64,000 nt of DNA from Asticcacaulis sp. AND118 (GTDB lineage: Bacteria; Pseudomonadota; Alphaproteobacteria; Caulobacterales; Caulobacteraceae): the NCBI RefSeq assembly GCF_020535245.1, contig NZ_CP084910.1:1340501-1404500 (forward strand). Reading direction: 5' to 3'. How positions within the stretch are numbered: the first letter of the stretch is position 1; every line of letters starts with the position of its first letter. The notes beneath the pieces are model-generated. The model did no database searches and was not told where the DNA came from. It was given only the letters and a program-made list of their open reading frames with translations. The position numbers were made by a program, and so were the translations under genes. Below, in pieces: positions 1 through 64,000 of the stretch.

Positions 1-159
1 GGCCTGGCTTTCGGCGACATTGATCTGAAGGTCGCCGTTTTGCCCCGACAGGGTGCCGTTGGTCTTCTGCGAGATCAGGAAGGTGCCGATGCCGAAGACG
101 GCGGCAACGGTAAGCGCGCCTATGCCGGCGATGCGGGCGGAGAGGGAGCGGGAAAACAT
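1..159 (-). CDS. 5' end of a membrane sensor protein, possibly a methyl-accepting chemotaxis protein (partial)
   Basis: An open frame runs from an ATG at 157-159 off the left window edge, giving 53 residues. The N-terminus is basic (MFSRSLSAR) and is followed by one hydrophobic segment at about residues 10-29 (IAGIGALTVAAVFGIGTFLI), then a polar stretch with QKTNGTLSGQNGD. This layout, a short cytoplasmic tail, one transmembrane helix and a periplasmic start, is that of chemoreceptors and sensor kinases. The family assignment is inference only, since the body of the protein is outside the window. It is divergent from rpsD. The 254-base gap between them holds an inverted repeat GCCGATT/AATCGGC (199-205 and 223-229). 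Confidence 0.5.
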   Translation of the reverse strand, partial: MFSRSLSARIAGIGALTVAAVFGIGTFLISQKTNGTLSGQNGDLQINVAESQA

Positions 160-413
160 GGGGGTATCCGGGGTGCGGTGGCGTTTATGGTTAATGTCGC
201 CGATTCTTGTTGCCGAAAGCTTAATCGGCGTTATCCGGAGGCGTCTTTTCATATCCGGCTGTGCTTGACTTTGCCGGGGTTTGTCGCCATAAGCGCCGCT
301 TCTCCCGCCTGCCATCGGTATGCGGGCTATTACGGGTTGATCCTGAACCGCCGTTGAAATCGCTGTCTTGCACTCTCGCAGGGCGCCGGTCAGGGTTATA
401 TGAAGGTAAGACT

Positions 414-1031
414 ATGTCGAAGCGCCACAGCGCCAAGTACAAGCTCGACCGCGCCATGGGTGAAAACCTGTGGGGCCGTCCCAAGTCCCCCGTCAACAAG
501 CGCTCCTACGGTCCGGGCCAGCACGGTCAGCGTCGTAAGCAAAAGGTTTCGGACTTCGGTCTGCAACTGCGCGCCAAGCAGAAGCTGAAGGGTTACTACG
601 GTAACATCACCGAGAAGCAGTTCTCGAAGATCTACGAAGAGGCCGATCGCCGCAAGGGCAACACCTCGGAGAACCTCATCGCTCTGCTCGAGTCGCGTCT
701 GGACGCCATCGTCTATCGCTGCAAGTTCGTGCCGACCGTATGGGCTGCCCGTCAGTTCGTCAACCACGGCCACGTTCTGGTCAACGGCAAGAAGGTGAAC
801 ATCGCCTCTTACCGCGTGAAGGCCGGCGACGTCGTCGAAGTCCGCGAGCGTTCGCGCAATATGGCCCTGGTTCTCGAAGCCCTGCAATCGCCTGAGCGCG
901 ATGTGCCGGACTATATCGAACTGGACGCCAAGGCGATGAAGGCCACCTACATCCGTATGCCGGAACTGTCGGAAGTTCCGTATCCGGTGAAGATGGAGCC
1001 GAACCTGATCGTCGAATACTACTCGTCCTAA
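414..1031 (+). CDS. rpsD: 30S ribosomal protein S4
   Basis: Encodes a 205-residue small-subunit ribosomal protein that binds 16S rRNA early in 30S assembly. The N-terminus [13 protein letters not shown], the [21 protein letters not shown] segment, and an S4 RNA-binding domain at about residues 95-155 ([16 protein letters not shown], then [17 protein letters not shown]) are diagnostic. The length matches the family. The start at 414 is chosen because the conserved S4 N-terminus begins there and AAGG lies 9 bases upstream; the frame stays open further upstream but encodes nothing S4-like. It is monocistronic here and ends before a strong hairpin terminator at 1167-1199. The downstream gene is convergent. 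Confidence 0.98.
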
Positions 1032-1166
1032 GCACGTCCTGACGGGCTGCAAATGCCCGTCTTTTTGCGCGCCCTTGCTCATGTACTTAAGTACACATCG
1101 CTTCGGGTGCTCAAAAGCCAGACATTTTCACCACGTCATTACGGCTTAGCACAGGTTAGAGACAAG

Positions 1167-1199
1167 AAACCCCGGAAGGTTTGCCTTCCGGGGTTTTTC
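1167..1199. terminator. Bidirectional intrinsic terminator between rpsD and the convergent protease gene
   Basis: The perfect stem AAACCCCGGAAGG/CCTTCCGGGGTTT (1167-1179 and 1184-1196) has a TTTG loop. It is flanked by a T run on the plus strand and an A run on the left, so it can end transcription from both convergent genes. Confidence 0.85.
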
Positions 1200-2810
1200 T
1201 TATGTCTTATCGCCTGCCTTCGCCGCGTCGTCATCGGCGGGTTCGACCTTGGGTGCGCCGGCGGAGAGGATGGCCATGACCTCGGTCTTCGACTTCCCGG
1301 CGTCGATGGCCTCGACCACGGCGACAAGCCGTTCGGTGGATGCGCCGCCGTGCGGATTATTGGCCAGCGGCAGGAGGATCGCGCGGGCTTCGGCCATACG
1401 ATCCTTGCGGATCATGAGCATGGCCGCAAAGACGGCGTAGTCTCGCACCGCCGGAGCCAGCACATGCGCCTGATAGGCGGCATTGACCGTGTTGTCGTCC
1501 GGATAATCCGGCCCTTCCTTGCCCGCGCGCGCCAGATAGTTGAGATTGGAGGCATTCAGCGGATCGAGTTTGTAAGACTTGCCGAACGCTTCGCGCGCCT
1601 TGCGCATCTGGGTTTCGTAGGTTTCGCCGGCGGCGAAAACCTTCTGGCGGCTCATCAGAAACCAGATTTGACCCAGTCGGTAGAAGCCTTCGGCATCGTC
1701 GGGACGGGCCGCCGTATAGGCCAGATAATGATCGAGCGCCTTCTGCGCGTCGCCCAGTTGGACTTCGGCGCGCATCAGCACGCCCTCGGCGTAGGCGTCG
1801 CCGGGATGTTCGGCGGCTTCTTTGCGAACCCTGGTCAGCAGAACGGATTTGTAGGCCTGCGGGATACAGCTCATGGAGCCCGCATCCCACAGGGCCAGCT
1901 TGTCGGCGCTGGCCGGCATGGGCGACACGCTGACCTGCGGTTCTGGCATGTTGTTGAACCGGTAGACCGTGGCCTTGAGCGAATTCATATAGCTCCACAG
2001 CACCGAGGACAGCGATTTGACCGGCACGCCGAAGGCCGCTTCGAACGCCTTGACCGCGTCTTCGCCGGTGCTGCGCGCCTCAAGATAGCGGCCGAAGGCC
2101 TGCTTGCGCGCGGGATCGCTCATGATCCAGTGGGTCAGCAGCCAGGATTGCGGATAGAAGTTGGAACCCGCCCGCCGCGTCGACGGGGCGTCGTTTAATA
2201 TGTCTTCGTATTTGAGGGTGCCGTTCGAATTCAGTTGGCGGATACGCATCGACAGGGCCATGCCGACGACGGCCTGATCGTCCAGAATCTTGGTCGTGCC
2301 GTAATATTCGGCGAAGCCCTCGACGAACCAGCGCGGATAGACGGTCTGTGCGTTCTGGAACATGAACATGTGCGCATATTCATGGAAGAAGATGTGCTGG
2401 CTGGTGTTTTCCGCCACGTTTTCGACCTTGGACGCCGAGCCCACGGCGTCGCCTTCGTAGGTCGAAAAACCGGCAATGCCGACGGGGCAGATGCGCACGA
2501 AACCGGCCACGGTCGAAGGCACGTCCGGCCACACCTGCTTCAGATCCGACGTGCTTTTGAGGAAGAAGAGCTTCATACGCGGTTCGGGCTGGGTGTCCGG
2601 CCCCGACAGGCCGTAAAAAGCCCCGATGATGTAGCGGTATTTTTCGAGGTTACGCACATAGGCTTCGGTCGCCCTGGCGTTGACGTTCGAGTAGACGATG
2701 AAATGCTCGCTCTCGGCCTTTACCCACGTGTCGGCGTATACCGGACCGGCGGCGATGAAACCGATTACGATGGCGGCGAACGTGCGGCAGACTCCCCCGA
2801 ACCGGCGCAT
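1200..2810 (-). CDS. Secreted HEXXH metallopeptidase-like protein with TPR-like C-terminal half
   Basis: 536 residues. A signal peptide covers about residues 1-26 (cleavage after VYA). The sequence then has a gluzincin-type zinc motif HEYAH (143-147) and a downstream WFVEGFAEYY segment (161-170) whose Glu is the likely third ligand, as in DUF1570-type peptidases. The C-terminal half (about 330-500) is alpha-helical with TPR-like spacing (ALDHYLAYTAARPDDAEGFYRLGQIW). The start is the ATG at 2810, just before the signal peptide, with GAGGGGG upstream; the open frame extends 11 codons further. It is predicted to act in the periplasm or envelope, substrate unknown. It is single-gene, convergent with rpsD, and ends directly at their shared terminator. 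Confidence 0.75.
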   Translation of the reverse strand: MRRFGGVCRTFAAIVIGFIAAGPVYADTWVKAESEHFIVYSNVNARATEAYVRNLEKYRYIIGAFYGLSGPDTQPEPRMKLFFLKSTSDLKQVWPDVPSTVAGFVRICPVGIAGFSTYEGDAVGSASKVENVAENTSQHIFFHEYAHMFMFQNAQTVYPRWFVEGFAEYYGTTKILDDQAVVGMALSMRIRQLNSNGTLKYEDILNDAPSTRRAGSNFYPQSWLLTHWIMSDPARKQAFGRYLEARSTGEDAVKAFEAAFGVPVKSLSSVLWSYMNSLKATVYRFNNMPEPQVSVSPMPASADKLALWDAGSMSCIPQAYKSVLLTRVRKEAAEHPGDAYAEGVLMRAEVQLGDAQKALDHYLAYTAARPDDAEGFYRLGQIWFLMSRQKVFAAGETYETQMRKAREAFGKSYKLDPLNASNLNYLARAGKEGPDYPDDNTVNAAYQAHVLAPAVRDYAVFAAMLMIRKDRMAEARAILLPLANNPHGGASTERLVAVVEAIDAGKSKTEVMAILSAGAPKVEPADDDAAKAGDKT

Positions 2811-2883
2811 AAAATATTCCCCCTCAAATTCAACGGCCTCCATCTAAAGGCAAGTGAGGCCTCTCAGCAAGGGGAGCGCGCAA

Positions 2884-2911
2884 AAAAGCCCGGCACAACG
2901 GCCGGGCTTTT
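2884..2911 (-). terminator. Intrinsic terminator downstream of grxD
   Basis: The perfect 11-bp stem AAAAGCCCGGC/GCCGGGCTTTT (2884-2894 and 2901-2911) with a 6-base loop is followed on the minus strand by further T residues. It lies between the end of grxD and the start of the metallopeptidase gene. Confidence 0.8.
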
Positions 2912-2934
2912 CGTGGATAAGGCTGAGGTTGTGC

Positions 2935-3276
2935 TTAAGCCTCGATGACGCCCTTTTCGGTCAGCAGGGTCTTCAGTTCGCCGTTCTGAAACAGTTCGCG
3001 CACGATGTCGGCGCCGCCGATGAACTCTTCCTTGACGTAGAGCTGCGGGATGGTCGGCCAGTCGGAAAAGGCCTTGATGCCTTCGCGCAGGTCGTTGTCC
3101 TGCAGCACGTCGACGCCGGCAAATTCCACGCCCAGATGGTCCAGCACCTGAACCACCAGCGACGAGAAGCCGCAGCGCGGCTGATCCGGCGTGCCCTTCA
3201 TGAACAGAACGACGGGATTGGTCTTGATGGTGCCATCGATGAACTGATGGACTTCGGGATTGAGATCGACGCTCAC
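2935..3276 (-). CDS. grxD: Monothiol glutaredoxin (Grx4/GrxD family)
   Basis: 113 residues, the usual length for single-domain monothiol glutaredoxins. The CGFS active site is at residues 35-38, preceded by VVLFMKGTPDQPR, and WPTIPQLYVKEEFIGG supplies the cis-Pro and GSH-binding region. Such proteins bind a glutathione-ligated [2Fe-2S] cluster and hand it to Fe-S assembly targets, often together with BolA proteins. The start is a GTG at 3274-3276 (MSVDLNPEV) with GGAG upstream; the frame is open far upstream but only as a shadow of the reductase-like gene. bolA lies 1 kb upstream on the same strand with one gene between them, so the three probably form a unit. Confidence 0.95.
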   Translation of the reverse strand: MSVDLNPEVHQFIDGTIKTNPVVLFMKGTPDQPRCGFSSLVVQVLDHLGVEFAGVDVLQDNDLREGIKAFSDWPTIPQLYVKEEFIGGADIVRELFQNGELKTLLTEKGVIEA

Positions 3277-3341
3277 GGCGGCACTCCGGCTGAAACAGTT
3301 ATCGTCCGATATAGGCACAGACCGGCGCAAAATCCAGTGGA

Positions 3342-4253
3342 TCAGGCGGGTTTCTGCTGCGGACCCTGCGCCGAAAAGCGGGCCATCTCGATCTGGGCGG
3401 GGACCGAAGTCGGCATGGCGCGCTCGACGACGCTGGCCAGCGCTTCCAGATGGTCGGGGGTGTCGGCATCGACGAACAGGGTCGAAAGGTTCGGCTGGGT
3501 CAGGGCGTAGGACAGGCACAGTTCCTCCGCCGTCCAGTCCGGCGTCTGGTGCAGGAAGGCGTAGGTGCCGCGTCCGGCCAGCGGATCGGCAGGCTTGCCG
3601 CCGAACCAGCCGCGTCGGGCGGCCTTGGGGACGACGTCCGCGGCCCTCTGATAGGCGTCGGGGAAGAAGTCGTGGCCGAAGACCGACAGGCCGCGCGCCA
3701 GGGCGTAATCGAGCAGGTGGCGCTTGTTCCACGAGGTGTCGATGTCGAACACCGTCTTGAGAATATTGAAGCGCCCGTCATCGACGGCGGCCTTGATCAG
3801 GTCGTTATTGGCCGTGGCCCCGGTGAATTTCAACATGCCCGCGTCGCGCAGGGCGCTGATGAAGGTCCAGCTACGATCGGGGATGCGGTCGAAGCCGTTG
3901 GCGTGGAAGACCAGCAGGTCGATCCATTGCAGCCCGGAGGTCTTCACCGCGCCGCGCAGGCGTTCGCGCAGAGGCTCCAGCCGGTATTCGTCCGCCGGAT
4001 CGGGGCTGCCTTCCTCTTCGGCGCTCAGCGACACGAAGAGGATGCGGCGGTCGGCGATGGCGAAGGTCTGAGCCGCGGTATGCAGGCAGTCCGGATGCGC
4101 CGAGGTCAGGTGGAAGGTGTTGACGCCGTTTTCCAGCGCCGTGCTCAGCAGGCGTTCCAGCGCATTGCGGTTACGGCCGAGCTTCGCCCACGACACATTG
4201 AGCCCGATAGCGGAAAGGGCCTGACCGGATCGTCCGAAGGGGCGGTAACGCAT
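3342..4253 (-). CDS. Aldo/keto reductase-like protein with degenerate catalytic tetrad
   Basis: 303 residues starting MRYRPFGRSGQALSAIGLN, the typical opening of aldo/keto reductases, with the barrel segments LRERLRGAVKTSGLQWIDLLVFH and the later GLSVFGHDFFPD. Active family members use Asp-Tyr-Lys-His. Here the segment that normally reads NFFDTADxYG is NTFHLTSAHP (residues 45-54), so Asp and Tyr are both replaced, and the usual TK strand is FVSLSAEEE. The His of the WIDLLVFHANG strand remains. The protein is therefore probably not a standard NADPH reductase. It sits between bolA and grxD on the same strand, which suggests an accessory role with them, but that is inference. Confidence 0.75.
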   Translation of the reverse strand: MRYRPFGRSGQALSAIGLNVSWAKLGRNRNALERLLSTALENGVNTFHLTSAHPDCLHTAAQTFAIADRRILFVSLSAEEEGSPDPADEYRLEPLRERLRGAVKTSGLQWIDLLVFHANGFDRIPDRSWTFISALRDAGMLKFTGATANNDLIKAAVDDGRFNILKTVFDIDTSWNKRHLLDYALARGLSVFGHDFFPDAYQRAADVVPKAARRGWFGGKPADPLAGRGTYAFLHQTPDWTAEELCLSYALTQPNLSTLFVDADTPDHLEALASVVERAMPTSVPAQIEMARFSAQGPQQKPA

Positions 4254-4271
4254 ACTCGGTCTCCCCTTTGA

Positions 4272-4502
4272 TTATGGGGCGCGGGTTTCGAGGGCGAGGG
4301 CGTGCAGCGGGCCGCTCATCAGATCGGACAGGGCGGCATAGACCTTCTGGTGCTGACGCACGCGCGGCATCCCGGCAAAACCGGCATCGGTGATATAGGC
4401 CTTGTAGTGGTCGCCGTCGCCGGCCAGATCCTCGATGACGATTACGGCGTCGGGGAAGGCGGCCTTCAGGCGGGCTTCGAGGTCGGATTGGGCGACGGGC
4501 AT
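4272..4502 (-). CDS. bolA: BolA family protein
   Basis: 76 residues starting at the ATG 4502 (MPVAQSDLEARLKAAFP). The BolA fold is visible: an N-terminal helix, then DHYKAYITDAGFAGMPRVRQHQKVYAAL with the conserved helix-turn-helix-like RVRQHQKVY and the C-terminal PLHALALETRAP. BolA proteins pair with monothiol glutaredoxins to ligate a shared [2Fe-2S] cluster; grxD is encoded just downstream. The upstream extension of the frame, to 4580, lacks family similarity and was left out. It is 18 bases upstream of the reductase-like gene, so probably cotranscribed. Confidence 0.93.
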   Translation of the reverse strand: MPVAQSDLEARLKAAFPDAVIVIEDLAGDGDHYKAYITDAGFAGMPRVRQHQKVYAALSDLMSGPLHALALETRAP

Positions 4503-4629
4503 GGGAAAAGCCTTGAGAACGACTCGATTAACAAACACAATCGGTTTTGAACTATCACGTAATGGGTTAACAAGTGGCAATTGCGTCTGTTCCGCCCCTT
4601 ATCCTCACGCCTTTCCGGACCCCGCCCGC

Positions 4630-5397
4630 ATGACCAACCTGACGGATATCCGCAACCCCAAGCCCAGGCCGTGGGTGCGTGGGGTGCAGGTGCTGGCCTT
4701 CGTCGTGCCGCTCCTTATCGCGGGCGCGTGGCTGTGGCAGGAGAACGAGCGCTGGCGCGGGGTGAAGGTCTACAAGACCGCCTTCGACTACGAAATGGCC
4801 TATGCCGAGATCGGCGTCCTCAACTCTCAGGTCTATGTGGCGCGCGCCTACGACAACGGCTTTCAGGTCGACAAGGACCCGAAAAGGGCCGTTGAGTGGT
4901 ATCAAAAGGCCGCGGCCCAGAGCCATGCCGAGGCACAGTATCAACTGGCGCGGCACTATCTGAGCGGCGAAGGGATTGCGAAGGACGACACGCAGGGTTT
5001 CGTCTGGGCCCAGCGCGCGGCTTTCAAGAACTATCCGCAGGGCCTGCTGCTGGCCGGGCAGATGCTATGCGAAGGGCGCGGCGTCGAGGCGGATTGTACG
5101 CGCGGGGTGGAGTTGATCCGCAAGAGCGCAGAGGGCGGCCTGCCTGAGGCGCAGACGGAGTGGGCGCGGCGGCTGGAAACGGGCGAGGGGACGGCGAAAG
5201 ACCTGACCGAGGCCTATGTCTGGTACGCGCTGGCGCATGAGGCGCGCACCTGGCAGGTGGCAAAGCCGCCGGTATCCGCCGATCTGGAGCGGTTGACGCC
5301 GCTGATGACCAGGGCGCAACTTGCCGAGGCAGCAAAGCGCTTCAACGCACGCCGCCCTGAGCGGGTAAGGCCGGGGCAAAATCAGGTGAAGTTCTAA
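4630..5397 (+). CDS. Sel1-repeat membrane-anchored protein
   Basis: 255 residues. A short cytoplasmic N-terminus (MTNLTDIRNPKPRPWVRG) is followed by a single transmembrane helix at about residues 20-36 (VLAFVVPLLIAGAWLW) and a periplasmic domain with Sel1-like repeats (AVEWYQKAAAQSHAEAQYQLARHYL; GVEVIR-type repeats; EAYVWYALAHEA). Sel1 repeats are scaffolds for protein interaction, often in envelope assembly or sensing. The start at 4630 is chosen because it immediately precedes the membrane anchor; the frame is open upstream across the bolA promoter. Divergent from bolA. Function cannot be named. Confidence 0.8.
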   Translation: MTNLTDIRNPKPRPWVRGVQVLAFVVPLLIAGAWLWQENERWRGVKVYKTAFDYEMAYAEIGVLNSQVYVARAYDNGFQVDKDPKRAVEWYQKAAAQSHAEAQYQLARHYLSGEGIAKDDTQGFVWAQRAAFKNYPQGLLLAGQMLCEGRGVEADCTRGVELIRKSAEGGLPEAQTEWARRLETGEGTAKDLTEAYVWYALAHEARTWQVAKPPVSADLERLTPLMTRAQLAEAAKRFNARRPERVRPGQNQVKF

Positions 5398-5595
5398 TCT
5401 CCTCCCTGTGCCGAAGGCATGGGGAGGTGGCGCGCCGAAGGCGTGACGGAGGGGGACGACGCAAATCTATCCTTTTGGCGCGATCTTTTAATCAGGGTCT
5501 ATGCAAGCCTCCCGATCGGAGTCACCCCCCTCCGTCATTTGCCGACAAGTCGTCAAATGCCACCTCCCCATCGCTGCGCGACAGGGAGGAGGGAG
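5398..5595. repeat. Long imperfect inverted intergenic repeat
   Basis: The left arm starts at 5400 (CTCCTCCCTGT, ATGGGGAGGTGGC, TGACGGAGGGGG in order). The right arm, reading leftwards from 5597, repeats the same three blocks in the same order on the other strand. The space between the arms is A/T-rich and non-coding. The same blocks occur again at 11,511-11,657, so this is a dispersed chromosomal palindromic repeat. It separates convergent genes and could fold into a long hairpin that stops transcription from both sides. Confidence 0.8.
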
Positions 5596-7794
5596 TTACG
5601 CCATAAATTCCGGCAGCCAGCGCTCATTGGCGGCCTTCAATTCCGTAAGCGACAGCGACATCGCCCCCGTCAGGCTGAGGTCCGAACCGACCGCGACGCC
5701 GATGGTCGCCGCCGGTACGCCGGCCTCGGCGGCCTTGGCCAGCACCAGATGCGCCGAGGCTTCGTCCACCGCGATCAGATAGCGCGCCTGATCCTCGGCG
5801 AAGGCAAAGACGTGGTCTTCGAGGTCGGTGGGGTTCTTCAGTTCGATGCCGACCTTGGACGCCGTGGCCATGTCGAAGGCCGCCGGCAAGAGGCCGCCGT
5901 CGGACAGGTCGTGCACAGCCTTGGCCGTCTTCGACAGGATGAGGTCGCGCACGAAGTCGCCATTGCGCTTTTCGACGCTGAGATCGACCTTCGGCGGCGC
6001 GCCGGCTTCGATGCCGTGCACTTCGCGTAAGTAAATGGACGAGCCCAGTTCGCCGACGGTTTCACCGACGAGGACCAGCACCTGACCGGCCTTCAGCGTG
6101 TTGAAGCCGACGCGCTGATCGTAGTCGGCCAGCAGGCCCACAGCGCCCACGGTCGGCGTCGGCGGAATGGCGACGCCGTTGGTTTCGTTGTACAGCGACA
6201 CATTGCCCGACACGACGGGGAAGTTCAGTTCGCGGCAGGCTTCGGCCATGCCGTCGATGGCGCGGACGATCTGCCCCATGATCTTCGGACGTTCGGGGTT
6301 GCCGAAGTTCAGATTGTCGGTGATGGCGATAGGCTCGGCGCCTACGGCGGTCAGGTTGCGCCAGGCCTCGGCCACGGCCTGCTTGCCGCCCTCATAGGGA
6401 TTGGCTTTGACGTAGCGCGGGGTGACGTCGGAGGTGACGGCGAGCGCCTTCTTGGTGCCGTGGACGCGGACCATACCGGCGTCCGCACCGGTCGCCGAAT
6501 CGGCCAGGGTGTCGGCCATGACGTGACGGTCGTACTGTTCCCACAGCCAGCGCTTCGACGCCATGTCGGGCGAGGCGAGAATCTTCAGCAGGGCGTCGCC
6601 GACCGGAGCCGACGGCGCATGGCCGAGCGGCGCTTCCATGTCCGGTTCGACCCACGGACGGTCGTACAGCGGTGCGTCGTCCGACAGCGGTCCCAGCGGC
6701 AGGTCGCAGACGACCTCGCCCTTGTGCGTCAGGACGATATGTCCCGACGTGTTGGTTTCACCGATGACGGCGGCGTCGAGGCCCCACTTTTCGAAGATGC
6801 GGTAACCGTCGTTTTCGCGGCCCGGCTTGAGGATGGCCAGCATTCTTTCTTGTGATTCCGAGAGCATCATCTCGTAGGCCGACATATTCTCTTCGCGCTG
6901 CGGAACCTTATCGAGGTCGAGCGTGATGCCGAGTCCGCCCTTGCCGGCCATTTCGACCGATGAGGAGGTGAGGCCCGCGGCGCCCATGTCCTGAATGGCG
7001 GCGACTGCACCCGAAGCCATCAGTTCCAGCGTCGCTTCGATCAGCAGCTTTTCGGCGAAGGGGTCGCCGACCTGAACCGTCGGGCGCTTCTCTTCGGAAT
7101 CTTCCGAGAATTCGGCCGAGGACATGGTTGCGCCGTGGATGCCGTCGCGGCCGGTTTTGGAGCCGAAATAGACGACCGGCAGGCCGGGTTCGGGCGCGGC
7201 GGAATAGAAGATCTTGTCGGCGTCGGCGAGGCCCACGCACATGGCGTTGACGAGGCAGTTGCCGTTATAGCCCGAGTGGAAGTTGGTCTCACCGGCCACG
7301 GTCGGCACGCCGACGCAGTTGCCGTAACCGCCGATGCCGGCGACCACGCCTTCGACGATGCGTTTGGTTTTGGGGTGGGAGGGCTCACCGAAGCGGAGGG
7401 CATTGAGCAGCGCCACCGGGCGCGCGCCCATGGTGAAGACGTCACGCATGATGCCGCCCACGCCCGTCGCCGCGCCCTGATAGGGCTCGATATAGGACGG
7501 GTGGTTGTGCGACTCCATTTTGAAAATACAGGCTTGACCGTCGCCGATGTCGATGACGCCGGCGTTCTCGCCCGGCCCGCAGATGACGCGTTCGCCGGTC
7601 ACCGGGAACTTGCGCAGGTGCGGGCGCGAGGATTTGTACGAGCAGTGCTCGGACCACATGACCGAGAAGACGCCCAGTTCGACATAGTTGGGTTCACGGC
7701 CCAGACGGTCGAGAATGACCTGATATTCGTCGGGCTTCAGGCCGAATTCGGCGGCGTATTCGGCCATGGTCTTTTGGGCGGTGGTCGTGGTCAT
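5596..7794 (-). CDS. purL: Phosphoribosylformylglycinamidine synthase, large subunit (PurL, small type)
   Basis: 732 residues, the length of the three-component PurL that works with PurS and PurQ. It converts FGAR, ATP and glutamine-derived ammonia to FGAM in purine synthesis. Diagnostic segments are [15 protein letters not shown] near residue 45, [27 protein letters not shown] (ATP and Mg binding), [15 protein letters not shown], and the second-half [26 protein letters not shown]. The ATG at 7794 is chosen because the conserved N-terminus follows. It is downstream of purQ on the same strand, separated by 138 bases that hold a hairpin repeat. Confidence 0.97.
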
Positions 7795-7817
7795 GGGTCT
7801 TACCTTGCATATGTGCC

Positions 7818-7843
7818 CCCTCTCCCCGCAGACGGGGAGAGGG
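7818..7843. repeat. Perfect 11-bp hairpin in the purQ-purL gap
   Basis: CCCTCTCCCCG (7818-7828) and CGGGGAGAGGG (7833-7843) flank a CAGA loop. It belongs to a CCTCTCCCC-rich repeat block covering most of the 138-base gap. There is no T run on the minus strand immediately after it, so it is more likely an mRNA-stabilising or REP-like element than a terminator. Confidence 0.7.
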
Positions 7844-7932
7844 CTGGGGTGAGGGGCATGCTGAGACTTGGGTAAGCCCCTTCACCGGCCCTTGCGGGCC
7901 TCCGTCTCCCCGCGCGCAGGGAGCAGGGAAAA

Positions 7933-8604
7933 TTATGCCGCCTGAAGCACGCGCATCAGGCTGTGGAACAGCGGCGCGCCGTCGGCGGAACCGAGCGCCG
8001 GTTCGAAGGCGCGGTCGGGGTGCGGCATCATGCCCAGCACATTGCCGGCGCTGTTCATGATCCCGGCGATGTCGTTTACCGAACCGTTGGGGTTCTCGAC
8101 ATAGCGGAACACCACCTGATTATTGTCTTCGATGGCCTTCAGCGTCTCTGTGTCGGCGAAGAAGTTGCCGTCGCCATTGCCCTGCGTCATCCACACGCTG
8201 GCCTTGTCGCCATAGGCCGAGGTGAAACGCGTATGGCGGTTTTCGATGGTCAGTTCGATCGGCTTGCACACGTATTTCAGACCGGCATTGCGCATCAGCG
8301 CGCCCGGCAGCAGGCCCGCTTCGCACAGGATCTGGAAGCCGTTGCAGATGCCGACGACCGAGACGCCGCGATGAGCGGCCTTGACCACCTCGGCCATCAC
8401 CGGCGACAGCGAGGCCATGGCCCCGCAGCGCAGATAATCGCCATAGGAGAAGCCGCCCGGCACGACGATCAGGTCGAGGCCCGACGGCAGGCTGGTCTCC
8501 TGATGCCAGACCAGGCTGACAGCAGCACCGGTCGTCACCTCGACCGCTACCTTGCAGTCGCGGTCGCAGTTGGAACCCGGAAAGACGAGGACGGCGGCTT
8601 TCAT
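7933..8604 (-). CDS. purQ: Phosphoribosylformylglycinamidine synthase, glutaminase subunit
   Basis: 223 residues, a class I glutamine amidotransferase that supplies ammonia to PurL. The nucleophile Cys is at residue 87 in GICNGFQIL, the oxyanion region is [17 protein letters not shown], and the catalytic His is in [10 protein letters not shown]. The start ATG at 8604 lies one base after the purS stop, so the two are translationally coupled. Length and motifs match the family. Confidence 0.97.
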
Positions 8605-8605
8605 C

Positions 8606-8857
8606 TTACGCGACCTCGATGCGGTAGGATTCGATGACGGTGTTGGCCAGAAGCTTTTCGCACATGGTCTTGACCTCGGCTTCGGCAGCGGCCTTGTCCG
8701 GGCTCTTTACATCGAACTCCAGCACCTTGCCGACGCGGACGTTCGACACGTCGCTCCAGCCGGATGCCGTCGCGAGACCGTTGAGCGCGCCTTCGACGGC
8801 CTTGCCCTGCACATCCAGAACGCCGGCCTTGAGGAAGATATGAACCGTGGCTTTCAT
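8606..8857 (-). CDS. purS: Phosphoribosylformylglycinamidine synthase subunit PurS
   Basis: 83 residues, beginning [21 protein letters not shown] and containing SDVRVGK-like [12 protein letters not shown] and the C-terminal [18 protein letters not shown]. PurS bridges PurL and PurQ in the three-subunit enzyme. The length is typical. It is placed directly before purQ with a one-base gap and after a hairpin that separates it from purC. Confidence 0.95.
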
Positions 8858-8884
8858 CTTTTCACTTCACTTGAGAGGGTAAGC

Positions 8885-8912
8885 AAAAAGTCCACCGTGA
8901 CCGATGGACTTC
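8885..8912 (-). terminator. Hairpin with T run between purC and purS (terminator or attenuator)
   Basis: On the minus strand the stem AAGTCCA(TCG)/(CGG)TGGACTT is followed by a T run. It lies 8 bases after the purC stop. It could end purC transcription or partly attenuate read-through into purSQL. Confidence 0.65.
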
Positions 8913-8920
8913 TTTGAGAG

Positions 8921-9679
8921 TTACTGCGCGCCGCCTTCGATCACGCGGGGCATGTCTTTCATGATGCCGAGGCGTTTGGCCACCTCGGTATAGGATTCGA
9001 TCACGTCGCCCATATCGCGGCGGAAACGGTCCTTGTCGAGCTTTTCGCCCGACGCCGTGTCCCACAGGCGGCACGAATCCGGGCTGATCTCGTCGGCCAG
9101 GATGACGCGCGCGAACTCGCCTTCGAACAGGCGGCCGAACTCGATCTTGAAATCCACCAGCGTGATGCCGACGGCGGCGAACAGGCCGCACAAGAAGTCG
9201 TTGACGCGCAGCGTCATGGCCAAAATGTCGTCGATTTCCTGAGTCGTGGCCCAGTTGAAGGCCGTGATGTGTTCTTCCGTAATCATGGGATCGCCCATCT
9301 CGTCGTTCTTGTAGTAGAACTCGATGATCGAGCGCGGAAGCTGCTGGCCTTCGGGCAGGTTGAAGCGCTTGGCCATCGAACCGGCGACGACGTTGCGGCA
9401 GACGACCTCCAGCGGAATGATCTCGACTTCGCGGATCAGTTGCTCACGCAAGGACAGGCGCTTGATGAAGTGGTTCTGGACGCCGATATTGGTCAGCCTG
9501 GTCATCACGAACTCGCTGATGCGGTTGTTGATGACGCCCTTGCCTTCGAGTTGCGCCTTCTTCTCGCCGTTGAAGGCGGTGGCGTCGTCCTTGAAGTACT
9601 GAACCAGTGTGCCGGGCTCAGGGCCTTCGTACAGAATCTTGGCCTTGCCTTCGTAGATCTTCTTGCGGCGGGTGGTCAT
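8921..9679 (-). CDS. purC: Phosphoribosylaminoimidazole-succinocarboxamide synthase
   Basis: 252 residues. It joins aspartate to CAIR in step 8 of purine synthesis. SAICAR synthetase signatures are visible: [14 protein letters not shown] at the start, [35 protein letters not shown], and [10 protein letters not shown] followed by [15 protein letters not shown]. The ATG at 9679 is chosen because homologues begin [14 protein letters not shown]; the open frame upstream runs into the divergent DUF1476 promoter region. First gene of the purC-S-Q-L run. Confidence 0.97.
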
Positions 9680-9923
9680 GGCGCCATCTCCAGAAAGGGC
9701 AGCGCATGTGCAGACGTCGGAATAGTCAAACCGTCCGGGCCAGCCGGGGGGATAGTCGGAGAAGGTTTGAAAAGGCGTCTGCCGCACGGCTGTGAAAGAG
9801 GCATCCGAGGGATGCGATTGGGTGCAGCCAATAATCAAAAACTTTTGTGATGTAAATGACGGTTTGTGTTGCACGGGGTCATGGCGCGCATTAAAACCGG
9901 AATGACAAGTGAGGTTTATCCCT

Positions 9924-10247
9924 ATGACGACGTTTGATGACCGATCCAAAGGTTTCGAAGCGCAGTTCGCCCAGAGTGAAGAGTTTGAATTCAAGGCCGT
10001 AGCGCGCCGTAACCGCATGCTCGGCCTGTGGGCGGGGGAAAAGATGGGCCTGTCCGGCGACAGCCTCGAAAACTACGCCAAGGCCGTGGTCCGCGCCGAC
10101 TTCGAACAGCCGGGCGAGGAAGACGTGATTCGCAAGGTGCTGGGCGACCTTACCGCCTCCAACCTTCCGGTGCGGGAAACGGAGGTTCGGACCAAGGCGG
10201 TCGAGTTTCTGGCTCAGGCGCGTGAAGCGCTGAAGGGCGAGCAGTAA
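9924..10247 (+). CDS. DUF1476 protein, F1-ATPase zeta-subunit family
   Basis: 107 residues, beginning [39 protein letters not shown]1476 is the alphaproteobacterial zeta protein; in Paracoccus its N-terminal segment inserts into the F1 rotor and blocks ATP hydrolysis. The N-terminal inhibitory helix and the following four-helix part ([28 protein letters not shown]) are both present. The ATG at 9924 has GTGAGG upstream and fits the family N-terminus better than the GTG at 9909. Divergent from purC and followed by a terminator, so monocistronic. Confidence 0.9.
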
Positions 10248-10253
10248 CAATGG

Positions 10254-10277
10254 AACCCGGTCGCAAGGCCGGGTTTT
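10254..10277 (+). terminator. Intrinsic terminator after the DUF1476 gene
   Basis: AACCCGG (10254-10260) pairs with CCGGGTT and is followed by a T6 run. It begins 6 bases after the stop codon. Confidence 0.85.
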
Positions 10278-10294
10278 TTATGTTCGGGGGGACT

Positions 10295-10798
10295 GTGAAA
10301 AGAGCTATAGGATTTGTCGTCTGGTTACTGCTGGCCTGCGGGAGCGCTCATGCGCTCAGTCAGGGAGAACTTAACAGTTTCGTGGAGCCAGCGGACGTGG
10401 CCGGCTATCCCGATATGAAATTGCGAAACGCGCATCCCCACCTTTATCTGAAAGACGAAGGTGATTTCGATGGAGATGGTCAGGCTGAGCGTGTCGTTTT
10501 CTGGAAAACTGATCAGGGGCGAGTTTATATCGCCTCCCATCTCACCGGAAGTTACTTTCAGGAATTGCCGACCGGTACCCTCAGCCTGTCAAAGGATATG
10601 CCGCGCATGGGGCTGCGCACGGTCAAGCCGGGTGTCTATAAAACAGCTTGTGTCAAAGGGTATGGCAAGACCAACGTCAAGTGCGTGAAGTCGGTGACAC
10701 TGAAACGTGACGCTATCGAGGTTTTCACCTTCGAAGCCGCATCGACGCTCTATGTCTGGAACGGTAAGGCGTTCGACGTCTATCCGCTCAGCGACTAG
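10295..10798 (+). CDS. Small secreted protein of unknown function
   Basis: 167 residues from the GTG at 10295, which follows a GGGGGGA ribosome site; an in-frame ATG at 10280 is the alternative. A signal peptide is clear (basic KRA, then IGFVVWLLLACGSAHA). The mature part holds a calcium-loop-like DFDGDGQAE (about residue 58), as found in FG-GAP or EF-hand-like secreted proteins, and two Cys residues (CVKGYGKTNVKC) that could form a disulfide. I do not recognise the family. Its stop overlaps the 3' end of the convergent oxygenase-like gene. Confidence 0.65.
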   Translation: MKRAIGFVVWLLLACGSAHALSQGELNSFVEPADVAGYPDMKLRNAHPHLYLKDEGDFDGDGQAERVVFWKTDQGRVYIASHLTGSYFQELPTGTLSLSKDMPRMGLRTVKPGVYKTACVKGYGKTNVKCVKSVTLKRDAIEVFTFEAASTLYVWNGKAFDVYPLSD

Positions 10799-11499
10799 GC
10801 GAACCGGCCGGTCACCGCAAAGCGCGGGGCGCCGGCATAGGCGGCCAGCGACGCGACCGAGCGCGGCTGATCCCCGGCATAGAGGGCCAGATCGTTCAGG
10901 CGCGGCATGATCCCGCCTTCGATATCGCCCGACGGCGAATGGAACAGGATCTGTCCGCCCCAGTCCGAGCGCCAGTCGTGGGTGAAGTTCCACTCGAACG
11001 TCAAGGCCGCCTGAGCGTCGGTATGCATGGTGAAGAAATCGCCGGGGCGGTAGCCGGTGGCGGTCAGGCTTTGCAGTTTCAACCCCGAAAGCCCGGTCAG
11101 CTTTTCGCAGAGGGCGGCGAACTCCGCCGACCACAGCAGTTTGGCCAGTGCGAACAGCGGATGATCTTCGCCGAGATTCTGCAGGGCTTCTTTTGCGGTC
11201 AGGTCGTAACCGAGGTGCAGGAAGCTCAGGCCGGTCTGGGCGCGTTCGGCGGCGGCGGCGAGGCGGTCCTGAATTTCCGACGGGTTCAGCGTTTCAAGCT
11301 CGGTGCGCGACAGAACGTCCGGCTGGCCTTCTGCGTCGACCAGATGCAGTTCCCACAGGGTCTGTTGCTCCAGCGCATGATGGATGGCGTGGGCGTCTTC
11401 GTGCGACAGCGCGCCTTCGAGCCGGATGCGGCCCTTGCGGTTGAAGCGGTCGCGGTATCCGTCGAAATCGAAGGCGTCGGTCAGAAGGGTAAGGGACAT
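10795..11499 (-). CDS. 2-oxoglutarate/Fe(II) oxygenase-like protein, one iron ligand replaced
   Basis: 234 residues. The double-stranded beta-helix pattern of 2OG-Fe(II) oxygenases (prolyl 4-hydroxylase-like) is visible: GYRPGDFFTMHTD carries the HxD pair (H159, D161), then WGGQILFHSPSGDIE, then AGAPRFAVTGRF with the 2OG-binding Arg (R226). The distal His expected about 13 residues before that Arg (family pattern DHxVxxV) reads PRSVASL here, with Arg at 213. Iron binding is therefore doubtful. Start is the ATG at 11499. Transcribed towards the small secreted protein and downstream of the purB-side repeat. Confidence 0.75.
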   Translation of the reverse strand: MSLTLLTDAFDFDGYRDRFNRKGRIRLEGALSHEDAHAIHHALEQQTLWELHLVDAEGQPDVLSRTELETLNPSEIQDRLAAAAERAQTGLSFLHLGYDLTAKEALQNLGEDHPLFALAKLLWSAEFAALCEKLTGLSGLKLQSLTATGYRPGDFFTMHTDAQAALTFEWNFTHDWRSDWGGQILFHSPSGDIEGGIMPRLNDLALYAGDQPRSVASLAAYAGAPRFAVTGRFA

Positions 11500-11510
11500 G
11501 ATTTACTCCA

Positions 11511-11657
11511 TCCTCCCCCTGCGAAGTGGGGGAGCGGGGCGGCCCGTGCCGTGGCATTGAGCTTTAGCGAAAATGACGGAGGGGGCACTTGGCTGCGGTG
11601 GCCCCCTCCGTCAGCGACTTCGCGCTGACACCTCCCCCGCTGCGCAGGGGAGGAGGT
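11511..11657. repeat. Palindromic intergenic repeat, same family as at 5398
   Basis: CCTCC-CCTGCG-AG-GGGGGAG and TGACGGAGGGGG blocks occur as left and right arms in opposite orientation, with a 20-30 base centre. No protein is encoded. It separates purB and the oxygenase-like gene. Confidence 0.75.
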
Positions 11658-11660
11658 AAT

Positions 11661-12965
11661 CTATTCCCCGAACACGCGGGCGAAGATCGTATCGACGTGC
11701 TTGGTGTGGTAGCCGAGGTCGAAGAAGGGCTCCAGTTCTTCACGCGTGAAGAACTTCGACACATCCTCATCGGCGCTGAGAAAATCGAGGAAATTGCCTT
11801 CGCCGCGCCAGACGCGCATGGCGTTGCGCTGAACCGCCGAATAGCTGTCTTCGCGCGACATGCCCTTTTGCGTCAGGGCCAGAAGCACGCGCTGCGAATG
11901 GACGAGGCCACCCAGACGGTCGAGATTCTTCTGCATGTTTTCCGGATAGACCAGCAGGTTCTCGACCACGCCGGCCAGACGGCGCAGCGCAAAGTCCAGA
12001 TGCACGCAGGCGTCCGGCGCAATACCGCGTTCGACCGAAGAGTGCGAAATATCGCGTTCGTGCCACAGGGCGACGTTTTCCATCGCGGGCACCACCGCCG
12101 AACGCACCAGCCGGGCCAGACCGGTCAGGTTTTCGGTCAGGACCGGGTTGCGCTTGTGCGGCATGGCCGACGAGCCCTTCTGGCCCTTGGAGAAAAACTC
12201 CTCGGCTTCCAGCACCTCGGTGCGTTGCAGGTGGCGGATTTCGACGGCCAGGCGCTCGATCGAAGACGCTACGACGCCCAGCGCCGCGAAGAAGGCGGCG
12301 TGACGGTCGCGCGGGATGACCTGCGTCGAAACGGGCTCGATGCTCAGGCCCATCTTTTCGGCGACATAGAGTTCGACTTCGGGCGAGACGTTGGCGAAGG
12401 TGCCGACGGCGCCGGAAATGGCGCAGGTCGAGATTTCCTCGCGCGCGACTTCGAGGCGCTTACGGGCGCGAACGAATTCGGCGTAATAGCCGGCCAGCTT
12501 GAGGCCGAAGGTCACCGGCTCGGCGTGGATGCCGTGCGAACGGCCGACGGTCGCGGTGAACTTGTGTTCCAGCGCGCGCTTTTTCAGCGCCGCCAGCACC
12601 AGATCGGTACCTTCGAGCAGCAGATCGGCCGAGCGCTGAAGCTGAACCGCGAAACAGGTGTCCAGCACGTCCGACGAGGTCATGCCCTGGTGCAGGAAGC
12701 GGGCTTCCGGCCCGACGATTTCCGACACATGGGTCAGGAAGGCGATGACGTCGTGCTTCACCGTGCGTTCGATCTCGTCGATGCGGTCGGCGTCGAACTG
12801 CGCATCCTTGCCCTTGATCCACAGGGTTTCGGCGGCCTCGGTCGGGATGACGCCCAGTTCGGCCATTTTGGTGGCGGCGTGGGCCTCGATTTCGAACCAG
12901 ATCTTGTACTTGGTCGACGGGTCCCAGATGGCGGCGGCGTCCTGACGGGAATAACGGGGGATCAT
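11661..12965 (-). CDS. purB: Adenylosuccinate lyase
   Basis: 434 residues. It cleaves SAICAR to AICAR and adenylosuccinate to AMP. The superfamily signature KGQKGSSAMPHKRNPV (fumarase/ASL family) is present, with the catalytic His segment HQGMTSSDVLDTC and TVGRSHGIHAEPVTFG. The N-terminus MIPRYSRQDAAAIWDP at the ATG 12965 is the family start; the open frame runs 190 codons further upstream without similarity. It completes the local set of purine genes but is in a separate transcription unit. Confidence 0.97.
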   Translation of the reverse strand: MIPRYSRQDAAAIWDPSTKYKIWFEIEAHAATKMAELGVIPTEAAETLWIKGKDAQFDADRIDEIERTVKHDVIAFLTHVSEIVGPEARFLHQGMTSSDVLDTCFAVQLQRSADLLLEGTDLVLAALKKRALEHKFTATVGRSHGIHAEPVTFGLKLAGYYAEFVRARKRLEVAREEISTCAISGAVGTFANVSPEVELYVAEKMGLSIEPVSTQVIPRDRHAAFFAALGVVASSIERLAVEIRHLQRTEVLEAEEFFSKGQKGSSAMPHKRNPVLTENLTGLARLVRSAVVPAMENVALWHERDISHSSVERGIAPDACVHLDFALRRLAGVVENLLVYPENMQKNLDRLGGLVHSQRVLLALTQKGMSREDSYSAVQRNAMRVWRGEGNFLDFLSADEDVSKFFTREELEPFFDLGYHTKHVDTIFARVFGE

Positions 12966-13124
12966 GGCGAGGTCCGGTCTGAGGGGGATAAAAAGGTCGC
13001 GGTTCTGTTGGGCGGATGCGCCCTCCGAGTCAAGATTTAAATGTACTTTTCGCGCCGGGCAGGGTTTGGTAGGGCTAAGGGACTGACAGCGCTGACATAG
13101 GCGCGGAGATAAGGGAGAAACGGG

Positions 13125-14990
13125 ATGAAACAGGCGCTTCTGGCCGGCGTGGTGATGGCGTTCGCAGGCGGTGCGGCGACGGCCCAGCCGAACCTGCCGC
13201 GGCCCTATCAGTACCACTATATGGAGTTCCCGACGCTCAACCAGACGGGTTTTCAACCGCAGTCGCCCAAGATTGCCGTCTATGCCGTGCCGGAAGACGC
13301 GCCCGCGCCTGCCGGCAGGGAATGGCCCGCCGTCGATTGGGTGGTGAAGGACGCGGTCAACACCATTGTGCTGTCCGGCCGAAGCGAGCCCTTCGGTCTC
13401 AATGCCGGGTCCGGCAAGGTGGTGTATCAGATCGATTTTTCCGCCCTGACGACGCCGGGCAGCGGCTATGTGGTCGGGGTGAAACGCGGAGATTCCTATA
13501 AGGTCAGCGCGCCTTTCGATATTCGGGCTGATGTCTATCAATCATTGAAATATGACGCGCTGGCCTTCTTCTATCATCAGCGCGTCAGCGTGCCGATCGA
13601 GGCGACATATGTCGGCGAGCGCTTTGCCCGACCTGTGGCGCACGCGAAGGAGATCGTCACCTGCTGGGGACCGAAGGACCATCGCGGCAACCACTGGGGC
13701 GGTTGTCCCTATACGCTCGATGTCTCGAAGGGCTGGTACGACGCCGGAGATCAGGGCAAGTACGTCGTCAATGGCGGGATCAGCGTCTGGACGTTGATGA
13801 ACGCCTATGAGGTGGCGCGGGAAAAGGGCGATACTTCATTTGACGATGGCCGGGTGAAAATCCCCGAAGCGGGCAATGGCGTCAACGACCTGCTGGATGA
13901 GGTGCGCTTCGAGATGGACTTCCTGCTGGCCATGCAGGTACCAGAGAGCCAGACCCTGAATCTCCCGTTAGGTGATCAGCACAAGTCTCTGGACAAGCTC
14001 AAATTTACCCGTGTCGATGCGTCGGGTATGGCGCACCACAAGATGCATGATGAGCACTGGACGCCGGTGCCGACACTGCCGCACGAGGATAGGGAAAAGC
14101 GCGGTCTCAGCTACCCCTCGACGGCGGCGACGCTGAACCTCGCGGCGGTCGCCGCCCAGTGCGCGCGGGTCTTCAAAAGCGTGGACGATGCCTATGCCGA
14201 CCGTTGCCTGACGGCGGCCAAAAAGGCCTATGCCGCGGCGAAGCGCGTCCCCGATGCCTATGCCATCGATGTCCTGCCGGGCGGCGGCGGGGGCTATGGC
14301 GACGGCCACCTGAGCGACGAATTTTACTGGGCGGCGGCGGAGCTTTACGCCACGACCGGCGAGGCAGCCTATCTTGCCGACCTCAAGGCCTCGCCGCACG
14401 CTCTGAGCGTGGCGGACTTCAACTGGGGCCAGGTCGATACGCCCGGAACCCTGACGCTGGCGAGCGTCGATACACCATGGCGCGAGGCGGCACGCAAGGC
14501 AGTGATCGCCCGTGCCGATGCGCTTAAAAACGAAACCGCGGGGCAGGGCTATCGCATCGCCTTCGACCGGTCCTATGTCTGGGGCTCGACGGCGGACGTT
14601 ATGAACCGGGCGATGATTCTGGCTCGCGCAGCGGATTTCAGCGGCCATCGCGCCTATCGCGATGAGGCCCTCAACCTGATGGATTACGTTCTGGGCCGCA
14701 ACCCGCTGAATTTCAGCTATGTTTCCGGTTACGGCGAACGCGCCATGCAGCACCCGCACCACCGTTTCTGGGCGAATGACGGCAAACTGCCACCCCCGCC
14801 GCCGGGCGTCATCGCCGGTGGCCCGAACCAGAACCCCGGCGATCCCGACGCGCAGGCGGCGTTGAAAGGCTGCGCGCCGCAGATATGCTATGTCGACCTG
14901 ATCGGCAGCTATTCGACCAATGAGGTGGCGATCAACTGGAACGCGCCGCTGTTCTGGGTGGCGGCGTGGCTGGACGGAACCCGCAAGTAA
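13125..14990 (+). CDS. Secreted glycoside hydrolase family 9 endoglucanase
   Basis: 621 residues. A signal peptide covers residues 1-20 (cleaved after ATA), an N-terminal Ig-like CelD_N domain follows (about 40-135), then the (alpha/alpha)6 GH9 catalytic domain. The catalytic Asp motif SKGWYDAGDQGKYVVNGG (DAGD 206-209), the conserved HPHHRFW late in the domain, and DLIGSYSTNEVAINWNAPLFW with the acid Glu at about 600 are all present, so the enzyme looks active. The expected reaction is hydrolysis of beta-1,4-glucans or related plant glucans. Preceded by a GGGAGAAACGGG ribosome site. It is a stand-alone gene divergent from purB. Confidence 0.93.
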   Translation: MKQALLAGVVMAFAGGAATAQPNLPRPYQYHYMEFPTLNQTGFQPQSPKIAVYAVPEDAPAPAGREWPAVDWVVKDAVNTIVLSGRSEPFGLNAGSGKVVYQIDFSALTTPGSGYVVGVKRGDSYKVSAPFDIRADVYQSLKYDALAFFYHQRVSVPIEATYVGERFARPVAHAKEIVTCWGPKDHRGNHWGGCPYTLDVSKGWYDAGDQGKYVVNGGISVWTLMNAYEVAREKGDTSFDDGRVKIPEAGNGVNDLLDEVRFEMDFLLAMQVPESQTLNLPLGDQHKSLDKLKFTRVDASGMAHHKMHDEHWTPVPTLPHEDREKRGLSYPSTAATLNLAAVAAQCARVFKSVDDAYADRCLTAAKKAYAAAKRVPDAYAIDVLPGGGGGYGDGHLSDEFYWAAAELYATTGEAAYLADLKASPHALSVADFNWGQVDTPGTLTLASVDTPWREAARKAVIARADALKNETAGQGYRIAFDRSYVWGSTADVMNRAMILARAADFSGHRAYRDEALNLMDYVLGRNPLNFSYVSGYGERAMQHPHHRFWANDGKLPPPPPGVIAGGPNQNPGDPDAQAALKGCAPQICYVDLIGSYSTNEVAINWNAPLFWVAAWLDGTRK

Positions 14991-15046
14991 CAGGCTTCGA
15001 ACAAGGTTAATTTACCCGAACGGCGCGAGTTGGGTTGGCGTGAGGG

Positions 15047-15061
15047 TTAATAAGGCGTTAA
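15047..15061 (+). promoter_or_regulatory. CtrA-type box TTAA-N7-TTAA
   Basis: TTAA (15047-15050), seven bases, TTAA (15058-15061), 37 bases upstream of the start of the repeat-rich envelope protein gene. This matches the core of the Caulobacter CtrA cell-cycle regulator binding site. Binding is inferred, not shown. Confidence 0.45.
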
Positions 15062-15097
15062 ACTTGTCCCGGCTGATTTGTTTGTGAGGTGGCTGAG

Positions 15098-16372
15098 ATG
15101 AGGAACTGGACGCTGAAAACCGGGGCGTCGCTGCTGGCGCTGGCGGTATTTGCGTACGGCGCGGGCGCGATGGCGGGCGAAAAGAAGGCCCGTCCGGCCG
15201 TGCGGCCGGCTTCCGAAGCCGTGTTGACGGGCACGCCGTCCAGCTACGGTGCGTCCGGCGCGCAGGGCGTCTATATGGGCGAGGCGAAAGCGCCGGACGT
15301 CAGAAACCCGGACGTCAAAACCGACGTCAAAAAGGGCGACTGTCCCAAGGGCGCCATTGCCGGCGACCATCCGGACCTGCCGGCCTATGTGGTCAAGGAC
15401 GCCCGCCCCAATCAGTGCTATACGCGCCTGATGAAGGCCCCGGTGCTGGAAACCTACGCTGAAAAGGTGCTGGTCGAACCCGAACGCGTCGAAACGCGCA
15501 CCCTTCCCGAAGAATGGCGCTGGGCCGAGCGCAAGGTCATGGTCCAGCCCGAGCGCGTCGAGCGCAAGGTGATCCCGGCCGTCACCCGCAAGGTCTATGA
15601 AGAGCGCGTGGTGCAGGAAGCGTCGTGGCGTGAGGAAACCGTCCCGCCGGTCTATGAGAAGCGCATGGAAAGCGTCATGGTGCGCCCGGCGCGTCAGGAA
15701 TGGGTGCGCTCCGAAGGCATCGCCACGGGGGCGGCTCTGGTCACGCCGGGCGAGCATCGTCCGGTGCGTTATCGCGCCGACGGCATGCTGAGCTGGCCCG
15801 GCAAGGAGCCGGTGGTTATTCAGAGCGACGCCGAAACCACCGAATATCTGCAAAAAGGCTCGGCCCAGACCGTGTGGTGCCTGAAAGAAGTGCCTGCTGA
15901 ATATCGCCGCATGGAGCGCATGGTCGAGGTCGAGCCGGCCTCGGTCCGCCGCGTGAAGGTGCCGGCCCGCGTCGAAAAGGTCGAGCGCCTGATCATCGAA
16001 CGCGAGGAAGAGGTGGTCGAAAAGGTTATCCCGGCGACCTATCGCACCGAAAAGTACAAGGAAATCACCGCCCCGGCGCGCACCGAAAAGTACACGGTGC
16101 CGGCGGTCTACAAGACGGTGGACAAGACGCGCGCCGTGAAGGCCCCTGAGCCCGTGTGGCGCGAAGTCCTGTGTGAGCGCAACACCACCCCGGCCAAGGT
16201 GAAGGAGATTCAGATCGCCCTGACCAAGCGCGGGTACGATCCGGGTCCGGTCGACGGTACGCTGGGGACCAAGACCGTGGCGGCCATGCAGAAGTTCCAG
16301 GCCGATCAGGGCCTGCCGCAGGGCCAGATCTCGGTCGAGGCCGCTGAAGCGCTGGGTGTCAAGATCCGCTAA
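15098..16372 (+). CDS. Repeat-rich envelope protein with C-terminal peptidoglycan-binding domain
   Basis: 424 residues. An N-terminal signal peptide (LKTGASLLALAVFAYGAGAMA) is followed by a linker, then about 220 residues of degenerate repeats rich in Val, Glu, Arg and Lys with recurring phrases VEPERVE, PAVTRKVYEERV, PARVEKVERL, PATYRTEKYKEITAPARTEKYTVPAVYKTV. The C-terminus (about 365-420) is a PG_binding_1 domain (KEIQIALTKRGYDPGPVDGTLGTKTVAAMQKFQ). The repeats suggest an extended beta or fibre-like spacer anchored to the cell wall. The ATG at 15098 has GAGG upstream; GTG at 15089 is the alternative. A CtrA box upstream suggests cell-cycle timing. Confidence 0.8.
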   Translation: MRNWTLKTGASLLALAVFAYGAGAMAGEKKARPAVRPASEAVLTGTPSSYGASGAQGVYMGEAKAPDVRNPDVKTDVKKGDCPKGAIAGDHPDLPAYVVKDARPNQCYTRLMKAPVLETYAEKVLVEPERVETRTLPEEWRWAERKVMVQPERVERKVIPAVTRKVYEERVVQEASWREETVPPVYEKRMESVMVRPARQEWVRSEGIATGAALVTPGEHRPVRYRADGMLSWPGKEPVVIQSDAETTEYLQKGSAQTVWCLKEVPAEYRRMERMVEVEPASVRRVKVPARVEKVERLIIEREEEVVEKVIPATYRTEKYKEITAPARTEKYTVPAVYKTVDKTRAVKAPEPVWREVLCERNTTPAKVKEIQIALTKRGYDPGPVDGTLGTKTVAAMQKFQADQGLPQGQISVEAAEALGVKIR

Positions 16373-16390
16373 GTTATCGAAATGAATGGG

Positions 16391-16428
16391 TAGGGCCGAC
16401 GCCGGGGGACGAGCGCCGGCCCTTTTTT
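16391..16428 (+). terminator. Intrinsic terminator after the repeat-rich envelope gene
   Basis: GGGCCGACGC pairs with GCGCCGGCCC with one mismatch, followed by a T6 run, shortly after the stop codon. Confidence 0.8.
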
Positions 16429-16492
16429 ATTTTTCTAAGCGTGTCACCAAACGGCCTGTATCTGCGTATAAGTCACCAGAGCGCCATCCGAT

Positions 16493-16579
16493 AAAGTGGT
16501 CACCACTTTTCGGAAAAATTGCGCGACCACTCAAAAACTGAGAGCGAGATGATGTTTCCACTTTAAATTATCTCGCTCT
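16493..16579. repeat. Double palindrome upstream of msrP
   Basis: AAAGTGG-TCA-CCACTTT (16493-16509) is followed by AGAGCGAGAT (16541-16550) and its exact reverse complement ATCTCGCTCT (16570-16579). Together they fill the gap before msrP. The structure resembles the short dispersed intergenic palindromes of other alphaproteobacteria. It may be a regulatory site or a REP-like element. Confidence 0.7.
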
Positions 16580-16600
16580 AGACATTTACGGAGGCCGCCC

Positions 16601-17541
<941 letters not shown>

Positions 17542-17542
<1 letters not shown>

Positions 17543-18138
17543 TGAAGGCGAAACGCGGCTTTACGCCCGACATCGCCATCGTCTGCGCGGTTTGTCTGCT
17601 GCCGGCGTTGTGGTTGCTGTGGCGCTTTTTCAACAACGATCTCGGTGTCAATCCGGTCGAGACGGTGGTGCGGCAACTGGGCGTGTGGGGCTTGCGGCTT
17701 CTGGTGCTGGGCTTGGCTTTGACGCCGCTGGCGCGTATCTTCCGGCAGGGGCGTTTTATCCGCTGGCGGCGGCCCATCGGCCTGTTCGCCTTTGGCTATG
17801 TGAGCCTGCACCTGCTGAGCTATGTCGTCATCGATCAGTATTTCGACTGGGGGCAGATATGGGCGGACATCCTCAAGCGACCCTATATCACCTTCGGCAT
17901 GATCGCCTTCGCGCTGTTGATCCCGCTGGCGGCGACCTCGTTCAATGCGGCGATCAAACGGCTGGGCGGCGTGGTGTGGCGCAATCTGCATCGGCTGATC
18001 TATGTCATCGTGCCGCTGGGGGCTTTGCACTATTTCCTGCTCGTCAAGGCCGACAAGACTTTACCGCTGGTCTATGCCGCGATCATCGGCCTGCTTCTGG
18101 GCTGGCGCGTGTGGGAGTGGATAAGGCGCAGAGCCTGA
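17542..18138 (+). CDS. msrQ: Heme-binding membrane subunit MsrQ
   Basis: 198 residues with five to six hydrophobic segments. It is a ferric-reductase-like cytochrome b that passes quinol or flavin electrons to MsrP. The conserved His residues in YVSLHLLSYVV and WRNLHRLIYVIVPLGALHY are the likely heme ligands. It starts inside the msrP stop codon (ATG at 17542). Confidence 0.95.
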
Positions 18139-18177
18139 CATCCGCTCCGGTTATGGGGTGAAGGGGGCGAGCCCCCT

Positions 18178-18345
18178 TCAAATCGCCCCGACCTGCTTCA
18201 TGCTCAGCACGCCTTCGCGGCCGACGATCAGATGGTCGTGGATGGTGATTTTCAGCGGCTTGCCGGCGGCGATAATGGCCTTGGTCATGTCGATATCGCC
18301 CTGAGACGGCATCGGGTCGCCGGACGGGTGGTTGTGCATCATCCG
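18178..18345 (-). pseudogene. radC: 3' fragment of radC, truncated by the element insertion
   Basis: The minus-strand frame ending at TGA 18178-18180 encodes the end of the RadC JAMM-type domain: [19 protein letters not shown], then a conserved HDHLIVG segment and the C-terminus SMKQVGAI. Similarity stops abruptly just before the HNHPSG motif, at about 18337-18345, and a stop codon (TAA, 18352-18354) closes the frame upstream. The rest of radC must lie beyond the other end of the element, outside the window. The loss is clear from sequence; the direct cause, site-specific insertion, is inferred from the recombinase gene next to it. Confidence 0.9.
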
Positions 18346-18577
18346 ATGCCCTTAATTATGTGTTTGATATTAAAGGAATTTATGTGTTTTACTTTTTTAG
18401 TGGTGCCGGGATTTGGGAGCTGCATTTGATGCACTATCGTGATCGACACAATTGATCATGGTTGCATCCAGCCAATCCCGTTCAAGCACGACGCCACTCT
18501 ACACCTGTCTTTCTTTCGGATTTTGGGGACATTGATTTGTCGGGGGCAGCGCATAATCCTCGAGTGAAATATCCTCG
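18346..18577. other. Left end of the element, attachment-site region, no gene seen
   Basis: A/T-richer, non-coding stretch between the radC fragment and the first element gene. The recombination core should lie near 18337-18350, where RadC similarity ends. Serine recombinases usually recognise about 40-60 bases around a 2-base core, so the first part of this stretch is the likely attL arm. Confidence 0.55.
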
Positions 18578-19207
18578 CTATTCCGGTACCCTACGATATC
18601 GTCCTTTCCGTCGCGATCCAACATAGTTTATTAGACCGGCCTCTTTAAGTGCCGCGATATCGCGGCGCGCTGTTTTGAGGCTGACAGTCCATGCCGTGGC
18701 TATCTCCCTCGCATTGCAACGCCCTTCTGTGATTCGGTTCAAAAACCAGCGTTGCCGCTTGTTGAAGGCGAACTGATCGGGGACATTTTTAGGGTCACTT
18801 TTGCGGACATGATTGGGGTCAGTTTTCAGCCCGTGCGCTGCTGTGTCGCCACCGGCGATTTCACCAGAAGCATAGGCCTCCCGAGCTCGCGCGAGCGAAA
18901 TGCGATCGACCGCTTCCGTCGGTGGCGTTGCCAAAGGACTCTCGATCAGTCCTAAAAAGAAGGCTCTGATAACGGGCGAGGAAACCACCAGGCGCAAGAA
19001 ATATACGGTGTCCGGCCCGTGCTGCCCTGAAAGCCAGTGCTTGACGGTCCTTTCGCTTGCATCTGTTTGGCGCATAAGCTGTTTAATCGCGCGATGGCTA
19101 TCGCCATGCTCTTTGCGCAGAAGCTCAGCGATGGTCCGCGCATAGATTTCACGTCCACCTAGGACGCCTTTCCACAGGGGTAATTTCCTGCCCTTTTTCG
19201 GCAACAT
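18578..19207 (-). CDS. Regulator with two helix-turn-helix segments
   Basis: 209 residues. Near the N-terminus (about 25-60) is a HTH-like part, IAELLRKEHGDSHRAIKQLMRQTDASERTVKHWLSGQHGP, similar in shape to transposase or phage-regulator HTHs. The C-terminus (about 150-205) is a second, DeoR/winged type: FLNRITEGRCNAREIATAWTVSLKTARRDIAALKEAGLINYVG. Divergent from the recombinase with 105-117 bases between them, so it probably controls recombinase expression. I do not recognise a named family. Confidence 0.65.
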   Translation of the reverse strand: MLPKKGRKLPLWKGVLGGREIYARTIAELLRKEHGDSHRAIKQLMRQTDASERTVKHWLSGQHGPDTVYFLRLVVSSPVIRAFFLGLIESPLATPPTEAVDRISLARAREAYASGEIAGGDTAAHGLKTDPNHVRKSDPKNVPDQFAFNKRQRWFLNRITEGRCNAREIATAWTVSLKTARRDIAALKEAGLINYVGSRRKGRYRRVPE

Positions 19208-19324
19208 CTTCCGTTTTCTCCGCAGCTAGAATGGTGTCCATGCGGAGAGGCGGCAGAGGCTTGCCACAAACTGCGGCTTTAGACGTCTTAACTGCCGCGG
19301 TTATGTCCAGGAGTGCGTGATGAG

Positions 19325-20893
19325 ATGAACCGGAGACTTTACGACGATAATCGGCCAGGGCAGCCGGAACGCCCCCTTCGCGCTGCCGAATACGTCCGCA
19401 TGTCGACGGATCATCAGAAATATTCTACGGAAAACCAATCCGACGCGATCAAACAATATGCCCAGTCTCGCGGAATTGAGATCGTCAAGACCTATGCCGA
19501 CGCCGGGAAGAGCGGTCTCAAGATCGAGGGGCGCGACGCGCTTCAACAGTTAATCGAGGACGTCAGATCCGGAAGCGTCGAATTCACCTTGGTGCTCGTC
19601 TATGACGTTAGCCGCTGGGGAAGATTCCAGGATGCGGACGAAAGCGCGTACTACGAATATCTCTGCCGACGCGCCGGTATCGCTGTGGAGTACTGCGCCG
19701 AGCAATTCGACAACGACGGTAGTCCGATCTCGACCATTGTAAAAGGCGTGAAGCGGGCGATGGCCGGCGAATACAGCCGTGAACTATCAACCAAGGTGTT
19801 TGCAGGCCAAGGTCGCCTGATCGAGAAGGGTTATCGGCAGGGTGGGCCAGCGGGGTTCGGCTTACGTCGAACACTCATCGACGAGCACGGTGTCACCAAG
19901 GGCTTTCTCGAACGGGGCGAGCACAAAAGCATCCAGACCGATCGAGTGATTTTAACGTTGGGCCCTGCCGAGGAAGTCAATCTGGTTCGCGAAATCTACC
20001 GCTCGTTTGTTCATCAGGGATACAGCGAAAGCCAGATTGCAGCCGATCTCAATAGGCGGGGCATTCCCACAGACCTCGGGCGTCCTTGGACCAGGGGAAC
20101 CGTCCACCAGGTTCTGATCAATGAAAAATATGTGGGCGACAATGTTTGGAACCGCCAATCCTTCAAGCTGAAGAAAAAGCGCGTCCAGAACGATCCCGAA
20201 ATGTGGATCCGTGCGCAGGATGCGTTTGCAGCCGTCGTCGAGCGCGAGTTATTCGAAGCGGCAAGAACGATGATCAGCGCGCGCTCCTTTCGCCTCAGCG
20301 ATGAGGAGATGTTGCAGTCCCTGAGAAAGCTGTATCATCAACGGGGTTTGCTTTCGGGGATCGTTATCGACGAATGTGACGGGATGCCGTCCAGCAGTGC
20401 CTATAGCTCCCGATTTGGCAGCTTGCTTCGGGCGTATGGTCTCGTGGGTTTCACGCCGGATCGCGATTATCGCTATATTGAAGTAAACCGCGAACTGCGC
20501 AAACTTCATCCTGAGGTTTTGCGTCAGGTGCTTGACGGGTTTCGGACGTCGGGCAGCGATGCCTGGCAGGATCTTCAGACCGATAGGGTCATCGTAAATG
20601 GCGAGTTCAGCCTCTCCGTCGTGATCGCCCGTTGCATGGAAACCCCCACCGGGCTCCTTCGGTGGAACCTGCGCTTCGATACATCCCTCGCTCCCGACAT
20701 CACAATCGTTGTGCGGATGGACAACGCCAATCGCGAGCCCCTTGACTACTACCTGTTCCCGCGCATCGACATGCTCTCCGAGAAGCTGCGGCTGGGAGAG
20801 GAGAATGCACTTGGGCTCGATGCCTATCGCTTCGATGGCCTCGACCTTCTTTATGACATCGCCATGCCCGTTGCAATTGAGGAGGCTGCCTGA
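19325..20893 (+). CDS. Large serine recombinase (integrase of the element)
   Basis: 522 residues. The N-terminal resolvase catalytic domain has the nucleophile Ser27 in AAEYVRMSTDHQ, with the conserved DVSRWGRF and the helix VKGVKRAMAGEYSRELS. The recombinase domain follows (LVREIYRSFVHQGYSESQIAADLNRRGIPT, then RPWTRGTVHQVLINEKYVGD). It would catalyse integration of the element into radC and, with a directionality factor, excision. The ATG at 19325 is preferred; a GTG at 19313 is in frame. The start of parB-like gene 1 overlaps the stop (TGATG), so the recombinase and the ParB pair form an operon. Confidence 0.93.
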   Translation: MNRRLYDDNRPGQPERPLRAAEYVRMSTDHQKYSTENQSDAIKQYAQSRGIEIVKTYADAGKSGLKIEGRDALQQLIEDVRSGSVEFTLVLVYDVSRWGRFQDADESAYYEYLCRRAGIAVEYCAEQFDNDGSPISTIVKGVKRAMAGEYSRELSTKVFAGQGRLIEKGYRQGGPAGFGLRRTLIDEHGVTKGFLERGEHKSIQTDRVILTLGPAEEVNLVREIYRSFVHQGYSESQIAADLNRRGIPTDLGRPWTRGTVHQVLINEKYVGDNVWNRQSFKLKKKRVQNDPEMWIRAQDAFAAVVERELFEAARTMISARSFRLSDEEMLQSLRKLYHQRGLLSGIVIDECDGMPSSSAYSSRFGSLLRAYGLVGFTPDRDYRYIEVNRELRKLHPEVLRQVLDGFRTSGSDAWQDLQTDRVIVNGEFSLSVVIARCMETPTGLLRWNLRFDTSLAPDITIVVRMDNANREPLDYYLFPRIDMLSEKLRLGEENALGLDAYRFDGLDLLYDIAMPVAIEEAA

Positions 20894-21798
20894 TGCCCGC
20901 TGCTCGCCCCAGTCGGATCGAAATGATCCCAATTTCTCGCATTACCGTTCTGAACCCTCGTGCGCGCAACAAACGCCAGCATCGGGAGATCGTGAACAAC
21001 ATTGAAGCCATCGGTCTTAAGCGACCGATCACTGTGAGTCGGCGCGATGGCGCGGGCGGGCCGAGATACGACCTGGTTTGCGGAGAAGGTCGGCTGGAAG
21101 CGTTCCAGATGTTGGGACAGACAGAGATTCCAGCCGTGGTAATCGAAGCCAGCGAAAGCGAATGCCTTGTAATGAGCCTGGTCGAAAACATCGCTCGGCG
21201 TACGCCGCGCCCCATCGATCTGATGAAGGAGATCGGTGCATTGCGTTCTCGTGGGTTCAGCGATGCCGCGATAGCCGAGAAGATCGGCGTCGGAGCCTCC
21301 TGGGTAAACATGATCGCATCGCTCCTTGAGCGGGGGGAGGAACGATTAGTATCCGCGGTGGAAACCGGGCTGATCCCCATCACCCTGGCAATGGAGATTT
21401 CCAAGGCTGAGACGGAAGAGGCGCAGGACCTGCTTCTCGACGCCTACGAAACCGGCAAGCTCAGAGGCAAGAAGCTTGCTGCCGTCCGTCGTCTGCTCGA
21501 GATTCGGATGCGAAGCCAGCGCAAGGGGGCATTGCCTACTGGACGATTGGGAAGAAAGGGCACGGGCGTTCGCCGTATGACGGCCGCTGATCTCATGCAG
21601 GTTTATCAGCGTGAAGCGGAAAAGCAGCGTCTGCTCGTCAAGAAGTCGGACTTCACCCAGACTCGGCTGCTGTTCGTCGTCGAGGCACTTAAGGATTTGC
21701 TCTCCAAGGACGGATTCATAAATTTGCTGAGGGCCGAAGGACTGGCGACGATGCCTCGAGCGCTCAAAGTACGTGTGTCGGGGGGGGATCATGACTGA
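20893..21798 (+). CDS. ParB/RepB-like partition protein 1
   Basis: 301 residues. The ParB N-terminal domain shows CGEGRLEAFQMLG (ParB box I type) and MSLVENIARRTPRPID (box II, ENIxR). A helix-turn-helix GFSDAAIAEKIGVGASWVNMIASLL (about 118-142) follows, and the C-terminal half resembles the RepB C-terminal domain. In canonical systems ParB binds parS and acts with ParA and CTP. Here it is coupled to a serine recombinase, so a role in element stability or recombination control is likely. Start overlaps the recombinase stop. Confidence 0.85.
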   Translation: MPAARPSRIEMIPISRITVLNPRARNKRQHREIVNNIEAIGLKRPITVSRRDGAGGPRYDLVCGEGRLEAFQMLGQTEIPAVVIEASESECLVMSLVENIARRTPRPIDLMKEIGALRSRGFSDAAIAEKIGVGASWVNMIASLLERGEERLVSAVETGLIPITLAMEISKAETEEAQDLLLDAYETGKLRGKKLAAVRRLLEIRMRSQRKGALPTGRLGRKGTGVRRMTAADLMQVYQREAEKQRLLVKKSDFTQTRLLFVVEALKDLLSKDGFINLLRAEGLATMPRALKVRVSGGDHD

Positions 21799-22726
21799 AG
21801 AGGCAACGGACCGGGAAGATGGACGCATACGTCTCGCCTTCGATCGTGACTTCGTGACGGTCCCAGTCGCCGCCATCGTGCCGCTCAAGACATTGCCGGC
21901 CGGCGCTCGGGAGAGCCGGTCTTATTCACAAGTCCTGAGTTCGATCAAGGCGATCGGTCTGATCGAAGCGCCGGTCGTCATGGCCGACGAAAAGAATCCA
22001 GGGACCTGGTTTCTCCTTGATGGTCACTTAAGGTTGGAGGTGCTGAAAGAACTCGGCATCACCGAAGTCGAGTGCCTGCTCACTGCCGATGATGACACTT
22101 ACACCTATAACAAGCGTGTCAACCGCATTCCGCCGATCCAGGAACATCGGATGATCGCGCGTGCGATGGATCGAGGCGTCTCGTCGGCCGACATAGCCGC
22201 TGCTCTGAACCTCCAGGTCGAGTCCGTGCTGCGGCGTTTCCGGCTTCTCGAAGGGATCAGCCCCGAAGCGGCTGAGATCCTGAAGGACACGCCATGCTCG
22301 ATGAAGGTGTTCGACATCCTACGACAGATGACATCTGTGAGGCAGATTGAAGCCGCTGATCTGATGATTGGCCAGAACAATTTTACCGTGATGTTCGCTC
22401 GTGCCTTGCGCGCTGCCACGTCCGAAAACCAGCTTGCTTCGACCAAGAAAGGAAAGGGCGGCGGCAAGCCCACGCCGTCGGGTCAACAGATCGCCCGCAT
22501 GGAGCGGGAGCTGGCGGCACTACAGACCCAAGTAAAGTCGGTCGAGGAGACCTACGGCATCGACAATCTGCATCTGACCGTCGCGCGCGGATACGTCGCC
22601 AAACTTCTGGCGAACAATCGTGTCGTGCGCTGGATGACGGTCCATCAGCAAGACTATCTCACGGAATTTCAGAAAATTGCTGAGATTGACACGCTCGGTT
22701 CCGTTGCTGAATCGCCGGCAGCCTAA
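21791..22726 (+). CDS. ParB N-terminal-domain protein 2
   Basis: 311 residues from the ATG 21791, which overlaps the stop of the preceding gene (ATGACTGA). ParB-like features are ILVE-type VPLKTLPAGARESRSYSQVLSSIKAIGLIEAPVV, a LLDGHLRLEVLKELGITEVECLL segment in place of the GERRxxA box, and a HTH (VSSADIAAALNLQVESVLRRFRLL). The C-terminus has a coiled-coil-like ARMERELAALQTQVKSVEETYG. It differs from partner 1 and together they probably form hetero-complexes. Function inferred. Confidence 0.8.
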   Translation: MTEEATDREDGRIRLAFDRDFVTVPVAAIVPLKTLPAGARESRSYSQVLSSIKAIGLIEAPVVMADEKNPGTWFLLDGHLRLEVLKELGITEVECLLTADDDTYTYNKRVNRIPPIQEHRMIARAMDRGVSSADIAAALNLQVESVLRRFRLLEGISPEAAEILKDTPCSMKVFDILRQMTSVRQIEAADLMIGQNNFTVMFARALRAATSENQLASTKKGKGGGKPTPSGQQIARMERELAALQTQVKSVEETYGIDNLHLTVARGYVAKLLANNRVVRWMTVHQQDYLTEFQKIAEIDTLGSVAESPAA

Positions 22727-22895
22727 ACGCAGAGTGGGGACCCGGACCCAAAAAGCGCGGGGACCATGGGAGACGCCGCACGGCGGGGCGGATCAAGCAT
22801 GGCGGTGGGAATGGCGGCGAACCCGCATGAAGCCCACCAGGCCGGACGTCATATGGTCTGGCCGCCTGAGGGACAATCTGTCCCCGGTTAACCAG

Positions 22896-22930
22896 GCGGG
22901 CGTGTCGAGAGCGCAGGCCGGCACGCCCGC
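22896..22930. repeat. 9-bp perfect inverted repeat after the ParB pair
   Basis: GCGGGCGTG (22896-22904) and CACGCCCGC (22922-22930) with a 17-base spacer, in the gap between the ParB pair and the convergent HTH gene. There is no T run, so it is not an obvious terminator; it could be a protein-binding or partition site. Confidence 0.55.
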
Positions 22931-22948
22931 CGTTTGCGTGTTAAACGA

Positions 22949-23182
22949 TCAAGCATGATAAGCTGCGGTCTCGTACTCAATTCGCTTTGAATTGCGGCAT
23001 TGGACACGGTTCCGTTCGTCCCAAGCGTCGAGCTCATCGACGTGGTAGAGGACAGCTTTTCCGATCTTTACGAACGACGGCCCGATTTTCATCGAGCGCC
23101 AGTTTCGCAGGGTGCCTACTGAAATGCTGCCGCGATAGCGTTCCGCTACTTCTTCCGGCGTCAGGAATGTGGTTTGTGACAT
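22949..23182 (-). CDS. Small helix-turn-helix DNA-binding protein (excisionase/AlpA type)
   Basis: 77 residues starting at the ATG 23182 with a perfect AAAGGAGG ribosome site upstream. TTFLTPEEVAERYRGSISVGTLRNWRSMKIGPSFVKIGKAVLYHVDELDAWDERNR is the MerR-like winged HTH used by excisionases and AlpA regulators. It is a natural candidate for the recombination directionality factor. The longer open frame upstream to 23263 has no supporting ribosome site. It marks the border between the integration module and the defence cargo. Confidence 0.85.
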   Translation of the reverse strand: MSQTTFLTPEEVAERYRGSISVGTLRNWRSMKIGPSFVKIGKAVLYHVDELDAWDERNRVQCRNSKRIEYETAAYHA

Positions 23183-23429
23183 ACATCCTCCTTTGGCAGA
23201 AGTCCTGCCGTTGATGATTAGACATCGTAGAGCTCGAGAGGCATCTCCTGAGGCATTGACCAAGCAGAGATCCGCGCACGTTGGCTAAGCCTCTATCGCG
23301 CACGCTCCACCACGGCAGAGCATGAACACGCCTGCACAGTCAGGGAAGTATCAATTTGTGGGCGTAGGGAATTCGGATAGGCTGGAATGCAAAAAGGCGG
23401 GGTAGGCCAGAAGACATTCTACAATACAG

Positions 23430-26400
23430 CTATTCACTACCTATGATTCGGAGCTTCATCGCACGGGTCTCCAGGAGATAGGTCTCCACGCCGGCGAGCA
23501 GATGCAGGCCTTCCTCCGTGATCGCCGCCCGCGACAAGCCGGGCTGAATAATTCTGACATCGAATTCATATCGATAGTCCTGCCAGCTTGCCTTCAGTTT
23601 TTTGAGAAACGCGGCAGTTCCGTGCTCGAAACGCGAGGTGGTGCCTTTTTCAAGACGCAACTTCTCACGCTTCAGCATGTGCGTGAACATTCTATAGGGG
23701 CGATCACGCCAACGTGCCGATTTTTGGGCCTGGCCACAGACCTCGTAAAGGTCTTTTACGCGCGCACCTGGTGTGTCCGCGCTGGAGTATTTGCAGTGGT
23801 GGAGGGTTACTTGCACAAGGCCTTCCGTCACACGAACGGCAACTACGTCCGCTATTTCACCAGCTCCGTCATCGTCGAAAATAAGATCATAGATGTTTCC
23901 ATCCGCGAGCAATGTCTCGATCACCCGTCGCTGGACGGAATCTGAGCGCTTTTCTGGTCCCTGTGATTCTGTTCGAATATTGGTCCCGGACCAGTCCCAG
24001 GTTTCCACTCGATCTCGAGGATATGGTTCAACCTTAATACCGTCTGGTAAGGCATAGAGATGGCTGTAGATGAGGAGAGACCCGTCCCCGAAATCAATCT
24101 GAGGGGAGTCTTCACCAAAAGATTCCGACAGCGTTTTCACTTTGCCGCCAATCTTAATTGTTGCCTTCGGCCCTGATCGTTGCAGATAGCGGGCACCGCC
24201 TTCCGCAAAAACGATTTCAAACTCAGCAGCATCAACATTGCTGTGGACCGAGAAACGCAGTGGCCCTGTGCGTTCATGGTCAAGCAATTCGATATCGCAT
24301 TCGGCGAATGGGACTGGCCGATCACCGAAGGTAATTTCGACGCGATCCTCGATCTGTGTCAGCAGTGACTCTGGCCAATGGATCGCAACCGGCGGTACTG
24401 CTGGCCTCTCGTTGATTTGCCGAGGCCGCATGGCACTTTTGAAAACGCCATCAGTGGTGATCCCCGGATCGTTTACGGCCCGACCGATATCAGCACACCA
24501 CTCAACCCAGTCGGTTAGATCGCGGACAGGTGAGATCGACCAGAACTTGCCCTTTGCCGAGCAGCCGCGTGAAGCGGGCACGCCGTCGAGGAAGCCGGTC
24601 GCAAAGACATTATTTTTAATGCGGGATTGCGATTTTGCGGTATCAAGCCCGTCCGCTACATCAACGCCCATGTACATTGAGTAACGAACACCGCGTCCCT
24701 GATGGTGGGTTAAGCCGAGATTGCGCAGAATAAGTCGGTTGAATCCGTGCAGGCAGCGGAAGACTTCCTCTCCTTCCACCCGACGCGCTGTTTCGCCACA
24801 GATGACTTTAGCGAGCCGGTCGTAGGGGCCTTTAGCTGAACTGCTGATATAGAGAAGCTGTCGGTCTGGATCCCAGTGGACCATATGCAGGTCCCAGAAG
24901 ACATTGATGGCATGCTGCGCCGTGGTCCATCCTGCTTGTTCTTCCGATCGAGTGACGAAAATGGCGACGCGCTGGTGTGGGTTGACCTTCATGCCGAGAT
25001 AGATGCCTGGATTATACAGGTCCTCAGCACGTAGTGGCTCCCAGGCCTCGCACGACGTTCGATAGACCACCGCGTTCATTTTTGGTTCGAGCGTCTGAAG
25101 CGGGATATCGTTCAGGTCCCCGACGAAGCCCTTGAACATTTCGGAGCGGCGAACCTGTCGGTCGATCTTTGCCGTGCTGAGGGCCTCGACCAGAGCGTTC
25201 CAGTCGGCGTCCTCCGCATAGAGCTTGGCTAACGAACGGTCGATGTCGTCTACGCCGGTATTGGCGATAACAGTGGCATCGCCCAGGCGCGGATCTTGCC
25301 GCGTGAAACGGCCAACGAACTGGATGGTAACGGCAATGCTTTTGTGCGGATCATGAAGCGCCGCGATTTTCAGTTCCGGAAGATCGAAACCTTCGCCAAG
25401 CATATCGACGCAGACGATGGCCCGGCTCTCGAAGCGCCTCAATGCGGCCAGGTTTGCACGGCGTTCACGGATAGACTGTTGGCTGTGAACGATGACGGGG
25501 TTGAATTCTGGGAACAGTGCGCTGTAGATCCGGTGAAGATCTTTAGCGCGCTCGATAGTCTGGCAGCGCGCCATGGCAAGATGGTTGAGGCCAGCGTCCA
25601 GATCGCCCTGAAGGACTTCACCAAGCTTTTCGGCAATTGCCAGATCGGCATCAGCTTGGTCGAGGCCAAACACGGCTTCAAAACGAATGGGCTTGAAATA
25701 TCCTTCTGATTGAGCCTTCTTGAGGGGGTAGGTGTAGATGAACTCCCCGTCTACGCGTCTTCCATCCTCTCGGAAGGGGGTGGCTGTGAATTGAACGATA
25801 GGGAGCGGTGGATCTCGATCAACAAAGAGGCCACGAAACCGAGCCCAAGTCGGAGCACCGATATGGTGCGCCTCGTCGATGAAGAGCGCTGAAGCACGCT
25901 CGGCCATTTGCTCCTGAACGGGCGCATCCGCGCGGCCGGCAATCTGCATTGTGGTGACAATGACATTTGCGCTGTCGAAAATTTGGTCGACCTCCGCTGG
26001 ACTCGTCGGGATATGCGATAGGCGCATGACAACCGGATAGGAAGCCTTATCGGCCAGGCATTGCTGTTGTCTCAAGACGCCGAAGGTTTCGAACTTGGAT
26101 GATATTTGTTCGCGTAAGGCGTCGGTCGGAACCACTACCAACAATCGCTCAAACTTCTCGTGGGCATTTAGAGCGAGCATCGTTTCGGTCTTGCCTGTCC
26201 CCGTCGGCATGACAATGGTTGCGGGTGCGGTCGATCGTGTTCTGTGTGCCAGCGCTGCGTGAAGCGCTCCGATCTGAGGGCGTCGCAAACCTGGACGCAC
26301 CGGCTCATCGGCGCGTCCTTCGCGCAGATATATCGCGTCAGTCCAAGAGGCTGAGACCGCAGACAGTAGATTTACCCGCGTGTTGTGATCCATCGTGGCT

Positions 26401-26798
26401 ATGTTGGCCGGCCGAGCGTTTATCCAGCGACCTTCGCCAAGCTCCAGGGCTTCGGCTATTTGTTTGGCGTCTGTGGCGTCAGCCACAAGAAGAATAAGGT
26501 CAGCCTCAAGTGGTGTTGCCGTTTTCGCGCTTATAATTTTCAGCGTCTGTCCAGACTTCAGGATAGTCTCATAGCCTGTGACGCGGCGGATAACGAAGCG
26601 ACGTAATTTACAGCGAACGCGCTGGGCTGGAACGATCAACTGACGCACGGTGCTGCCCAGGACCTTACCGTCTACTGCGAGGCGAGGCGGGAGTAGTAGG
26701 TCGACCTCCGGGTCAAAGAGGTCATCCTGAGTTGAATCTGCGCTTCGCTTACGGGGAGGCATCTGACCATCCATCGTCCGTTGACTTAAATCTATCAT
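23430..26798 (-). CDS. DEAH-box helicase, ResIII type, with nuclease-like C-terminus
   Basis: 1,122 residues from the ATG 26798; GTG 26819 and ATGs 26774 and 26762 are alternatives. Superfamily 2 motifs: VMPTGTGKTE (Walker A, 197-204), FIDEAHH (DEAH 308-311), FTATPFR (338-341), motif IV-VI segments IVCVDMLGEGFDLPELKIAALHDP and QFVGRFTRQDP. A family-specific region of 600 residues follows. Near the C-terminus (about 965-1015) a strand pair EIADVVAV...LVQVTLHHCKYS followed by a helix resembles the D...xxK pattern of Mrr-like PD-(D/E)XK nucleases, though the usual Glu/Gln is His. It is expected to be a DNA translocase acting on invading DNA. Divergent from the WYL regulator; lower GC than the next genes. 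Confidence 0.85.
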   Translation of the reverse strand: MIDLSQRTMDGQMPPRKRSADSTQDDLFDPEVDLLLPPRLAVDGKVLGSTVRQLIVPAQRVRCKLRRFVIRRVTGYETILKSGQTLKIISAKTATPLEADLILLVADATDAKQIAEALELGEGRWINARPANIATMDHNTRVNLLSAVSASWTDAIYLREGRADEPVRPGLRRPQIGALHAALAHRTRSTAPATIVMPTGTGKTETMLALNAHEKFERLLVVVPTDALREQISSKFETFGVLRQQQCLADKASYPVVMRLSHIPTSPAEVDQIFDSANVIVTTMQIAGRADAPVQEQMAERASALFIDEAHHIGAPTWARFRGLFVDRDPPLPIVQFTATPFREDGRRVDGEFIYTYPLKKAQSEGYFKPIRFEAVFGLDQADADLAIAEKLGEVLQGDLDAGLNHLAMARCQTIERAKDLHRIYSALFPEFNPVIVHSQQSIRERRANLAALRRFESRAIVCVDMLGEGFDLPELKIAALHDPHKSIAVTIQFVGRFTRQDPRLGDATVIANTGVDDIDRSLAKLYAEDADWNALVEALSTAKIDRQVRRSEMFKGFVGDLNDIPLQTLEPKMNAVVYRTSCEAWEPLRAEDLYNPGIYLGMKVNPHQRVAIFVTRSEEQAGWTTAQHAINVFWDLHMVHWDPDRQLLYISSSAKGPYDRLAKVICGETARRVEGEEVFRCLHGFNRLILRNLGLTHHQGRGVRYSMYMGVDVADGLDTAKSQSRIKNNVFATGFLDGVPASRGCSAKGKFWSISPVRDLTDWVEWCADIGRAVNDPGITTDGVFKSAMRPRQINERPAVPPVAIHWPESLLTQIEDRVEITFGDRPVPFAECDIELLDHERTGPLRFSVHSNVDAAEFEIVFAEGGARYLQRSGPKATIKIGGKVKTLSESFGEDSPQIDFGDGSLLIYSHLYALPDGIKVEPYPRDRVETWDWSGTNIRTESQGPEKRSDSVQRRVIETLLADGNIYDLIFDDDGAGEIADVVAVRVTEGLVQVTLHHCKYSSADTPGARVKDLYEVCGQAQKSARWRDRPYRMFTHMLKREKLRLEKGTTSRFEHGTAAFLKKLKASWQDYRYEFDVRIIQPGLSRAAITEEGLHLLAGVETYLLETRAMKLRIIGSE

Positions 26799-26799
26799 A

Positions 26800-26850
26800 C
26801 GTATATTAACTATACGCACGGAATGTCAACATCCGTATATTTAGTATTCT
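26800..26850. promoter_or_regulatory. Divergent promoter with two operator-like repeats
   Basis: CGTATA-TTAAC-TATACG (26800-26816) is a perfect 6-bp palindrome one base from the helicase ATG. CGTATA-TTTAG-TATTCT (26834-26850) is one base before the WYL ATG. Read towards each gene, both copies have the same layout, with a TANTAT-like -10 box (TAATAT and TAGTAT) at -10 to -5 from the ATG and no Shine-Dalgarno. This suggests leaderless transcripts repressed by the WYL protein. Confidence 0.6.
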
Positions 26851-26851
26851 C

Positions 26852-27730
26852 ATGTTGGAGGCGTTCTTGCGCTGGGGTGTCGAGCAAAGGCTAGAGTTTA
26901 TCGAGTTCCGCCTGTTCTGGGAGGGATCGATAAATCGCGCTGACATTACGAATTTTTTCGGCGTGTCGGTTCCTCAGGCTTCAAAGGACCTGACCGCCTA
27001 CCAGGAGCGTGCCCCTGGAAACATGGAATATGACACGCACGCCAAACGCTATGTTGCCGCAGAGAAATTCGTGCTGCGCTTCCTTGATCCAGATCCTCAT
27101 ATGTATTTGTCGCAACTCCGTGCCGTAACTGAGGGAATGGTCCCTGCGCATGATTCTTGGATCGCTGCGCTTCCGAAAGCGGATGTCGCTCTGACGCCGA
27201 AGCGCGATGTAGATATCGGCGTTCTCAGGGGGGTGCTTGAGGCCGTACGCAAAGGCGCTTCAGTTGAAGTCTTTTACCAGTCGATGAATAAGGTGCGCCC
27301 GGAGCCGATTTGGCGTCGTATCACGCCTCACGCTTTTGGTTTTGATGGTTTCCGTTGGCACGTTCGCGCTTACTGTCATCTTGAGCATCGGTTCAAAGAT
27401 TTTCTCCTTCCTCGCATATTAGAGGTTGGTGTTAAGGGAGAGCCCGGCGAAGGCGAAGGGCAGGATTGGCTTTGGAATAACTATTTCGATGTGATCATCG
27501 GACCACATCCTGCGCTTACGCCAAGTCAGCAAAAAGTCGTCGCCAAGGATTACGGTCTCGACCACGGTCACGGGGTGCTTTCAGTTCGCTATGCGATGCT
27601 TTTCTACGTATTGAAGCGGTTGGGTCTGCTTGGGGACGCTACAAAACAGAGTGCTCATACCCAGCATATTGTGACCATTAATCGCAAAGAGACCGAAGCG
27701 GCGCTTGAAAAAGCGGAGCTTCAGCTATGA
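26852..27730 (+). CDS. WYL-domain transcriptional regulator, BrxR/CapW type
   Basis: 292 residues. The N-terminal winged HTH reads LEFIEFRLFWEGSINRADITNFFGVSVPQASKDLTAYQ, very like BrxR/CapW regulators of BREX and CBASS systems. The WYL domain follows (SVEVFYQSM, then WRRITPHAFGFDGFRWHVRAYCHLEHRFKDFLLPRI, about 140-205), and a C-terminal dimerisation part (about 230-290). Such proteins repress defence operons and sense nucleic acid or nucleotide signals. It starts the rightward operon: the next start is 22 bases after its stop. Operator-like repeats flank its promoter. Confidence 0.9.
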   Translation: MLEAFLRWGVEQRLEFIEFRLFWEGSINRADITNFFGVSVPQASKDLTAYQERAPGNMEYDTHAKRYVAAEKFVLRFLDPDPHMYLSQLRAVTEGMVPAHDSWIAALPKADVALTPKRDVDIGVLRGVLEAVRKGASVEVFYQSMNKVRPEPIWRRITPHAFGFDGFRWHVRAYCHLEHRFKDFLLPRILEVGVKGEPGEGEGQDWLWNNYFDVIIGPHPALTPSQQKVVAKDYGLDHGHGVLSVRYAMLFYVLKRLGLLGDATKQSAHTQHIVTINRKETEAALEKAELQL

Positions 27731-27752
27731 ATGGGTTGAGCGAGGGCAACTG

Positions 27753-30700
27753 ATGGCTGCGCGGCTTGAAGACATAAAGAACGGCGCATCGGTGCGGGGC
27801 GTGGCCTCGGCTCAGGCTGTGCATGTCATTTCGGTGGACTGGATCGGCGATCAGGCGGTCAGCGTCGTCTATCGCGATCACAATGGCGCGGTGGCGGAGT
27901 CGGTCCTCTACCGCGACGATGAGCATCGGCTCGATGTCGAACAGAATGGACGCCCGTGGTCGTTCGACGCTGATGGCGCTTTGTTGCGCTTGGTGACGGA
28001 GGCTAACCGCATCAAACTGGCGCACTACTTCGATCCCTATCTGGCGATCCATACGAGTCTGGTCGATCCGCTGCCGCACCAGATTTCGGCGGTCTATGGC
28101 GAGATGCTGCCGCGACAGCCGCTGCGCTTCCTGCTCGCCGACGATCCCGGCGCCGGCAAGACGATTATGGCCGGGCTGCTGATGAAGGAACTGATCGCCC
28201 GTAGCGACCTGGAGCGCTGCCTCGTGGTCGCGCCCGGCAGCCTGGTCGAACAATGGCAGGACGAACTTGGCCAGAAATTCAATCTGGAGTTCGACATCCT
28301 TTCCCGCGACATGATCGAGAATTCGCGATCAGGCAATCCGTTTAGCGACCGGGACCGGCTGATCGTCCGTCTCGATGTGCTGGCGCGCAACGAGGAGCTT
28401 CAGGAGAAGCTCATGAGCGCGCGCGAATGGGACCTCATCATCTGCGACGAAGCCCATCGCATGTCGGCCACCTATTTTGGCGGAGAGGTGAAATACACCC
28501 GCCGCTATCAGGTCGGCCAGAAGCTCGGCCAGGTCTGCCGGCATCTGCTGTTGATGTCGGCCACACCGCACAATGGCAAGGAAGAGGATTTCCAGCTCTT
28601 CATGGCGCTGCTCGACGGCGATCGGTTCGAGGGCCGGTTCCGCGATGGTGTCCACTACGCCGACACCGAAGACATGATGCGGCGGCTGACCAAGGAGGAA
28701 CTGCTCAAGTTCGACGGTCGGCCGCTCTTCCCCGAGCGGCGGGCGCGCACGGTCAAATATCAGCTCTCGGAGGGGGAGGCAGCGCTCTACACCGCCGTCA
28801 CGGAATATGTGCGAACGGAGATGAACCGCGTGCAGCGCTTCGCGGAGGGCGACGGGAAGAAGCGCAACAATGTCGGCTTCGCCTTGCAGATCCTCCAGCG
28901 CCGGCTCGCTTCGTCACCGGCCGCAATCTACCAGTCCCTTAAACGTCGCCGTGAGCGGCTAGAAAACGAACTGGGCGAAGCCCGCCTTGCCGCCAAGGGC
29001 CGCCGGGCAGGTACGAGCGAGCCGACGATTAATGCCGACATGCTCGGCAACATCGAGGAATATGGCCAGGAGGAGATCGACGAGCTTGAGGACCTGATCT
29101 CGACGGGCGCGACGACGGCCGAGACGGTCGAGCAACTCGCTTTGGAAGTCGAGACGCTGAAGGGGTTAGAGACGATGGCGCTCGGCGTGTTGCGCTCGGG
29201 CGTGGATACGAAGTGGACCCAGCTGAACCGCATCCTCGACGACGATCTGATGGTCGATGCGGCTGGCAATCGCCGCAAGCTGATCATCTTCACGGAGCCC
29301 AAGGACACGCTGCACTACCTGCTCGACAAGGTCAGGGCGCGGATCGGCAATCCCGAGGCGGTCGAGGTGATCCACGGCGGCGTGTCGCGCGAAGAGCGGC
29401 GCAAGGTCGTCGAGCGCTTCATGCAGGACAAGGACATGCTGGTCCTGATCGCCAACGACGCGGCCGGTGAAGGCGTGAACCTTCAGCGCGGCCACCTGAT
29501 GGTCAATTACGACCTGCCGTGGAACCCGAACAAGATCGAGCAACGGTTCGGCCGCATCCATCGCATCGGTCAGACCGAGGTGTGCCACCTGTGGAATCTC
29601 GTCGCGGCCGATACGCGCGAGGGCGAGGTCTACGCCCGGCTGCTCGAAAAGCTGGAAGCCGCGCGCGAGGCGCTGGGCGGCCGCGTCTATGACGTGCTCG
29701 GCGAATTGTTCGACGGCGTGGCGCTCAAGGATCTGTTGTTCGAGGCGATCCAGTATGGCGAGCGGGAAGAGGTCAAGGCCCGCCTGTTCCAGCAGGTCGA
29801 TGGCGCCGTCGACCAGGCGAACCTGCTTGAGCTTCTGCGCCGCCGCGCCCTGACCAACGACACGATGCCGGAGGCCAAGGTCGAGGAACTGCGCCTTGAA
29901 ATGGAGCGCGCCGAAGCGTTGCGCCTGCAGCCGCATCACATCCAGAGCTTCTTCGTCGAGGCGTTCCAGCATCTAGGCGGCCGGATCAAGCGCCGTGAAG
30001 AAGGGCGCTGGGAGGTCACGCATGTACCTGTGCGTATCCGTGAGCGGGACCGCCAGATCGGAACCGGCGCGCCGCTTCAGACGCAGTATGAGCGGATCTG
30101 CTTCGAGAAAGACAAGATCAACCAGCAGCCGGTCGCGGCATTCGTCTGCCCCGGCCATCCGCTGCTCGAAGCCGTGATCAGCCTGATCCGCGAGCAGTAT
30201 GAGCAGATCATGCGGCAGGGTGCGATCCTGGTAGACGACACCGATGCGGGCGACGCGCTGTCGGCGATTTTCCTGCTGGAGCACACCGTTCAGGACGGCC
30301 GCGTCACCAGTGTCGGCAAGCCGCATGTAATTTCGCAGCGGCTCCAGTTCGCCGCCATCGACAAGGCCGGAAACACCGTAAACGCCGGCATCGCGCCGCA
30401 TTTGAACCTGCGGCCTGCCAAGCCGGAAGAGGTCGCCAGCGTGCGTGATCTTCTGGAAGAGAGCTGGCTGACCACCGATCTGGAAAAGGCCGCGATCCGG
30501 TTCGCGACGGTCGAGCTGGCGCAGGGCCATGTCGCCGAGGTCAAGGCGCGGCGCTTGCCCGAGATCGAAAAGGTCGAGCAGGAGGTTCGCGCCCGGCTCA
30601 AGAAGGAGATCAATTACTGGGACTCGCGCGCCTTCGAGCTGAAGGAAGAGGAGCGGGCCGGCAAGAAGACTCGGGTGAACTGGCAGAACGCGCAGCGCCG

Positions 30701-31256
30701 GGCCGAGGATCTGGCGGATCGGCAAAAGCGCCGCATGGACCAGCTTGAACGGGAGCGGTTCATCTCCTCGCAGCCGCCGCGCGTGCGGGGCGGCATGGTC
30801 GTCATCCCGCGTGGGCTACTGGAAGAGCGTCAGGTGCCAAGCATCCCGAACCATTTCGCGGAAGACCCCGTTGCGCGCCGGGTGATCGAGCTTGCTGCGA
30901 TGGAAGCCGTCATGGCGGCCGAGCGGGCGCTGGGCAATGAGCCGGCCGACGTCTCCGCCCAGAAGATCGGCTATGACATCGCCTCGCACGATCCGAAGTC
31001 GGGACATCTGCGCTTCATCGAGGTCAAGGGGCGCATCGACGGAGCCGACAGCGTGATGGTCACGCGGCAGGAGGTCATCACCTCCCTGCACGAGCCGGAG
31101 AAGTTCATCCTCGCTATTGTGCCGGTTGCCGCCGGTTTCGCCCATGCGCCGCGCTATGTGCGCGGCCCGCTCGTGGAACGGGAACCGTCCTTCCTCGAAA
31201 CCGCGATCCAGTTCGACCTTCGGCGCCTTCTGGAGCGCGCGGAGGCTCCGCTGTGA
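27753..31256 (+). CDS. DrmD-like SNF2-family helicase with C-terminal DUF3883 domain
   Basis: 1,167 residues from the ATG 27753 (GAGGG upstream); a TTG 16 codons earlier lies inside the WYL gene and is unlikely. SNF2 motifs: DPLPHQ, LLADDPGAGKTIMAG (Walker A 130-137), LIICDEAHRM (DEAH 232-235), LLLMSATPHNG (269-273), then the helicase C lobe VEVIHGGVSREERRKVVERF, ANDAAGEGVNLQ, NPNKIEQRFGRIHRIGQ. The C-terminal DUF3883 domain (GYDIASHDPKSGHLRFIEVKG, about 1073-1093) carries the Asp and ExK of the PD-(D/E)XK fold. This architecture is that of DrmD in class 1 DISARM. Stop overlaps the next start (GTGA). Confidence 0.9.
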   Translation: MAARLEDIKNGASVRGVASAQAVHVISVDWIGDQAVSVVYRDHNGAVAESVLYRDDEHRLDVEQNGRPWSFDADGALLRLVTEANRIKLAHYFDPYLAIHTSLVDPLPHQISAVYGEMLPRQPLRFLLADDPGAGKTIMAGLLMKELIARSDLERCLVVAPGSLVEQWQDELGQKFNLEFDILSRDMIENSRSGNPFSDRDRLIVRLDVLARNEELQEKLMSAREWDLIICDEAHRMSATYFGGEVKYTRRYQVGQKLGQVCRHLLLMSATPHNGKEEDFQLFMALLDGDRFEGRFRDGVHYADTEDMMRRLTKEELLKFDGRPLFPERRARTVKYQLSEGEAALYTAVTEYVRTEMNRVQRFAEGDGKKRNNVGFALQILQRRLASSPAAIYQSLKRRRERLENELGEARLAAKGRRAGTSEPTINADMLGNIEEYGQEEIDELEDLISTGATTAETVEQLALEVETLKGLETMALGVLRSGVDTKWTQLNRILDDDLMVDAAGNRRKLIIFTEPKDTLHYLLDKVRARIGNPEAVEVIHGGVSREERRKVVERFMQDKDMLVLIANDAAGEGVNLQRGHLMVNYDLPWNPNKIEQRFGRIHRIGQTEVCHLWNLVAADTREGEVYARLLEKLEAAREALGGRVYDVLGELFDGVALKDLLFEAIQYGEREEVKARLFQQVDGAVDQANLLELLRRRALTNDTMPEAKVEELRLEMERAEALRLQPHHIQSFFVEAFQHLGGRIKRREEGRWEVTHVPVRIRERDRQIGTGAPLQTQYERICFEKDKINQQPVAAFVCPGHPLLEAVISLIREQYEQIMRQGAILVDDTDAGDALSAIFLLEHTVQDGRVTSVGKPHVISQRLQFAAIDKAGNTVNAGIAPHLNLRPAKPEEVASVRDLLEESWLTTDLEKAAIRFATVELAQGHVAEVKARRLPEIEKVEQEVRARLKKEINYWDSRAFELKEEERAGKKTRVNWQNAQRRAEDLADRQKRRMDQLERERFISSQPPRVRGGMVVIPRGLLEERQVPSIPNHFAEDPVARRVIELAAMEAVMAAERALGNEPADVSAQKIGYDIASHDPKSGHLRFIEVKGRIDGADSVMVTRQEVITSLHEPEKFILAIVPVAAGFAHAPRYVRGPLVEREPSFLETAIQFDLRRLLERAEAPL

Positions 31257-34200
31257 CAGCGAACACGCAGTTGGCGGCAAACTCGGCAGCTTGGCCTGAC
31301 TACTTCCAGCCGATCCAGGAGCGCGCGACCAAGCGCTGGGATCAGCTTGAGGCGGACCCGGAGCTCGCCGGGCCTTGGCACCAGCTCTTTAAGCAGGTGC
31401 AGAGTCCGCGCCATATCCTGTCCGAGCTGCTCCAGAACGCCGACGACGCCGGCGCCAGCGAAGCGCGGGTGTCGATCGAGAACGACCGTTTTGTGTTCGA
31501 GCATAATGGCGAGGACTTCATCGAGGCCCACTTCGCTTCGATCTGCCGCTTCGGCTATTCCAACAAGCGTGCGCTGCATACGATCGGCTTCCGGGGGATC
31601 GGATTCAAGAGCACGTTCAGCCTGGGCGATCGGGTCGAGTTGTTCACGCCGACCCTGGCCGTAGCCTTCGAACGCGCGCGGTTCACCCAGCCGCATTGGA
31701 TCGACAGCCGTTCCCTGACGTCGGAAACCACGCGCGTCGAGGTGGCGATCGCCAATCCGCTGCTGCGCCGCGAGGTCGAGAAGAATCTCGACGAGTGGCT
31801 GAAGAGCCCGGTGTCGCTGCTCTTCTTCAAGAAGATCCGCCGTCTTCGTATCGGCGACAGCGAGGTGCATTGGCAGAGTCTCGGGCCTGGCCCCATCGCC
31901 GAGAGCGAATGGATGGCTTTGGATGAGAAGGCGAACGATCCCTTCCTCCTTGTGCGGTCCGCAGAGGAAGCCTTCCCGGACGAAGCGCTCGACGAGATCC
32001 GCAAGGAGCGGATGCTGGGGGCCGAGGACAGCGGCGATTTCCCGCCTTGCCGCGTCGAGATCGTGCTTGGCGCCAAGGGCCGGCTCTATGTCGTACTGCC
32101 GACCGGCGTTGAAACGACGCTACCTTTCGCCTGCAATGCTCCCTTCATTCAGGACCCTGCGCGTCTCAAGATCAAGGACCCGGAAACCTCGCCGACCAAC
32201 CGCTGGCTCCTCAACCGCGCCGGGGAACTGGCCGCCGGCGCGATGATGGAGTGGCTGGAGCAGACGAAGACCGGCGCGCGGGATCGGGCGGACGCTTACG
32301 GCCTGTTGCCGGATGTCGACCGTGAGGCGACCACGCTCGAAGGGGCGTGTGGCGCGATCGTTGAGCTGGCCTTCGACGCGGTGATCGACGGCCGATCAAT
32401 GCTGCTGACCGAGGAAGGGCAGCTGGTCGAGGCCAAGGCCGCGATCACGGTTCCGCGGCCGGTCTTCGACATCTGGCCGGCGGAGCAGGCGATGGCCTTG
32501 CTGGATGCCAAGTCACGGCCGGCGCTGTGCCAGCATGTCTCGGCCAAGAACCGGACCAAGCTCGTTCATTGGGGCCTGGTCGAGGAGTTCTCGAAGTCGG
32601 ATCTGCTCGACCGCCTGCGCAGCCATCACCTGCCGCGACCTGCGACGTGGCGGCATTTGTTGAACCTTTGGGCCTATATCGCGCCTGAGGTGACGGGCTG
32701 GCAGTGTCACGACGCCGACGCGCTGCGCATCGTCCCAGTGCAGGGCAAAGAGGTGCTCTATGCAGCCTCAGAGATCGTTCGGCTCGGCGAGAAGAAATTG
32801 CTCCAGTCGGACGAGGATTGGGAATTTCTGGCCAGCCACCTTGTTGTCCTCAACCAAAACTGGACGCGGTTCCTCGCGGAACAGCGCCGGGACAAGGCCG
32901 AGGGTGAAAGCCACAACGAACCGGTAGAGGCCGCTTTCGCGGTGCTGGAGGAGATCGGCCTCGACGGCACGAGCGATGTCAACGCCGTCGTTGACCGTGT
33001 CGCCGCCGACTATTTCGGTTCCGGTGAGGCCAAACTCGCTGAGTGCGTTCAGATCGCCCAGATCTCGGCCAAGCTGGGTGTCACCGTTGGCGACGCCTTC
33101 CGATATGCCTGCGCCGACCTCAAGCTTCATGCGACCGACAAGGGGGTGATGTTTGACGAGAACGGTACGCTCAATGAGCTGTTGCCGGACTCCATCCGCA
33201 AGACGCAACTCCTCCACAGCGATTATGTCGCGAGCTTCAAATCCTGCACGCGGGAGGATTGGCTGCGCTGGGTCTCATCGGGTCGTTCGGGATTGCTGAC
33301 AATGGCGCCGCTGGCCTCGAAGCGCACCAGCCTCTACGGGCGCCAGCGGGCGGTGTCGGAAGCGCAGGCGCGCGGGCAGCGCCACGCGCTCTACTATGCC
33401 TATGTCACGGAGAGCTTCGTCCTCGACGATTGGGACTTCCCGGCCGACTACTGGCGGCATTGGGAGGCGTTGTCGAAGACCGATCCAGGTATCTGGGCCA
33501 AGATCGTCGGGAAGATTCTGGAACAGCGCGACACCTATTGGTCCCGGTCTTCGGCGATGCGGCTGTCGCAGGTGGCGACTACCGGATCGACGCGATCGGT
33601 CAGCTCAGAGCCGTTATTGGCGGATTGGCTCATGAAGCTGCGCGCCAAGCCCTGTCTGCCCGATACGCGCAACATGATCCAGCTTCCGGCCGACCTAGTG
33701 CGTCGGACGCCCGAAACCGAAGCCCTGATCGACGTCGAGCCCTTCGTGCATGGCCTGCTCGATCGGGAAACGACGCGGCCGCTGCTCGACCTTCTTGGTG
33801 TCCGCAAAACGCCCAGCGGACCCGGCCGCTTGCTTGACCGGCTGCGCGCCCTGGCGAAATCTGACCGGGCGCCGGCGCATGAGGTCGAGAAATGGTATCG
33901 TCGCCTTGACCAGATGCTCGACAGCTGTTCGACGGCTGATGCACAAAACATCAGGAACGCCTTCAAGACCGAAAAGCTGATCCTTGCCCAGGACGGGACA
34001 TGGACGACGGCGAGCGGCGTCTTCCTGGCGGGGGATGAGGAGGATGTTCCCGGCGCCGCGGTCGTGCGTGCTTCCGTGCTCGATCTCAGCCTGTGGCATC
34101 GTATCGGTGTCGCCGACCGTCCATCGGCCGACCTGGCGCTGCAATGGCTGGAAACCCTCGCTTCCGGGAAGGCGTTGTCGCCCGACGATCTTCGGCGGGT

Positions 34201-35476
34201 TCGCACCCTGCTGGTACGCTACCCGACCCGCATCTGGGAGGAGCGCGGGCACTGGCTCAATCTCATCGGCGAATGGGCGCCGGTCGGGACTCTGGCCTAT
34301 GGCCTCAGCATGCAGAGCCTGTTCCGGTGGAGTCACCTGCATGAATGGGTCAAGCGCAAGACCGCGGATTTTCAGCGGTTGTCGGGGGAGGTCGTGCAGG
34401 CGCCGCCTTTCTCCGCTTTGCCGGCCTTGTCAGACCTGGTCGAGGAGCGGTTCAACCAACCGTCTCTGCTGGCCGGCATGGAGGATCGTCGCCCCTGGTT
34501 GGTGGCATTCGGAACACAGCTCGGGCGGATCGAGCTTGCCGATGCCGGCGAGACCGAGCGCGTGCGGGGGCTGGCGCAGACCATCGTTGAGACGAGTTGG
34601 GCTCCGGCGCCCAAGCTGGAGGTCATTCCCTACCTCGACGGTGTGCCCGCGGGCACGGCACGGCTTACAGACATCCTGTGGCTAGACCGGAAACTGTTCG
34701 TCAGTCCGTTGTCGAAGGCGAAGCTCGCCAAGCGTGTGCCGGAAGAGATCGGGAAGAGCCTGAGCGCCGATTTTCGCGCGGCGCTGGCCTATGCTTTTGA
34801 GCGCTCGCCCGACGACATTCGGGATTATCTCGAGGAGAACTTCACGCTCGGCCCAGAGCAAATCGTTGTCGCGCCTGTCGTCGAGCCACAGCCCGTCGCT
34901 GTTCCTGACGATGATGGCGGTATCGATGAGGCTGACGAAGGCGTCCGCGACGATGCCGAGATGGTCGACTTCGATGGTTCAGATCTGTCGAAAGCGGACG
35001 TGCCTGCTCCGCAGCCTGAGCCGCAAGCTAGGGAACCGGAGCGCGAGCTGATCGAAACGGAGGTGGCGACCAGGCCCCGGGCCGCGCCGAAGCCGCCCTG
35101 TCCGAGCGTGATGGCGCGGTTTGCATTAGCCCAAGGCTATAAGGCCGATGGCCAAGATCGCTTTTTCCATGCGGACGGAAGCTGGATCGGTCGTGGCAAC
35201 GGCGCGCGCTTTCCGTGGGAGCGCCGCTCGGCGGGCGGTGAGATTCTGCGGCACTACTATCCTAAAGACCATTGCCTGGAGCACGAACCGCTCCAGCTCG
35301 ATGCCGACGTCTGGGGCCTGCTCGACCAGAAGCCGGACCTCTATTCGTTCATTCTCATCAACCCGGAAGGTGGTCCCGTCGAGATGACGGGCGCCCGCCT
35401 GCGCGCTCTGCGCGACGGCGGCGAACTGACCATCCATCCCGCAACGTACAGGCTTGTGTATGACCTCGACGACTAA
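31253..35476 (+). CDS. Giant sacsin/Hsp90-type (GHKL) ATPase-domain protein
   Basis: 1,407 residues, GTG start overlapping the preceding stop. The N-terminus carries the GHKL nucleotide pocket: SELLQNADDAGASEARVSIE (N box, 58-66) and TIGFRGIGFKSTFSLGD (G2 lid box, 112-120), as in the sacsin-type Hsp90 ATPase repeats. The remaining 1,200 residues have no motif I recognise. A low-complexity acidic/Pro linker lies at about 1215-1285 (DDDGGIDEADEGVRDDAEM, PAPQPEPQ), before a compact C-terminal domain of 110 residues. Sacsin-like ATPases occur in defence loci beside helicases and methylases. Role here probably sensing or regulation; inferred. Confidence 0.82.
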   Translation: MTANTQLAANSAAWPDYFQPIQERATKRWDQLEADPELAGPWHQLFKQVQSPRHILSELLQNADDAGASEARVSIENDRFVFEHNGEDFIEAHFASICRFGYSNKRALHTIGFRGIGFKSTFSLGDRVELFTPTLAVAFERARFTQPHWIDSRSLTSETTRVEVAIANPLLRREVEKNLDEWLKSPVSLLFFKKIRRLRIGDSEVHWQSLGPGPIAESEWMALDEKANDPFLLVRSAEEAFPDEALDEIRKERMLGAEDSGDFPPCRVEIVLGAKGRLYVVLPTGVETTLPFACNAPFIQDPARLKIKDPETSPTNRWLLNRAGELAAGAMMEWLEQTKTGARDRADAYGLLPDVDREATTLEGACGAIVELAFDAVIDGRSMLLTEEGQLVEAKAAITVPRPVFDIWPAEQAMALLDAKSRPALCQHVSAKNRTKLVHWGLVEEFSKSDLLDRLRSHHLPRPATWRHLLNLWAYIAPEVTGWQCHDADALRIVPVQGKEVLYAASEIVRLGEKKLLQSDEDWEFLASHLVVLNQNWTRFLAEQRRDKAEGESHNEPVEAAFAVLEEIGLDGTSDVNAVVDRVAADYFGSGEAKLAECVQIAQISAKLGVTVGDAFRYACADLKLHATDKGVMFDENGTLNELLPDSIRKTQLLHSDYVASFKSCTREDWLRWVSSGRSGLLTMAPLASKRTSLYGRQRAVSEAQARGQRHALYYAYVTESFVLDDWDFPADYWRHWEALSKTDPGIWAKIVGKILEQRDTYWSRSSAMRLSQVATTGSTRSVSSEPLLADWLMKLRAKPCLPDTRNMIQLPADLVRRTPETEALIDVEPFVHGLLDRETTRPLLDLLGVRKTPSGPGRLLDRLRALAKSDRAPAHEVEKWYRRLDQMLDSCSTADAQNIRNAFKTEKLILAQDGTWTTASGVFLAGDEEDVPGAAVVRASVLDLSLWHRIGVADRPSADLALQWLETLASGKALSPDDLRRVRTLLVRYPTRIWEERGHWLNLIGEWAPVGTLAYGLSMQSLFRWSHLHEWVKRKTADFQRLSGEVVQAPPFSALPALSDLVEERFNQPSLLAGMEDRRPWLVAFGTQLGRIELADAGETERVRGLAQTIVETSWAPAPKLEVIPYLDGVPAGTARLTDILWLDRKLFVSPLSKAKLAKRVPEEIGKSLSADFRAALAYAFERSPDDIRDYLEENFTLGPEQIVVAPVVEPQPVAVPDDDGGIDEADEGVRDDAEMVDFDGSDLSKADVPAPQPEPQAREPERELIETEVATRPRAAPKPPCPSVMARFALAQGYKADGQDRFFHADGSWIGRGNGARFPWERRSAGGEILRHYYPKDHCLEHEPLQLDADVWGLLDQKPDLYSFILINPEGGPVEMTGARLRALRDGGELTIHPATYRLVYDLDD

Positions 35477-38288
35477 CCCCAAGAAGAAACTGATCGAGGT
35501 TGCGATCCCGCTCGAAGCGATCAACGCCGCCTCCGCACGCGAGAAGTCGATCCGGCATGGGCATCCATCCACGCTTCATCTGTGGTGGGCGCGGCGGCCG
35601 CTGGCGGCGTGCCGCGCGGTCCTGTTCGCCCAGCTTGTCGATGATCCGTCGAGTGATCTCGAGAAATTCCCCACACATGAAGCGCAAGAAGCCGAGCGCA
35701 AGCGGTTGTTTGCCATCATCGAAGATCTGGTGAAGTGGGAGAACTCGACCAACGAGGAGGTGCTTGAACGCGCCCGCGCTGAAATCCGCAAAAGCTGCGG
35801 CGGCGTTCTGCCGCCGGTCTATGACCCGTTCTCGGGCGGCGGATCGATCCCGTTGGAGGCTCAGCGCCTTGGTCTGCCCGCCTATGGGTCCGACCTGAAC
35901 CCGGTGGCGGTGATGATCGGCAAGGCGATGATCGAGATTCCGCCGAAGTTCAAGGACATGCCCCCCATCCACCCCGGCATCAAGGAGCGGTCGTTCTACC
36001 GCAACGCCGAAGGGCTGGCCGAGGATGTCCGATATTACGGCGAATGGATGCGCGAGAAGGCATGGGAGCGCGTCGGACATCTATACCCGCAAGTGGACCT
36101 CCCGAAAGAGTATGGCGGCGGCAAGGCGACTGTGATTGCTTGGATTTGGGCGCGCACGGTACCGAGTCCGGACCCGGCCTTTGCAGGTGCGCAGGTACCT
36201 ATTACCTCGAGCTTTGCTCTTGGAACTAAGCCGGGGCGGGAGGCTTGGATCAAGGCAACGCCTGATCGAAATAAAAAGAGTGTGCAATACGAAGTCCAGA
36301 GAGGCGGGGCATCGGAGGAAGTTGCTAGGGCAAAGAAGGGAACCAAAGCGGGGCAGGCAAATTTCCGATGTATTTTGTCGGATGCTCCCATTTCAGGTGC
36401 ATACATTGACGAAGCCGCGTCTCAAGGAAAGATGGGGCGTGTTTTGCTAGCTGTTGCGGCTGAGGGCGCAAGGGGGAGGGTCTATTTGAGCCCTTCCTCT
36501 GAACAATTGGAAGCTCTCGCTTTGGCGGACAGAACCATCGGTGAGTTAGATACAGCTTTTCTCAGAGTTCCGTGTCGTGGAACATTTGCGAGCAACGCGC
36601 AGGGTCGAAAGTATGGCTTCGAAACATTTGAAGACTATTTTCTCCCGAGACAGCTCGCTTCACTGACGGCGCTCTCAGATGCTCTCGACGAAGTGCAAAG
36701 TAGGGTTCTTCAGGATTTTAGTCGCTCAGGCGGGCGAGGAGATGAAGCTCCACTTGCTACAGGGGGAGTTGGCCCACGTGCGTATGCTGAAGCCATTAGA
36801 ATATTTTTGGCCTTCGCGATCGATAGGTCTGCTGATCGTGGCTCGACCCTCTGCTCGTGGGACTCATCTCCTAAGATGGAAGCACTACGAAATACGTTCG
36901 CACGTCAGGCAATTCAGATGACATGGGACTTTGCAGAGGGGAATCCATTTTCTGAATCAAGTGGAAATTTTCTTAGTAATGTTGATTGGGTTGCTCGAGT
37001 TGTGGATATGTTGGCGCCTAGCGCCCATGGTTCTATTTCACAACATGATGCGCAAACAATCACATATCCCGGTCAAGTAGTAATTTCGTCCGATCCGCCA
37101 TATTATGATAATATAGAGTATTCTGATCTATCTGATTTCTTTTATGTTTGGCTGAAGCGCAACTGCGGTCCAGTCTACCCTGAAATATTTGGCTTTTTGT
37201 CAACGCCAAAAAGCGAAGAATTGGTAGCGACAAGATATCGTCATGGAGGTCAGGAAGAAGCCGATAGTTTCTTTCTGAGCGGGATGACAAAAGCAATAAA
37301 GCGAATGACTTCGCAGGTTGGTGCAAATAATCCCGCTACGATTTATTACGCATTCAAGCAAAGTGAAGTTGAAAATGAAGGTATAAGCTCTACGGGTTGG
37401 GCGACGTTTTTGCAGGCTGTGATCCAAGCCGGTTTTTCTGTCCTTGGCACTTGGCCAATGCGCACTGAGATGGCGAATCGCATGGTCGCTTCGGGCACCA
37501 ACGCCCTTGCTAACTCGGTCGTCCTTGTATGTCGCAAGAAGGAAGAGTCGGCGGAGGTCATCACGCGGGCCGAGTTCATCCGCGCGCTAAAGCGCGAGCT
37601 GCCTCCTGCCATCGCCAAACTTCAAGCCGCCAACATTGCCCCCGCAGATATGCCGCAATCGGCTATTGGCCCCGGTATGGGCGTGTTCTCACGCTACAAG
37701 GCGGTATTGGAATCTGATGACAGCCCGATGAGCGTCAAGACGGCGCTCCAGCTCATCAATCGGGAGTTGGATGAGTATCTTGGCGGTATCCAAGGCGAGT
37801 TTGATGCTGATACCCGTTTCGCTATTACTTGGTTTGAGCAGAACGGGCTGAAGGCTGGCGACTACGGCACCGCCAACAGCATCGCCACAGCGCGCGGCAT
37901 CTCCGTCGAAAGCGTCAAACACGCCGGTATCGTTGAAAGCGCTGCCGGCAAAGTGCGCATACTCTCTCGTGATGAACTCGATGAGAGTTGGCAACCGGAA
38001 GATGACCGTCACCTAACGGTGTGGGAGTGCCTTCAGCATCTGGTCCGGCTGCATGAGAAGGACGGCATTTCTCACGACACCGTCATCTTGATGAAGAAGA
38101 TCAGTTCCCAGGCTGAGGCGGTGAAGGATCTCGCCTACTGCCTCTACGACATCAGCGCCAACAAGCGGAAGGATGCGAAGGAGGCCACGGCCTACAACGC
38201 TCTGATTGCCGACTGGACTGAGCTGACAAAGGCTGCTGCGGCCATTCACGACACGAGTGGGGATCGTCAGATCCGGCTGGATATTTAA
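35460..38288 (+). CDS. DUF1156 DNA methyltransferase (adenine-specific type)
   Basis: 942 residues from the ATG 35460, overlapping the previous gene by 17 bases. Starts with the DUF1156 domain (KKLIEVAIPLEAINAASAREKSIRHGHPSTLHLWWARRPL). The SAM motif I is YDPFSGGGSIPLEAQ (DPFSGGGS 122-129) and catalytic motif IV is SSDPPYYDNIEYSD (DPPY 545-548), so it is a likely N6-adenine or N4-cytosine methylase. About 36,200-37,450 is markedly A/T-rich compared with both ends (60 bases from 37,081: 19 G/C; from 33,301 in the neighbouring gene: 44), which points to recombination of the central part. It would mark self DNA for this system. Confidence 0.9.
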   Translation: MTSTTNPKKKLIEVAIPLEAINAASAREKSIRHGHPSTLHLWWARRPLAACRAVLFAQLVDDPSSDLEKFPTHEAQEAERKRLFAIIEDLVKWENSTNEEVLERARAEIRKSCGGVLPPVYDPFSGGGSIPLEAQRLGLPAYGSDLNPVAVMIGKAMIEIPPKFKDMPPIHPGIKERSFYRNAEGLAEDVRYYGEWMREKAWERVGHLYPQVDLPKEYGGGKATVIAWIWARTVPSPDPAFAGAQVPITSSFALGTKPGREAWIKATPDRNKKSVQYEVQRGGASEEVARAKKGTKAGQANFRCILSDAPISGAYIDEAASQGKMGRVLLAVAAEGARGRVYLSPSSEQLEALALADRTIGELDTAFLRVPCRGTFASNAQGRKYGFETFEDYFLPRQLASLTALSDALDEVQSRVLQDFSRSGGRGDEAPLATGGVGPRAYAEAIRIFLAFAIDRSADRGSTLCSWDSSPKMEALRNTFARQAIQMTWDFAEGNPFSESSGNFLSNVDWVARVVDMLAPSAHGSISQHDAQTITYPGQVVISSDPPYYDNIEYSDLSDFFYVWLKRNCGPVYPEIFGFLSTPKSEELVATRYRHGGQEEADSFFLSGMTKAIKRMTSQVGANNPATIYYAFKQSEVENEGISSTGWATFLQAVIQAGFSVLGTWPMRTEMANRMVASGTNALANSVVLVCRKKEESAEVITRAEFIRALKRELPPAIAKLQAANIAPADMPQSAIGPGMGVFSRYKAVLESDDSPMSVKTALQLINRELDEYLGGIQGEFDADTRFAITWFEQNGLKAGDYGTANSIATARGISVESVKHAGIVESAAGKVRILSRDELDESWQPEDDRHLTVWECLQHLVRLHEKDGISHDTVILMKKISSQAEAVKDLAYCLYDISANKRKDAKEATAYNALIADWTELTKAAAAIHDTSGDRQIRLDI

Positions 38289-38302
38289 GGGGGAAACGGA
38301 AC

Positions 38303-41300
38303 ATGGCAAAAAGCACACGCCAACACGTGTTTGAGGGTATGGAGCTGCTGCCTGCGGCGTTGATCCCCTTCGTTGAAAAGCGGCTTGAAACGTCTCTTCC
38401 AGGGCATTGGCAGGTTCAGGTTCTGGAGAAGCTGCCCAGCCTTCGACCGAACAGCACCGGCGCTGTAGGCTGGGACCAGGCTGCACTCTTCAATGCGATG
38501 GATCGTTTCTGGAGCGAGGCGTTCAAGGCGGTCCTCGGCCGCGCGGAAAGGTCGCTGGTCAACGAATTGAGCGATGTCCGCAACAAGCTCTCGCACAACG
38601 AAACCTTCACCTATGACGATGCGGAGCGGGCTCTCGATACCATGCGCCGGCTGATGGAAGCTATCAGCGCTGGCGAGACGGCGGAACAACTCGGCAAGAT
38701 GCGCGACACAATCCTCCGGACGAAGTTCACTGAGCTTCAGCGCAACGAGGAGCGGCGGAAGACGCAGCGTCTTGAAATCTCGGTCGAGACGGTGGCGGGT
38801 TTGCTGCCGTGGCGTGAGGTTGTCGAGCCGCATCAGGATGTGGCTACCGGCGAGTTCCAGCAGGCTGAATTCGCTGCCGACCTTGCCAAGGTTCATTCGG
38901 GCAGTGCCCCGCCGGAATATCGCGACCCGCGCCAGTTTTTCAGTCGGACCTACCTGACGGAAGGGCTGAGCGCGCTGTTGGTCGGGTCGGCGAAGCGGCT
39001 ATCCGGTGCGGGTGGGGATCCTGTCGTTGAGCTGCAAACCAATTTCGGCGGCGGTAAGACGCACTCGATGCTGGCGCTCTATCACATGGCGGGACCGACG
39101 CCGGTCCAGGACCTCTCCGGCTTGGATCAGTTGCTCGAAAAGCAGGGGCTCAGCGTGCCTGAAGCCATCAACCGCGCTGTGCTTGTAGGCACCTCGCGTG
39201 GGCCGCAGGACGTTCTCAACGCTGATGGCGGTCGAAAAATCCGGACAACATGGGGTGAGTTGGCTTGGCAGCTGGGAGGAGCTGAAGCCTTCGATATGGT
39301 CGCCGAGAACGATGCCAACGGTATCGCACCAGGCTCCAACCTGCTTGAGGCACTTTTCAAGAAATGCGCACCGTGTCTGATATTGATCGATGAATGGGTC
39401 GCATATTTGCGTCAAATTTATAAAGTCGAGGGACTGCCGTCCGGGTCGTTCGATGCCAACCTGTCCTTCGTCCAGTCTCTGACCGAGGCGGTTAAGGCCA
39501 GCCCCGGCACGTTGTTAGTCGCCTCCCTGCCGGCCTCGCAGATCGAGGTGGGTGGAGAAGGCGGTCAGGAAGCGCTCGCGCGACTCAAGCAGACTTTCAG
39601 CCGCGTGGAATCTTCTTGGCGTCCTGCCAGTCAGGAAGAAAGCTATGAGATCGTCCGGCGTCGTCTCTTCAAGGACATCCCCGGCGACAAGTTCCATCAT
39701 CGGGACAACACGCTTAAGCAGTTCGCCAAGCTCTATCGGGAGAACGCGAACGATTTCCCGCAAGGCTGTGCTGATGAAGATTACCGTCGGAAGTTGGAAA
39801 AGGCCTATCCGATTCACCCGGAACTGTTCGACCAGCTCTATACCACATGGGGATCACTCGAAAAATTCCAGAGAACGCGCGGCGTCCTCCGCCTTATGGC
39901 GCAGGCTATTCACGAGCTTTGGATGAACGGCGACCCGTCGGTCATGATTATGCCCGGCAGCGTGGCGGTGAGTTCGCCACGCGTGGAGCCTGAACTGCTC
40001 CACTATCTCGACGTGAGCTGGCAGGCGATCATCGCTGGCGACGTTGATGGTACAACATCGACACCTTACAGGGTGGATCAATCCGCCCCCAATCTAAATC
40101 GATATTCGGCCACACGTCGCGTTGCCCGGGCAATCTTCATGGGCACTGCCCCGACAGCGCAGCAGCAGAACACGGGCCTCGATGACAAGCAGATCAACCT
40201 CGGTGTGGTTCAGCCAGGGGAGCGGCCGGCAATCTTCGGCGACGCATTGCGGCGGCTGACCAATCAAGCCAAGTTTATGCACTCTGATCTTGGCCGCTAC
40301 TGGTACTCCATGTCGGCTAGCCTGAATCGCATCGCGGCCGATAAGGCCGCGCAGATCGAGGCGGCTTTGGTTGACGTCACGATCGATACCGAACTTGGAA
40401 AATATGTGAATGGTCTCGCGGATCGAGGGCATTTCGACGCCGTGCAGGTGGCACCCGCATCGTCAGCGGAAGTTCCCGACGAAGCGGGCGGGGTGCGGGC
40501 CGTGGTGCTTGGCGTAAAGTATCCACATAATGGACGCGATGGTTCGGAGGCCCTTGGGGAGGCCAAAACCATTCTGCTGCAACGCGGCAGTACACCACGT
40601 GTCTACCGCAACACTCTGGTTTTCATTGCAGCGGAAAGCCGACAGCTCGATCATCTGAAAGACGCCGTACGTGCGTCGTTGGCATGGGGTGAAATCGTCC
40701 GCGATACCGAACGCCTAAATCTCACGCAGAGCGACAGCGCACTTGCCAAGGCCAAGTTGGCTGAAGCGAACGAAACGATGAAGACGCGCCTGAAAGAAGC
40801 CTGGTGCTACCTGCATTACCCGGCCCAGGAGAGCGCGCATGCCGATTGGGAGTGGCAGTCTGGTAAAATACCGGCGCAGGACGGTCTGCTCGCCCGTGCC
40901 AGCAAGAAGCTGGTGGCGGAGGAGGGACTGCTGGTCGAGCTAGGACCTGCGCGCCTCGACAGAGACCTCCAGAAATATATCTGGAACGACAAGCCCCGTT
41001 TGTCTCTCAAAGATCTGCGCGAGTATCTGAACCGCTATATCTACCTGCCGCGCCTCAAAGGGCAGGATGTCCTTATCAAGGCTGTACAAGCGGCCATTAG
41101 CGGTATGTTGCCTGGCCCATTCGCTTATGCTGAACGGTACGATGACAAGTCAGATTCGTATCTGGGGCTGGCCATTGAGCGTGCAAGCAACGCGATTGTT
41201 GTGATCGATAGCGACAGCGTCATCATTAAGCCAGAGGTTGCGGAAGCACACCGTCCTGTGCCGCCGTCCTCCGACGCGACGGAGCAAACTGTGACGGCGG

Positions 41301-41599
41301 GTGGTCCCGCTGCTGCGCCGTCCGTTGCGATTTCAGGTGACAGCGTCACGGCGCAACAAATTGAAAAAAAGCCAACCCGCTTCCTGGGTACGGTGATGAT
41401 TTCATCGGAACGACCGGCAAGGGACATACATCAGATAGTCGAGGCGATCGTCGAACAGTTGACGACCCTTCCTGGAAGCGACGTTAGACTCCGTCTGGAG
41501 ATTGATGCTGAGGTTCCAGCCGGACTTGAGCGAGCGAAGGTGCGAACACTAATCGAAAATGCAAATACCTTGGGTTTCATTCAGAAGTCGATTGAATGA
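38303..41599 (+). CDS. DUF499 P-loop ATPase with N-terminal HEPN-like segment
   Basis: 1,098 residues. The N-terminus (about 60-125) is helical and contains ELSDVRNKLSHNETFTYDDAERAL, with R93-N-K-L-S-H98 fitting the RX4-6H motif of HEPN (Swt1-like) RNases. The DUF499 ATPase core follows: LQTNFGGGKTHSMLALYH (P-loop 247-255) and CLILIDEWVAYL (Walker B, about 358-366). A Pro/Ala-rich linker precedes the C-terminal domain (about 1030-1098). DUF499 and DUF1156 genes are regular neighbours in defence islands. GGGGGA ribosome site 14 bases after the methylase stop; last gene of the operon. Confidence 0.9.
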   Translation: MAKSTRQHVFEGMELLPAALIPFVEKRLETSLPGHWQVQVLEKLPSLRPNSTGAVGWDQAALFNAMDRFWSEAFKAVLGRAERSLVNELSDVRNKLSHNETFTYDDAERALDTMRRLMEAISAGETAEQLGKMRDTILRTKFTELQRNEERRKTQRLEISVETVAGLLPWREVVEPHQDVATGEFQQAEFAADLAKVHSGSAPPEYRDPRQFFSRTYLTEGLSALLVGSAKRLSGAGGDPVVELQTNFGGGKTHSMLALYHMAGPTPVQDLSGLDQLLEKQGLSVPEAINRAVLVGTSRGPQDVLNADGGRKIRTTWGELAWQLGGAEAFDMVAENDANGIAPGSNLLEALFKKCAPCLILIDEWVAYLRQIYKVEGLPSGSFDANLSFVQSLTEAVKASPGTLLVASLPASQIEVGGEGGQEALARLKQTFSRVESSWRPASQEESYEIVRRRLFKDIPGDKFHHRDNTLKQFAKLYRENANDFPQGCADEDYRRKLEKAYPIHPELFDQLYTTWGSLEKFQRTRGVLRLMAQAIHELWMNGDPSVMIMPGSVAVSSPRVEPELLHYLDVSWQAIIAGDVDGTTSTPYRVDQSAPNLNRYSATRRVARAIFMGTAPTAQQQNTGLDDKQINLGVVQPGERPAIFGDALRRLTNQAKFMHSDLGRYWYSMSASLNRIAADKAAQIEAALVDVTIDTELGKYVNGLADRGHFDAVQVAPASSAEVPDEAGGVRAVVLGVKYPHNGRDGSEALGEAKTILLQRGSTPRVYRNTLVFIAAESRQLDHLKDAVRASLAWGEIVRDTERLNLTQSDSALAKAKLAEANETMKTRLKEAWCYLHYPAQESAHADWEWQSGKIPAQDGLLARASKKLVAEEGLLVELGPARLDRDLQKYIWNDKPRLSLKDLREYLNRYIYLPRLKGQDVLIKAVQAAISGMLPGPFAYAERYDDKSDSYLGLAIERASNAIVVIDSDSVIIKPEVAEAHRPVPPSSDATEQTVTAGGPAAAPSVAISGDSVTAQQIEKKPTRFLGTVMISSERPARDIHQIVEAIVEQLTTLPGSDVRLRLEIDAEVPAGLERAKVRTLIENANTLGFIQKSIE

Positions 41600-41744
41600 A
41601 AGGACGAGCACGCCGACAGCAAGAAAGGACGTTGTGACGTCGATCAACCGAACAAGAAGATCCCTCCGGCATAGCTGAGGTAGCCTACGACCAAGTTTGT
41701 GCCGAACACTCGCCGCAAAGCTGTGCAGACTTCCTCGTACTAAA

Positions 41745-41764
41745 CCGCAGCTTCTTCGCTGCGG
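41745..41764. repeat. Short hairpin upstream of the LysR gene
   Basis: CCGCAGC-TTCTTC-GCTGCGG, a perfect 7-bp stem 22 bases before the LysR start. The 180-base gap after the defence operon shows no other gene. It lacks a T run, so it could be a weak terminator or a 5' UTR structure. Confidence 0.5.
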
Positions 41765-41785
41765 CACTGTTCTGAAGGAGTGTGC

Positions 41786-42706
41786 GTGCCGGGATCGAGT
41801 ATCGAACTTCGCCACATCAGTTACGTTGTCGCCGCTTCCGAATACGGTAGTTTTCGTCGGGCGGCGGCAGCGCTTGGAGTGCAGGAGTCGGCGATCAGTC
41901 GGCGTGTACGCGATCTGGAAATTCGGCTTGGAACGGCGTTATTTGTCCGCTCACATTCGGGCGTCACCCTGACCCTCGCTGGCAAGCAGTTTGTAGACCG
42001 GGGACGAAAGGCGCTGTCCGAGATCGGTCTTGCGCGAACGGAAGTTGCCGCGATCGGGCGGGTGGGTGATGGAGAGTTGCGGATCGGCATCCTGTCGTCT
42101 TTGGGTTCCAGCTTTCTTGCCGACCTCATCCAGAAATTCTCCGAAAAGTACGCGACGATTCAAATGTCTTTCGCCGATGGCGACCAGGGGGAGCATATCG
42201 CCGCGATCCGTCAGCGGCAGCTTGATGTGGCATTTCTGACGGGAACTCTCGAATGGGAAGGCTGTGAATGCCGCCATCTCTGGTCAGAGCAGGTTTTCGT
42301 GGCCATGCCGGAACAGCACATGCTCGCTGAAGCGGCGCAATTGGATTGGGTCGACGTCATCGGTGAGCGCTTCATCGTCAGTGACGCAGCCCCAGGACAG
42401 GAGATTTACAACTACCTGGTCCAGAGGCTTGCCGGTCTGGGCCGCCAGCCCGAGATCCTTCCGCACAGTGTCGGGCGGCATAACCTTCTTTCGCTTGTGG
42501 CGCTCGGCCAGGGACTGACGCTGGCAAGCGAAGGTGTCACGGCGACGCAGGTTCCGGGCGTTGCGTTCCGTCCCATCGGCAACGAAACCTTGCCCTACAG
42601 CATGGTCTGGTCGGCGCAGAACGACAATCCGGCCTTGCTGCGGTTTCTGGACATCGCGGCCTCTTTGGAGACCCAAAACGTTTCGCTTGTCACATCGACG
42701 GCGTAG
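41786..42706 (+). CDS. LysR-family transcriptional regulator
   Basis: 306 residues from the GTG 41786, which has GAAGGAG 5 bases upstream; the GTG at 41780 lies inside that ribosome site. The winged HTH reads LRHISYVVAASEYGSFRRAAAALGVQESAISRRVRDLEIRLGTALFVRS (about 8-58) and the PBP-like effector domain has LRIGILSSLGSSFLADLIQKF. A LysR gene at this point, just outside trbI, is frequent in this ICE type and may control transfer. Its 3' end overlaps the convergent DUF2274 gene. Confidence 0.92.
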   Translation: MPGSSIELRHISYVVAASEYGSFRRAAAALGVQESAISRRVRDLEIRLGTALFVRSHSGVTLTLAGKQFVDRGRKALSEIGLARTEVAAIGRVGDGELRIGILSSLGSSFLADLIQKFSEKYATIQMSFADGDQGEHIAAIRQRQLDVAFLTGTLEWEGCECRHLWSEQVFVAMPEQHMLAEAAQLDWVDVIGERFIVSDAAPGQEIYNYLVQRLAGLGRQPEILPHSVGRHNLLSLVALGQGLTLASEGVTATQVPGVAFRPIGNETLPYSMVWSAQNDNPALLRFLDIAASLETQNVSLVTSTA

Positions 42707-42929
42707 TTTGGGACACGGATTTCTTCGCCTTGGCAAAGCCTCGGTCCGTGGCGATGAACCGCTCCAGCATAGGTACGATCAGGCGGACGGGATCGGCGGG
42801 CGACTGTCCTGCCTCGCGGGCGAGGATGTCGGCATAGGCGACGAGATCGCGGTGCAGGCCGGCCGGCAGTTCCAGTGTGACCTTGACGGGCTTGTCATCG
42901 ACGATCACCGAGAGTTTCAATTTCGCCAT
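42690..42929 (-). CDS. DUF2274 protein
   Basis: 79 residues, starting at the ATG 42929 behind GGAGG. MAKLKLSVIVDDKPVKVTLELPAGLHRDLVAYADILAREAG is a ribbon-helix-helix-like, DUF2274 pattern. It is the customary partner directly after trbI in trb-type ICEs. Role unknown, perhaps autoregulation of the trb operon. Starts one base after the trbI stop. Confidence 0.85.
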   Translation of the reverse strand: MAKLKLSVIVDDKPVKVTLELPAGLHRDLVAYADILAREAGQSPADPVRLIVPMLERFIATDRGFAKAKKSVSQTTPSM

Positions 42930-42930
42930 G

Positions 42931-44183
42931 TCAACCTCCATAGGGTTCAAGAACAAGATCGCGCGTGACGATCACACGGACCGGGAATCCGGGCCTAATG
43001 GTCAGCGTTGGCGCGATGTTGAGTTGGCGACTGACGACCTGTTGGCCGGTCTGGTTGATGCTCTGTGACGCGCCTTGACGCAGAGCTTGCACGATATCGC
43101 TGTCGTTTCCGGACGAACCGGCCTGTGCGCCGACACTGAGCAGCGTGGACAAGGCCGCCGCCTTGAACAACTCGCCCCAATGGTAATCGACTCCATCCTC
43201 AAGACCGGCATAGCCTTCGGCGTCCGCGCCGGGCTGGCGCTCCAGAACGATCGAGCGGCCATTGGGAAAGATCAGCCGGTTCCAGACGAGGAGCACGCGA
43301 CGCTGACCGAAGCCGACGCCATTATCGTATTGGCCTACGACGCGGGTGCCCTGGGGGATGAGCAGGATCTTGCCGGTCGGGCTGTCATAGACATTCTCCG
43401 TCACCTGAGCGGTGATCTGGCCGGGAAGATCGGAGCGGATGCCGGTGATGAGCGCAGCGGCAATCACCGCCCCAGCCTGAAGGATGTTCGGTGATGCCGG
43501 GGCGGTGATGCGATCCGTCGAAACCGTGCGCTTGTCGGGCGTCTGGTTGAGGAAGGCAAGCTGGCGGTCCTGTGCAGAGGGCGTTGAGGGCTGCGGCGCA
43601 AGGCCGAGACTGGTGAGGTCGGGCTGCGGGGTCATCGCCGCAGCCGTAGTCTGCGCTGGATTGATCGTGCCCATATTGGTGGAACGTGCATCGGTCGATG
43701 CAAACAGTCGTGCGGTGCGGGCGGCCTCAATCTCCTGTGCGCGGCGCTGCTCTTCCGGACTTGGGCCGGATGGCGCAGAGGCGATAACGCCGGGCGTTGA
43801 AACCGGCTGCCCCCGTTCTGAGCGTTCAGGATCGGTCGCCCAAGATCACCGGGAAGCGGGGGACCGAGCTTTGGTACACCGCTATAGTCCTTGGGCAGTC
43901 CTGCCAGGCCATCCGGCGTGGTGCGATTGTCGGTCGAATAGAGTTCCGGCCCCTGATTGCCGCCATTCCTGGTCTGAAGGGCATAGATCAGGGCACCGCC
44001 AACGCCGAGGCCTGCGGCGAGCCCCAAACCGGCCAGAACCTTGCGTGACAGCCGCGTGACACGCGGCGGATCGGGGCGAAGGCGCATGGAAGAAACGGGC
44101 GCGCCGGTCAGCGGCCGGGCGTCTTCCTCAGTCGCATCCGGCTTCCGGCCTTCCTCCTTTTCGGGATCGATTTCGGTGCTCAC
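42931..44183 (-). pseudogene. trbI: Conjugal transfer protein TrbI (VirB10-like), frameshifted
   Basis: The N-terminal part (GTG 44183, coupled to trbG) has a cytoplasmic tail, one transmembrane helix (VLAGLGLAAGLGVGGALIYAL) and the Pro-rich start of the periplasmic arm. At a C5 run (43810-43814; G5 on the coding strand) the frame changes: after NAQNGG the reading in frame gives SRFQRP and ends at 43632, while the family continuation (QPVSTPGVIASAPSGPSPEEQ) is in the other frame. One more G would restore it. The C-terminal part (to 42931) is intact (AVIAAALITGIRSDLPGQITAQV, LLIPQGTRVVGQYD). TrbI spans both membranes of the transfer channel. Real mutation or homopolymer sequencing error. Confidence 0.88.
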
Positions 44184-45235
44184 GACGCGGGCCTCCCGTC
44201 GGTTCGGGAGATGCGGACACGTTTCTGGTCCTTGCCAGCACCGAAACGCAATTCGGCGGCGGCGAACAGGCGGTCGACGATCATGTAATTGCCGCGCACC
44301 CGGTAGTTTACGAGTTCGGACGTGTCGCCCTCGGGGCCGACGACGAACAGCGGTGGCATTTCGCCCTGACCGATGCCGCGCGGAAATTCGATGAACACCT
44401 GCCGCCCGTCATCAAAAGCGCGCAGCGGCCGCCAGGGTGCTCGGTCTCCCGTCACGTCGTAGCGGAAATTGACGCTGGCAAGATCGACGCCGCTGGCGAC
44501 CGGCTGCAGAGCCTCGGCCTGGCTGTTCTGGCGGCGGAGTGCGATGAGCTGATCCTGCGGATACTGCCAAGAGACCGAGGCCATGTAGGTCTTTTCGGTT
44601 GAGCGCAGCTCCATGTGATAGGTGCGCCGGTCGGTGTTGATGACCAGGTTCGTCGTGAGTTCCGGTCGCGTCGGCTTCACCAGGATATGAACCTGTTTGG
44701 CGGCGCCTGAGCCGCTTTCGGTATCGCCGATAATCCAGCGAACTGTGTCTCCGGCGGCGACCGGGCCGGAGTCGACAAGCTGCTCGCCGGCTTGCAGGCC
44801 GATATCGGTGATTTGTCCCGGCGAGGTATAGACCTGATAGAGCGCGCCATCGACGAAGGGGTAGACCTGCATCGAGTTGATGAAGCCGTTCCTGACGGGC
44901 TGCATCCGGGCGGCGGCGTTGGCTTCGCTCACCCGGGCGGCCGGGTCCGCCAGTTCAGGAGCGGGCTTGCCATCCCTGCCGACCGGTTTGAGCTGACCAG
45001 GAAGCGGCAGGACTTTGGGCAATTCGACCACCTGAACCGGCTTTGGCGGATCGGCCGCCAGCACGGCGGGCGCGGCATCGTCATAGGAAATTTCCGGGGG
45101 CTTTTGCGGTGTCGCGCACCCGGCAAGCGCAGAGGCATAGACCAAGAGAAGCGGCAAAGCGTATTTACGGAAAGGCGGAAGTGCGTAGCTACGCGCCGCC
45201 GGATGTCCGGCGGTCAGATGAGACGGCCGGATCAT
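44180..45235 (-). CDS. trbG: Conjugal transfer protein TrbG (VirB9-like lipoprotein)
   Basis: 351 residues. The signal sequence ends in a lipobox (YASALAGC, Cys at about 39). The periplasmic part has the VirB9 pattern: MQVYPFVDGALYQVYTSPGQITDIGLQAGE near the start and NYRVRGNYMIVDRLFAAAELRFG at the end. With TrbI and TrbH-like proteins it forms the outer-membrane core complex. Overlaps trbF and trbI by 4 bases each (ATGA, GTGA). Confidence 0.95.
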   Translation of the reverse strand: MIRPSHLTAGHPAARSYALPPFRKYALPLLLVYASALAGCATPQKPPEISYDDAAPAVLAADPPKPVQVVELPKVLPLPGQLKPVGRDGKPAPELADPAARVSEANAAARMQPVRNGFINSMQVYPFVDGALYQVYTSPGQITDIGLQAGEQLVDSGPVAAGDTVRWIIGDTESGSGAAKQVHILVKPTRPELTTNLVINTDRRTYHMELRSTEKTYMASVSWQYPQDQLIALRRQNSQAEALQPVASGVDLASVNFRYDVTGDRAPWRPLRAFDDGRQVFIEFPRGIGQGEMPPLFVVGPEGDTSELVNYRVRGNYMIVDRLFAAAELRFGAGKDQKRVRISRTDGRPAS

Positions 45236-45915
45236 GATCCAAGCTCCTTCGACCAGTTGATGGCGTTGATGTAGATCCCGAGGGGATTTTTCCTGAGCGT
45301 GTCGGCATCGCGGGGCGGCTGCACGGCGACGGTCAGGATCGCGGACCAGCGCTCGGTCGCGGCCAATGATCCATCCTGATAGCGGCGTTCGATCCAGGCG
45401 ACGCGGAAACTCGAAGGCGAGGCGCGGATCACGCTGGAAACCTCGACGGCAATCTGTTGCTTGCCGACCTTGGCGAAGGGATCATTGGCGCGGGCATAGT
45501 CGTTGAGCGCCAGCGCACCGCCCTGCGTCGTAAAATCATAGGCGCGCAGCCAATTCTGCCGCACGATGATCGGATCGGCAGGAATGCTCCTGACCTGTTC
45601 GATGAAACGGGCAAGGTAGAAGGCAATCTGAGCGTCGTTGGGCTGATAGTCGGCGGTCGCAGGTGCAATGGCTTGCGCCTGTCCGAGTTTGTCGACCTGC
45701 ACCACCCAGGGCACGACCGAACCATTCGTCGACTGCCAGACCAGCGCGCCTGACAATCCCGCTGACAAGGCAAGCGAACCGAAGGCCATCAGCCGCCAGT
45801 TCTTTGCCTGAACGCGGGCAGAGCCGATGCGATCGTCCCAGACCTGGGCCGCACGCTGATAGGGCGTTTCGGGCTCGGGGGATTTGCCGTAATGGGTGGA
45901 GGGTCGCTTGAACAT
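45232..45915 (-). CDS. trbF: Conjugal transfer protein TrbF (VirB8-like)
   Basis: 227 residues from the ATG 45915; a TTG two codons upstream is unlikely. Bitopic inner-membrane protein with one helix (LMAFGSLALSAGLSGALVW) and a periplasmic NTF2-like VirB8 domain (PWVVQVDKLGQAQAIAPA, ending NPLGIYINAINWSKELG). It nucleates assembly of the transfer channel. Two bases after the trbL stop. Confidence 0.95.
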   Translation of the reverse strand: MFKRPSTHYGKSPEPETPYQRAAQVWDDRIGSARVQAKNWRLMAFGSLALSAGLSGALVWQSTNGSVVPWVVQVDKLGQAQAIAPATADYQPNDAQIAFYLARFIEQVRSIPADPIIVRQNWLRAYDFTTQGGALALNDYARANDPFAKVGKQQIAVEVSSVIRASPSSFRVAWIERRYQDGSLAATERWSAILTVAVQPPRDADTLRKNPLGIYINAINWSKELGS

Positions 45916-45917
45916 GG

Positions 45918-47273
45918 TCAATTGCCTTCGGAGAGATTGACGGACGAGCCGCCGCCGTGGGCGTCGCCGGATTTGACAGCGTGCGCGGCAGCCTGAACGC
46001 CGTGCGTCATGGTCTGGGAGCGTTTCATGCGCTTCGCCCAGGCGGGTGGGCTTTCGGATGGAGAGGAGGAGCCTGACGCGGCTTCCGGGGCATCGCCGCC
46101 CACGGTGCCCGCCGTCGATGACCCGCCGCTGGCCTCGAAGGCGGCGCGGGCACCGGACTGGTAGCTGGATTTCAGGCTATCGGACGCGCGGCCTACGGCC
46201 TTTTTCAGAGGCGAAACGGCAGCCTTGGCTCCCGTCGATGCGACATTGCCAAGACCGGACGCAACTGCGGATGCACCAGTCTCACCGGCTGCACCGAGGC
46301 TGTACGCGGTTGAAGCGCCACCGGCCAGCGCTGCGCCGCCACGTGCGGCTGCCGCGGCCCCGCCAAGGAGGGAGGCGCCGCCGGAGGCGACGGCGCCGAC
46401 CGTTGCCGCACCTGCTGCAACCATGCCGCCCGCAGCGAGACCAGTGCCGATGGCGGCGCCCGCGCCAAGCTGTGGTCCGCCAGACACGAGGCCGCTGGCA
46501 ATACCTGGACCGAAAATGCCAAGACCGAGCAGAGACAGCGCCGCAAGAACGATGGCCATGGCTTCGTCTATGGTCGGTGTTGCGCCGCCGAAACCGGCCG
46601 TGAACTCTGAAAACAGCGTCGAGCCGATGCCGATGATGACGGCCAGCACCAATACCTTGATGCCGGAGGAGATAACGTTGCCGAGGACGCGCTCGGCCAT
46701 GAAGGCGGATTTGCCGAAGAGGCCGAAGGGGATCAGCACAAAACCCGCAAGCGTCGTCAGCTTGAACTCGATCAGCGTCACGAAGAGCTGGATGGCGAGC
46801 ACGAAGAAGGCAAGCAGCACCAGCGCCCAGGCGAACAACATGCAGGCGATCTGGATGAAATTTTCGAAGAAGGCCCAATAGCCCATCAGGTTCGAGATGG
46901 AATCGAGGAGGGGGCGACCTGCATCGAGGCCGGTCTGCGCCACCTTGCCGGGGCGCAGAAGATCGCTCACGGTAAAGCCGGTGCCGGAGGCCTTCAGGCC
47001 GAGACCGGCGAAGCTTTCGAAGACGATACGGGCAAGGTTGTTCCAGTTGCCGATGATATAGGCGAAGACACCGACGAAGAGCGTCTTCTTGACGAGGCGG
47101 GCAATGATGTCCTCGTCGGTGCCCCACGACCAGAAGAGGGCCGCCAGCGTGACGTCGATGACGATCAGGGTGGTGGCGATGAAGGCCACCTCGGGGCGGA
47201 GCAGTCCAAAACCGCCGTCGATATAGCGGGTGAAAACCTCGAGAAAATGGTCGATGACGCCGGTATTGCCCAT
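45918..47273 (-). CDS. trbL: Conjugal transfer protein TrbL (VirB6-like)
   Basis: 451 residues. A polytopic inner-membrane N-terminal half with six or more helices (FIATTLIVIDVTLAALFWSW, LFAWALVLLAFFVLAIQLFV and others) is followed by a long Ala/Gly/Ser-rich C-terminal tail (GAATVGAVASGGASLLGGAAAAARG), typical of TrbL. It provides the inner-membrane part of the transfer channel. Two bases upstream of trbF's start. Confidence 0.95.
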   Translation of the reverse strand: MGNTGVIDHFLEVFTRYIDGGFGLLRPEVAFIATTLIVIDVTLAALFWSWGTDEDIIARLVKKTLFVGVFAYIIGNWNNLARIVFESFAGLGLKASGTGFTVSDLLRPGKVAQTGLDAGRPLLDSISNLMGYWAFFENFIQIACMLFAWALVLLAFFVLAIQLFVTLIEFKLTTLAGFVLIPFGLFGKSAFMAERVLGNVISSGIKVLVLAVIIGIGSTLFSEFTAGFGGATPTIDEAMAIVLAALSLLGLGIFGPGIASGLVSGGPQLGAGAAIGTGLAAGGMVAAGAATVGAVASGGASLLGGAAAAARGGAALAGGASTAYSLGAAGETGASAVASGLGNVASTGAKAAVSPLKKAVGRASDSLKSSYQSGARAAFEASGGSSTAGTVGGDAPEAASGSSSPSESPPAWAKRMKRSQTMTHGVQAAAHAVKSGDAHGGGSSVNLSEGN

Positions 47274-47275
47274 GG

Positions 47276-47581
47276 TCAGCGCGCTCCATTTTCAGGAGAA
47301 GACGGCTGCGGGCCTGGAGCGGACGAGGCGGGTTGGCCGAGGAAGCGGCGGCGGTTCTCTGCCCATGCCTTCAGGCAAGCCGGATCGCGGCTTCCGGCTT
47401 CGCCAATCCCGCTGCACCGGGCAAGTTCCGCATCGAGCGGGTCCGGCCTTGGGGTGGAGGGTGGAAAGGTCGCAGAGGCATCTTGAGACACATCGCGACG
47501 GTTCATCTCGATCGCTGTCGCGATGATGGCGACGGCGACAAAAATTACGGCCGCTAGACGCGCGAGGGTCTTGCCGTCCAT
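47276..47581 (-). CDS. trbK-alt: Putative entry exclusion protein TrbK-alt
   Basis: 101 residues. Starts MDGKTLARLAAVIFVAVAIIATAIEM (one membrane helix), then LDAELARCSGIGEAGSRDPACLKAWAENRRRF with two Cys, the conserved core of TrbK-alt proteins. It is thought to limit redundant transfer between cells that already carry the element. Lies between trbJ and trbL, as usual. Confidence 0.85.
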   Translation of the reverse strand: MDGKTLARLAAVIFVAVAIIATAIEMNRRDVSQDASATFPPSTPRPDPLDAELARCSGIGEAGSRDPACLKAWAENRRRFLGQPASSAPGPQPSSPENGAR

Positions 47582-47591
47582 GGCGTCACCC

Positions 47592-48359
47592 TCAATTGCC
47601 GTAGAACATCTGGGCGCTACCAGCCTGATAACCGGAGCCCGGCGTCAGGAAGCGGCGGCGTTGTTCGCGCCCCTGTTCGGCTGCGGCGGCTTGTTCGGCC
47701 GATTGCAACGCTTGTGCCCGCCCATTGGCGGCAACGACCGCCGTGAGATCGCTCAATTGCTGGGCTTGAAGGGCGAGGAGTTGGTTTCCGGCCTGAGTCG
47801 CTTGCAAGGCGCCAGTGGCGGACTGGCTGGCGCCAACAAGGGATGACATTTCGGTGCGGTTGGTGTCGATATTGCCAACGACAGTGGCCTGCACGCGCAT
47901 GGCGTCCTGAAGGCCGCCAACCGTGTTCTGCCAACGGGTCTTGGCGTCGGCGACGAGTTGCGCATCGGAGGCAGACATGGAGACATTGCCGTATTGGGTC
48001 TGGAAAGCCTGATCGATCGCTTGCACATTGTAAGCGATGTTCTGGGCCTGGCTTAGAAGCTGCTGGGTGCGGCTCACCGATTGCTGGAGCTGTTGCAGCG
48101 ACGAGTATGGCAGGCTTGCCAGATTGCGTGCCTGATTGATCAGCATCTGAGCCTCGTTCTGGAGCGAGGTAATCTGATTGTTGATCTGCTGGAGCGCGCG
48201 CGTCGCGGAAAGCAGGTTCTGCGCATAATTGGTCGGATCGTAGACGATCCATTGCGCGGACGCCGGTGTCGTCAGCAATGGTGATGCTGAAAGCGGCATG
48301 GCAAGGGCGGCAGCGATCATCACCGCGCGGGTGCGGCCCGTGAAATGACGAAGCGTCAT
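47592..48359 (-). CDS. trbJ: Conjugal transfer protein TrbJ (VirB5-like)
   Basis: 255 residues starting at the ATG 48359, overlapping the trbE stop (ATGA); the open frame upstream is unlikely. It has a signal peptide (ALAMPLSASPLLTTPASA) followed by AQWIVYDPTNYAQNLLSATRALQQINNQI and long Gln-rich coiled-coil helices. It is a minor pilus-tip or adhesion component of the mating channel. Confidence 0.93.
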   Translation of the reverse strand: MTLRHFTGRTRAVMIAAALAMPLSASPLLTTPASAQWIVYDPTNYAQNLLSATRALQQINNQITSLQNEAQMLINQARNLASLPYSSLQQLQQSVSRTQQLLSQAQNIAYNVQAIDQAFQTQYGNVSMSASDAQLVADAKTRWQNTVGGLQDAMRVQATVVGNIDTNRTEMSSLVGASQSATGALQATQAGNQLLALQAQQLSDLTAVVAANGRAQALQSAEQAAAAEQGREQRRRFLTPGSGYQAGSAQMFYGN

Positions 48360-50794
48360 GGCAGTGTCTCCAGGTTGGTGAGGTTTGGGATGAGGTCGGC
48401 AGCCCAATCGACGCCACGATGGCGCAGCCAGGCGTCGAGGAAACCGTCCGCGCCATGCTCGGCGACAATCGCGGCGATGGCGGTTTGATCGGTCTTCGAT
48501 GACGCTGCACAGAGCGCCAGCGCCACGTCCGACAGACCCAGCTCAAACAGCCGGTTGCCACGCCGCGACTGGCAGTAGTAGTCGCGCTTTGGCATGGCGC
48601 GTGCGAGGATCTCGATCTGGCGGTCGTTGAGGCCGAAGCGGCGGTAGATGGCGGTGATCTGCGGCTCGATGGCGCGTTCGTTCGGAAGCAGCAACCTGGT
48701 CTGGCAGCTTTCGATGATTGCCGGTGCGATGGCCGAACCATCGATGTCGGATAAGGATTGCGTGGCGAAGATGACGCTGGCGTTCTTCTTCCTGAGCGTC
48801 TTCAGCCATTCGCGGAGCTGGCTGGCGAAGCCCTCGTCGTCGAGCGCCAGCCAGCCTTCATCGACGATGATGAGTGTCGGCGAACCGTCGAGCCGGTCTT
48901 CAATCCGATGGAACAGATAAGCGAGCACGGCGGGCGCGGCTTCAGTGCCGATCAGCCCCTCGGTCTCGAAGGCTTGGCAACTGGCGGTGCCGATATGTTC
49001 GATTTCGGCATCGAGCAACCGGCCCCAGGCCCCGCCGATACAATAGGGGCGGAGCGCCTGCTTCAGGTCATTGGATTGCAACAGGACGCAGAGGCCGGTG
49101 ATGGTGCGTTCCTCCACCGGCGCGGAGGCCAGTGAGGTCAGCGCTGTCCAGAGATGTTCTTTCACCTCCGGCGTGATGGCGACGCTTTCACGGGCGAGGA
49201 TCGCGCCGATCCAGTCGGCCGCCCATGCACGCTCGGCGGCGTCATCGACGCGCGAGAGTGGTTGTAGCGATACGCTGTCGGCGCTGCCCTCGGTTAGACT
49301 GCCGCCAAGATCGTGCCAGTCGCCGCGCATGGCGAGCGCAGCTGCACGGATAGAGCCGCCGAAATCGAAGGCGAAGACTTGTGACCGCCGGTAACGCCGG
49401 AACTGCATTGCCATCAGGGCCAGCAGGACGGATTTGCCGGCGCCGGTCGGGCCGACGATCAGCGTATGGCCGACGTCGCCGACATGGAGGGAAAACCGAA
49501 ACGGGGTCGAGCCTTCGGTCTTGCCGAACAGCAATGGGGGCGCTGCAAAATGCTCGTCCCGTTCCGGCCCCGCCCACACGGCACTAAGGGGGATCATGTG
49601 GGCGAGGTTCAATGTGCTGATCGGAGGCTGCCGCACATTGGCATAGACATGGCCTGGCAAGGAGCCGAGCCAGGCATCCACCGCATTGATGGTCTCAGGC
49701 ATAGCCGTAAAGTCGCGGCCCTGGATGACCTTCTCGACCAGGCGCAGTTTCTCGTCGGCAATACGCGGATCGGCATCCCAGACCGTCACGGTGGCGGTAA
49801 CATAGGCGATACCGGCATAGTCAGCGCCGAGTTCCTGAAGCGCGAGATCGGCATCCGCCGCCTTGTTCGAGGCGTCGGTATCGACCAGTACAGATTGTTC
49901 GTTGGTCATCACCTCCTTCAGGATCGCGGCAATCGACTTGCGCTTGGCGAACCACTGGCGGCGGATTTTGGTCAGCAGTTTCACCGCATCGGTCTTGTCG
50001 AGCAGGATGGCGCGTGTGGACCAGCGATAGGGAAAGGCGAGCCGGTTCAACTCGTCGAGTACGCCGGGCGTGGTTGCGGTCGGAAAGCCGGTGATGGTGA
50101 GGACGCGCAGATGCGACGTACCCAGGCGCGGCTCCAGCCCGCCGGTGAGCGGCTGATCGGCGAGCAGCGCGTCGAGATAGATCGGCGTCTCCGGCACGCG
50201 GACGCGATGGCGGTGCGTGGAGACGCAGCCATGCAAATAGGTCAGCGTTTCGCCGTCATCGAGCCAGCGGCATTCGGGCATGAAAGCTTCGATCAGGCGC
50301 AGCAGCCGGTCGGTGCGGTCGGCGAAGCCCGACATCACCTCGTGCGGATCGATGCCGGTTTTCTCGCGGCCCTCGTAAAGCCATGTCTCGGTGCGTGCGG
50401 CGTCCTCGGCTGGCGGCAGATAGGTGAAGGTCAGGAAATAGCTGGACTCGAAGTGGCTGCCTGCTTCCTCGAAATCGGCCTTGCGCTCGGCATCGACCAG
50501 AGCAGATGCGGGATCTGGAAAGCGGCTGTCGGGATAGCTGTTCGACGGATGGCGCTGCGCCTCGACGAAGATCGCCCAGCCCGAGCCGAGACGGCGGAAG
50601 GCGTTGTTCAACCGGCTCGCCACGGCAACCAGTTCAGCGGGTACGGCCGAATCCAGATCGGGACCACGAAACCGCGCCGTGCGCTGAAAACTGCCGTCCT
50701 TGTTGAGGACGATGCCCTGGCCAACCAGCGCCACCCAGGGCAGGAAGTCAGCGAGGCGGGCGTTTTTGTTGCGGTATTCGACGAGGTTCATCAT
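48356..50794 (-). CDS. trbE: Conjugal transfer ATPase TrbE (VirB4-like)
   Basis: 812 residues, full length for TrbE. N-terminal VirB4 part (NLVEYRNKNARLADFLPWVALV), Walker A IVGPTGAGKSVLLALMAMQFRRY at about 445-455, Walker B TLIIVDEGWLALDD at about 640. It powers substrate transfer and pilus assembly at the inner membrane. GGAG ribosome site ahead of two tandem ATGs. Between trbD and trbJ in canonical order. Confidence 0.97.
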   Translation of the reverse strand: MMNLVEYRNKNARLADFLPWVALVGQGIVLNKDGSFQRTARFRGPDLDSAVPAELVAVASRLNNAFRRLGSGWAIFVEAQRHPSNSYPDSRFPDPASALVDAERKADFEEAGSHFESSYFLTFTYLPPAEDAARTETWLYEGREKTGIDPHEVMSGFADRTDRLLRLIEAFMPECRWLDDGETLTYLHGCVSTHRHRVRVPETPIYLDALLADQPLTGGLEPRLGTSHLRVLTITGFPTATTPGVLDELNRLAFPYRWSTRAILLDKTDAVKLLTKIRRQWFAKRKSIAAILKEVMTNEQSVLVDTDASNKAADADLALQELGADYAGIAYVTATVTVWDADPRIADEKLRLVEKVIQGRDFTAMPETINAVDAWLGSLPGHVYANVRQPPISTLNLAHMIPLSAVWAGPERDEHFAAPPLLFGKTEGSTPFRFSLHVGDVGHTLIVGPTGAGKSVLLALMAMQFRRYRRSQVFAFDFGGSIRAAALAMRGDWHDLGGSLTEGSADSVSLQPLSRVDDAAERAWAADWIGAILARESVAITPEVKEHLWTALTSLASAPVEERTITGLCVLLQSNDLKQALRPYCIGGAWGRLLDAEIEHIGTASCQAFETEGLIGTEAAPAVLAYLFHRIEDRLDGSPTLIIVDEGWLALDDEGFASQLREWLKTLRKKNASVIFATQSLSDIDGSAIAPAIIESCQTRLLLPNERAIEPQITAIYRRFGLNDRQIEILARAMPKRDYYCQSRRGNRLFELGLSDVALALCAASSKTDQTAIAAIVAEHGADGFLDAWLRHRGVDWAADLIPNLTNLETLP

Positions 50795-50807
50795 GGTGGC
50801 GCTCTCC

Positions 50808-51080
50808 TCAAACTGTCAGGTGCGCCGGGATGCGCAGATGGCGGCGACCGACCTCGACGAACAGCGGGTCGCGCTTTGCTGCCCACGCCGCCGCGAAATG
50901 CCCGATTGCCCAGATGAGGATGCCGACCAGCCAGAGGCGCAGGCCGAGGCCCACCGCGCCGGCGAGCGTGCCGTTCAGAATCGCGATGGCGCGTGGCGCG
51001 CCGCCGAGCAGGATCGGCTCGCTGAGCGCACGGTGGACAGGCACGGTGAAGCCTGGAACCTCGTCACCAGCTGTTATCAT
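50808..51080 (-). CDS. trbD: Conjugal transfer protein TrbD (VirB3-like)
   Basis: 90 residues from the ATG 51080, which overlaps the trbC stop. Two hydrophobic segments (AIAILNGTLAGAVGLGLRLWLVGILIWAIGHFAAAW), then KRDPLFVEVGRRHLRIPAHL, as in VirB3/TrbD. It partners TrbE in the inner membrane. Confidence 0.93.
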   Translation of the reverse strand: MITAGDEVPGFTVPVHRALSEPILLGGAPRAIAILNGTLAGAVGLGLRLWLVGILIWAIGHFAAAWAAKRDPLFVEVGRRHLRIPAHLTV

Positions 51081-51436
51081 CAGACCAGCGCTCCGCCGCC
51101 GAACGAGAAGAAGGACAGGAAGAAGCTCGAAGCCGCGAAAGCGATCGACAGGCCAAACACGATCTGAATGAGACGACGGAACCCGCCTGACGTGTCGCCG
51201 AAGGCCAGCGTCAGGCCCGTGGTGATAATGATGATGACGGCGATGATCTTGGCGACCGGTCCTTCGATCGATTGCAGGATCTGTTGCAGCGGCTGCTCCC
51301 ATGGCATGGATGAGCCGGAGGCGTAAGCGGGCGCGGCCATTACCACAGAGAGTGCGGCGACCGAAACGGTCATGGCGAGGCGCTGGCGCGGCAGGCGCAG
51401 GCCCACGGGGCGGGAAGGCTGAACAACAGGAATCAT
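51080..51436 (-). CDS. trbC: Conjugal pilin TrbC (VirB2-like)
   Basis: 118 residues. Long signal peptide (LAMTVSVAALSVVMAAPAYASG) then two hydrophobic helices (IIAVIIIITTGLTLAFGD; IQIVFGLSIAFAASSFFLSFFSFGG), the fold of cyclic or linear VirB2 pilins. It is processed and polymerised into the mating pilus; the TraF peptidase encoded downstream is the likely maturation enzyme. Overlaps the trbB stop by one base. Confidence 0.94.
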   Translation of the reverse strand: MIPVVQPSRPVGLRLPRQRLAMTVSVAALSVVMAAPAYASGSSMPWEQPLQQILQSIEGPVAKIIAVIIIITTGLTLAFGDTSGGFRRLIQIVFGLSIAFAASSFFLSFFSFGGGALV

Positions 51437-52425
51437 TAGGAGGCTCCTTCTTCTGGCTGGTGGAAAATCGTGGCGGAGACGATGCGGTAGTCGCCGTCCG
51501 GGCCGAGGCCCTCGACGCGGGCGAGTTCGGTGAGTCGGCGCGCGGACCCGCGACCGGAGAGCACGGCGACGAGATCAATCGTTTCGACGATCAGCGCGCG
51601 TGGGACAGTGACGACGGCTTCCTGGATGAGCTGTTCCATCCGCCGTAGCGCACCGATGGCAGAACCGGCGTGGATTGTGCCTACCCCGCCGGGATGGCCA
51701 GTGCCCCAAGCCTTCAAGAGGTCGAGGGCTTCGGCTCCGCGCACTTCACCGACCGGAATGCGATCAGGTCGCAGACGGAGCGAGGAACGGACGAGGTCAG
51801 AGAGCGAAGCGACGCCATCCTTGGTACGCATGGCGACGAGGTTGGGAGCAGCGCATTGCAGTTCGCGTGTGTCTTCGATGATGACCACGCGATCGGAGGT
51901 CTTGGCGACTTCCGCCAGCAGAGCGTTGGTCAGTGTCGTCTTGCCGGTCGAGGTGCCACCGGCGACGAGGATGTTGGCGCGAGAGGCCACGCCTTCGCGT
52001 AGCGTCTCTGCTTGTGCCGCCGACATAATCCCGGCCGCGACGTAGTCTTCGAGCGTGAACACAGCGACGGCGGGCTTGCGGATGGCGAAGGCAGGGGCTG
52101 CGACCACGGGCGGCAACAATCCCTCGAACCGTTCGCCTGTCTCGGGCAGTTCGGCCGAAACGCGCGGGGCGCCGGAATGGACCTCGGCGCCGACATGGTG
52201 CGCGACCAGGCGGACGATGCGCTCCCCATCGGCGGGCGACAGGCGTTCCCCCGTATCTGATAACCCTTCAGAGAGTCGGTCGATCCAGATGCGTCCATCA
52301 GGGTTCAGCATCACCTCGACGACTGAGCCATCTTCCAGAAACCGGGCGATGGCTGAGCCAAGCGCCGTGCGCAGCATCCGTGCGCCGCGCGCGAGGCCTT
52401 CCGAATTGTGATGTGAAGCGGCCAT
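51436..52425 (-). CDS. trbB: Conjugal transfer ATPase TrbB (VirB11-like)
   Basis: 329 residues from the ATG 52425 (GGGGAT upstream). VirB11 hexameric ATPase: Walker [19 protein letters not shown] (156-163), Asp box [11 protein letters not shown], Walker B region [39 protein letters not shown]. It drives pilus assembly and channel opening. First gene of the trb operon, so its promoter should lie in the gap to the hipB-like gene. Confidence 0.97.
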
Positions 52426-52805
52426 CCGATCCCCATTTCTGCCGCGAGCGAACAAACGCTTTCGGCACGGGGATGATTAAGAGAGCCAGATTTTGGGCGG
52501 GCTCAACAGATTTTCGTCGTCGTAGGGATGTGGCGTGCAAATACAGGAGAACGGCGGGCCTGCTTGCCCCTTGTTTTCGGGAGGCGCCTCGTCAAGGATG
52601 GGCTATGGTCGCCTTCGTCTATCTTGTCATCGCTACCGAGAGCCTTGCGAAGGCCGTACGTACATAAATGTGCCCGATATAAACTTCATAAAGGCGTTTT
52701 GTGACGTCCATAGCGGTCATTCATTGAAAATTCGAAGATTATGTGTTATGTGCCTTTTATATCAGGCATGAAGGATATTCATGGCCGGCATAAGAGGCAA
52801 TATTG
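52426..52805. promoter_or_regulatory. Divergent intergenic region between trbB and hipB
   Basis: About 380 bases without a convincing gene. It must hold the trb operon promoter (leftwards) and the hipBA promoter (rightwards). TGCCT-N8-AGGCA (52751-52768), about 37 bases before the hipB start, is an operator-like palindrome around an A/T-rich TTTATATC. The right half is notably A/T-rich compared with the flanks. Confidence 0.45.
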
Positions 52806-53141
52806 ATGGTTTCCACCATTCGAACCTATTCGCGTGCAACGCAGGAAGCGCTCGTCCTTATGGGCGGGCATATCAAGCTTGCCCGTAAACAGCGCAAGAT
52901 GTCGGAAGCCGATCTTGCGGAGCGCATCGGGATTGCCCGCAGCACCTTGCAGATGATCGAGAAGGGAAGCGCCAAGGCGGAAATCGGACTGGTGTTCGAG
53001 GCGGCTCATCTGGTTGGCGTGCCGTTGTTTGTCAGTGAGCCATCGGCCCTTGCCACCCAGATTGCCCGCGTCGAGGACAAGCTGGCGCTGCTGCCTCAGT
53101 CGATCCGCCGTCCGCGCACGGAGGTGAAGGATGACTTCTGA
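52806..53141 (+). CDS. hipB: HipB-like XRE-family antitoxin
   Basis: 111 residues from the ATG 52806. The XRE helix-turn-helix is HIKLARKQRKMSEADLAERIGIARSTLQMIEKGSAKAEIGLVFEAAHLVGV (about 22-72). The antitoxin binds operator DNA and HipA. Its stop overlaps the hipA start by 11 bases (ATGACTTCTGA), typical of a type II pair. Confidence 0.9.
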   Translation: MVSTIRTYSRATQEALVLMGGHIKLARKQRKMSEADLAERIGIARSTLQMIEKGSAKAEIGLVFEAAHLVGVPLFVSEPSALATQIARVEDKLALLPQSIRRPRTEVKDDF

Positions 53142-54414
53142 GCGGAAGACAGGCGATCGGCAGAGTTCAAGAGCGCTGCCACGTGAGGCTTATGTGTGGA
53201 TCTGGTTGCCCGGAAGCACGGAACCTGTCGTCGCCGGACGTCTTGCCCGCGACGGAGACCTTCATGTCTTCAACTACGGCCGATCCTATCTGGAACGTCC
53301 CGACGCCATGCCGATCTATCTGCCGGAATTGCCGTTGCAGCGCGGCGCGCTTGTTCCACAGGCACCGCTAGACATGGCCGGCGCCTTGCGCGATGGATCG
53401 CCCGATGCATGGGGGCGACGGGTCATCATCAATCGACTGACGGGTCTGAAGGGCGTTGACGCACAAGCGGTCGAATTCGATGAATTGACCTACATGCTGA
53501 ATTCTGGCTCCGACCGCATCGGTGCCCTGGATTTTCAGGCGTCGCCGGATCGTTATGAGCCACGCGAAGCTGAAAATTCAACGCTTGAGGAGTTGCTGGA
53601 AGCGGCCGAGCGCGTTGACCGGGGCGAGCCTATTCCGCCAGCCCTCGACAGGGCATTGTTTCATGGCAGTTCCATCGGCGGTGCCCGGCCAAAGGCATTG
53701 ATTGCCAATGGCAACGAGAAGTTCATCGCCAAATTTTCCGCGACGAATGACACCTATGCCATCGTCAAGGCGGAATATGTGGCGATGCGGCTGGCCGATG
53801 TGGCAGCCGGGCTCAACGTCGCCCCCGTCAGGCTGGTCAAGGCCAATGGCAAGGACGTGCTGCTGGTCAAGCGCTTCGACCGCACACGCACAGACAAGGG
53901 CTGGGCGCGGCGCGCGATGGTCTCGGCACTAACCATGTTCGGCTTGTCCGAAATGCAGGCACGATATGCCAGCTATCGCGATCTTGCCGAGATCATCCGT
54001 GCGCGTTTTACCGAGCCGAAGGAAACGCTGAGGGAGTTGTTTGGGCGTATGGTGTTCAATGTGCTCTCGGGCAACACCGACGACCATGCCCGCAATCACG
54101 CGGCCTTCTGGGGTGGCGGGTCCCTGTCGCTTACGCCTGCCTACGACATCTGCCCCCAGCCGCGCACCGGTCGCGAGGCCAATCAGGCCATGCTGATCGG
54201 GGAGGAGGATCGGCGCAGCCGCCTGGAAACCTGCCGTGCCGCAGCATCCGCCTTCCTGTTGGGTGCCGCGGACGCCGATGAAATCATAGACGCACAGATC
54301 GAAGGTATCCGGGCAGCTTGGGGCGACATTTGCGATGAAGCGGAACTCAGCGCTGTCGACCGGGCGTTTCTTTGGGAACGGCAATTCCTAAATCAATATG
54401 CATTTGACGAATAG
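53131..54414 (+). CDS. hipA: HipA-family serine/threonine kinase toxin
   Basis: 427 residues. HipA N1 subdomain (YVWIWLPGSTEPVVAGRLARDG), the glycine-rich SSIGGARPKALIANGNEKFIAKF (nucleotide loop and Lys), the catalytic NTDDHARNHAAFW and DFG-like LTPAYDICPQ motifs are all present, so it looks active. HipA kinases inactivate aminoacyl-tRNA synthetases and cause growth arrest. Coupled to hipB. It sits inside the otherwise conserved conjugation block and could stabilise the element. Confidence 0.93.
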   Translation: MTSERKTGDRQSSRALPREAYVWIWLPGSTEPVVAGRLARDGDLHVFNYGRSYLERPDAMPIYLPELPLQRGALVPQAPLDMAGALRDGSPDAWGRRVIINRLTGLKGVDAQAVEFDELTYMLNSGSDRIGALDFQASPDRYEPREAENSTLEELLEAAERVDRGEPIPPALDRALFHGSSIGGARPKALIANGNEKFIAKFSATNDTYAIVKAEYVAMRLADVAAGLNVAPVRLVKANGKDVLLVKRFDRTRTDKGWARRAMVSALTMFGLSEMQARYASYRDLAEIIRARFTEPKETLRELFGRMVFNVLSGNTDDHARNHAAFWGGGSLSLTPAYDICPQPRTGREANQAMLIGEEDRRSRLETCRAAASAFLLGAADADEIIDAQIEGIRAAWGDICDEAELSAVDRAFLWERQFLNQYAFDE

Positions 54415-54443
54415 AGATTGAAGGTCTTTCGTTCGCGCAATCG

Positions 54444-54893
54444 TTAAAGTTGATCATGTTTGGCCGAATGATCCGACACGTCCATATCCTCCGAGATCTC
54501 CTGCCGGAGCTGCGGCCCCTTGGCGAGCCGCCGTCCGAGTGCGGTGACAAACGCCTCGTAACGTTCGCCGGTCTTGACTCGGGCGGCCTGCGCAGCGGGT
54601 TCGGGCAGGGCCGGGGTCGTCGACAACCAGAAGCGCACGAACACCGCCAGGGTCTCGACCGAAATCCCGACATCGCGCTCGAGGCGTGTGATGCGACGAT
54701 CGATCTGATCGAGGCGCTTGGTGAAGGCTGCTTCCTGTCGCTCGGCTGCATCCGGTGAGAGGAAGGATTCGATCGCGGCTTCGGCGATGAGCGACCTCGA
54801 CTGGTCACGTCGGGCGGCATGTTCGACGAGACGTTTCATGACAGCGGGTTCGAGATAGACGGAGAGCCGTTGCTTGCGGGGTGATTTCGTCAT
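54444..54893 (-). CDS. CopG-like ribbon-helix-helix protein
   Basis: 149 residues from the ATG 54893 (GAGGTG upstream). SPRKQRLSVYLEPAVMKRLVEHAARRDQSRSLIAEAAIESFL at the N-terminus is a ribbon-helix-helix DNA-binding fold; a helical, coiled-coil-like part follows (FTKRLDQIDRRITRLERDVG). It always accompanies traG in this ICE type. Possible role at oriT or in traG control. Confidence 0.85.
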   Translation of the reverse strand: MTKSPRKQRLSVYLEPAVMKRLVEHAARRDQSRSLIAEAAIESFLSPDAAERQEAAFTKRLDQIDRRITRLERDVGISVETLAVFVRFWLSTTPALPEPAAQAARVKTGERYEAFVTALGRRLAKGPQLRQEISEDMDVSDHSAKHDQL

Positions 54894-54900
54894 GTGCACC

Positions 54901-56889
54901 TCACAGGTCCATGCCGTCGTCGGGATCGAGCGAGACCTGCCGTGCCACGCTCTGCATGATACGGGACAGGCGGCTATTGCGGACGGCGTCTTCATCCGTC
55001 TCGTCCGGCAGGTCGATCTCGAATTCATTGTTGATTGGGGCTTTCTTTTCGATCGGTGCGACACGGTTGAGTTCCGGCTGATGCCGACGCTCGGATTCGG
55101 TCGGATCTTCGTCACCCTGATCGCCACCAGCCAGGAGAGACGCGGAAGCTTCCGGCTTGGCAGGCACCGGTAAGCCGGTCCAGTCGTCGGGCCGCCCTAC
55201 GTCGGAAGCGGCAAGCTTTGGCGGGGGCAGCAGGCGCTCTTTGAAACGGGCATCCTCGTAATAGCGAGCCTTTTTCGCGCGGATCGGCGCAAGGCCCGCC
55301 GCCATGACGATCTCGTCGGTCGGCGGCAGTTGCATGATTTCGCCAGGGGTCAGGAGGGGCCGCGCCGTCTCGGAGCGCGAAACCATCAAATGCCCGAGCC
55401 AGGGCGAGAGCCGGTGCCCGGCATAGTTCTTCATCGCCTTCATCTCGGTCGCGGTGCCGAGCGCGTCGGAAACGCGCTTGGCGGTTCGCTCGTCATTGGT
55501 GGCGAAGCTGACACGGACATGGCAGTTGTCGAGGATCGAATTATTCGCGCCGTAGGCCTTTTCGATCTGGTTCAGCGACTGGGCGATCAGGAAGCTCTTG
55601 AGGCCATAGCCCGCCATGAAGGCGAGCGCGCTCTCGAAGAAATCGAGCCGCCCCAGCGCCGGAAACTCGTCGAGCATCAGGAGAAGGCGATGTCGTCCGG
55701 CCTTGGCCTGCAAATCCTCGGTCAGACGGCGCCCAACCTGGTTGAGGATCAGGCGAATGAGCGGCTTTGTCCGGGCGATGTCGGATGGCGGCACGACAAG
55801 ATAGAGGGTTGCCGGATGTTTTGCGGCGACCAGGTCCATGATCCGCCAGTCGCAGCGGCGGGTGACTTCAGCAACGACCGGATCGCGGTAAAGCCCGAGA
55901 AACGACATGGCGGTGGAGAGCACGCCCGAGCGTTCGTTGTCGGATTTGTTGAGGAGTTCACGCGCCGCGCTGGCAATGACGGGATGCGGTCCGGCTTCAC
56001 CCAGATGCGCGGTTTTCATCATGGCGGCGAGCGTCGACTCGATCGGGCGGCGGGGATCGGAGAGAAAAGCAGCGACACCCGCCAGTGTCTTGTCAGGCTC
56101 GGCATAGAGGACATGCAGGATGGCCCCGACCAGCAGGGCGTGACTGGTCTTTTCCCAATGGTTGCGCTTTTCAAGGGAGCCTTCGGGGTCAACAAGGATG
56201 TCGGCGATATTCTGAACGTCACGGACTTCCCACTCGCCGCGGCGCACCTCGAGCAGGGGATTATAGGGTGAGGATTTGGTGTTGGTCGGATCGAAGAGCA
56301 GAACGCGGCCATGCCGGGCGCGGAAGCCGGCTGTGAGCTGCCAGTTTTCGCCCTTGATGTCATGAACGATGGCGGAGCCGGGCCAGGTTAGAAGCGAAGG
56401 CACGACGAGACCGACACCCTTGCCGGATCGAGTCGGTGCAAAACAAAGGATGTGTTCGGGGCCGTCGTGGCGCAGATAGTGCTCGTCATAGCGGCCGAGC
56501 ACGACGCCATCGTGCCCCAGAAGACCTGCCGCCTTCACCTCTTCGGGTTCAGCCCAGCGGGCGGAGCCATAGGTTTCGACCTTCTTGGCCTCGCGCGCCC
56601 GCCAAACCGACATGCCGATGGCGGCGGCTGCAGCGATCAGACCACCGGATGCGGCGATGTAGGCGCCTTCCACAAAGATCGGCGGTGCATAAGCGTCATA
56701 GGCGTACCACCACCAGAAGAAGGCGGGCGGCAGGTAAACGGGAAAACCGAAGAGCCGGAACCAGGGTTCGCCGAGTTCTGGTTGGAAGGCCAGCCGCCAC
56801 GCCACCCATTCGGTCGCGCCCCAAATGCAGAGCAGAACAATCGAAAGAACGGTGAGGATCTGGCCCCAGAGAATTTTGGTCGCGGACAT
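54901..56889 (-). CDS. traG: Type IV coupling protein TraG (VirD4-like)
   Basis: 662 residues. Two or three N-terminal membrane helices (ILTVLSIVLLCIWGATEWVAW, YLPPAFFWWWYAYDAY, and AYIAASGGLIAAAAAIGM), Walker A LCFAPTRSGKGVGLVVPSLL (151-160) and Walker B LLLMLDEFPALGR. It couples the relaxase-DNA complex to the Trb channel. Followed by the CopG-like gene 7 bases away and preceded by the relaxase gene. Confidence 0.96.
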   Translation of the reverse strand: MSATKILWGQILTVLSIVLLCIWGATEWVAWRLAFQPELGEPWFRLFGFPVYLPPAFFWWWYAYDAYAPPIFVEGAYIAASGGLIAAAAAIGMSVWRAREAKKVETYGSARWAEPEEVKAAGLLGHDGVVLGRYDEHYLRHDGPEHILCFAPTRSGKGVGLVVPSLLTWPGSAIVHDIKGENWQLTAGFRARHGRVLLFDPTNTKSSPYNPLLEVRRGEWEVRDVQNIADILVDPEGSLEKRNHWEKTSHALLVGAILHVLYAEPDKTLAGVAAFLSDPRRPIESTLAAMMKTAHLGEAGPHPVIASAARELLNKSDNERSGVLSTAMSFLGLYRDPVVAEVTRRCDWRIMDLVAAKHPATLYLVVPPSDIARTKPLIRLILNQVGRRLTEDLQAKAGRHRLLLMLDEFPALGRLDFFESALAFMAGYGLKSFLIAQSLNQIEKAYGANNSILDNCHVRVSFATNDERTAKRVSDALGTATEMKAMKNYAGHRLSPWLGHLMVSRSETARPLLTPGEIMQLPPTDEIVMAAGLAPIRAKKARYYEDARFKERLLPPPKLAASDVGRPDDWTGLPVPAKPEASASLLAGGDQGDEDPTESERRHQPELNRVAPIEKKAPINNEFEIDLPDETDEDAVRNSRLSRIMQSVARQVSLDPDDGMDL

Positions 56890-56912
56890 TGGTTTCGTCT
56901 CTCGTCAGAAGT

Positions 56913-58652
56913 TCAAAGGCCAATCCCGCGTTTGCGGGCAAAGCTCCAGTCGACACCGCCATCGGCGCGCGCGATCCCGGAGACATGGCGGTCGAGATGC
57001 TTTTCGAGCGAGGGTGTCCAAGGCACGAGCTGGAAGCCGAGGCCATCATCGATCATGGCGAAGCGGCCGGAGGCGAGCGTCAGCCGACGGCGATAATCGC
57101 CGGTCACATAGTCGCCAGTCCCTGAAGCTTTGAACGGTCGGCCGGTCTCGGCCGCGAGGGCCCGACCTGCCTGTTCCAGTTCCTGGTTTCGCAGGGTCTC
57201 GATCAGGCCGCGCGGAAACATCATCTGGCTGTCACGACGCTCGGCAATGCCCTGCGCGACAAGGTGATCGGCACGGGCATGCAGGGCCTGACGCACCTCC
57301 GCGCCGAACCCGCCGTCAGAAAGTGCGTGCGGATCACGGGCGATGTTCTGGCGATCCAGCCAGGTCGCGCCGGACGCGGTTATTTGTCGATCGAGGTCGT
57401 AGTCCGAGCGCACCGCGAGCGCTGCGCGGCGCTGGCCGTTGGCGTCATCGAATTTGCGCAGTTCGACGATGGAACCGGGCGTGCTGTCACCAGCAGCGTC
57501 TAGGTTCGAAAGCTTGATGTGATGGGTGCGTCCGTCAACACCATCGACCACGGCATAGGCGGTGCCCTTCAGCTCGTCGTCGAGGCCGCGGGCGACGAGC
57601 CGCCCAACGATGGTATCATCAAGACTTTCACCGGCGAGGACGAAGCTTGCTGATCCGCGTTCGATGCCGCGATCGGTCAGCGCACGTTGCATGCGCTTGA
57701 TGATGTCGCCGCGCTCACCAAGCGCGCGCAGTGTGGCTTCTGCCTTGTCGTCAATGATCCATTGGCCGGCACCGACCTCATGGGCGAGGCCGAGGGCTTC
57801 GAGTTTGCGCAGCCGCCCGATCTTTTGGGGGTGGAATTCGTCGGGCCGCTCGGCACTGGCGGGCGCCATATCGATGATGCCATGGGCGTCACGATCACCG
57901 GCCAGCTGGCGATCGAGCTGGGTCCAATGCTCGGCATCGATTTGGGCGGTCAGGCTGCGGCGGATGTCGAGGTCTGTGCGCGGCCCCAGCTCCTGGGTGA
58001 CGAGGTCGGCTGCGCGTGCGCGCATACCGTCCTTGATGTAGTCGCGGGCAATAACAAGGTCCTGGCCATCGTAGGCGCGGCCGCGCAGGATGACATGCAC
58101 ATGCGGATTGTCGGTGTTCCAGTGATCGACGGCGGCCCAGTCCAGCTTGGTGCCGAGATCCTTTTCCATCTGGCCCATCAGGTCGCGGGTGAAGGATCGC
58201 AGATCGGCCATGTCCGTCGCGTCCTCCGGCGAGACGATGAAGCGGAAATGATGACGGTCGCCGTCCGCTTGCTCGGCAACGGCCTGTCCATCCACTTCCG
58301 TCTCGCCCGGACCGAAGAGATGCGCCTTTTCCCCGTCTCGGGTCACACCATCGCGGCGCAGATAATTAAGGTGGGTGGTGAGCGGTGTTGCGCGGGCGCT
58401 GTGGCGAACCACACGGGTCTTGATGACAACGACGCGGGAACGGCCGTTCAGAAGGTTGTTGGCGCGCACGCTCGCCGTCCGGCCCCGCCCAAAAGTCGAG
58501 CGGGTGCCGGAGCTGATGCGGCCAGAGCGGGACACATGGCCGCCAGCCTTCTGGGCCGCTGCCAGAGCCTGAGCAATGAAGGGCCGTGTGGCTTGCGTGC
58601 CGGAACTGCGCACGCGGCCAGGACGGATACGGAAGTCCTCGTCGCCACTCAT
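56913..58652 (-). CDS. rlxS: Relaxase/mobilization nuclease RlxS (VirD2-like, DUF3363)
   Basis: 579 residues from the ATG 58652 (MSGDEDFRIRPGRVR). The relaxase domain has Tyr97 in THLNYLRRDGV, HHFRFIVSPED (134-139) and the metal-binding DNPHVHVILRGR (HxH at 184-186). The DUF3363 C-terminal region follows. It nicks oriT and leads the strand through TraG and Trb. The frame is open upstream of 58652 but without similarity. The candidate oriT is immediately upstream. Confidence 0.93.
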   Translation of the reverse strand: MSGDEDFRIRPGRVRSSGTQATRPFIAQALAAAQKAGGHVSRSGRISSGTRSTFGRGRTASVRANNLLNGRSRVVVIKTRVVRHSARATPLTTHLNYLRRDGVTRDGEKAHLFGPGETEVDGQAVAEQADGDRHHFRFIVSPEDATDMADLRSFTRDLMGQMEKDLGTKLDWAAVDHWNTDNPHVHVILRGRAYDGQDLVIARDYIKDGMRARAADLVTQELGPRTDLDIRRSLTAQIDAEHWTQLDRQLAGDRDAHGIIDMAPASAERPDEFHPQKIGRLRKLEALGLAHEVGAGQWIIDDKAEATLRALGERGDIIKRMQRALTDRGIERGSASFVLAGESLDDTIVGRLVARGLDDELKGTAYAVVDGVDGRTHHIKLSNLDAAGDSTPGSIVELRKFDDANGQRRAALAVRSDYDLDRQITASGATWLDRQNIARDPHALSDGGFGAEVRQALHARADHLVAQGIAERRDSQMMFPRGLIETLRNQELEQAGRALAAETGRPFKASGTGDYVTGDYRRRLTLASGRFAMIDDGLGFQLVPWTPSLEKHLDRHVSGIARADGGVDWSFARKRGIGL

Positions 58653-58896
58653 GGCAAAACTCCAGCACATCGCGACAAGGCGTTGATTTTGCGAAAGGAA
58701 TGGCAGTTCTGCGAGGTGCTGCACTTCATCGCGCCTCGCAAAAGTAATCCATAACCCATTGAAAACAAACGACCGACCAAGCCCGCACCTCGCGGCCTTT
58801 TATCTCGCCATCCTTCGGTCGTGTTACCAGGCCTCGACCTCTGCGCACGCTTCTCCACACCGGTGTCCGCTATCGTGCGATCAGGAACCCGAGTAC
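58653..58896. other. Candidate oriT region
   Basis: Non-coding gap directly upstream of the relaxase gene, with TGCGAGG (58710-58716) and CCTCGCA (58734-58740) forming a perfect 7-bp inverted repeat, followed by an A/T-rich TAATCCATAACCCATTG stretch. Relaxase genes usually lie next to their oriT. The nick site cannot be assigned from sequence alone. Confidence 0.4.
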
Positions 58897-59610
58897 TCAT
58901 GGTGTGCTTCCTGTACTGGCGCGGGCGACAAACAGGCCATCAGACTGCGGCTCGATGGCGGAGACATCGCGTACATCCGTTGTCGCCTGGGCCTGCGAAG
59001 ACGGGCGCTTTTCCGGTATGGGAATGGCGGTCTGGCGGGTGACGTTCTGCGCGATGAACAGCGGCGCCTGTGTCCAGGAGACGGCATTCGAGGGGGCCGC
59101 CAAGGTGCTGTCCGATGATCCACTGGCATCGACCGATTGCGCCACTAGTGCGACATAGGCGCGGGTTTCGCTGGGCAGCGTTCGGCCCTTGAGAGAGGCT
59201 TCATAACGTCCGGGGCCAGCATTATAGGCGGCGATCCAGCCGGGCGAGCCGTAACGGTCGAACAGTTCCCGGATATAGGCTGTGCCTGCGATAATGTTGT
59301 CATGCGGATCGTAAGGATCTGCGCCCAACCGATGCCGCGCGCGCAAGTCTTCCCAAGTCGCAGGCATGATCTGCATCAGGCCCATGGCGCCCTTGGGCGA
59401 GAGCGCTCGGCGGTCGCCCGCGCTTTCCGCCGTCATCACTGCGCGTATCCAGCGCGGGGGAAGCTCAAACCGGGCAGCGGCCTCGGCAATATGATCGGCA
59501 TAGGCACCGCCGGGCGATTGGGCAACCGGCGTCGGCGGTTCGGCAAACGCAACGCGCGGCAGCGGGCTCAGAAGAACAAGGCCGGAAAAGAAAAGAGTGA
59601 GCATACGCAT
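58897..59610 (-). CDS. Lytic transglycosylase (TrbN/VirB1-like)
   Basis: 237 residues from the ATG 59610. Signal peptide (MLTLFFSGLVLLSPLPRVAFA) and an SLT domain: RWIRAVMTAESAGDRRALSPKGAMGLMQIMPATW with the catalytic Glu, then GTAYIRELFDRYGSPGWIAAYNAGPG. It opens the peptidoglycan locally for channel assembly. Downstream of DUF736, upstream of the candidate oriT. Confidence 0.93.
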   Translation of the reverse strand: MRMLTLFFSGLVLLSPLPRVAFAEPPTPVAQSPGGAYADHIAEAAARFELPPRWIRAVMTAESAGDRRALSPKGAMGLMQIMPATWEDLRARHRLGADPYDPHDNIIAGTAYIRELFDRYGSPGWIAAYNAGPGRYEASLKGRTLPSETRAYVALVAQSVDASGSSDSTLAAPSNAVSWTQAPLFIAQNVTRQTAIPIPEKRPSSQAQATTDVRDVSAIEPQSDGLFVARASTGSTP

Positions 59611-59614
59611 GGTT

Positions 59615-59950
59615 TCAGTCCCGACCTTCGCGCTTTTGTGGGCGGTTCCAATGCAGCGACCAGGCGTGACCGGCGTCATCGTCGCGGAAGAGGTTGGCCC
59701 GTATCGGCTGCGTCAGCAACGGGTCATCGAGAGCCAAGGCGATGAACTCACCCGCGCGTTCGCCGGTACGCTTCCATCCGGCTCCGGCCTCCGGGCCGTC
59801 CTCGGTATCGAGGTGGACACGGTAGTCCGGTGCGCCTTCCGTGTCGGATGGAGAAATGGCGACGATCACCAGTTCGGCGCTCAGCATGAGCGTGCGGATG
59901 TGGCCGGAAAATCCAGATGGGTTGCGCGTAAACTGTCCGATCTGTGTCAT
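59615..59950 (-). CDS. DUF736 protein
   Basis: 111 residues from the ATG 59950, AAGGAG upstream. MTQIGQFTRNPSGFSGHIRTLML is the conserved opening of DUF736, and LTQPIRANLFRDDDAGHAWSLHWNRP the usual end. These proteins are constant ICE and plasmid genes of unknown function, thought to act on single-stranded DNA. Same strand as traF and the transglycosylase. Confidence 0.9.
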   Translation of the reverse strand: MTQIGQFTRNPSGFSGHIRTLMLSAELVIVAISPSDTEGAPDYRVHLDTEDGPEAGAGWKRTGERAGEFIALALDDPLLTQPIRANLFRDDDAGHAWSLHWNRPQKREGRD

Positions 59951-59994
59951 GGAAATCTCCTTGGAATGGTGGAAGAAGACGGCAACGCGGGCGC

Positions 59995-60540
59995 TCAAGG
60001 CGCTGTTGCGCGCCAGATGAAGCGGCCCGTTCCGGTAGGATCGGTGTAGAGAGGTTGCGTCTTGCCGAGTACGTCAGTGACCGAGAGCGGGCCGAAATAG
60101 CGGCTGTCGAGGCTGTCGCGGGCGGCGGGGTTGAGCAGAAAAACCGCGTTCGGAGCGATCTGCTGGCAGCCCTGCCAGACCGGCAATTCACGACCGCGAC
60201 TGTCGCGATCGAGTGCGGCAGCGGCGAAACGTCCGTCGACCATGATGTCGCGGCCGATCCGGCAGACCTGTTGCCCGGACAGGGCCGCGATATGTTTCAG
60301 GAGGGGGACGCCGCGACCGATATAGCCGCGCTCGACCATGAAATCTTCGAGCGCCTCGTCTGGTCTGACGACCACCAGATCGCCGACTTCGAGCTTGTCG
60401 ACTGGGCCAACAGCATAGAGGCCGATGGGCGCACTGGCGGTGGCGTTCCAGAGCAGTTTCATCGGCATAGCGGAAAAGGTGGTGACGCCGAACCCTGCAA
60501 GGGCCGTGGCGGCCACCAGAAGATAAAGGACGCGCTTCAT
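59995..60540 (-). CDS. traF: S26-family conjugative peptidase TraF
   Basis: 181 residues from the ATG 60540, overlapping the DUF2840 stop (ATGA). One N-terminal helix (VLYLLVAATALAGFGVTTF), then NATASAPIGLYAV with the catalytic Ser and LLKHIAALSGQQVC with the catalytic Lys, as in TraF/type I signal peptidases. It matures the TrbC pilin. Ends RFIWRATAP. Confidence 0.93.
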   Translation of the reverse strand: MKRVLYLLVAATALAGFGVTTFSAMPMKLLWNATASAPIGLYAVGPVDKLEVGDLVVVRPDEALEDFMVERGYIGRGVPLLKHIAALSGQQVCRIGRDIMVDGRFAAAALDRDSRGRELPVWQGCQQIAPNAVFLLNPAARDSLDSRYFGPLSVTDVLGKTQPLYTDPTGTGRFIWRATAP

Positions 60541-61058
60541 TGGCTGACCTCTTGCCGCTTGAGCCATGCCCGATGACGCGCGAGCGTGTAGGGGCGCGGC
60601 GGTTCGCCGGTCGCGAGGCGATTGTGGACATGACGCCAGTGATCGGGCGCGACCGCGGTCGGGTCGATCCGCAAGGCCTCGATGGCGTCGATGTGGCTCA
60701 GAACCCGCTCGACCTTCGGCCAGCTCGCCACGTGCAGCAGGATGTCGCCGCCGGGTGTCACGGAAGGTACGGTCTGGAACCCTTGGCCCGGTCGCACGGT
60801 GCGCACGACGTAAAGATGCGAACTCACGGTGCCGAACCTGTTCGCCGCCCAGCGGATGAGCGCGAAGACGCTCTCGGGCGCGAAGCTGACGCAGCGCCGG
60901 CGGCGGTCGATCAGCCGTTCGGAGGTCTCATGGCCGAAGCGTAGCCAATGTTCGATCTGCTTCTCGATCCACACCAACTCGACCTCGGTGAGTTCTGTGG
61001 TCTGTGCCGATGCTGGCGTAGCCTGGCCGATCGCTTGTCTTCCGGTCATCACGCTCAT
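60537..61058 (-). CDS. DUF2840 protein
   Basis: 173 residues. ELTEVELVWIEKQIEHWLRFGHETSERLIDRRRRCVSFAPESVFALIRWAANRFGTVSS is the DUF2840 core, and WRHVHNRLATGEPPRPYTLARHRAWLKRQ the conserved end. Always near traF in these elements; function unknown. Overlaps the RHH gene and traF by 4 bases each, so translationally coupled. Confidence 0.88.
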   Translation of the reverse strand: MSVMTGRQAIGQATPASAQTTELTEVELVWIEKQIEHWLRFGHETSERLIDRRRRCVSFAPESVFALIRWAANRFGTVSSHLYVVRTVRPGQGFQTVPSVTPGGDILLHVASWPKVERVLSHIDAIEALRIDPTAVAPDHWRHVHNRLATGEPPRPYTLARHRAWLKRQEVSQ

Positions 61059-61306
61059 GACGGCTCTCCGGCATCAGCAGGAAACTCCCGCGCGAGAAGA
61101 TCGCGCAGCATGTCGGCAACGGTCATGCCTCGACGGAAGGCGGCGATCTTGATGCGCCCGCGCATATCCGGCGTGACGTCGATGGTCAGACGCGCAGTGT
61201 TGATGGCGGCGTCCGCGACGCGCGCTGGCGCATCAGGCGCCTTGATCCAGCTCTCCGGATCGGCTGGCCGGGCGGCAAAGCCGCGACGGGACGGGCGCTC
61301 AGCCAT
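61055..61306 (-). CDS. Ribbon-helix-helix partner of ParA
   Basis: 83 residues from the ATG 61306, overlapping the parA stop by 8 bases. TARLTIDVTPDMRGRIKIAAFRRGMTVADMLRDLLAREF is a ribbon-helix-helix DNA-binding domain with a basic, flexible N-terminus (ERPSRRGFAARPADPESW). A small RHH protein encoded right after a ParA is the usual centromere-binding partner in type Ib partition systems. Confidence 0.85.
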   Translation of the reverse strand: MAERPSRRGFAARPADPESWIKAPDAPARVADAAINTARLTIDVTPDMRGRIKIAAFRRGMTVADMLRDLLAREFPADAGEPS

Positions 61307-61955
61307 GACGATGCCTCCCGGCAGTAAGGCTCGTGATGTCGTCGGCGAGCCGGGCAATTTCTCGCGCGGCAGGCCCGTCAGGGTCTAGTTCCTGCGCCAG
61401 CTGCCCGGATTGGGCGGCGGCGGCAAAGACGATGCGCTGGCCGATGGTTGCGCCGAGCACCGGCGGATCATGATCGGCAAGACCGTCAGCTGTTTCACGG
61501 GCGAGGATGGTGCGCGCCGCACAGCGATTGAGGACGAAACGCGCGGCAAGGTCCGGACGATAGATGCGGGCTTCTTTGAGCAGGCCAAGCATTTCGGCGG
61601 AAGCCCAACCGTCGAGCGGTGACGGCTGTACCGGGATCAGCACCAGGTCCGCAGCCAGAAGGGCCGAGCGCATCAAGCCGGCGACACGGGGCGGACCGTC
61701 GATGACGACATGGTCGGCGCTGCGGGCGAGTTCCGGCGCTTCACGGTGGAGCGTATCGCGCGCCAGTCCAATCACACCGAAGAGCCGTGGCAGGCGTTCA
61801 TGTTCGCGTTGCTGCGACCAATCCAGCGCCGAGCCCTGCGGATCGGCGTCGATGAGGGTGACGCGCTGCCCCTGGCGCGCCCATTCACCTGCGAGATGCA
61901 GCGCCAACGTCGTCTTGCCGACGCCACCCTTTTGATTGAGGAGGGCCACGATCAT
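61299..61955 (-). CDS. parA: ParA-family partition ATPase
   Basis: 218 residues. Deviant Walker A MIVALLNQKGGVGKTTLALHLA (8-16), VTLIDADPQGSALDWSQQRE and VVIDGPPRV motifs. It is short and lacks an N-terminal HTH, as in type Ib ParA proteins. It would position or stabilise the excised circular element. Coupled to repA (4-base overlap) and to the RHH gene. Confidence 0.95.
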   Translation of the reverse strand: MIVALLNQKGGVGKTTLALHLAGEWARQGQRVTLIDADPQGSALDWSQQREHERLPRLFGVIGLARDTLHREAPELARSADHVVIDGPPRVAGLMRSALLAADLVLIPVQPSPLDGWASAEMLGLLKEARIYRPDLAARFVLNRCAARTILARETADGLADHDPPVLGATIGQRIVFAAAAQSGQLAQELDPDGPAAREIARLADDITSLTAGRHRHG

Positions 61956-63055
61956 CGCGGGCCTCCCGAACGGTCTGGAGACCGGCTCTTGGTGATCGGT
62001 TTTCCGGCGCTGTCTTGGGCGTCAAAGGCACCGTCAGATGGGTTTTCCCCATCGCGCGCGCGCATCATGAAGTTAGATTCTGAGTTAGATTCTAAGTTAA
62101 GGGGTCGATTTCCGCTTTTGCCTCCGTGGGTTACACCCTGTTTGGGTTCCTGATAGCACGAGAGGGCGGTTCCTGATGGCACGTGTCCGAGGGTTCCCGA
62201 TGGCACGAGGCTATCCACAGCCTGTCCACAGGCGGGATGAGGTTCGAAGGCGAGTAGCATTCGTCCGCCAACCTCGACCTCCAGAAACAGCGTGTAGCCC
62301 GGCAGGGGCTGTCGGCGCACGATGTCACGCAGCTCGAAGGCGAAGCGCTTGAACGGCGATAGGGCGCCGGATTTCTGGTGCAGGTGACGGAAGTCGAACC
62401 GCCAGCCGCTGCGCTGCCGGCCGCCATGCTTGCGCACAAGGCGATAGAGCCAGCGGTCAAGCCCGCCAGTCAGATCGAAATAGGCCCGGTCAATGGTGAG
62501 GATAAGGGCGTTGTCGAGCACGGCCTGATAGAACCAGTCAGGAACGATCAGCTCGATGCCGTCTGGGCGACCGGTCCGATCCGTGCGCTCCTTCCATTCG
62601 TTGATCCAGGAGAAGCGATGGCGGCGGCCTTCCGCCGCCTGACGGATGGAGGTGCTGACCGTCGTCGATTGCAGCCGGTCGAGCGCTGCCTTGAGGCGCT
62701 GATAGTCGCGAAGTGATGTTCCACGACCGATGAAGGTGAGAATTTCATAGGGTGTCGCCGCCATGAGCCGCGAGGTCCGCAAGCCGGAGTCGCGGGCTTC
62801 AACGATCTGGCTTGCGGCCCAGATCAGGATGTCGGCGTCCCAGATGGTGGCCATGCCATGGTCTGGCACAGCCTCGACGCGGATCGAGATGGCGCCCGCG
62901 ACGAAGTCGATGGGCGTCACACGATGCGATTTGGACAGGGAGAAGAAGGGATAGGCCATGAGATCCTGCGCATCTCTTGGCGCGAAATCGCCAGGGAGTG
63001 CCCGAAAGAGATCGAGCTGCCCGCGCTCCGAGAGTGTTCGATGCCGCGCCGACAT
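61952..63055 (-). CDS. repA: Replication initiator protein A
   Basis: 367 residues. Starts RGQLDLFRALPGDFAPRDAQDLMAYPFFSLSK and includes the winged-helix region FDLTGGLDRWLYRLVRKHGGRQRSGWRFDFRHLHQKSG (about 193-230), as in RepA initiators of alphaproteobacterial plasmids and ICEs. The last 120 residues are disordered, and their DNA carries three iteron-like repeats and DnaA-box-like sites. This implies the element can replicate after excision. Coupled to parA by ATGA. Confidence 0.92.
   Translation of the reverse strand: MSARHRTLSERGQLDLFRALPGDFAPRDAQDLMAYPFFSLSKSHRVTPIDFVAGAISIRVEAVPDHGMATIWDADILIWAASQIVEARDSGLRTSRLMAATPYEILTFIGRGTSLRDYQRLKAALDRLQSTTVSTSIRQAAEGRRHRFSWINEWKERTDRTGRPDGIELIVPDWFYQAVLDNALILTIDRAYFDLTGGLDRWLYRLVRKHGGRQRSGWRFDFRHLHQKSGALSPFKRFAFELRDIVRRQPLPGYTLFLEVEVGGRMLLAFEPHPACGQAVDSLVPSGTLGHVPSGTALSCYQEPKQGVTHGGKSGNRPLNLESNSESNFMMRARDGENPSDGAFDAQDSAGKPITKSRSPDRSGGPR
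62145..62230. repeat. Three iteron-like repeats plus DnaA-like boxes inside repA (candidate origin)
   Basis: GGTTCC(T/C)GAT(A/G)GCACG occurs at 62145-62160, 62168-62183 and 62192-62207, with starts 23 and 24 bases apart (about two helical turns). CTATCCACA (62211-62219) and CTGTCCACA (62222-62230) resemble the DnaA box TTATNCACA. They encode the disordered RepA tail (VPSGTLGHVPSGT). This arrangement is typical of iteron-controlled origins. Confidence 0.7.
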
Positions 63056-63072
63056 GGGATAGGGACGCCGGG

Positions 63073-63354
63073 TCAGCGCGCGAGGCGGCTTGGCTGGCCG
63101 CCCGACGGAAAGCCATGGCGCTTGGCGGGAAGAACCTGACCGCGCGGATCGGTTGTCGACGTCACCGCGCCGCGCTCGGCCCAGGCTTGCAGGTCGTCGA
63201 CGGCGTAGACGACGCGGCCTCCGAGCTTCTTGTAGGCCGGGCCGGTGCCATAGGTGCGGTGCTTTTCGAGGGTCCGGGCAGATAGGCTGAGAAATTCAGC
63301 GGCTTCCTTGGTGCGCAGAAAGCGCGGCGGCAAAACGGCGAGATCGGGGCGCAT
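63073..63354 (-). CDS. AlpA-like helix-turn-helix DNA-binding protein
   Basis: 93 residues from the ATG 63354. LPPRFLRTKEAAEFLSLSARTLEKHRTYGTGPAYKKLGGRVVYAVDDLQAWAERGAV is a MerR-like winged HTH, as in AlpA/excisionase proteins. It precedes repA by 17 bases, so it may regulate replication or excision genes. It is distinct from the similar protein at 22949. The upstream extension to 63474 is not supported. Confidence 0.88.
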   Translation of the reverse strand: MRPDLAVLPPRFLRTKEAAEFLSLSARTLEKHRTYGTGPAYKKLGGRVVYAVDDLQAWAERGAVTSTTDPRGQVLPAKRHGFPSGGQPSRLAR

Positions 63355-63492
63355 GGATCGGCCTTTCGTGGTGTGCGTTGGAACCGTCGGGAACAGACGG
63401 CGAATGCAGGCCACGATGGCGAAGGGAAGCGGGTTGGATGGAGGAGGAATTTGCGGGGGTCGAATTTCCCACACCGCGTCAGTACAAGAGTT

Positions 63493-63999
63493 TCAGGGTT
63501 TGCGACGGTGGCGAAGGAGTTTGCGATAGCCGCCGGAAATCATCGAGCGTGCGTCGCGGAGGAGTGACATCACCGAATGGCGGATCGGGGACACTTGCCA
63601 TTCGCTGCGGCCCAATCGTTTGAGGCGGAAGAGGCTCTGGGCGATCTCCTGCTGGGTGGCGCCAGAGCGTAGTCCATCGATGGCCTGTAGCATGCGCCGT
63701 GCCCGGGCGCGTTGCTGTCGCGTCAGACGTGCGTCGGGCGGCACGGACCGGCCATGAAGGTGAGCGAGGAGGCGATAGACGGCTGCAAGCCGGTCGAAGC
63801 CTTCCAGCGTCAGGGGAATGATCGCGGCAAGGGGTTCGGCGTCCAGGCTGAACACTTGCAGCCTTTGATCATCCAGCAGAGGCAATAGCGCATGAAAGCC
63901 GTCAATGCTTTGCTGGTCTGTGGACAAGGCGATCGGCAAGGGACTGTCTTGCGAGCGCGCGTCTTGCAGCACCGGCGGCGGTGACGATAACAGAACCAC
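63493..63999 (-). CDS. DUF2285 protein, probably truncated by the window edge
   Basis: At least 168 residues; the frame reaches the last bases of the window, and homologues usually extend further upstream. FDRLAAVYRLLAHLHGRSVPPDARLTRQQRARARRMLQAIDGLRSGATQQEIAQSLFRLKRLGRSEWQVSPIRHSVMSLLRDARSMISGGYRKLL is the DUF2285 domain, with a HTH-like helix pair at QQEIAQSLF. DUF2285 proteins lie beside repA-linked AlpA genes in this ICE type; function is unknown, probably regulatory. Confidence 0.85.
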   Translation of the reverse strand: MVLLSSPPPVLQDARSQDSPLPIALSTDQQSIDGFHALLPLLDDQRLQVFSLDAEPLAAIIPLTLEGFDRLAAVYRLLAHLHGRSVPPDARLTRQQRARARRMLQAIDGLRSGATQQEIAQSLFRLKRLGRSEWQVSPIRHSVMSLLRDARSMISGGYRKLLRHRRKP

Positions 64000-64000
64000 G

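Follow-up and report, generated by a model that had tools for sequence, protein, structure and literature searches.

Described relatives of the locus

A three-gene defense core was named Hma in 2021 (Payne et al., PMC8565338), with a reported spread over 26 phyla. The genomic association of HEPN-DUF499 with SNF2-DUF3883 proteins had been remarked on in 2013 (PMC3710099), and in 2026 the core was reclassified as Type-1 BR, with 2446 taxa (PMC12839542). As described there, the system consists of a DUF499 ATPase, a DUF1156 N6-methyltransferase and an SNF2 helicase with a C-terminal PD-(D/E)XK-type nuclease; fusion of a HEPN domain is optional, and the simplest organization has only the three core genes.

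A five-gene block in Asticcacaulis

The window, a stretch of 64,000 nucleotides from Asticcacaulis sp. AND118 (contig NZ_CP084910.1, positions 1,340,501 to 1,404,500), holds a run of large genes that an earlier note had read as a six-gene, DISARM-related system whose core ATPases it could not name. All six open reading frames lie where that note placed them, and each domain it named was found: ResIII/Helicase_C, WYL, SNF2 with NOV_C, sacsin-type GHKL, DUF1156 and DUF499. In window positions the features are:

23430..26819, minus strand: leftward ResIII/DEAH helicase, 1129 aa (Pfam ResIII/Helicase_C domains)
26781..26848, plus strand: block promoter with an operator-like dyad (conserved upstream alignment)
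26852..27730, plus strand: CapW/BrxR-type WYL transcriptional regulator, 292 aa, with an uncertain true start (Pfam WYL)
27705..31256, plus strand: HmaA, SNF2/DEAH helicase with a C-terminal DUF3883 (NOV_C) nuclease-type domain, 1183 aa (PDLC00659)
31253..35476, plus strand: sacsin-type GHKL ATPase giant, 1407 aa (NF047352, SACS, N-terminal part of TmtA)
35454..38288, plus strand: HmaB, DUF1156 DNA methyltransferase, 944 aa (PDLC00660)
38303..41599, plus strand: HmaC, HEPN_Swt1-DUF499 AAA+ ATPase, 1098 aa (PDLC00662)

The rightward five genes are as tightly spaced as had been claimed: by mechanical ORF ends there are overlaps of 26, 4 and 23 bp, and a single gap of 14 bp. The leftward helicase is another matter. 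Among 23 related loci (GTDB, fetched by GHKL), a counterpart adjoins the block at one only (L022, 79% identity); the block is therefore one of five genes, the helicase is a changing neighbor and no constant part of it, and its candidacy as a sixth system gene is ruled out. Since the mechanically called GTG start of the helicase gene falls within the operator, translation probably begins at a more internal codon.

Assignment of the core

By its sequence, the core is Hma, the HEPN-fused Type-1 BREX-related system, and no relative of DISARM. HmaA, HmaB and HmaC are encoded together by adjacent genes and match the PADLOC models nearly full length: HmaA with 1587 bits (residues 20-1181), HmaB with 1161 and HmaC with 948. 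The ATPase set thus has a name after all. In HmaA, Pfam finds SNF2, Helicase_C and NOV_C (DUF3883); GAGKT and DEAH are kept in 34/34 aligned rows, as are E1106 and K1108 of the DUF3883 domain, with D1091 in 33. HmaB carries DPPY at position 547; 33 of the 34 rows have it, and the last is truncated. The motif points to an amino-methyltransferase and away from the m5C enzyme originally put forward for Hma (PMC8565338). HmaC has HEPN_Swt1 (94.7 bits) and DUF499 (109 bits); R93 and H98 of the HEPN domain are present in 29/31 rows, and the other two rows are without the domain. HEPN_Swt1 is missing from the earlier note. GGGKTH is conserved in all 31 HmaC rows, which rules out that its ATP site was lost to the GHKL protein.

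The domain set is likewise that of Type-1 BR: DUF499, DUF1156, and SNF2 with a DUF3883 domain bearing D/ExK, the N-terminal HEPN on the DUF499 ATPase being a further feature in common (PMC12839542). PglZ, the mark of Type-3 BR, has no match in the genome (PF08665), and DUF3780, the mark of Type-2 BR, has no Pfam match among the genes of the block.

What suggested DISARM was an SNF2 helicase distantly related to DrmD, together with a methyltransferase; HmaA does score 394 bits with the best PADLOC DrmD model and 387 with that of NCBIfam. However, its score with the HmaA model is about 1200 bits higher, the NCBIfam model (NF038317) has a cut-off of 610, and Hma models cover HmaB and HmaC almost end to end. 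DrmA models find only HmaA among the block genes (223 bits, helicase kinship). The absence of drmB, already claimed from the sequence, is borne out: its MZB/DUF1998 domain (PF09369) is unmatched in the whole genome, and was matched in 8 of 14 control genomes. Membership in DISARM is ruled out at the profile level and by the missing MZB/DUF1998, and that the locus is a DISARM variant is hardly credible.

In comparison with Hma as first described (PMC8565338), the three genes are all present and in identical order, but the 1407-aa GHKL gene separates hmaA from hmaB, and a CapW-type gene stands in front. The simplest, three-gene organization of Type-1 BR is thereby departed from. As the GHKL gene is found in this position here and in 23/23 related loci, we term the locus a variant of Type-1 BR. 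The main text of PMC12839542 has no occurrence of sacsin, MORC, HATPase, Hsp90 or GHKL.

The GHKL giant and its place in the locus

The GHKL protein is the unusual part of the locus. Its N-terminus matches NCBIfam NF047352 (76.3 bits, cut-off 50) and Pfam SACS (32.8 bits, exactly at the cut-off). The ATP-binding region spans about residues 50-370, and homology to other sacsin-GHKLs is detectable to about 470; an acidic linker (about 1200-1250) precedes a conserved C-terminal part (about 1270-1407). Residues E58, N62, D65, G112, G115 and G117, which we take for ATP-site residues, are invariant in 15 rows. Identity per 50-residue bin is 70-98%, with 41% in the acidic linker; this disfavors a fast-varying phage sensor.

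Against PADLOC-DB v2.0.0 at E 0.001, the protein matches nine TmtA (Tiamat) models and nothing else; in the copy searched no HEC or PDC model, the known Hma-embedded candidates, matches it. The TmtA scores reach 192.5 bits, and the best alignment pairs residues 50-367 with 73-394 of 1486. Tiamat, reportedly described by Millman et al. 2022, thus has the sacsin-type N-terminal region in common with it; only the opening fifth to quarter of the models is covered by the match, which rules out a full Tiamat, and the gene here lies inside an operon. Beyond about residue 470, low-depth profiles matched nothing, and nothing matched when the C-part profile was set against two remote sets. PDB sequence searches returned sacsin, at E 0.24-0.72, for the N-part profile and pollen-allergen noise for the C part. 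In all, 1684 homologues were scored; two AlphaFold models, from 15 rows each, had mean pLDDT of 42.6 and 35.9, too low for use.

The earlier note had called for a search for co-conserved order, and this speaks in its favor: hmaA-GHKL-hmaB recurs, in varied contexts, at all 23 related loci, which is more than chance. An ICE-borne, methylation-linked defense block with a GHKL giant in its middle is supported. In samples not picked by GHKL, the gene lies behind 6/6 close HmaAs (at least 85% identity: G000, G175, G066 with a decayed GHKL gene, G838 and two B. barranii plasmids) and was seen behind none of the distant HmaAs. The two B. barranii plasmids are probably near-copies. HmaAs that bear a GHKL gene form one clade (27 of 37 tree rows, SH-aLRT 100). 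As most Hma systems work without it, the GHKL protein is not needed by the family.

Pairwise distances over 22 loci separate the components. HmaA and GHKL are correlated at r 0.83, GHKL and HmaC at 0.71, and HmaA and HmaC at 0.71, each with 0/2000 permutations; HmaB distances correlate with those of HmaA, GHKL and HmaC at r 0.06-0.20. GHKL therefore co-varies with HmaA and HmaC, partly through shared descent of one linked block, and HmaB varies independently. The variable part of HmaB is its middle, about residues 250-650 in the identity profile.

Sacsin-type GHKL proteins also occur in other company. One lies directly behind an SNF2 helicase at L047, L048, L051, L066 and L067, the helicase being fused to HEPN_Swt1 in the first three; at L049, L050 and L052 the GHKL is fused to NOV_C (DUF3883). 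The pairs repeat the order found here, SNF2 motor then sacsin-GHKL, but the GHKL partner is about 1030-1055 aa rather than 1407, the helicase (two scanned) is nearer DrmD models than HmaA, and no hmaB or hmaC was seen at the five loci. We found no published name for such gene pairs. Other sacsin-GHKLs lie in a type III-like setting (L068) or beside SAVED and nucleotidyltransferase genes (L070).

Proposed function and alternatives

We propose a restriction-modification-like system of the Hma/Type-1 BR kind, in which the sacsin-type GHKL protein has become a permanent fourth subunit of the core and which a CapW-type regulator controls; we would give this reading about an even chance. By analogy with CapW and BrxR, the regulator would keep the promoter low and release it during infection. 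HmaB would methylate host DNA, probably at adenine, with the site set by its variable middle; HmaC and HmaA, as AAA+ ATPase and as SNF2 motor with DUF3883 nuclease, would search DNA for unmarked stretches and cut these, as the model published for this family has it. As for the GHKL protein, it may bind HmaA and, as an ATP-driven clamp or switch like MutL and Hsp90, gate its movement or cutting; the HEPN RNase on HmaC would be a last-resort suicide arm, as has been hypothesized in print. We found no name in the literature for a GHKL as a lasting extra Hma subunit, in a search that missed one likely preprint.

One can instead locate the GHKL gene outside the Hma machine, as an independent, Tiamat-like single-gene defense that is merely co-transcribed from a plug-in slot. 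Hma operons are known hosts of embedded defenses (PMC12255303, PMC10855318, PMC12988326), the same slot is occupied by other genes at related loci, and the TmtA match is real, although limited to the N-terminus. However, those other occupants come and go beside the GHKL gene, which has itself been retained throughout the clade and varies in step with HmaA and HmaC, and no GHKL orthologue away from hmaB was found in 385 + 398 genomes; we regard this account as unlikely. A chaperone that helps the big Hma complex, or the HEPN arm of it, to fold or assemble, with no direct part in cutting, would accord with the sacsin-type ATPase domain (as in sacsin and Hsp90), with the very large size of its partners, and with the discussion of human sacsin as a HEPN-containing chaperone (PMC3710099). 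Fusions to DUF3883 and pairing with SNF2 motors better fit a DNA-related role, though, and Hma elsewhere assembles without GHKL, which makes the chaperone quite improbable.

If the fourth-subunit reading is extended, the locus might exemplify a separate BREX-related subtype: an obligate giant of the Hsp90/sacsin family would license the SNF2 helicase-nuclease, hmaB would be swapped between loci as a specificity cassette, and sacsin-GHKL with SNF2, with or without HEPN, would be a recurring minimal module that also serves as a methylase-free two-gene defense. This extension is tentative and, on balance, doubtful. The independent variation of hmaB leads to the prediction that specificity can change when a single gene is swapped. 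One lineage retains, next to its helicase-nuclease, a GHKL ATPase that evolves slowly, and unrelated operons repeat the pairing; together these offer a direct genetic handle on the cutting decision of Hma/Type-1 BR, and tie bacterial sacsin-like giants to a defined defense machine.

Regulator and promoter

The WYL protein is of the BrxR/CapW type, as had been suggested: it is kin, by sequence, to S. maltophilia CapW (208 bits) and to BrxR (123 bits), and among structures to CapW 7tb6/7tb5 (E 1e-60/1e-59) and BrxR 7t8k (2e-34). A CapW-like gene lies directly upstream of hmaA in 22/23 loci. The putative promoter has a -35-like TTGACT (26781-26786), 17 bp, and TATTAA (26804-26809); TTGAC is present in 21/21 aligned upstream regions. 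Overlapping it is a dyad whose arms, 26802-26816 and 26834-26848, are complementary at 12 of their 15 positions; equally good pairing with an equal gap is found at 3 of 63,953 positions in the window. The best dyad falls in the promoter stretch in 18 of the 21 upstream regions, the exceptions being L006, L021 and L025. At 11 of the 23 related loci there is a LysR gene.

The carrier

The block is carried by a 68.8-kb ICE that splits a gene we take to be radC from its HNHPSG motif:

18329..18338: left ICE junction, a 10-bp core common with the right junction (G000:C1:1427678); radC is split here
19313..20893, plus strand: large serine recombinase (Resolvase and Recombinase domains)
42931..58724, minus strand: conjugation genes (four ORFs named by Pfam, plus TrbI similarity)
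45918-47273, minus strand: TrbL (Pfam)
48356-50794, minus strand: TrbE-type ATPase (Pfam)
54901-56889, minus strand: TraG-type coupling protein (Pfam)
56913-58724, minus strand: DUF3363 relaxase-type protein (Pfam)

The proposed carriage by an ICE is upheld by the recombinase, the T4SS, coupling-protein and relaxase-type genes, and defined ends within a chromosomal gene. For viral carriage, no IMG/VR stretch matched six peptide patterns, which can detect only close relatives. The left end was also considered as the site of an RNA gene and this was rejected: Rfam gave none at gathering scores, and the conserved stretch is coding. The TrbI-like ORFs were called by similarity to the TrbI-positive protein of L004; the trbI of this ICE looks split.

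Identity of the block

ORF and domain scans of the window bear out the six ORFs of the earlier note, in coordinates and domains alike:

23430-26819 (-), divergent ResIII/DEAH helicase
26852-27730 (+), WYL regulator
27705-31256 (+), hmaA, SNF2-DUF3883 helicase
31253-35476 (+), sacsin-type GHKL protein
35454-38288 (+), hmaB, DUF1156 methyltransferase
38303-41599 (+), hmaC, HEPN-DUF499 ATPase

One domain had gone unreported, a Swt1-type HEPN at the N-terminus of the DUF499 protein (PF18731, 94.7 bits, residues 12-122). By PADLOC models, the core of the block is Hma: HmaA scores 1587 bits (residues 20-1181), HmaB 1161 and HmaC 948. The best DrmD model gives HmaA 394 bits, the HmaA model 1587, and the NCBIfam DrmD cut-off of 610 is not reached; the lead toward DISARM is therefore dropped, and on these scores the resemblance reflects distant kinship.

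Passages of PMC8565338 describe Hma in 2021 as helicase, methylase and ATPase; those of a 2026 paper (PMC12839542) reclassify its core as the Type-1 BREX-related system, and 1370 of the 2446 taxa with it have the HEPN fusion. The HEPN-DUF499 and SNF2-DUF3883 context is already present in passages of a 2013 paper (PMC3710099), and the same operon appears again in 2020, with EVE domains (passages of PMC7641849). The Hma core is already known; what is new, within the literature searched, is the sacsin-type GHKL protein as its companion. No paper in that literature, which leaves bioRxiv preprints and supplements outside, links Hma or DUF499 systems with a sacsin/GHKL protein; both terms occur in PMC3710099, in separate contexts in the passages seen.

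The GHKL protein (1,407 residues) sits between hmaA and hmaB, its ORF overlapping both neighbors, and its ATP-site residues are invariant (15 rows). A protein search with 8000 candidates scored gave 1684 relatives at E <=0.001; the best 120 of these share 77-96% identity and measure 1381-1434 aa. In HmaA, GAGKT and DEAH are found in 34/34 rows, as are E1106 and K1108 of DUF3883, with D1091 in 33/34 (G in locus L025). DPPY, an amino-methyltransferase motif, is present in 33 of 34 HmaB rows, the remaining row being cut. HmaC has GGGKTH in 31/31 rows, and the HEPN residues R93/H98 in all 24 GHKL-bearing rows and 29 of 31 overall.

Conservation across genomes

The co-conservation of the rightward genes that the earlier note proposed as a check is found in 23 GTDB loci fetched through GHKL, a selection under which GHKL presence is no proof by itself: hmaA lies upstream and hmaB downstream of GHKL in 23/23, hmaC follows in 21 (in L007 and L017 the contig stops before it), and WYL immediately precedes hmaA on that strand in 22 (exception L011). 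The leftward helicase, counted there as a sixth gene of the system, recurs in only one of the 23 (L022).

Other samples were chosen without GHKL: class genomes (385), phylum genomes (398), plasmids, and the order of G066 (76 genomes). The class genomes gave GHKL matches in 10; three are orthologues (G000, the genome of the window; G175; the decayed G066), all adjoining hmaB. HmaB matched in 25, above 300 bits in 13, and 10 of those 13 are without a GHKL orthologue; the contigs of G065 and G314 stop inside the operon. Among phylum genomes, the HmaC model was found in 23 and any GHKL match in seven, with orthologues only in G000 and G066. HmaA at <=1e-100 occurs in 59 plasmid records; among the 30 of these listed, three reach at least 85% identity, and the same three, with no others, have a GHKL orthologue; they belong to the 14 plasmid records with any GHKL match, a full list. 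The order of G066 has HmaA in seven genomes. GHKL immediately follows it in two, at 92 and 96% (G838, where the fetched DNA stops after the first 500 residues of GHKL, and the decayed G066); the five at about 50-61% have no GHKL within the 1.5 kb fetched. Pooled with repeats removed, close HmaAs have GHKL in 6/6; one locus is decayed, and two (B. barranii plasmids) are probably near-copies. The decayed locus (L037, from G066) has lost the GHKL middle and the hmaB end, and has no hmaC in the stretch examined.

History and covariation

An HmaA tree with 37 rows, made by a quick method and with long distant branches that meet, sets all 27 rows that bear GHKL apart from the others at a single branch (SH-aLRT 100); no row lacking GHKL falls among them. 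The tree omits three repeats (L001, L027, L042), L026, whose record is that of L038, and pieces scoring below 150 bits or shorter than 400 aa. Of the rows lacking GHKL, the closest are L034 (424-aa ORF in the slot between hmaA and hmaB) and L029 (empty slot). A Rhodobacter plasmid outside the tree, L081, also ranks among the nearest kin without GHKL (79% HmaA, 210-aa slot gene); its annotated WYL gene has no match to the WYL query used here. The simplest history is one gain of GHKL.

Mean identity to the window, in 50-residue bins, is 76-99% for HmaA; 70-98% for GHKL, but 41% in its acidic linker; 83-99% for HmaC, but 58-62% at residues 951-1050; and 34-65% for HmaB over residues 251-650. Across 22 loci, HmaA, GHKL and HmaC are correlated with one another in their distances (r 0.71-0.83, 0/2000 permutations); HmaB distances correlate with none of the three (r 0.06-0.20, 207-644/2000 permutations). 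Dropped were L003 (unread letters), L007 and L017 (contig ends), L037 (decayed) and L038 (by choice). Because the conserved ends of HmaB are likewise uncorrelated, the whole hmaB gene appears to have been exchanged between loci.

Sacsin-GHKL proteins in other settings

Remote sacsin-GHKL matches were traced into their own loci, leaving out G221, G238, G330, G508 and plasmid hits H12 and H13. Five place the protein directly behind an SNF2 helicase, which bears HEPN_Swt1 in L047, L048 and L051; L066 and L067 are Rhizobium plasmids. The pair is a candidate two-gene defense.

SNF2 helicase and sacsin-GHKL pairs, without hmaB or hmaC
L047: 4538-11202
L048: 20-6837
L051: 6717-13384
L066: 3700-10036
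L067: 3696-10036

Three sacsin-GHKL proteins themselves carry NOV_C/DUF3883 (L049, L050, L052), and 'DUF3883 domain-containing' is the annotation under the GHKL match in 4/14 plasmid records. Outside this pattern stand L044 (short contig), L053 (no Pfam family), L068 (with a type III-like helicase and methylase), L069 (annotated HNH) and L070. The last has a short protein (474 aa) adjoining SAVED and nucleotidyltransferase genes (3919-8266), a CBASS-like setting. Profile comparison of the window GHKL with remote ones finds homology at residues 39-470 (99.5%) and 52-468 (99.4%), and none past those residues.

Proposed role of the GHKL protein

In the published model of the family, HmaB would mark self DNA, an HmaC/HmaA complex would scan DNA and cut what is unmarked, and HEPN would serve as a suicide arm. 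Our own addition is that GHKL may be an ATP-driven gate on HmaA, a proposal drawn from gene order, covariation and the DUF3883 fusions. Its main rival takes GHKL for a passenger, akin to Tiamat (a defense with the sacsin-type GHKL protein TmtA), lodged in the known plug-in slot of Hma operons.

Other genes in the slot

A conserved 163-aa protein lies between hmaA and GHKL in L005 (9513-10004), in the same place in L006, L007, L008, L018, L019 and L021, and shortened in L009; neither Pfam nor PADLOC gives a match for the L005 copy at E 1. A protein of 418-430 aa, PD-(D/E)XK-like in its pattern on visual inspection, accompanies GHKL in L010 (14242-15498; this copy matches nothing in Pfam), L019 and L021 (14217-15509), and occurs without it in L034 (7429-8703). 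ASCH-like proteins with a B3-like part after or fused, both judged by eye, are found in L036 (8174-8944), L025 (10636-11516), L013 (8542-9516) and L024 (8536-9516); that of L025 has a weak ASCH match (E 0.007) and a weaker B3 match, both below cut-offs. L028 (6902-8876) has an ATPase and HNH-like pair that resembles Septu by eye, as has been described for Hma, and L020 (14245-14838) a 197-aa protein, HEPN-like by eye (RNxxxH), with no Pfam match.

Regulator and promoter

The WYL protein is CapW-like. Upstream regions were aligned for 21 of 25 GHKL-bearing loci (the window and L002-L025, leaving out L007, L011, L016 and L017). TTGAC is present in 21/21, followed by a conserved stretch; the DNA around hardly aligns. 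This stretch holds the region's best 15-bp dyad in 18/21 (exceptions L006, L021, L025), perfect in L015 and 12/15 in the window. One arm has at most one mismatch of 16 in L002, L005, L022 and L037, and at least four in L029, L034, L040, L081 and L011.

The conjugative element and neighboring genes

The ICE is inserted in a gene that we take to be radC by its HNHPSG motif; its two junctions, which lie 68,849 bp from each other, share a 10-bp core, and radC is uninterrupted in G755, of the same genus. LysR comes behind hmaC in 11/23 loci, followed in some by TrbI and TrbG genes: the block is often carried by a single ICE family. In the window, trbI is seemingly split into two overlapping ORFs of 247 and 183 aa (42931-44183, -); relatives have a single one of ~418 aa.

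Left of WYL the gene content differs among loci: of 25, a PD-(D/E)XK gene is present in 14 (its nuclease matches no PADLOC model), a UvrD helicase in 13 and the DEAH helicase in two (window, L022); the first two make an AddAB-like divergent pair, for example L004:2710-5364 and L002:1-2780. On the same side, L010 has a CBASS cyclase with a phospholipase, and L025 a JAB/E1-E2-type neighbor; downstream, L013 has a match to a TIR-pAgo-type model. A ~105-bp repeat at about 16478-16582 of the window recurs at least 10 more times in the genome, at 96-97% in nine of these copies and at 85% in one. Behind the ICE recombinase lie two ParB/RepB-like genes (20893-22726), an arrangement reminiscent of plasmid partition.
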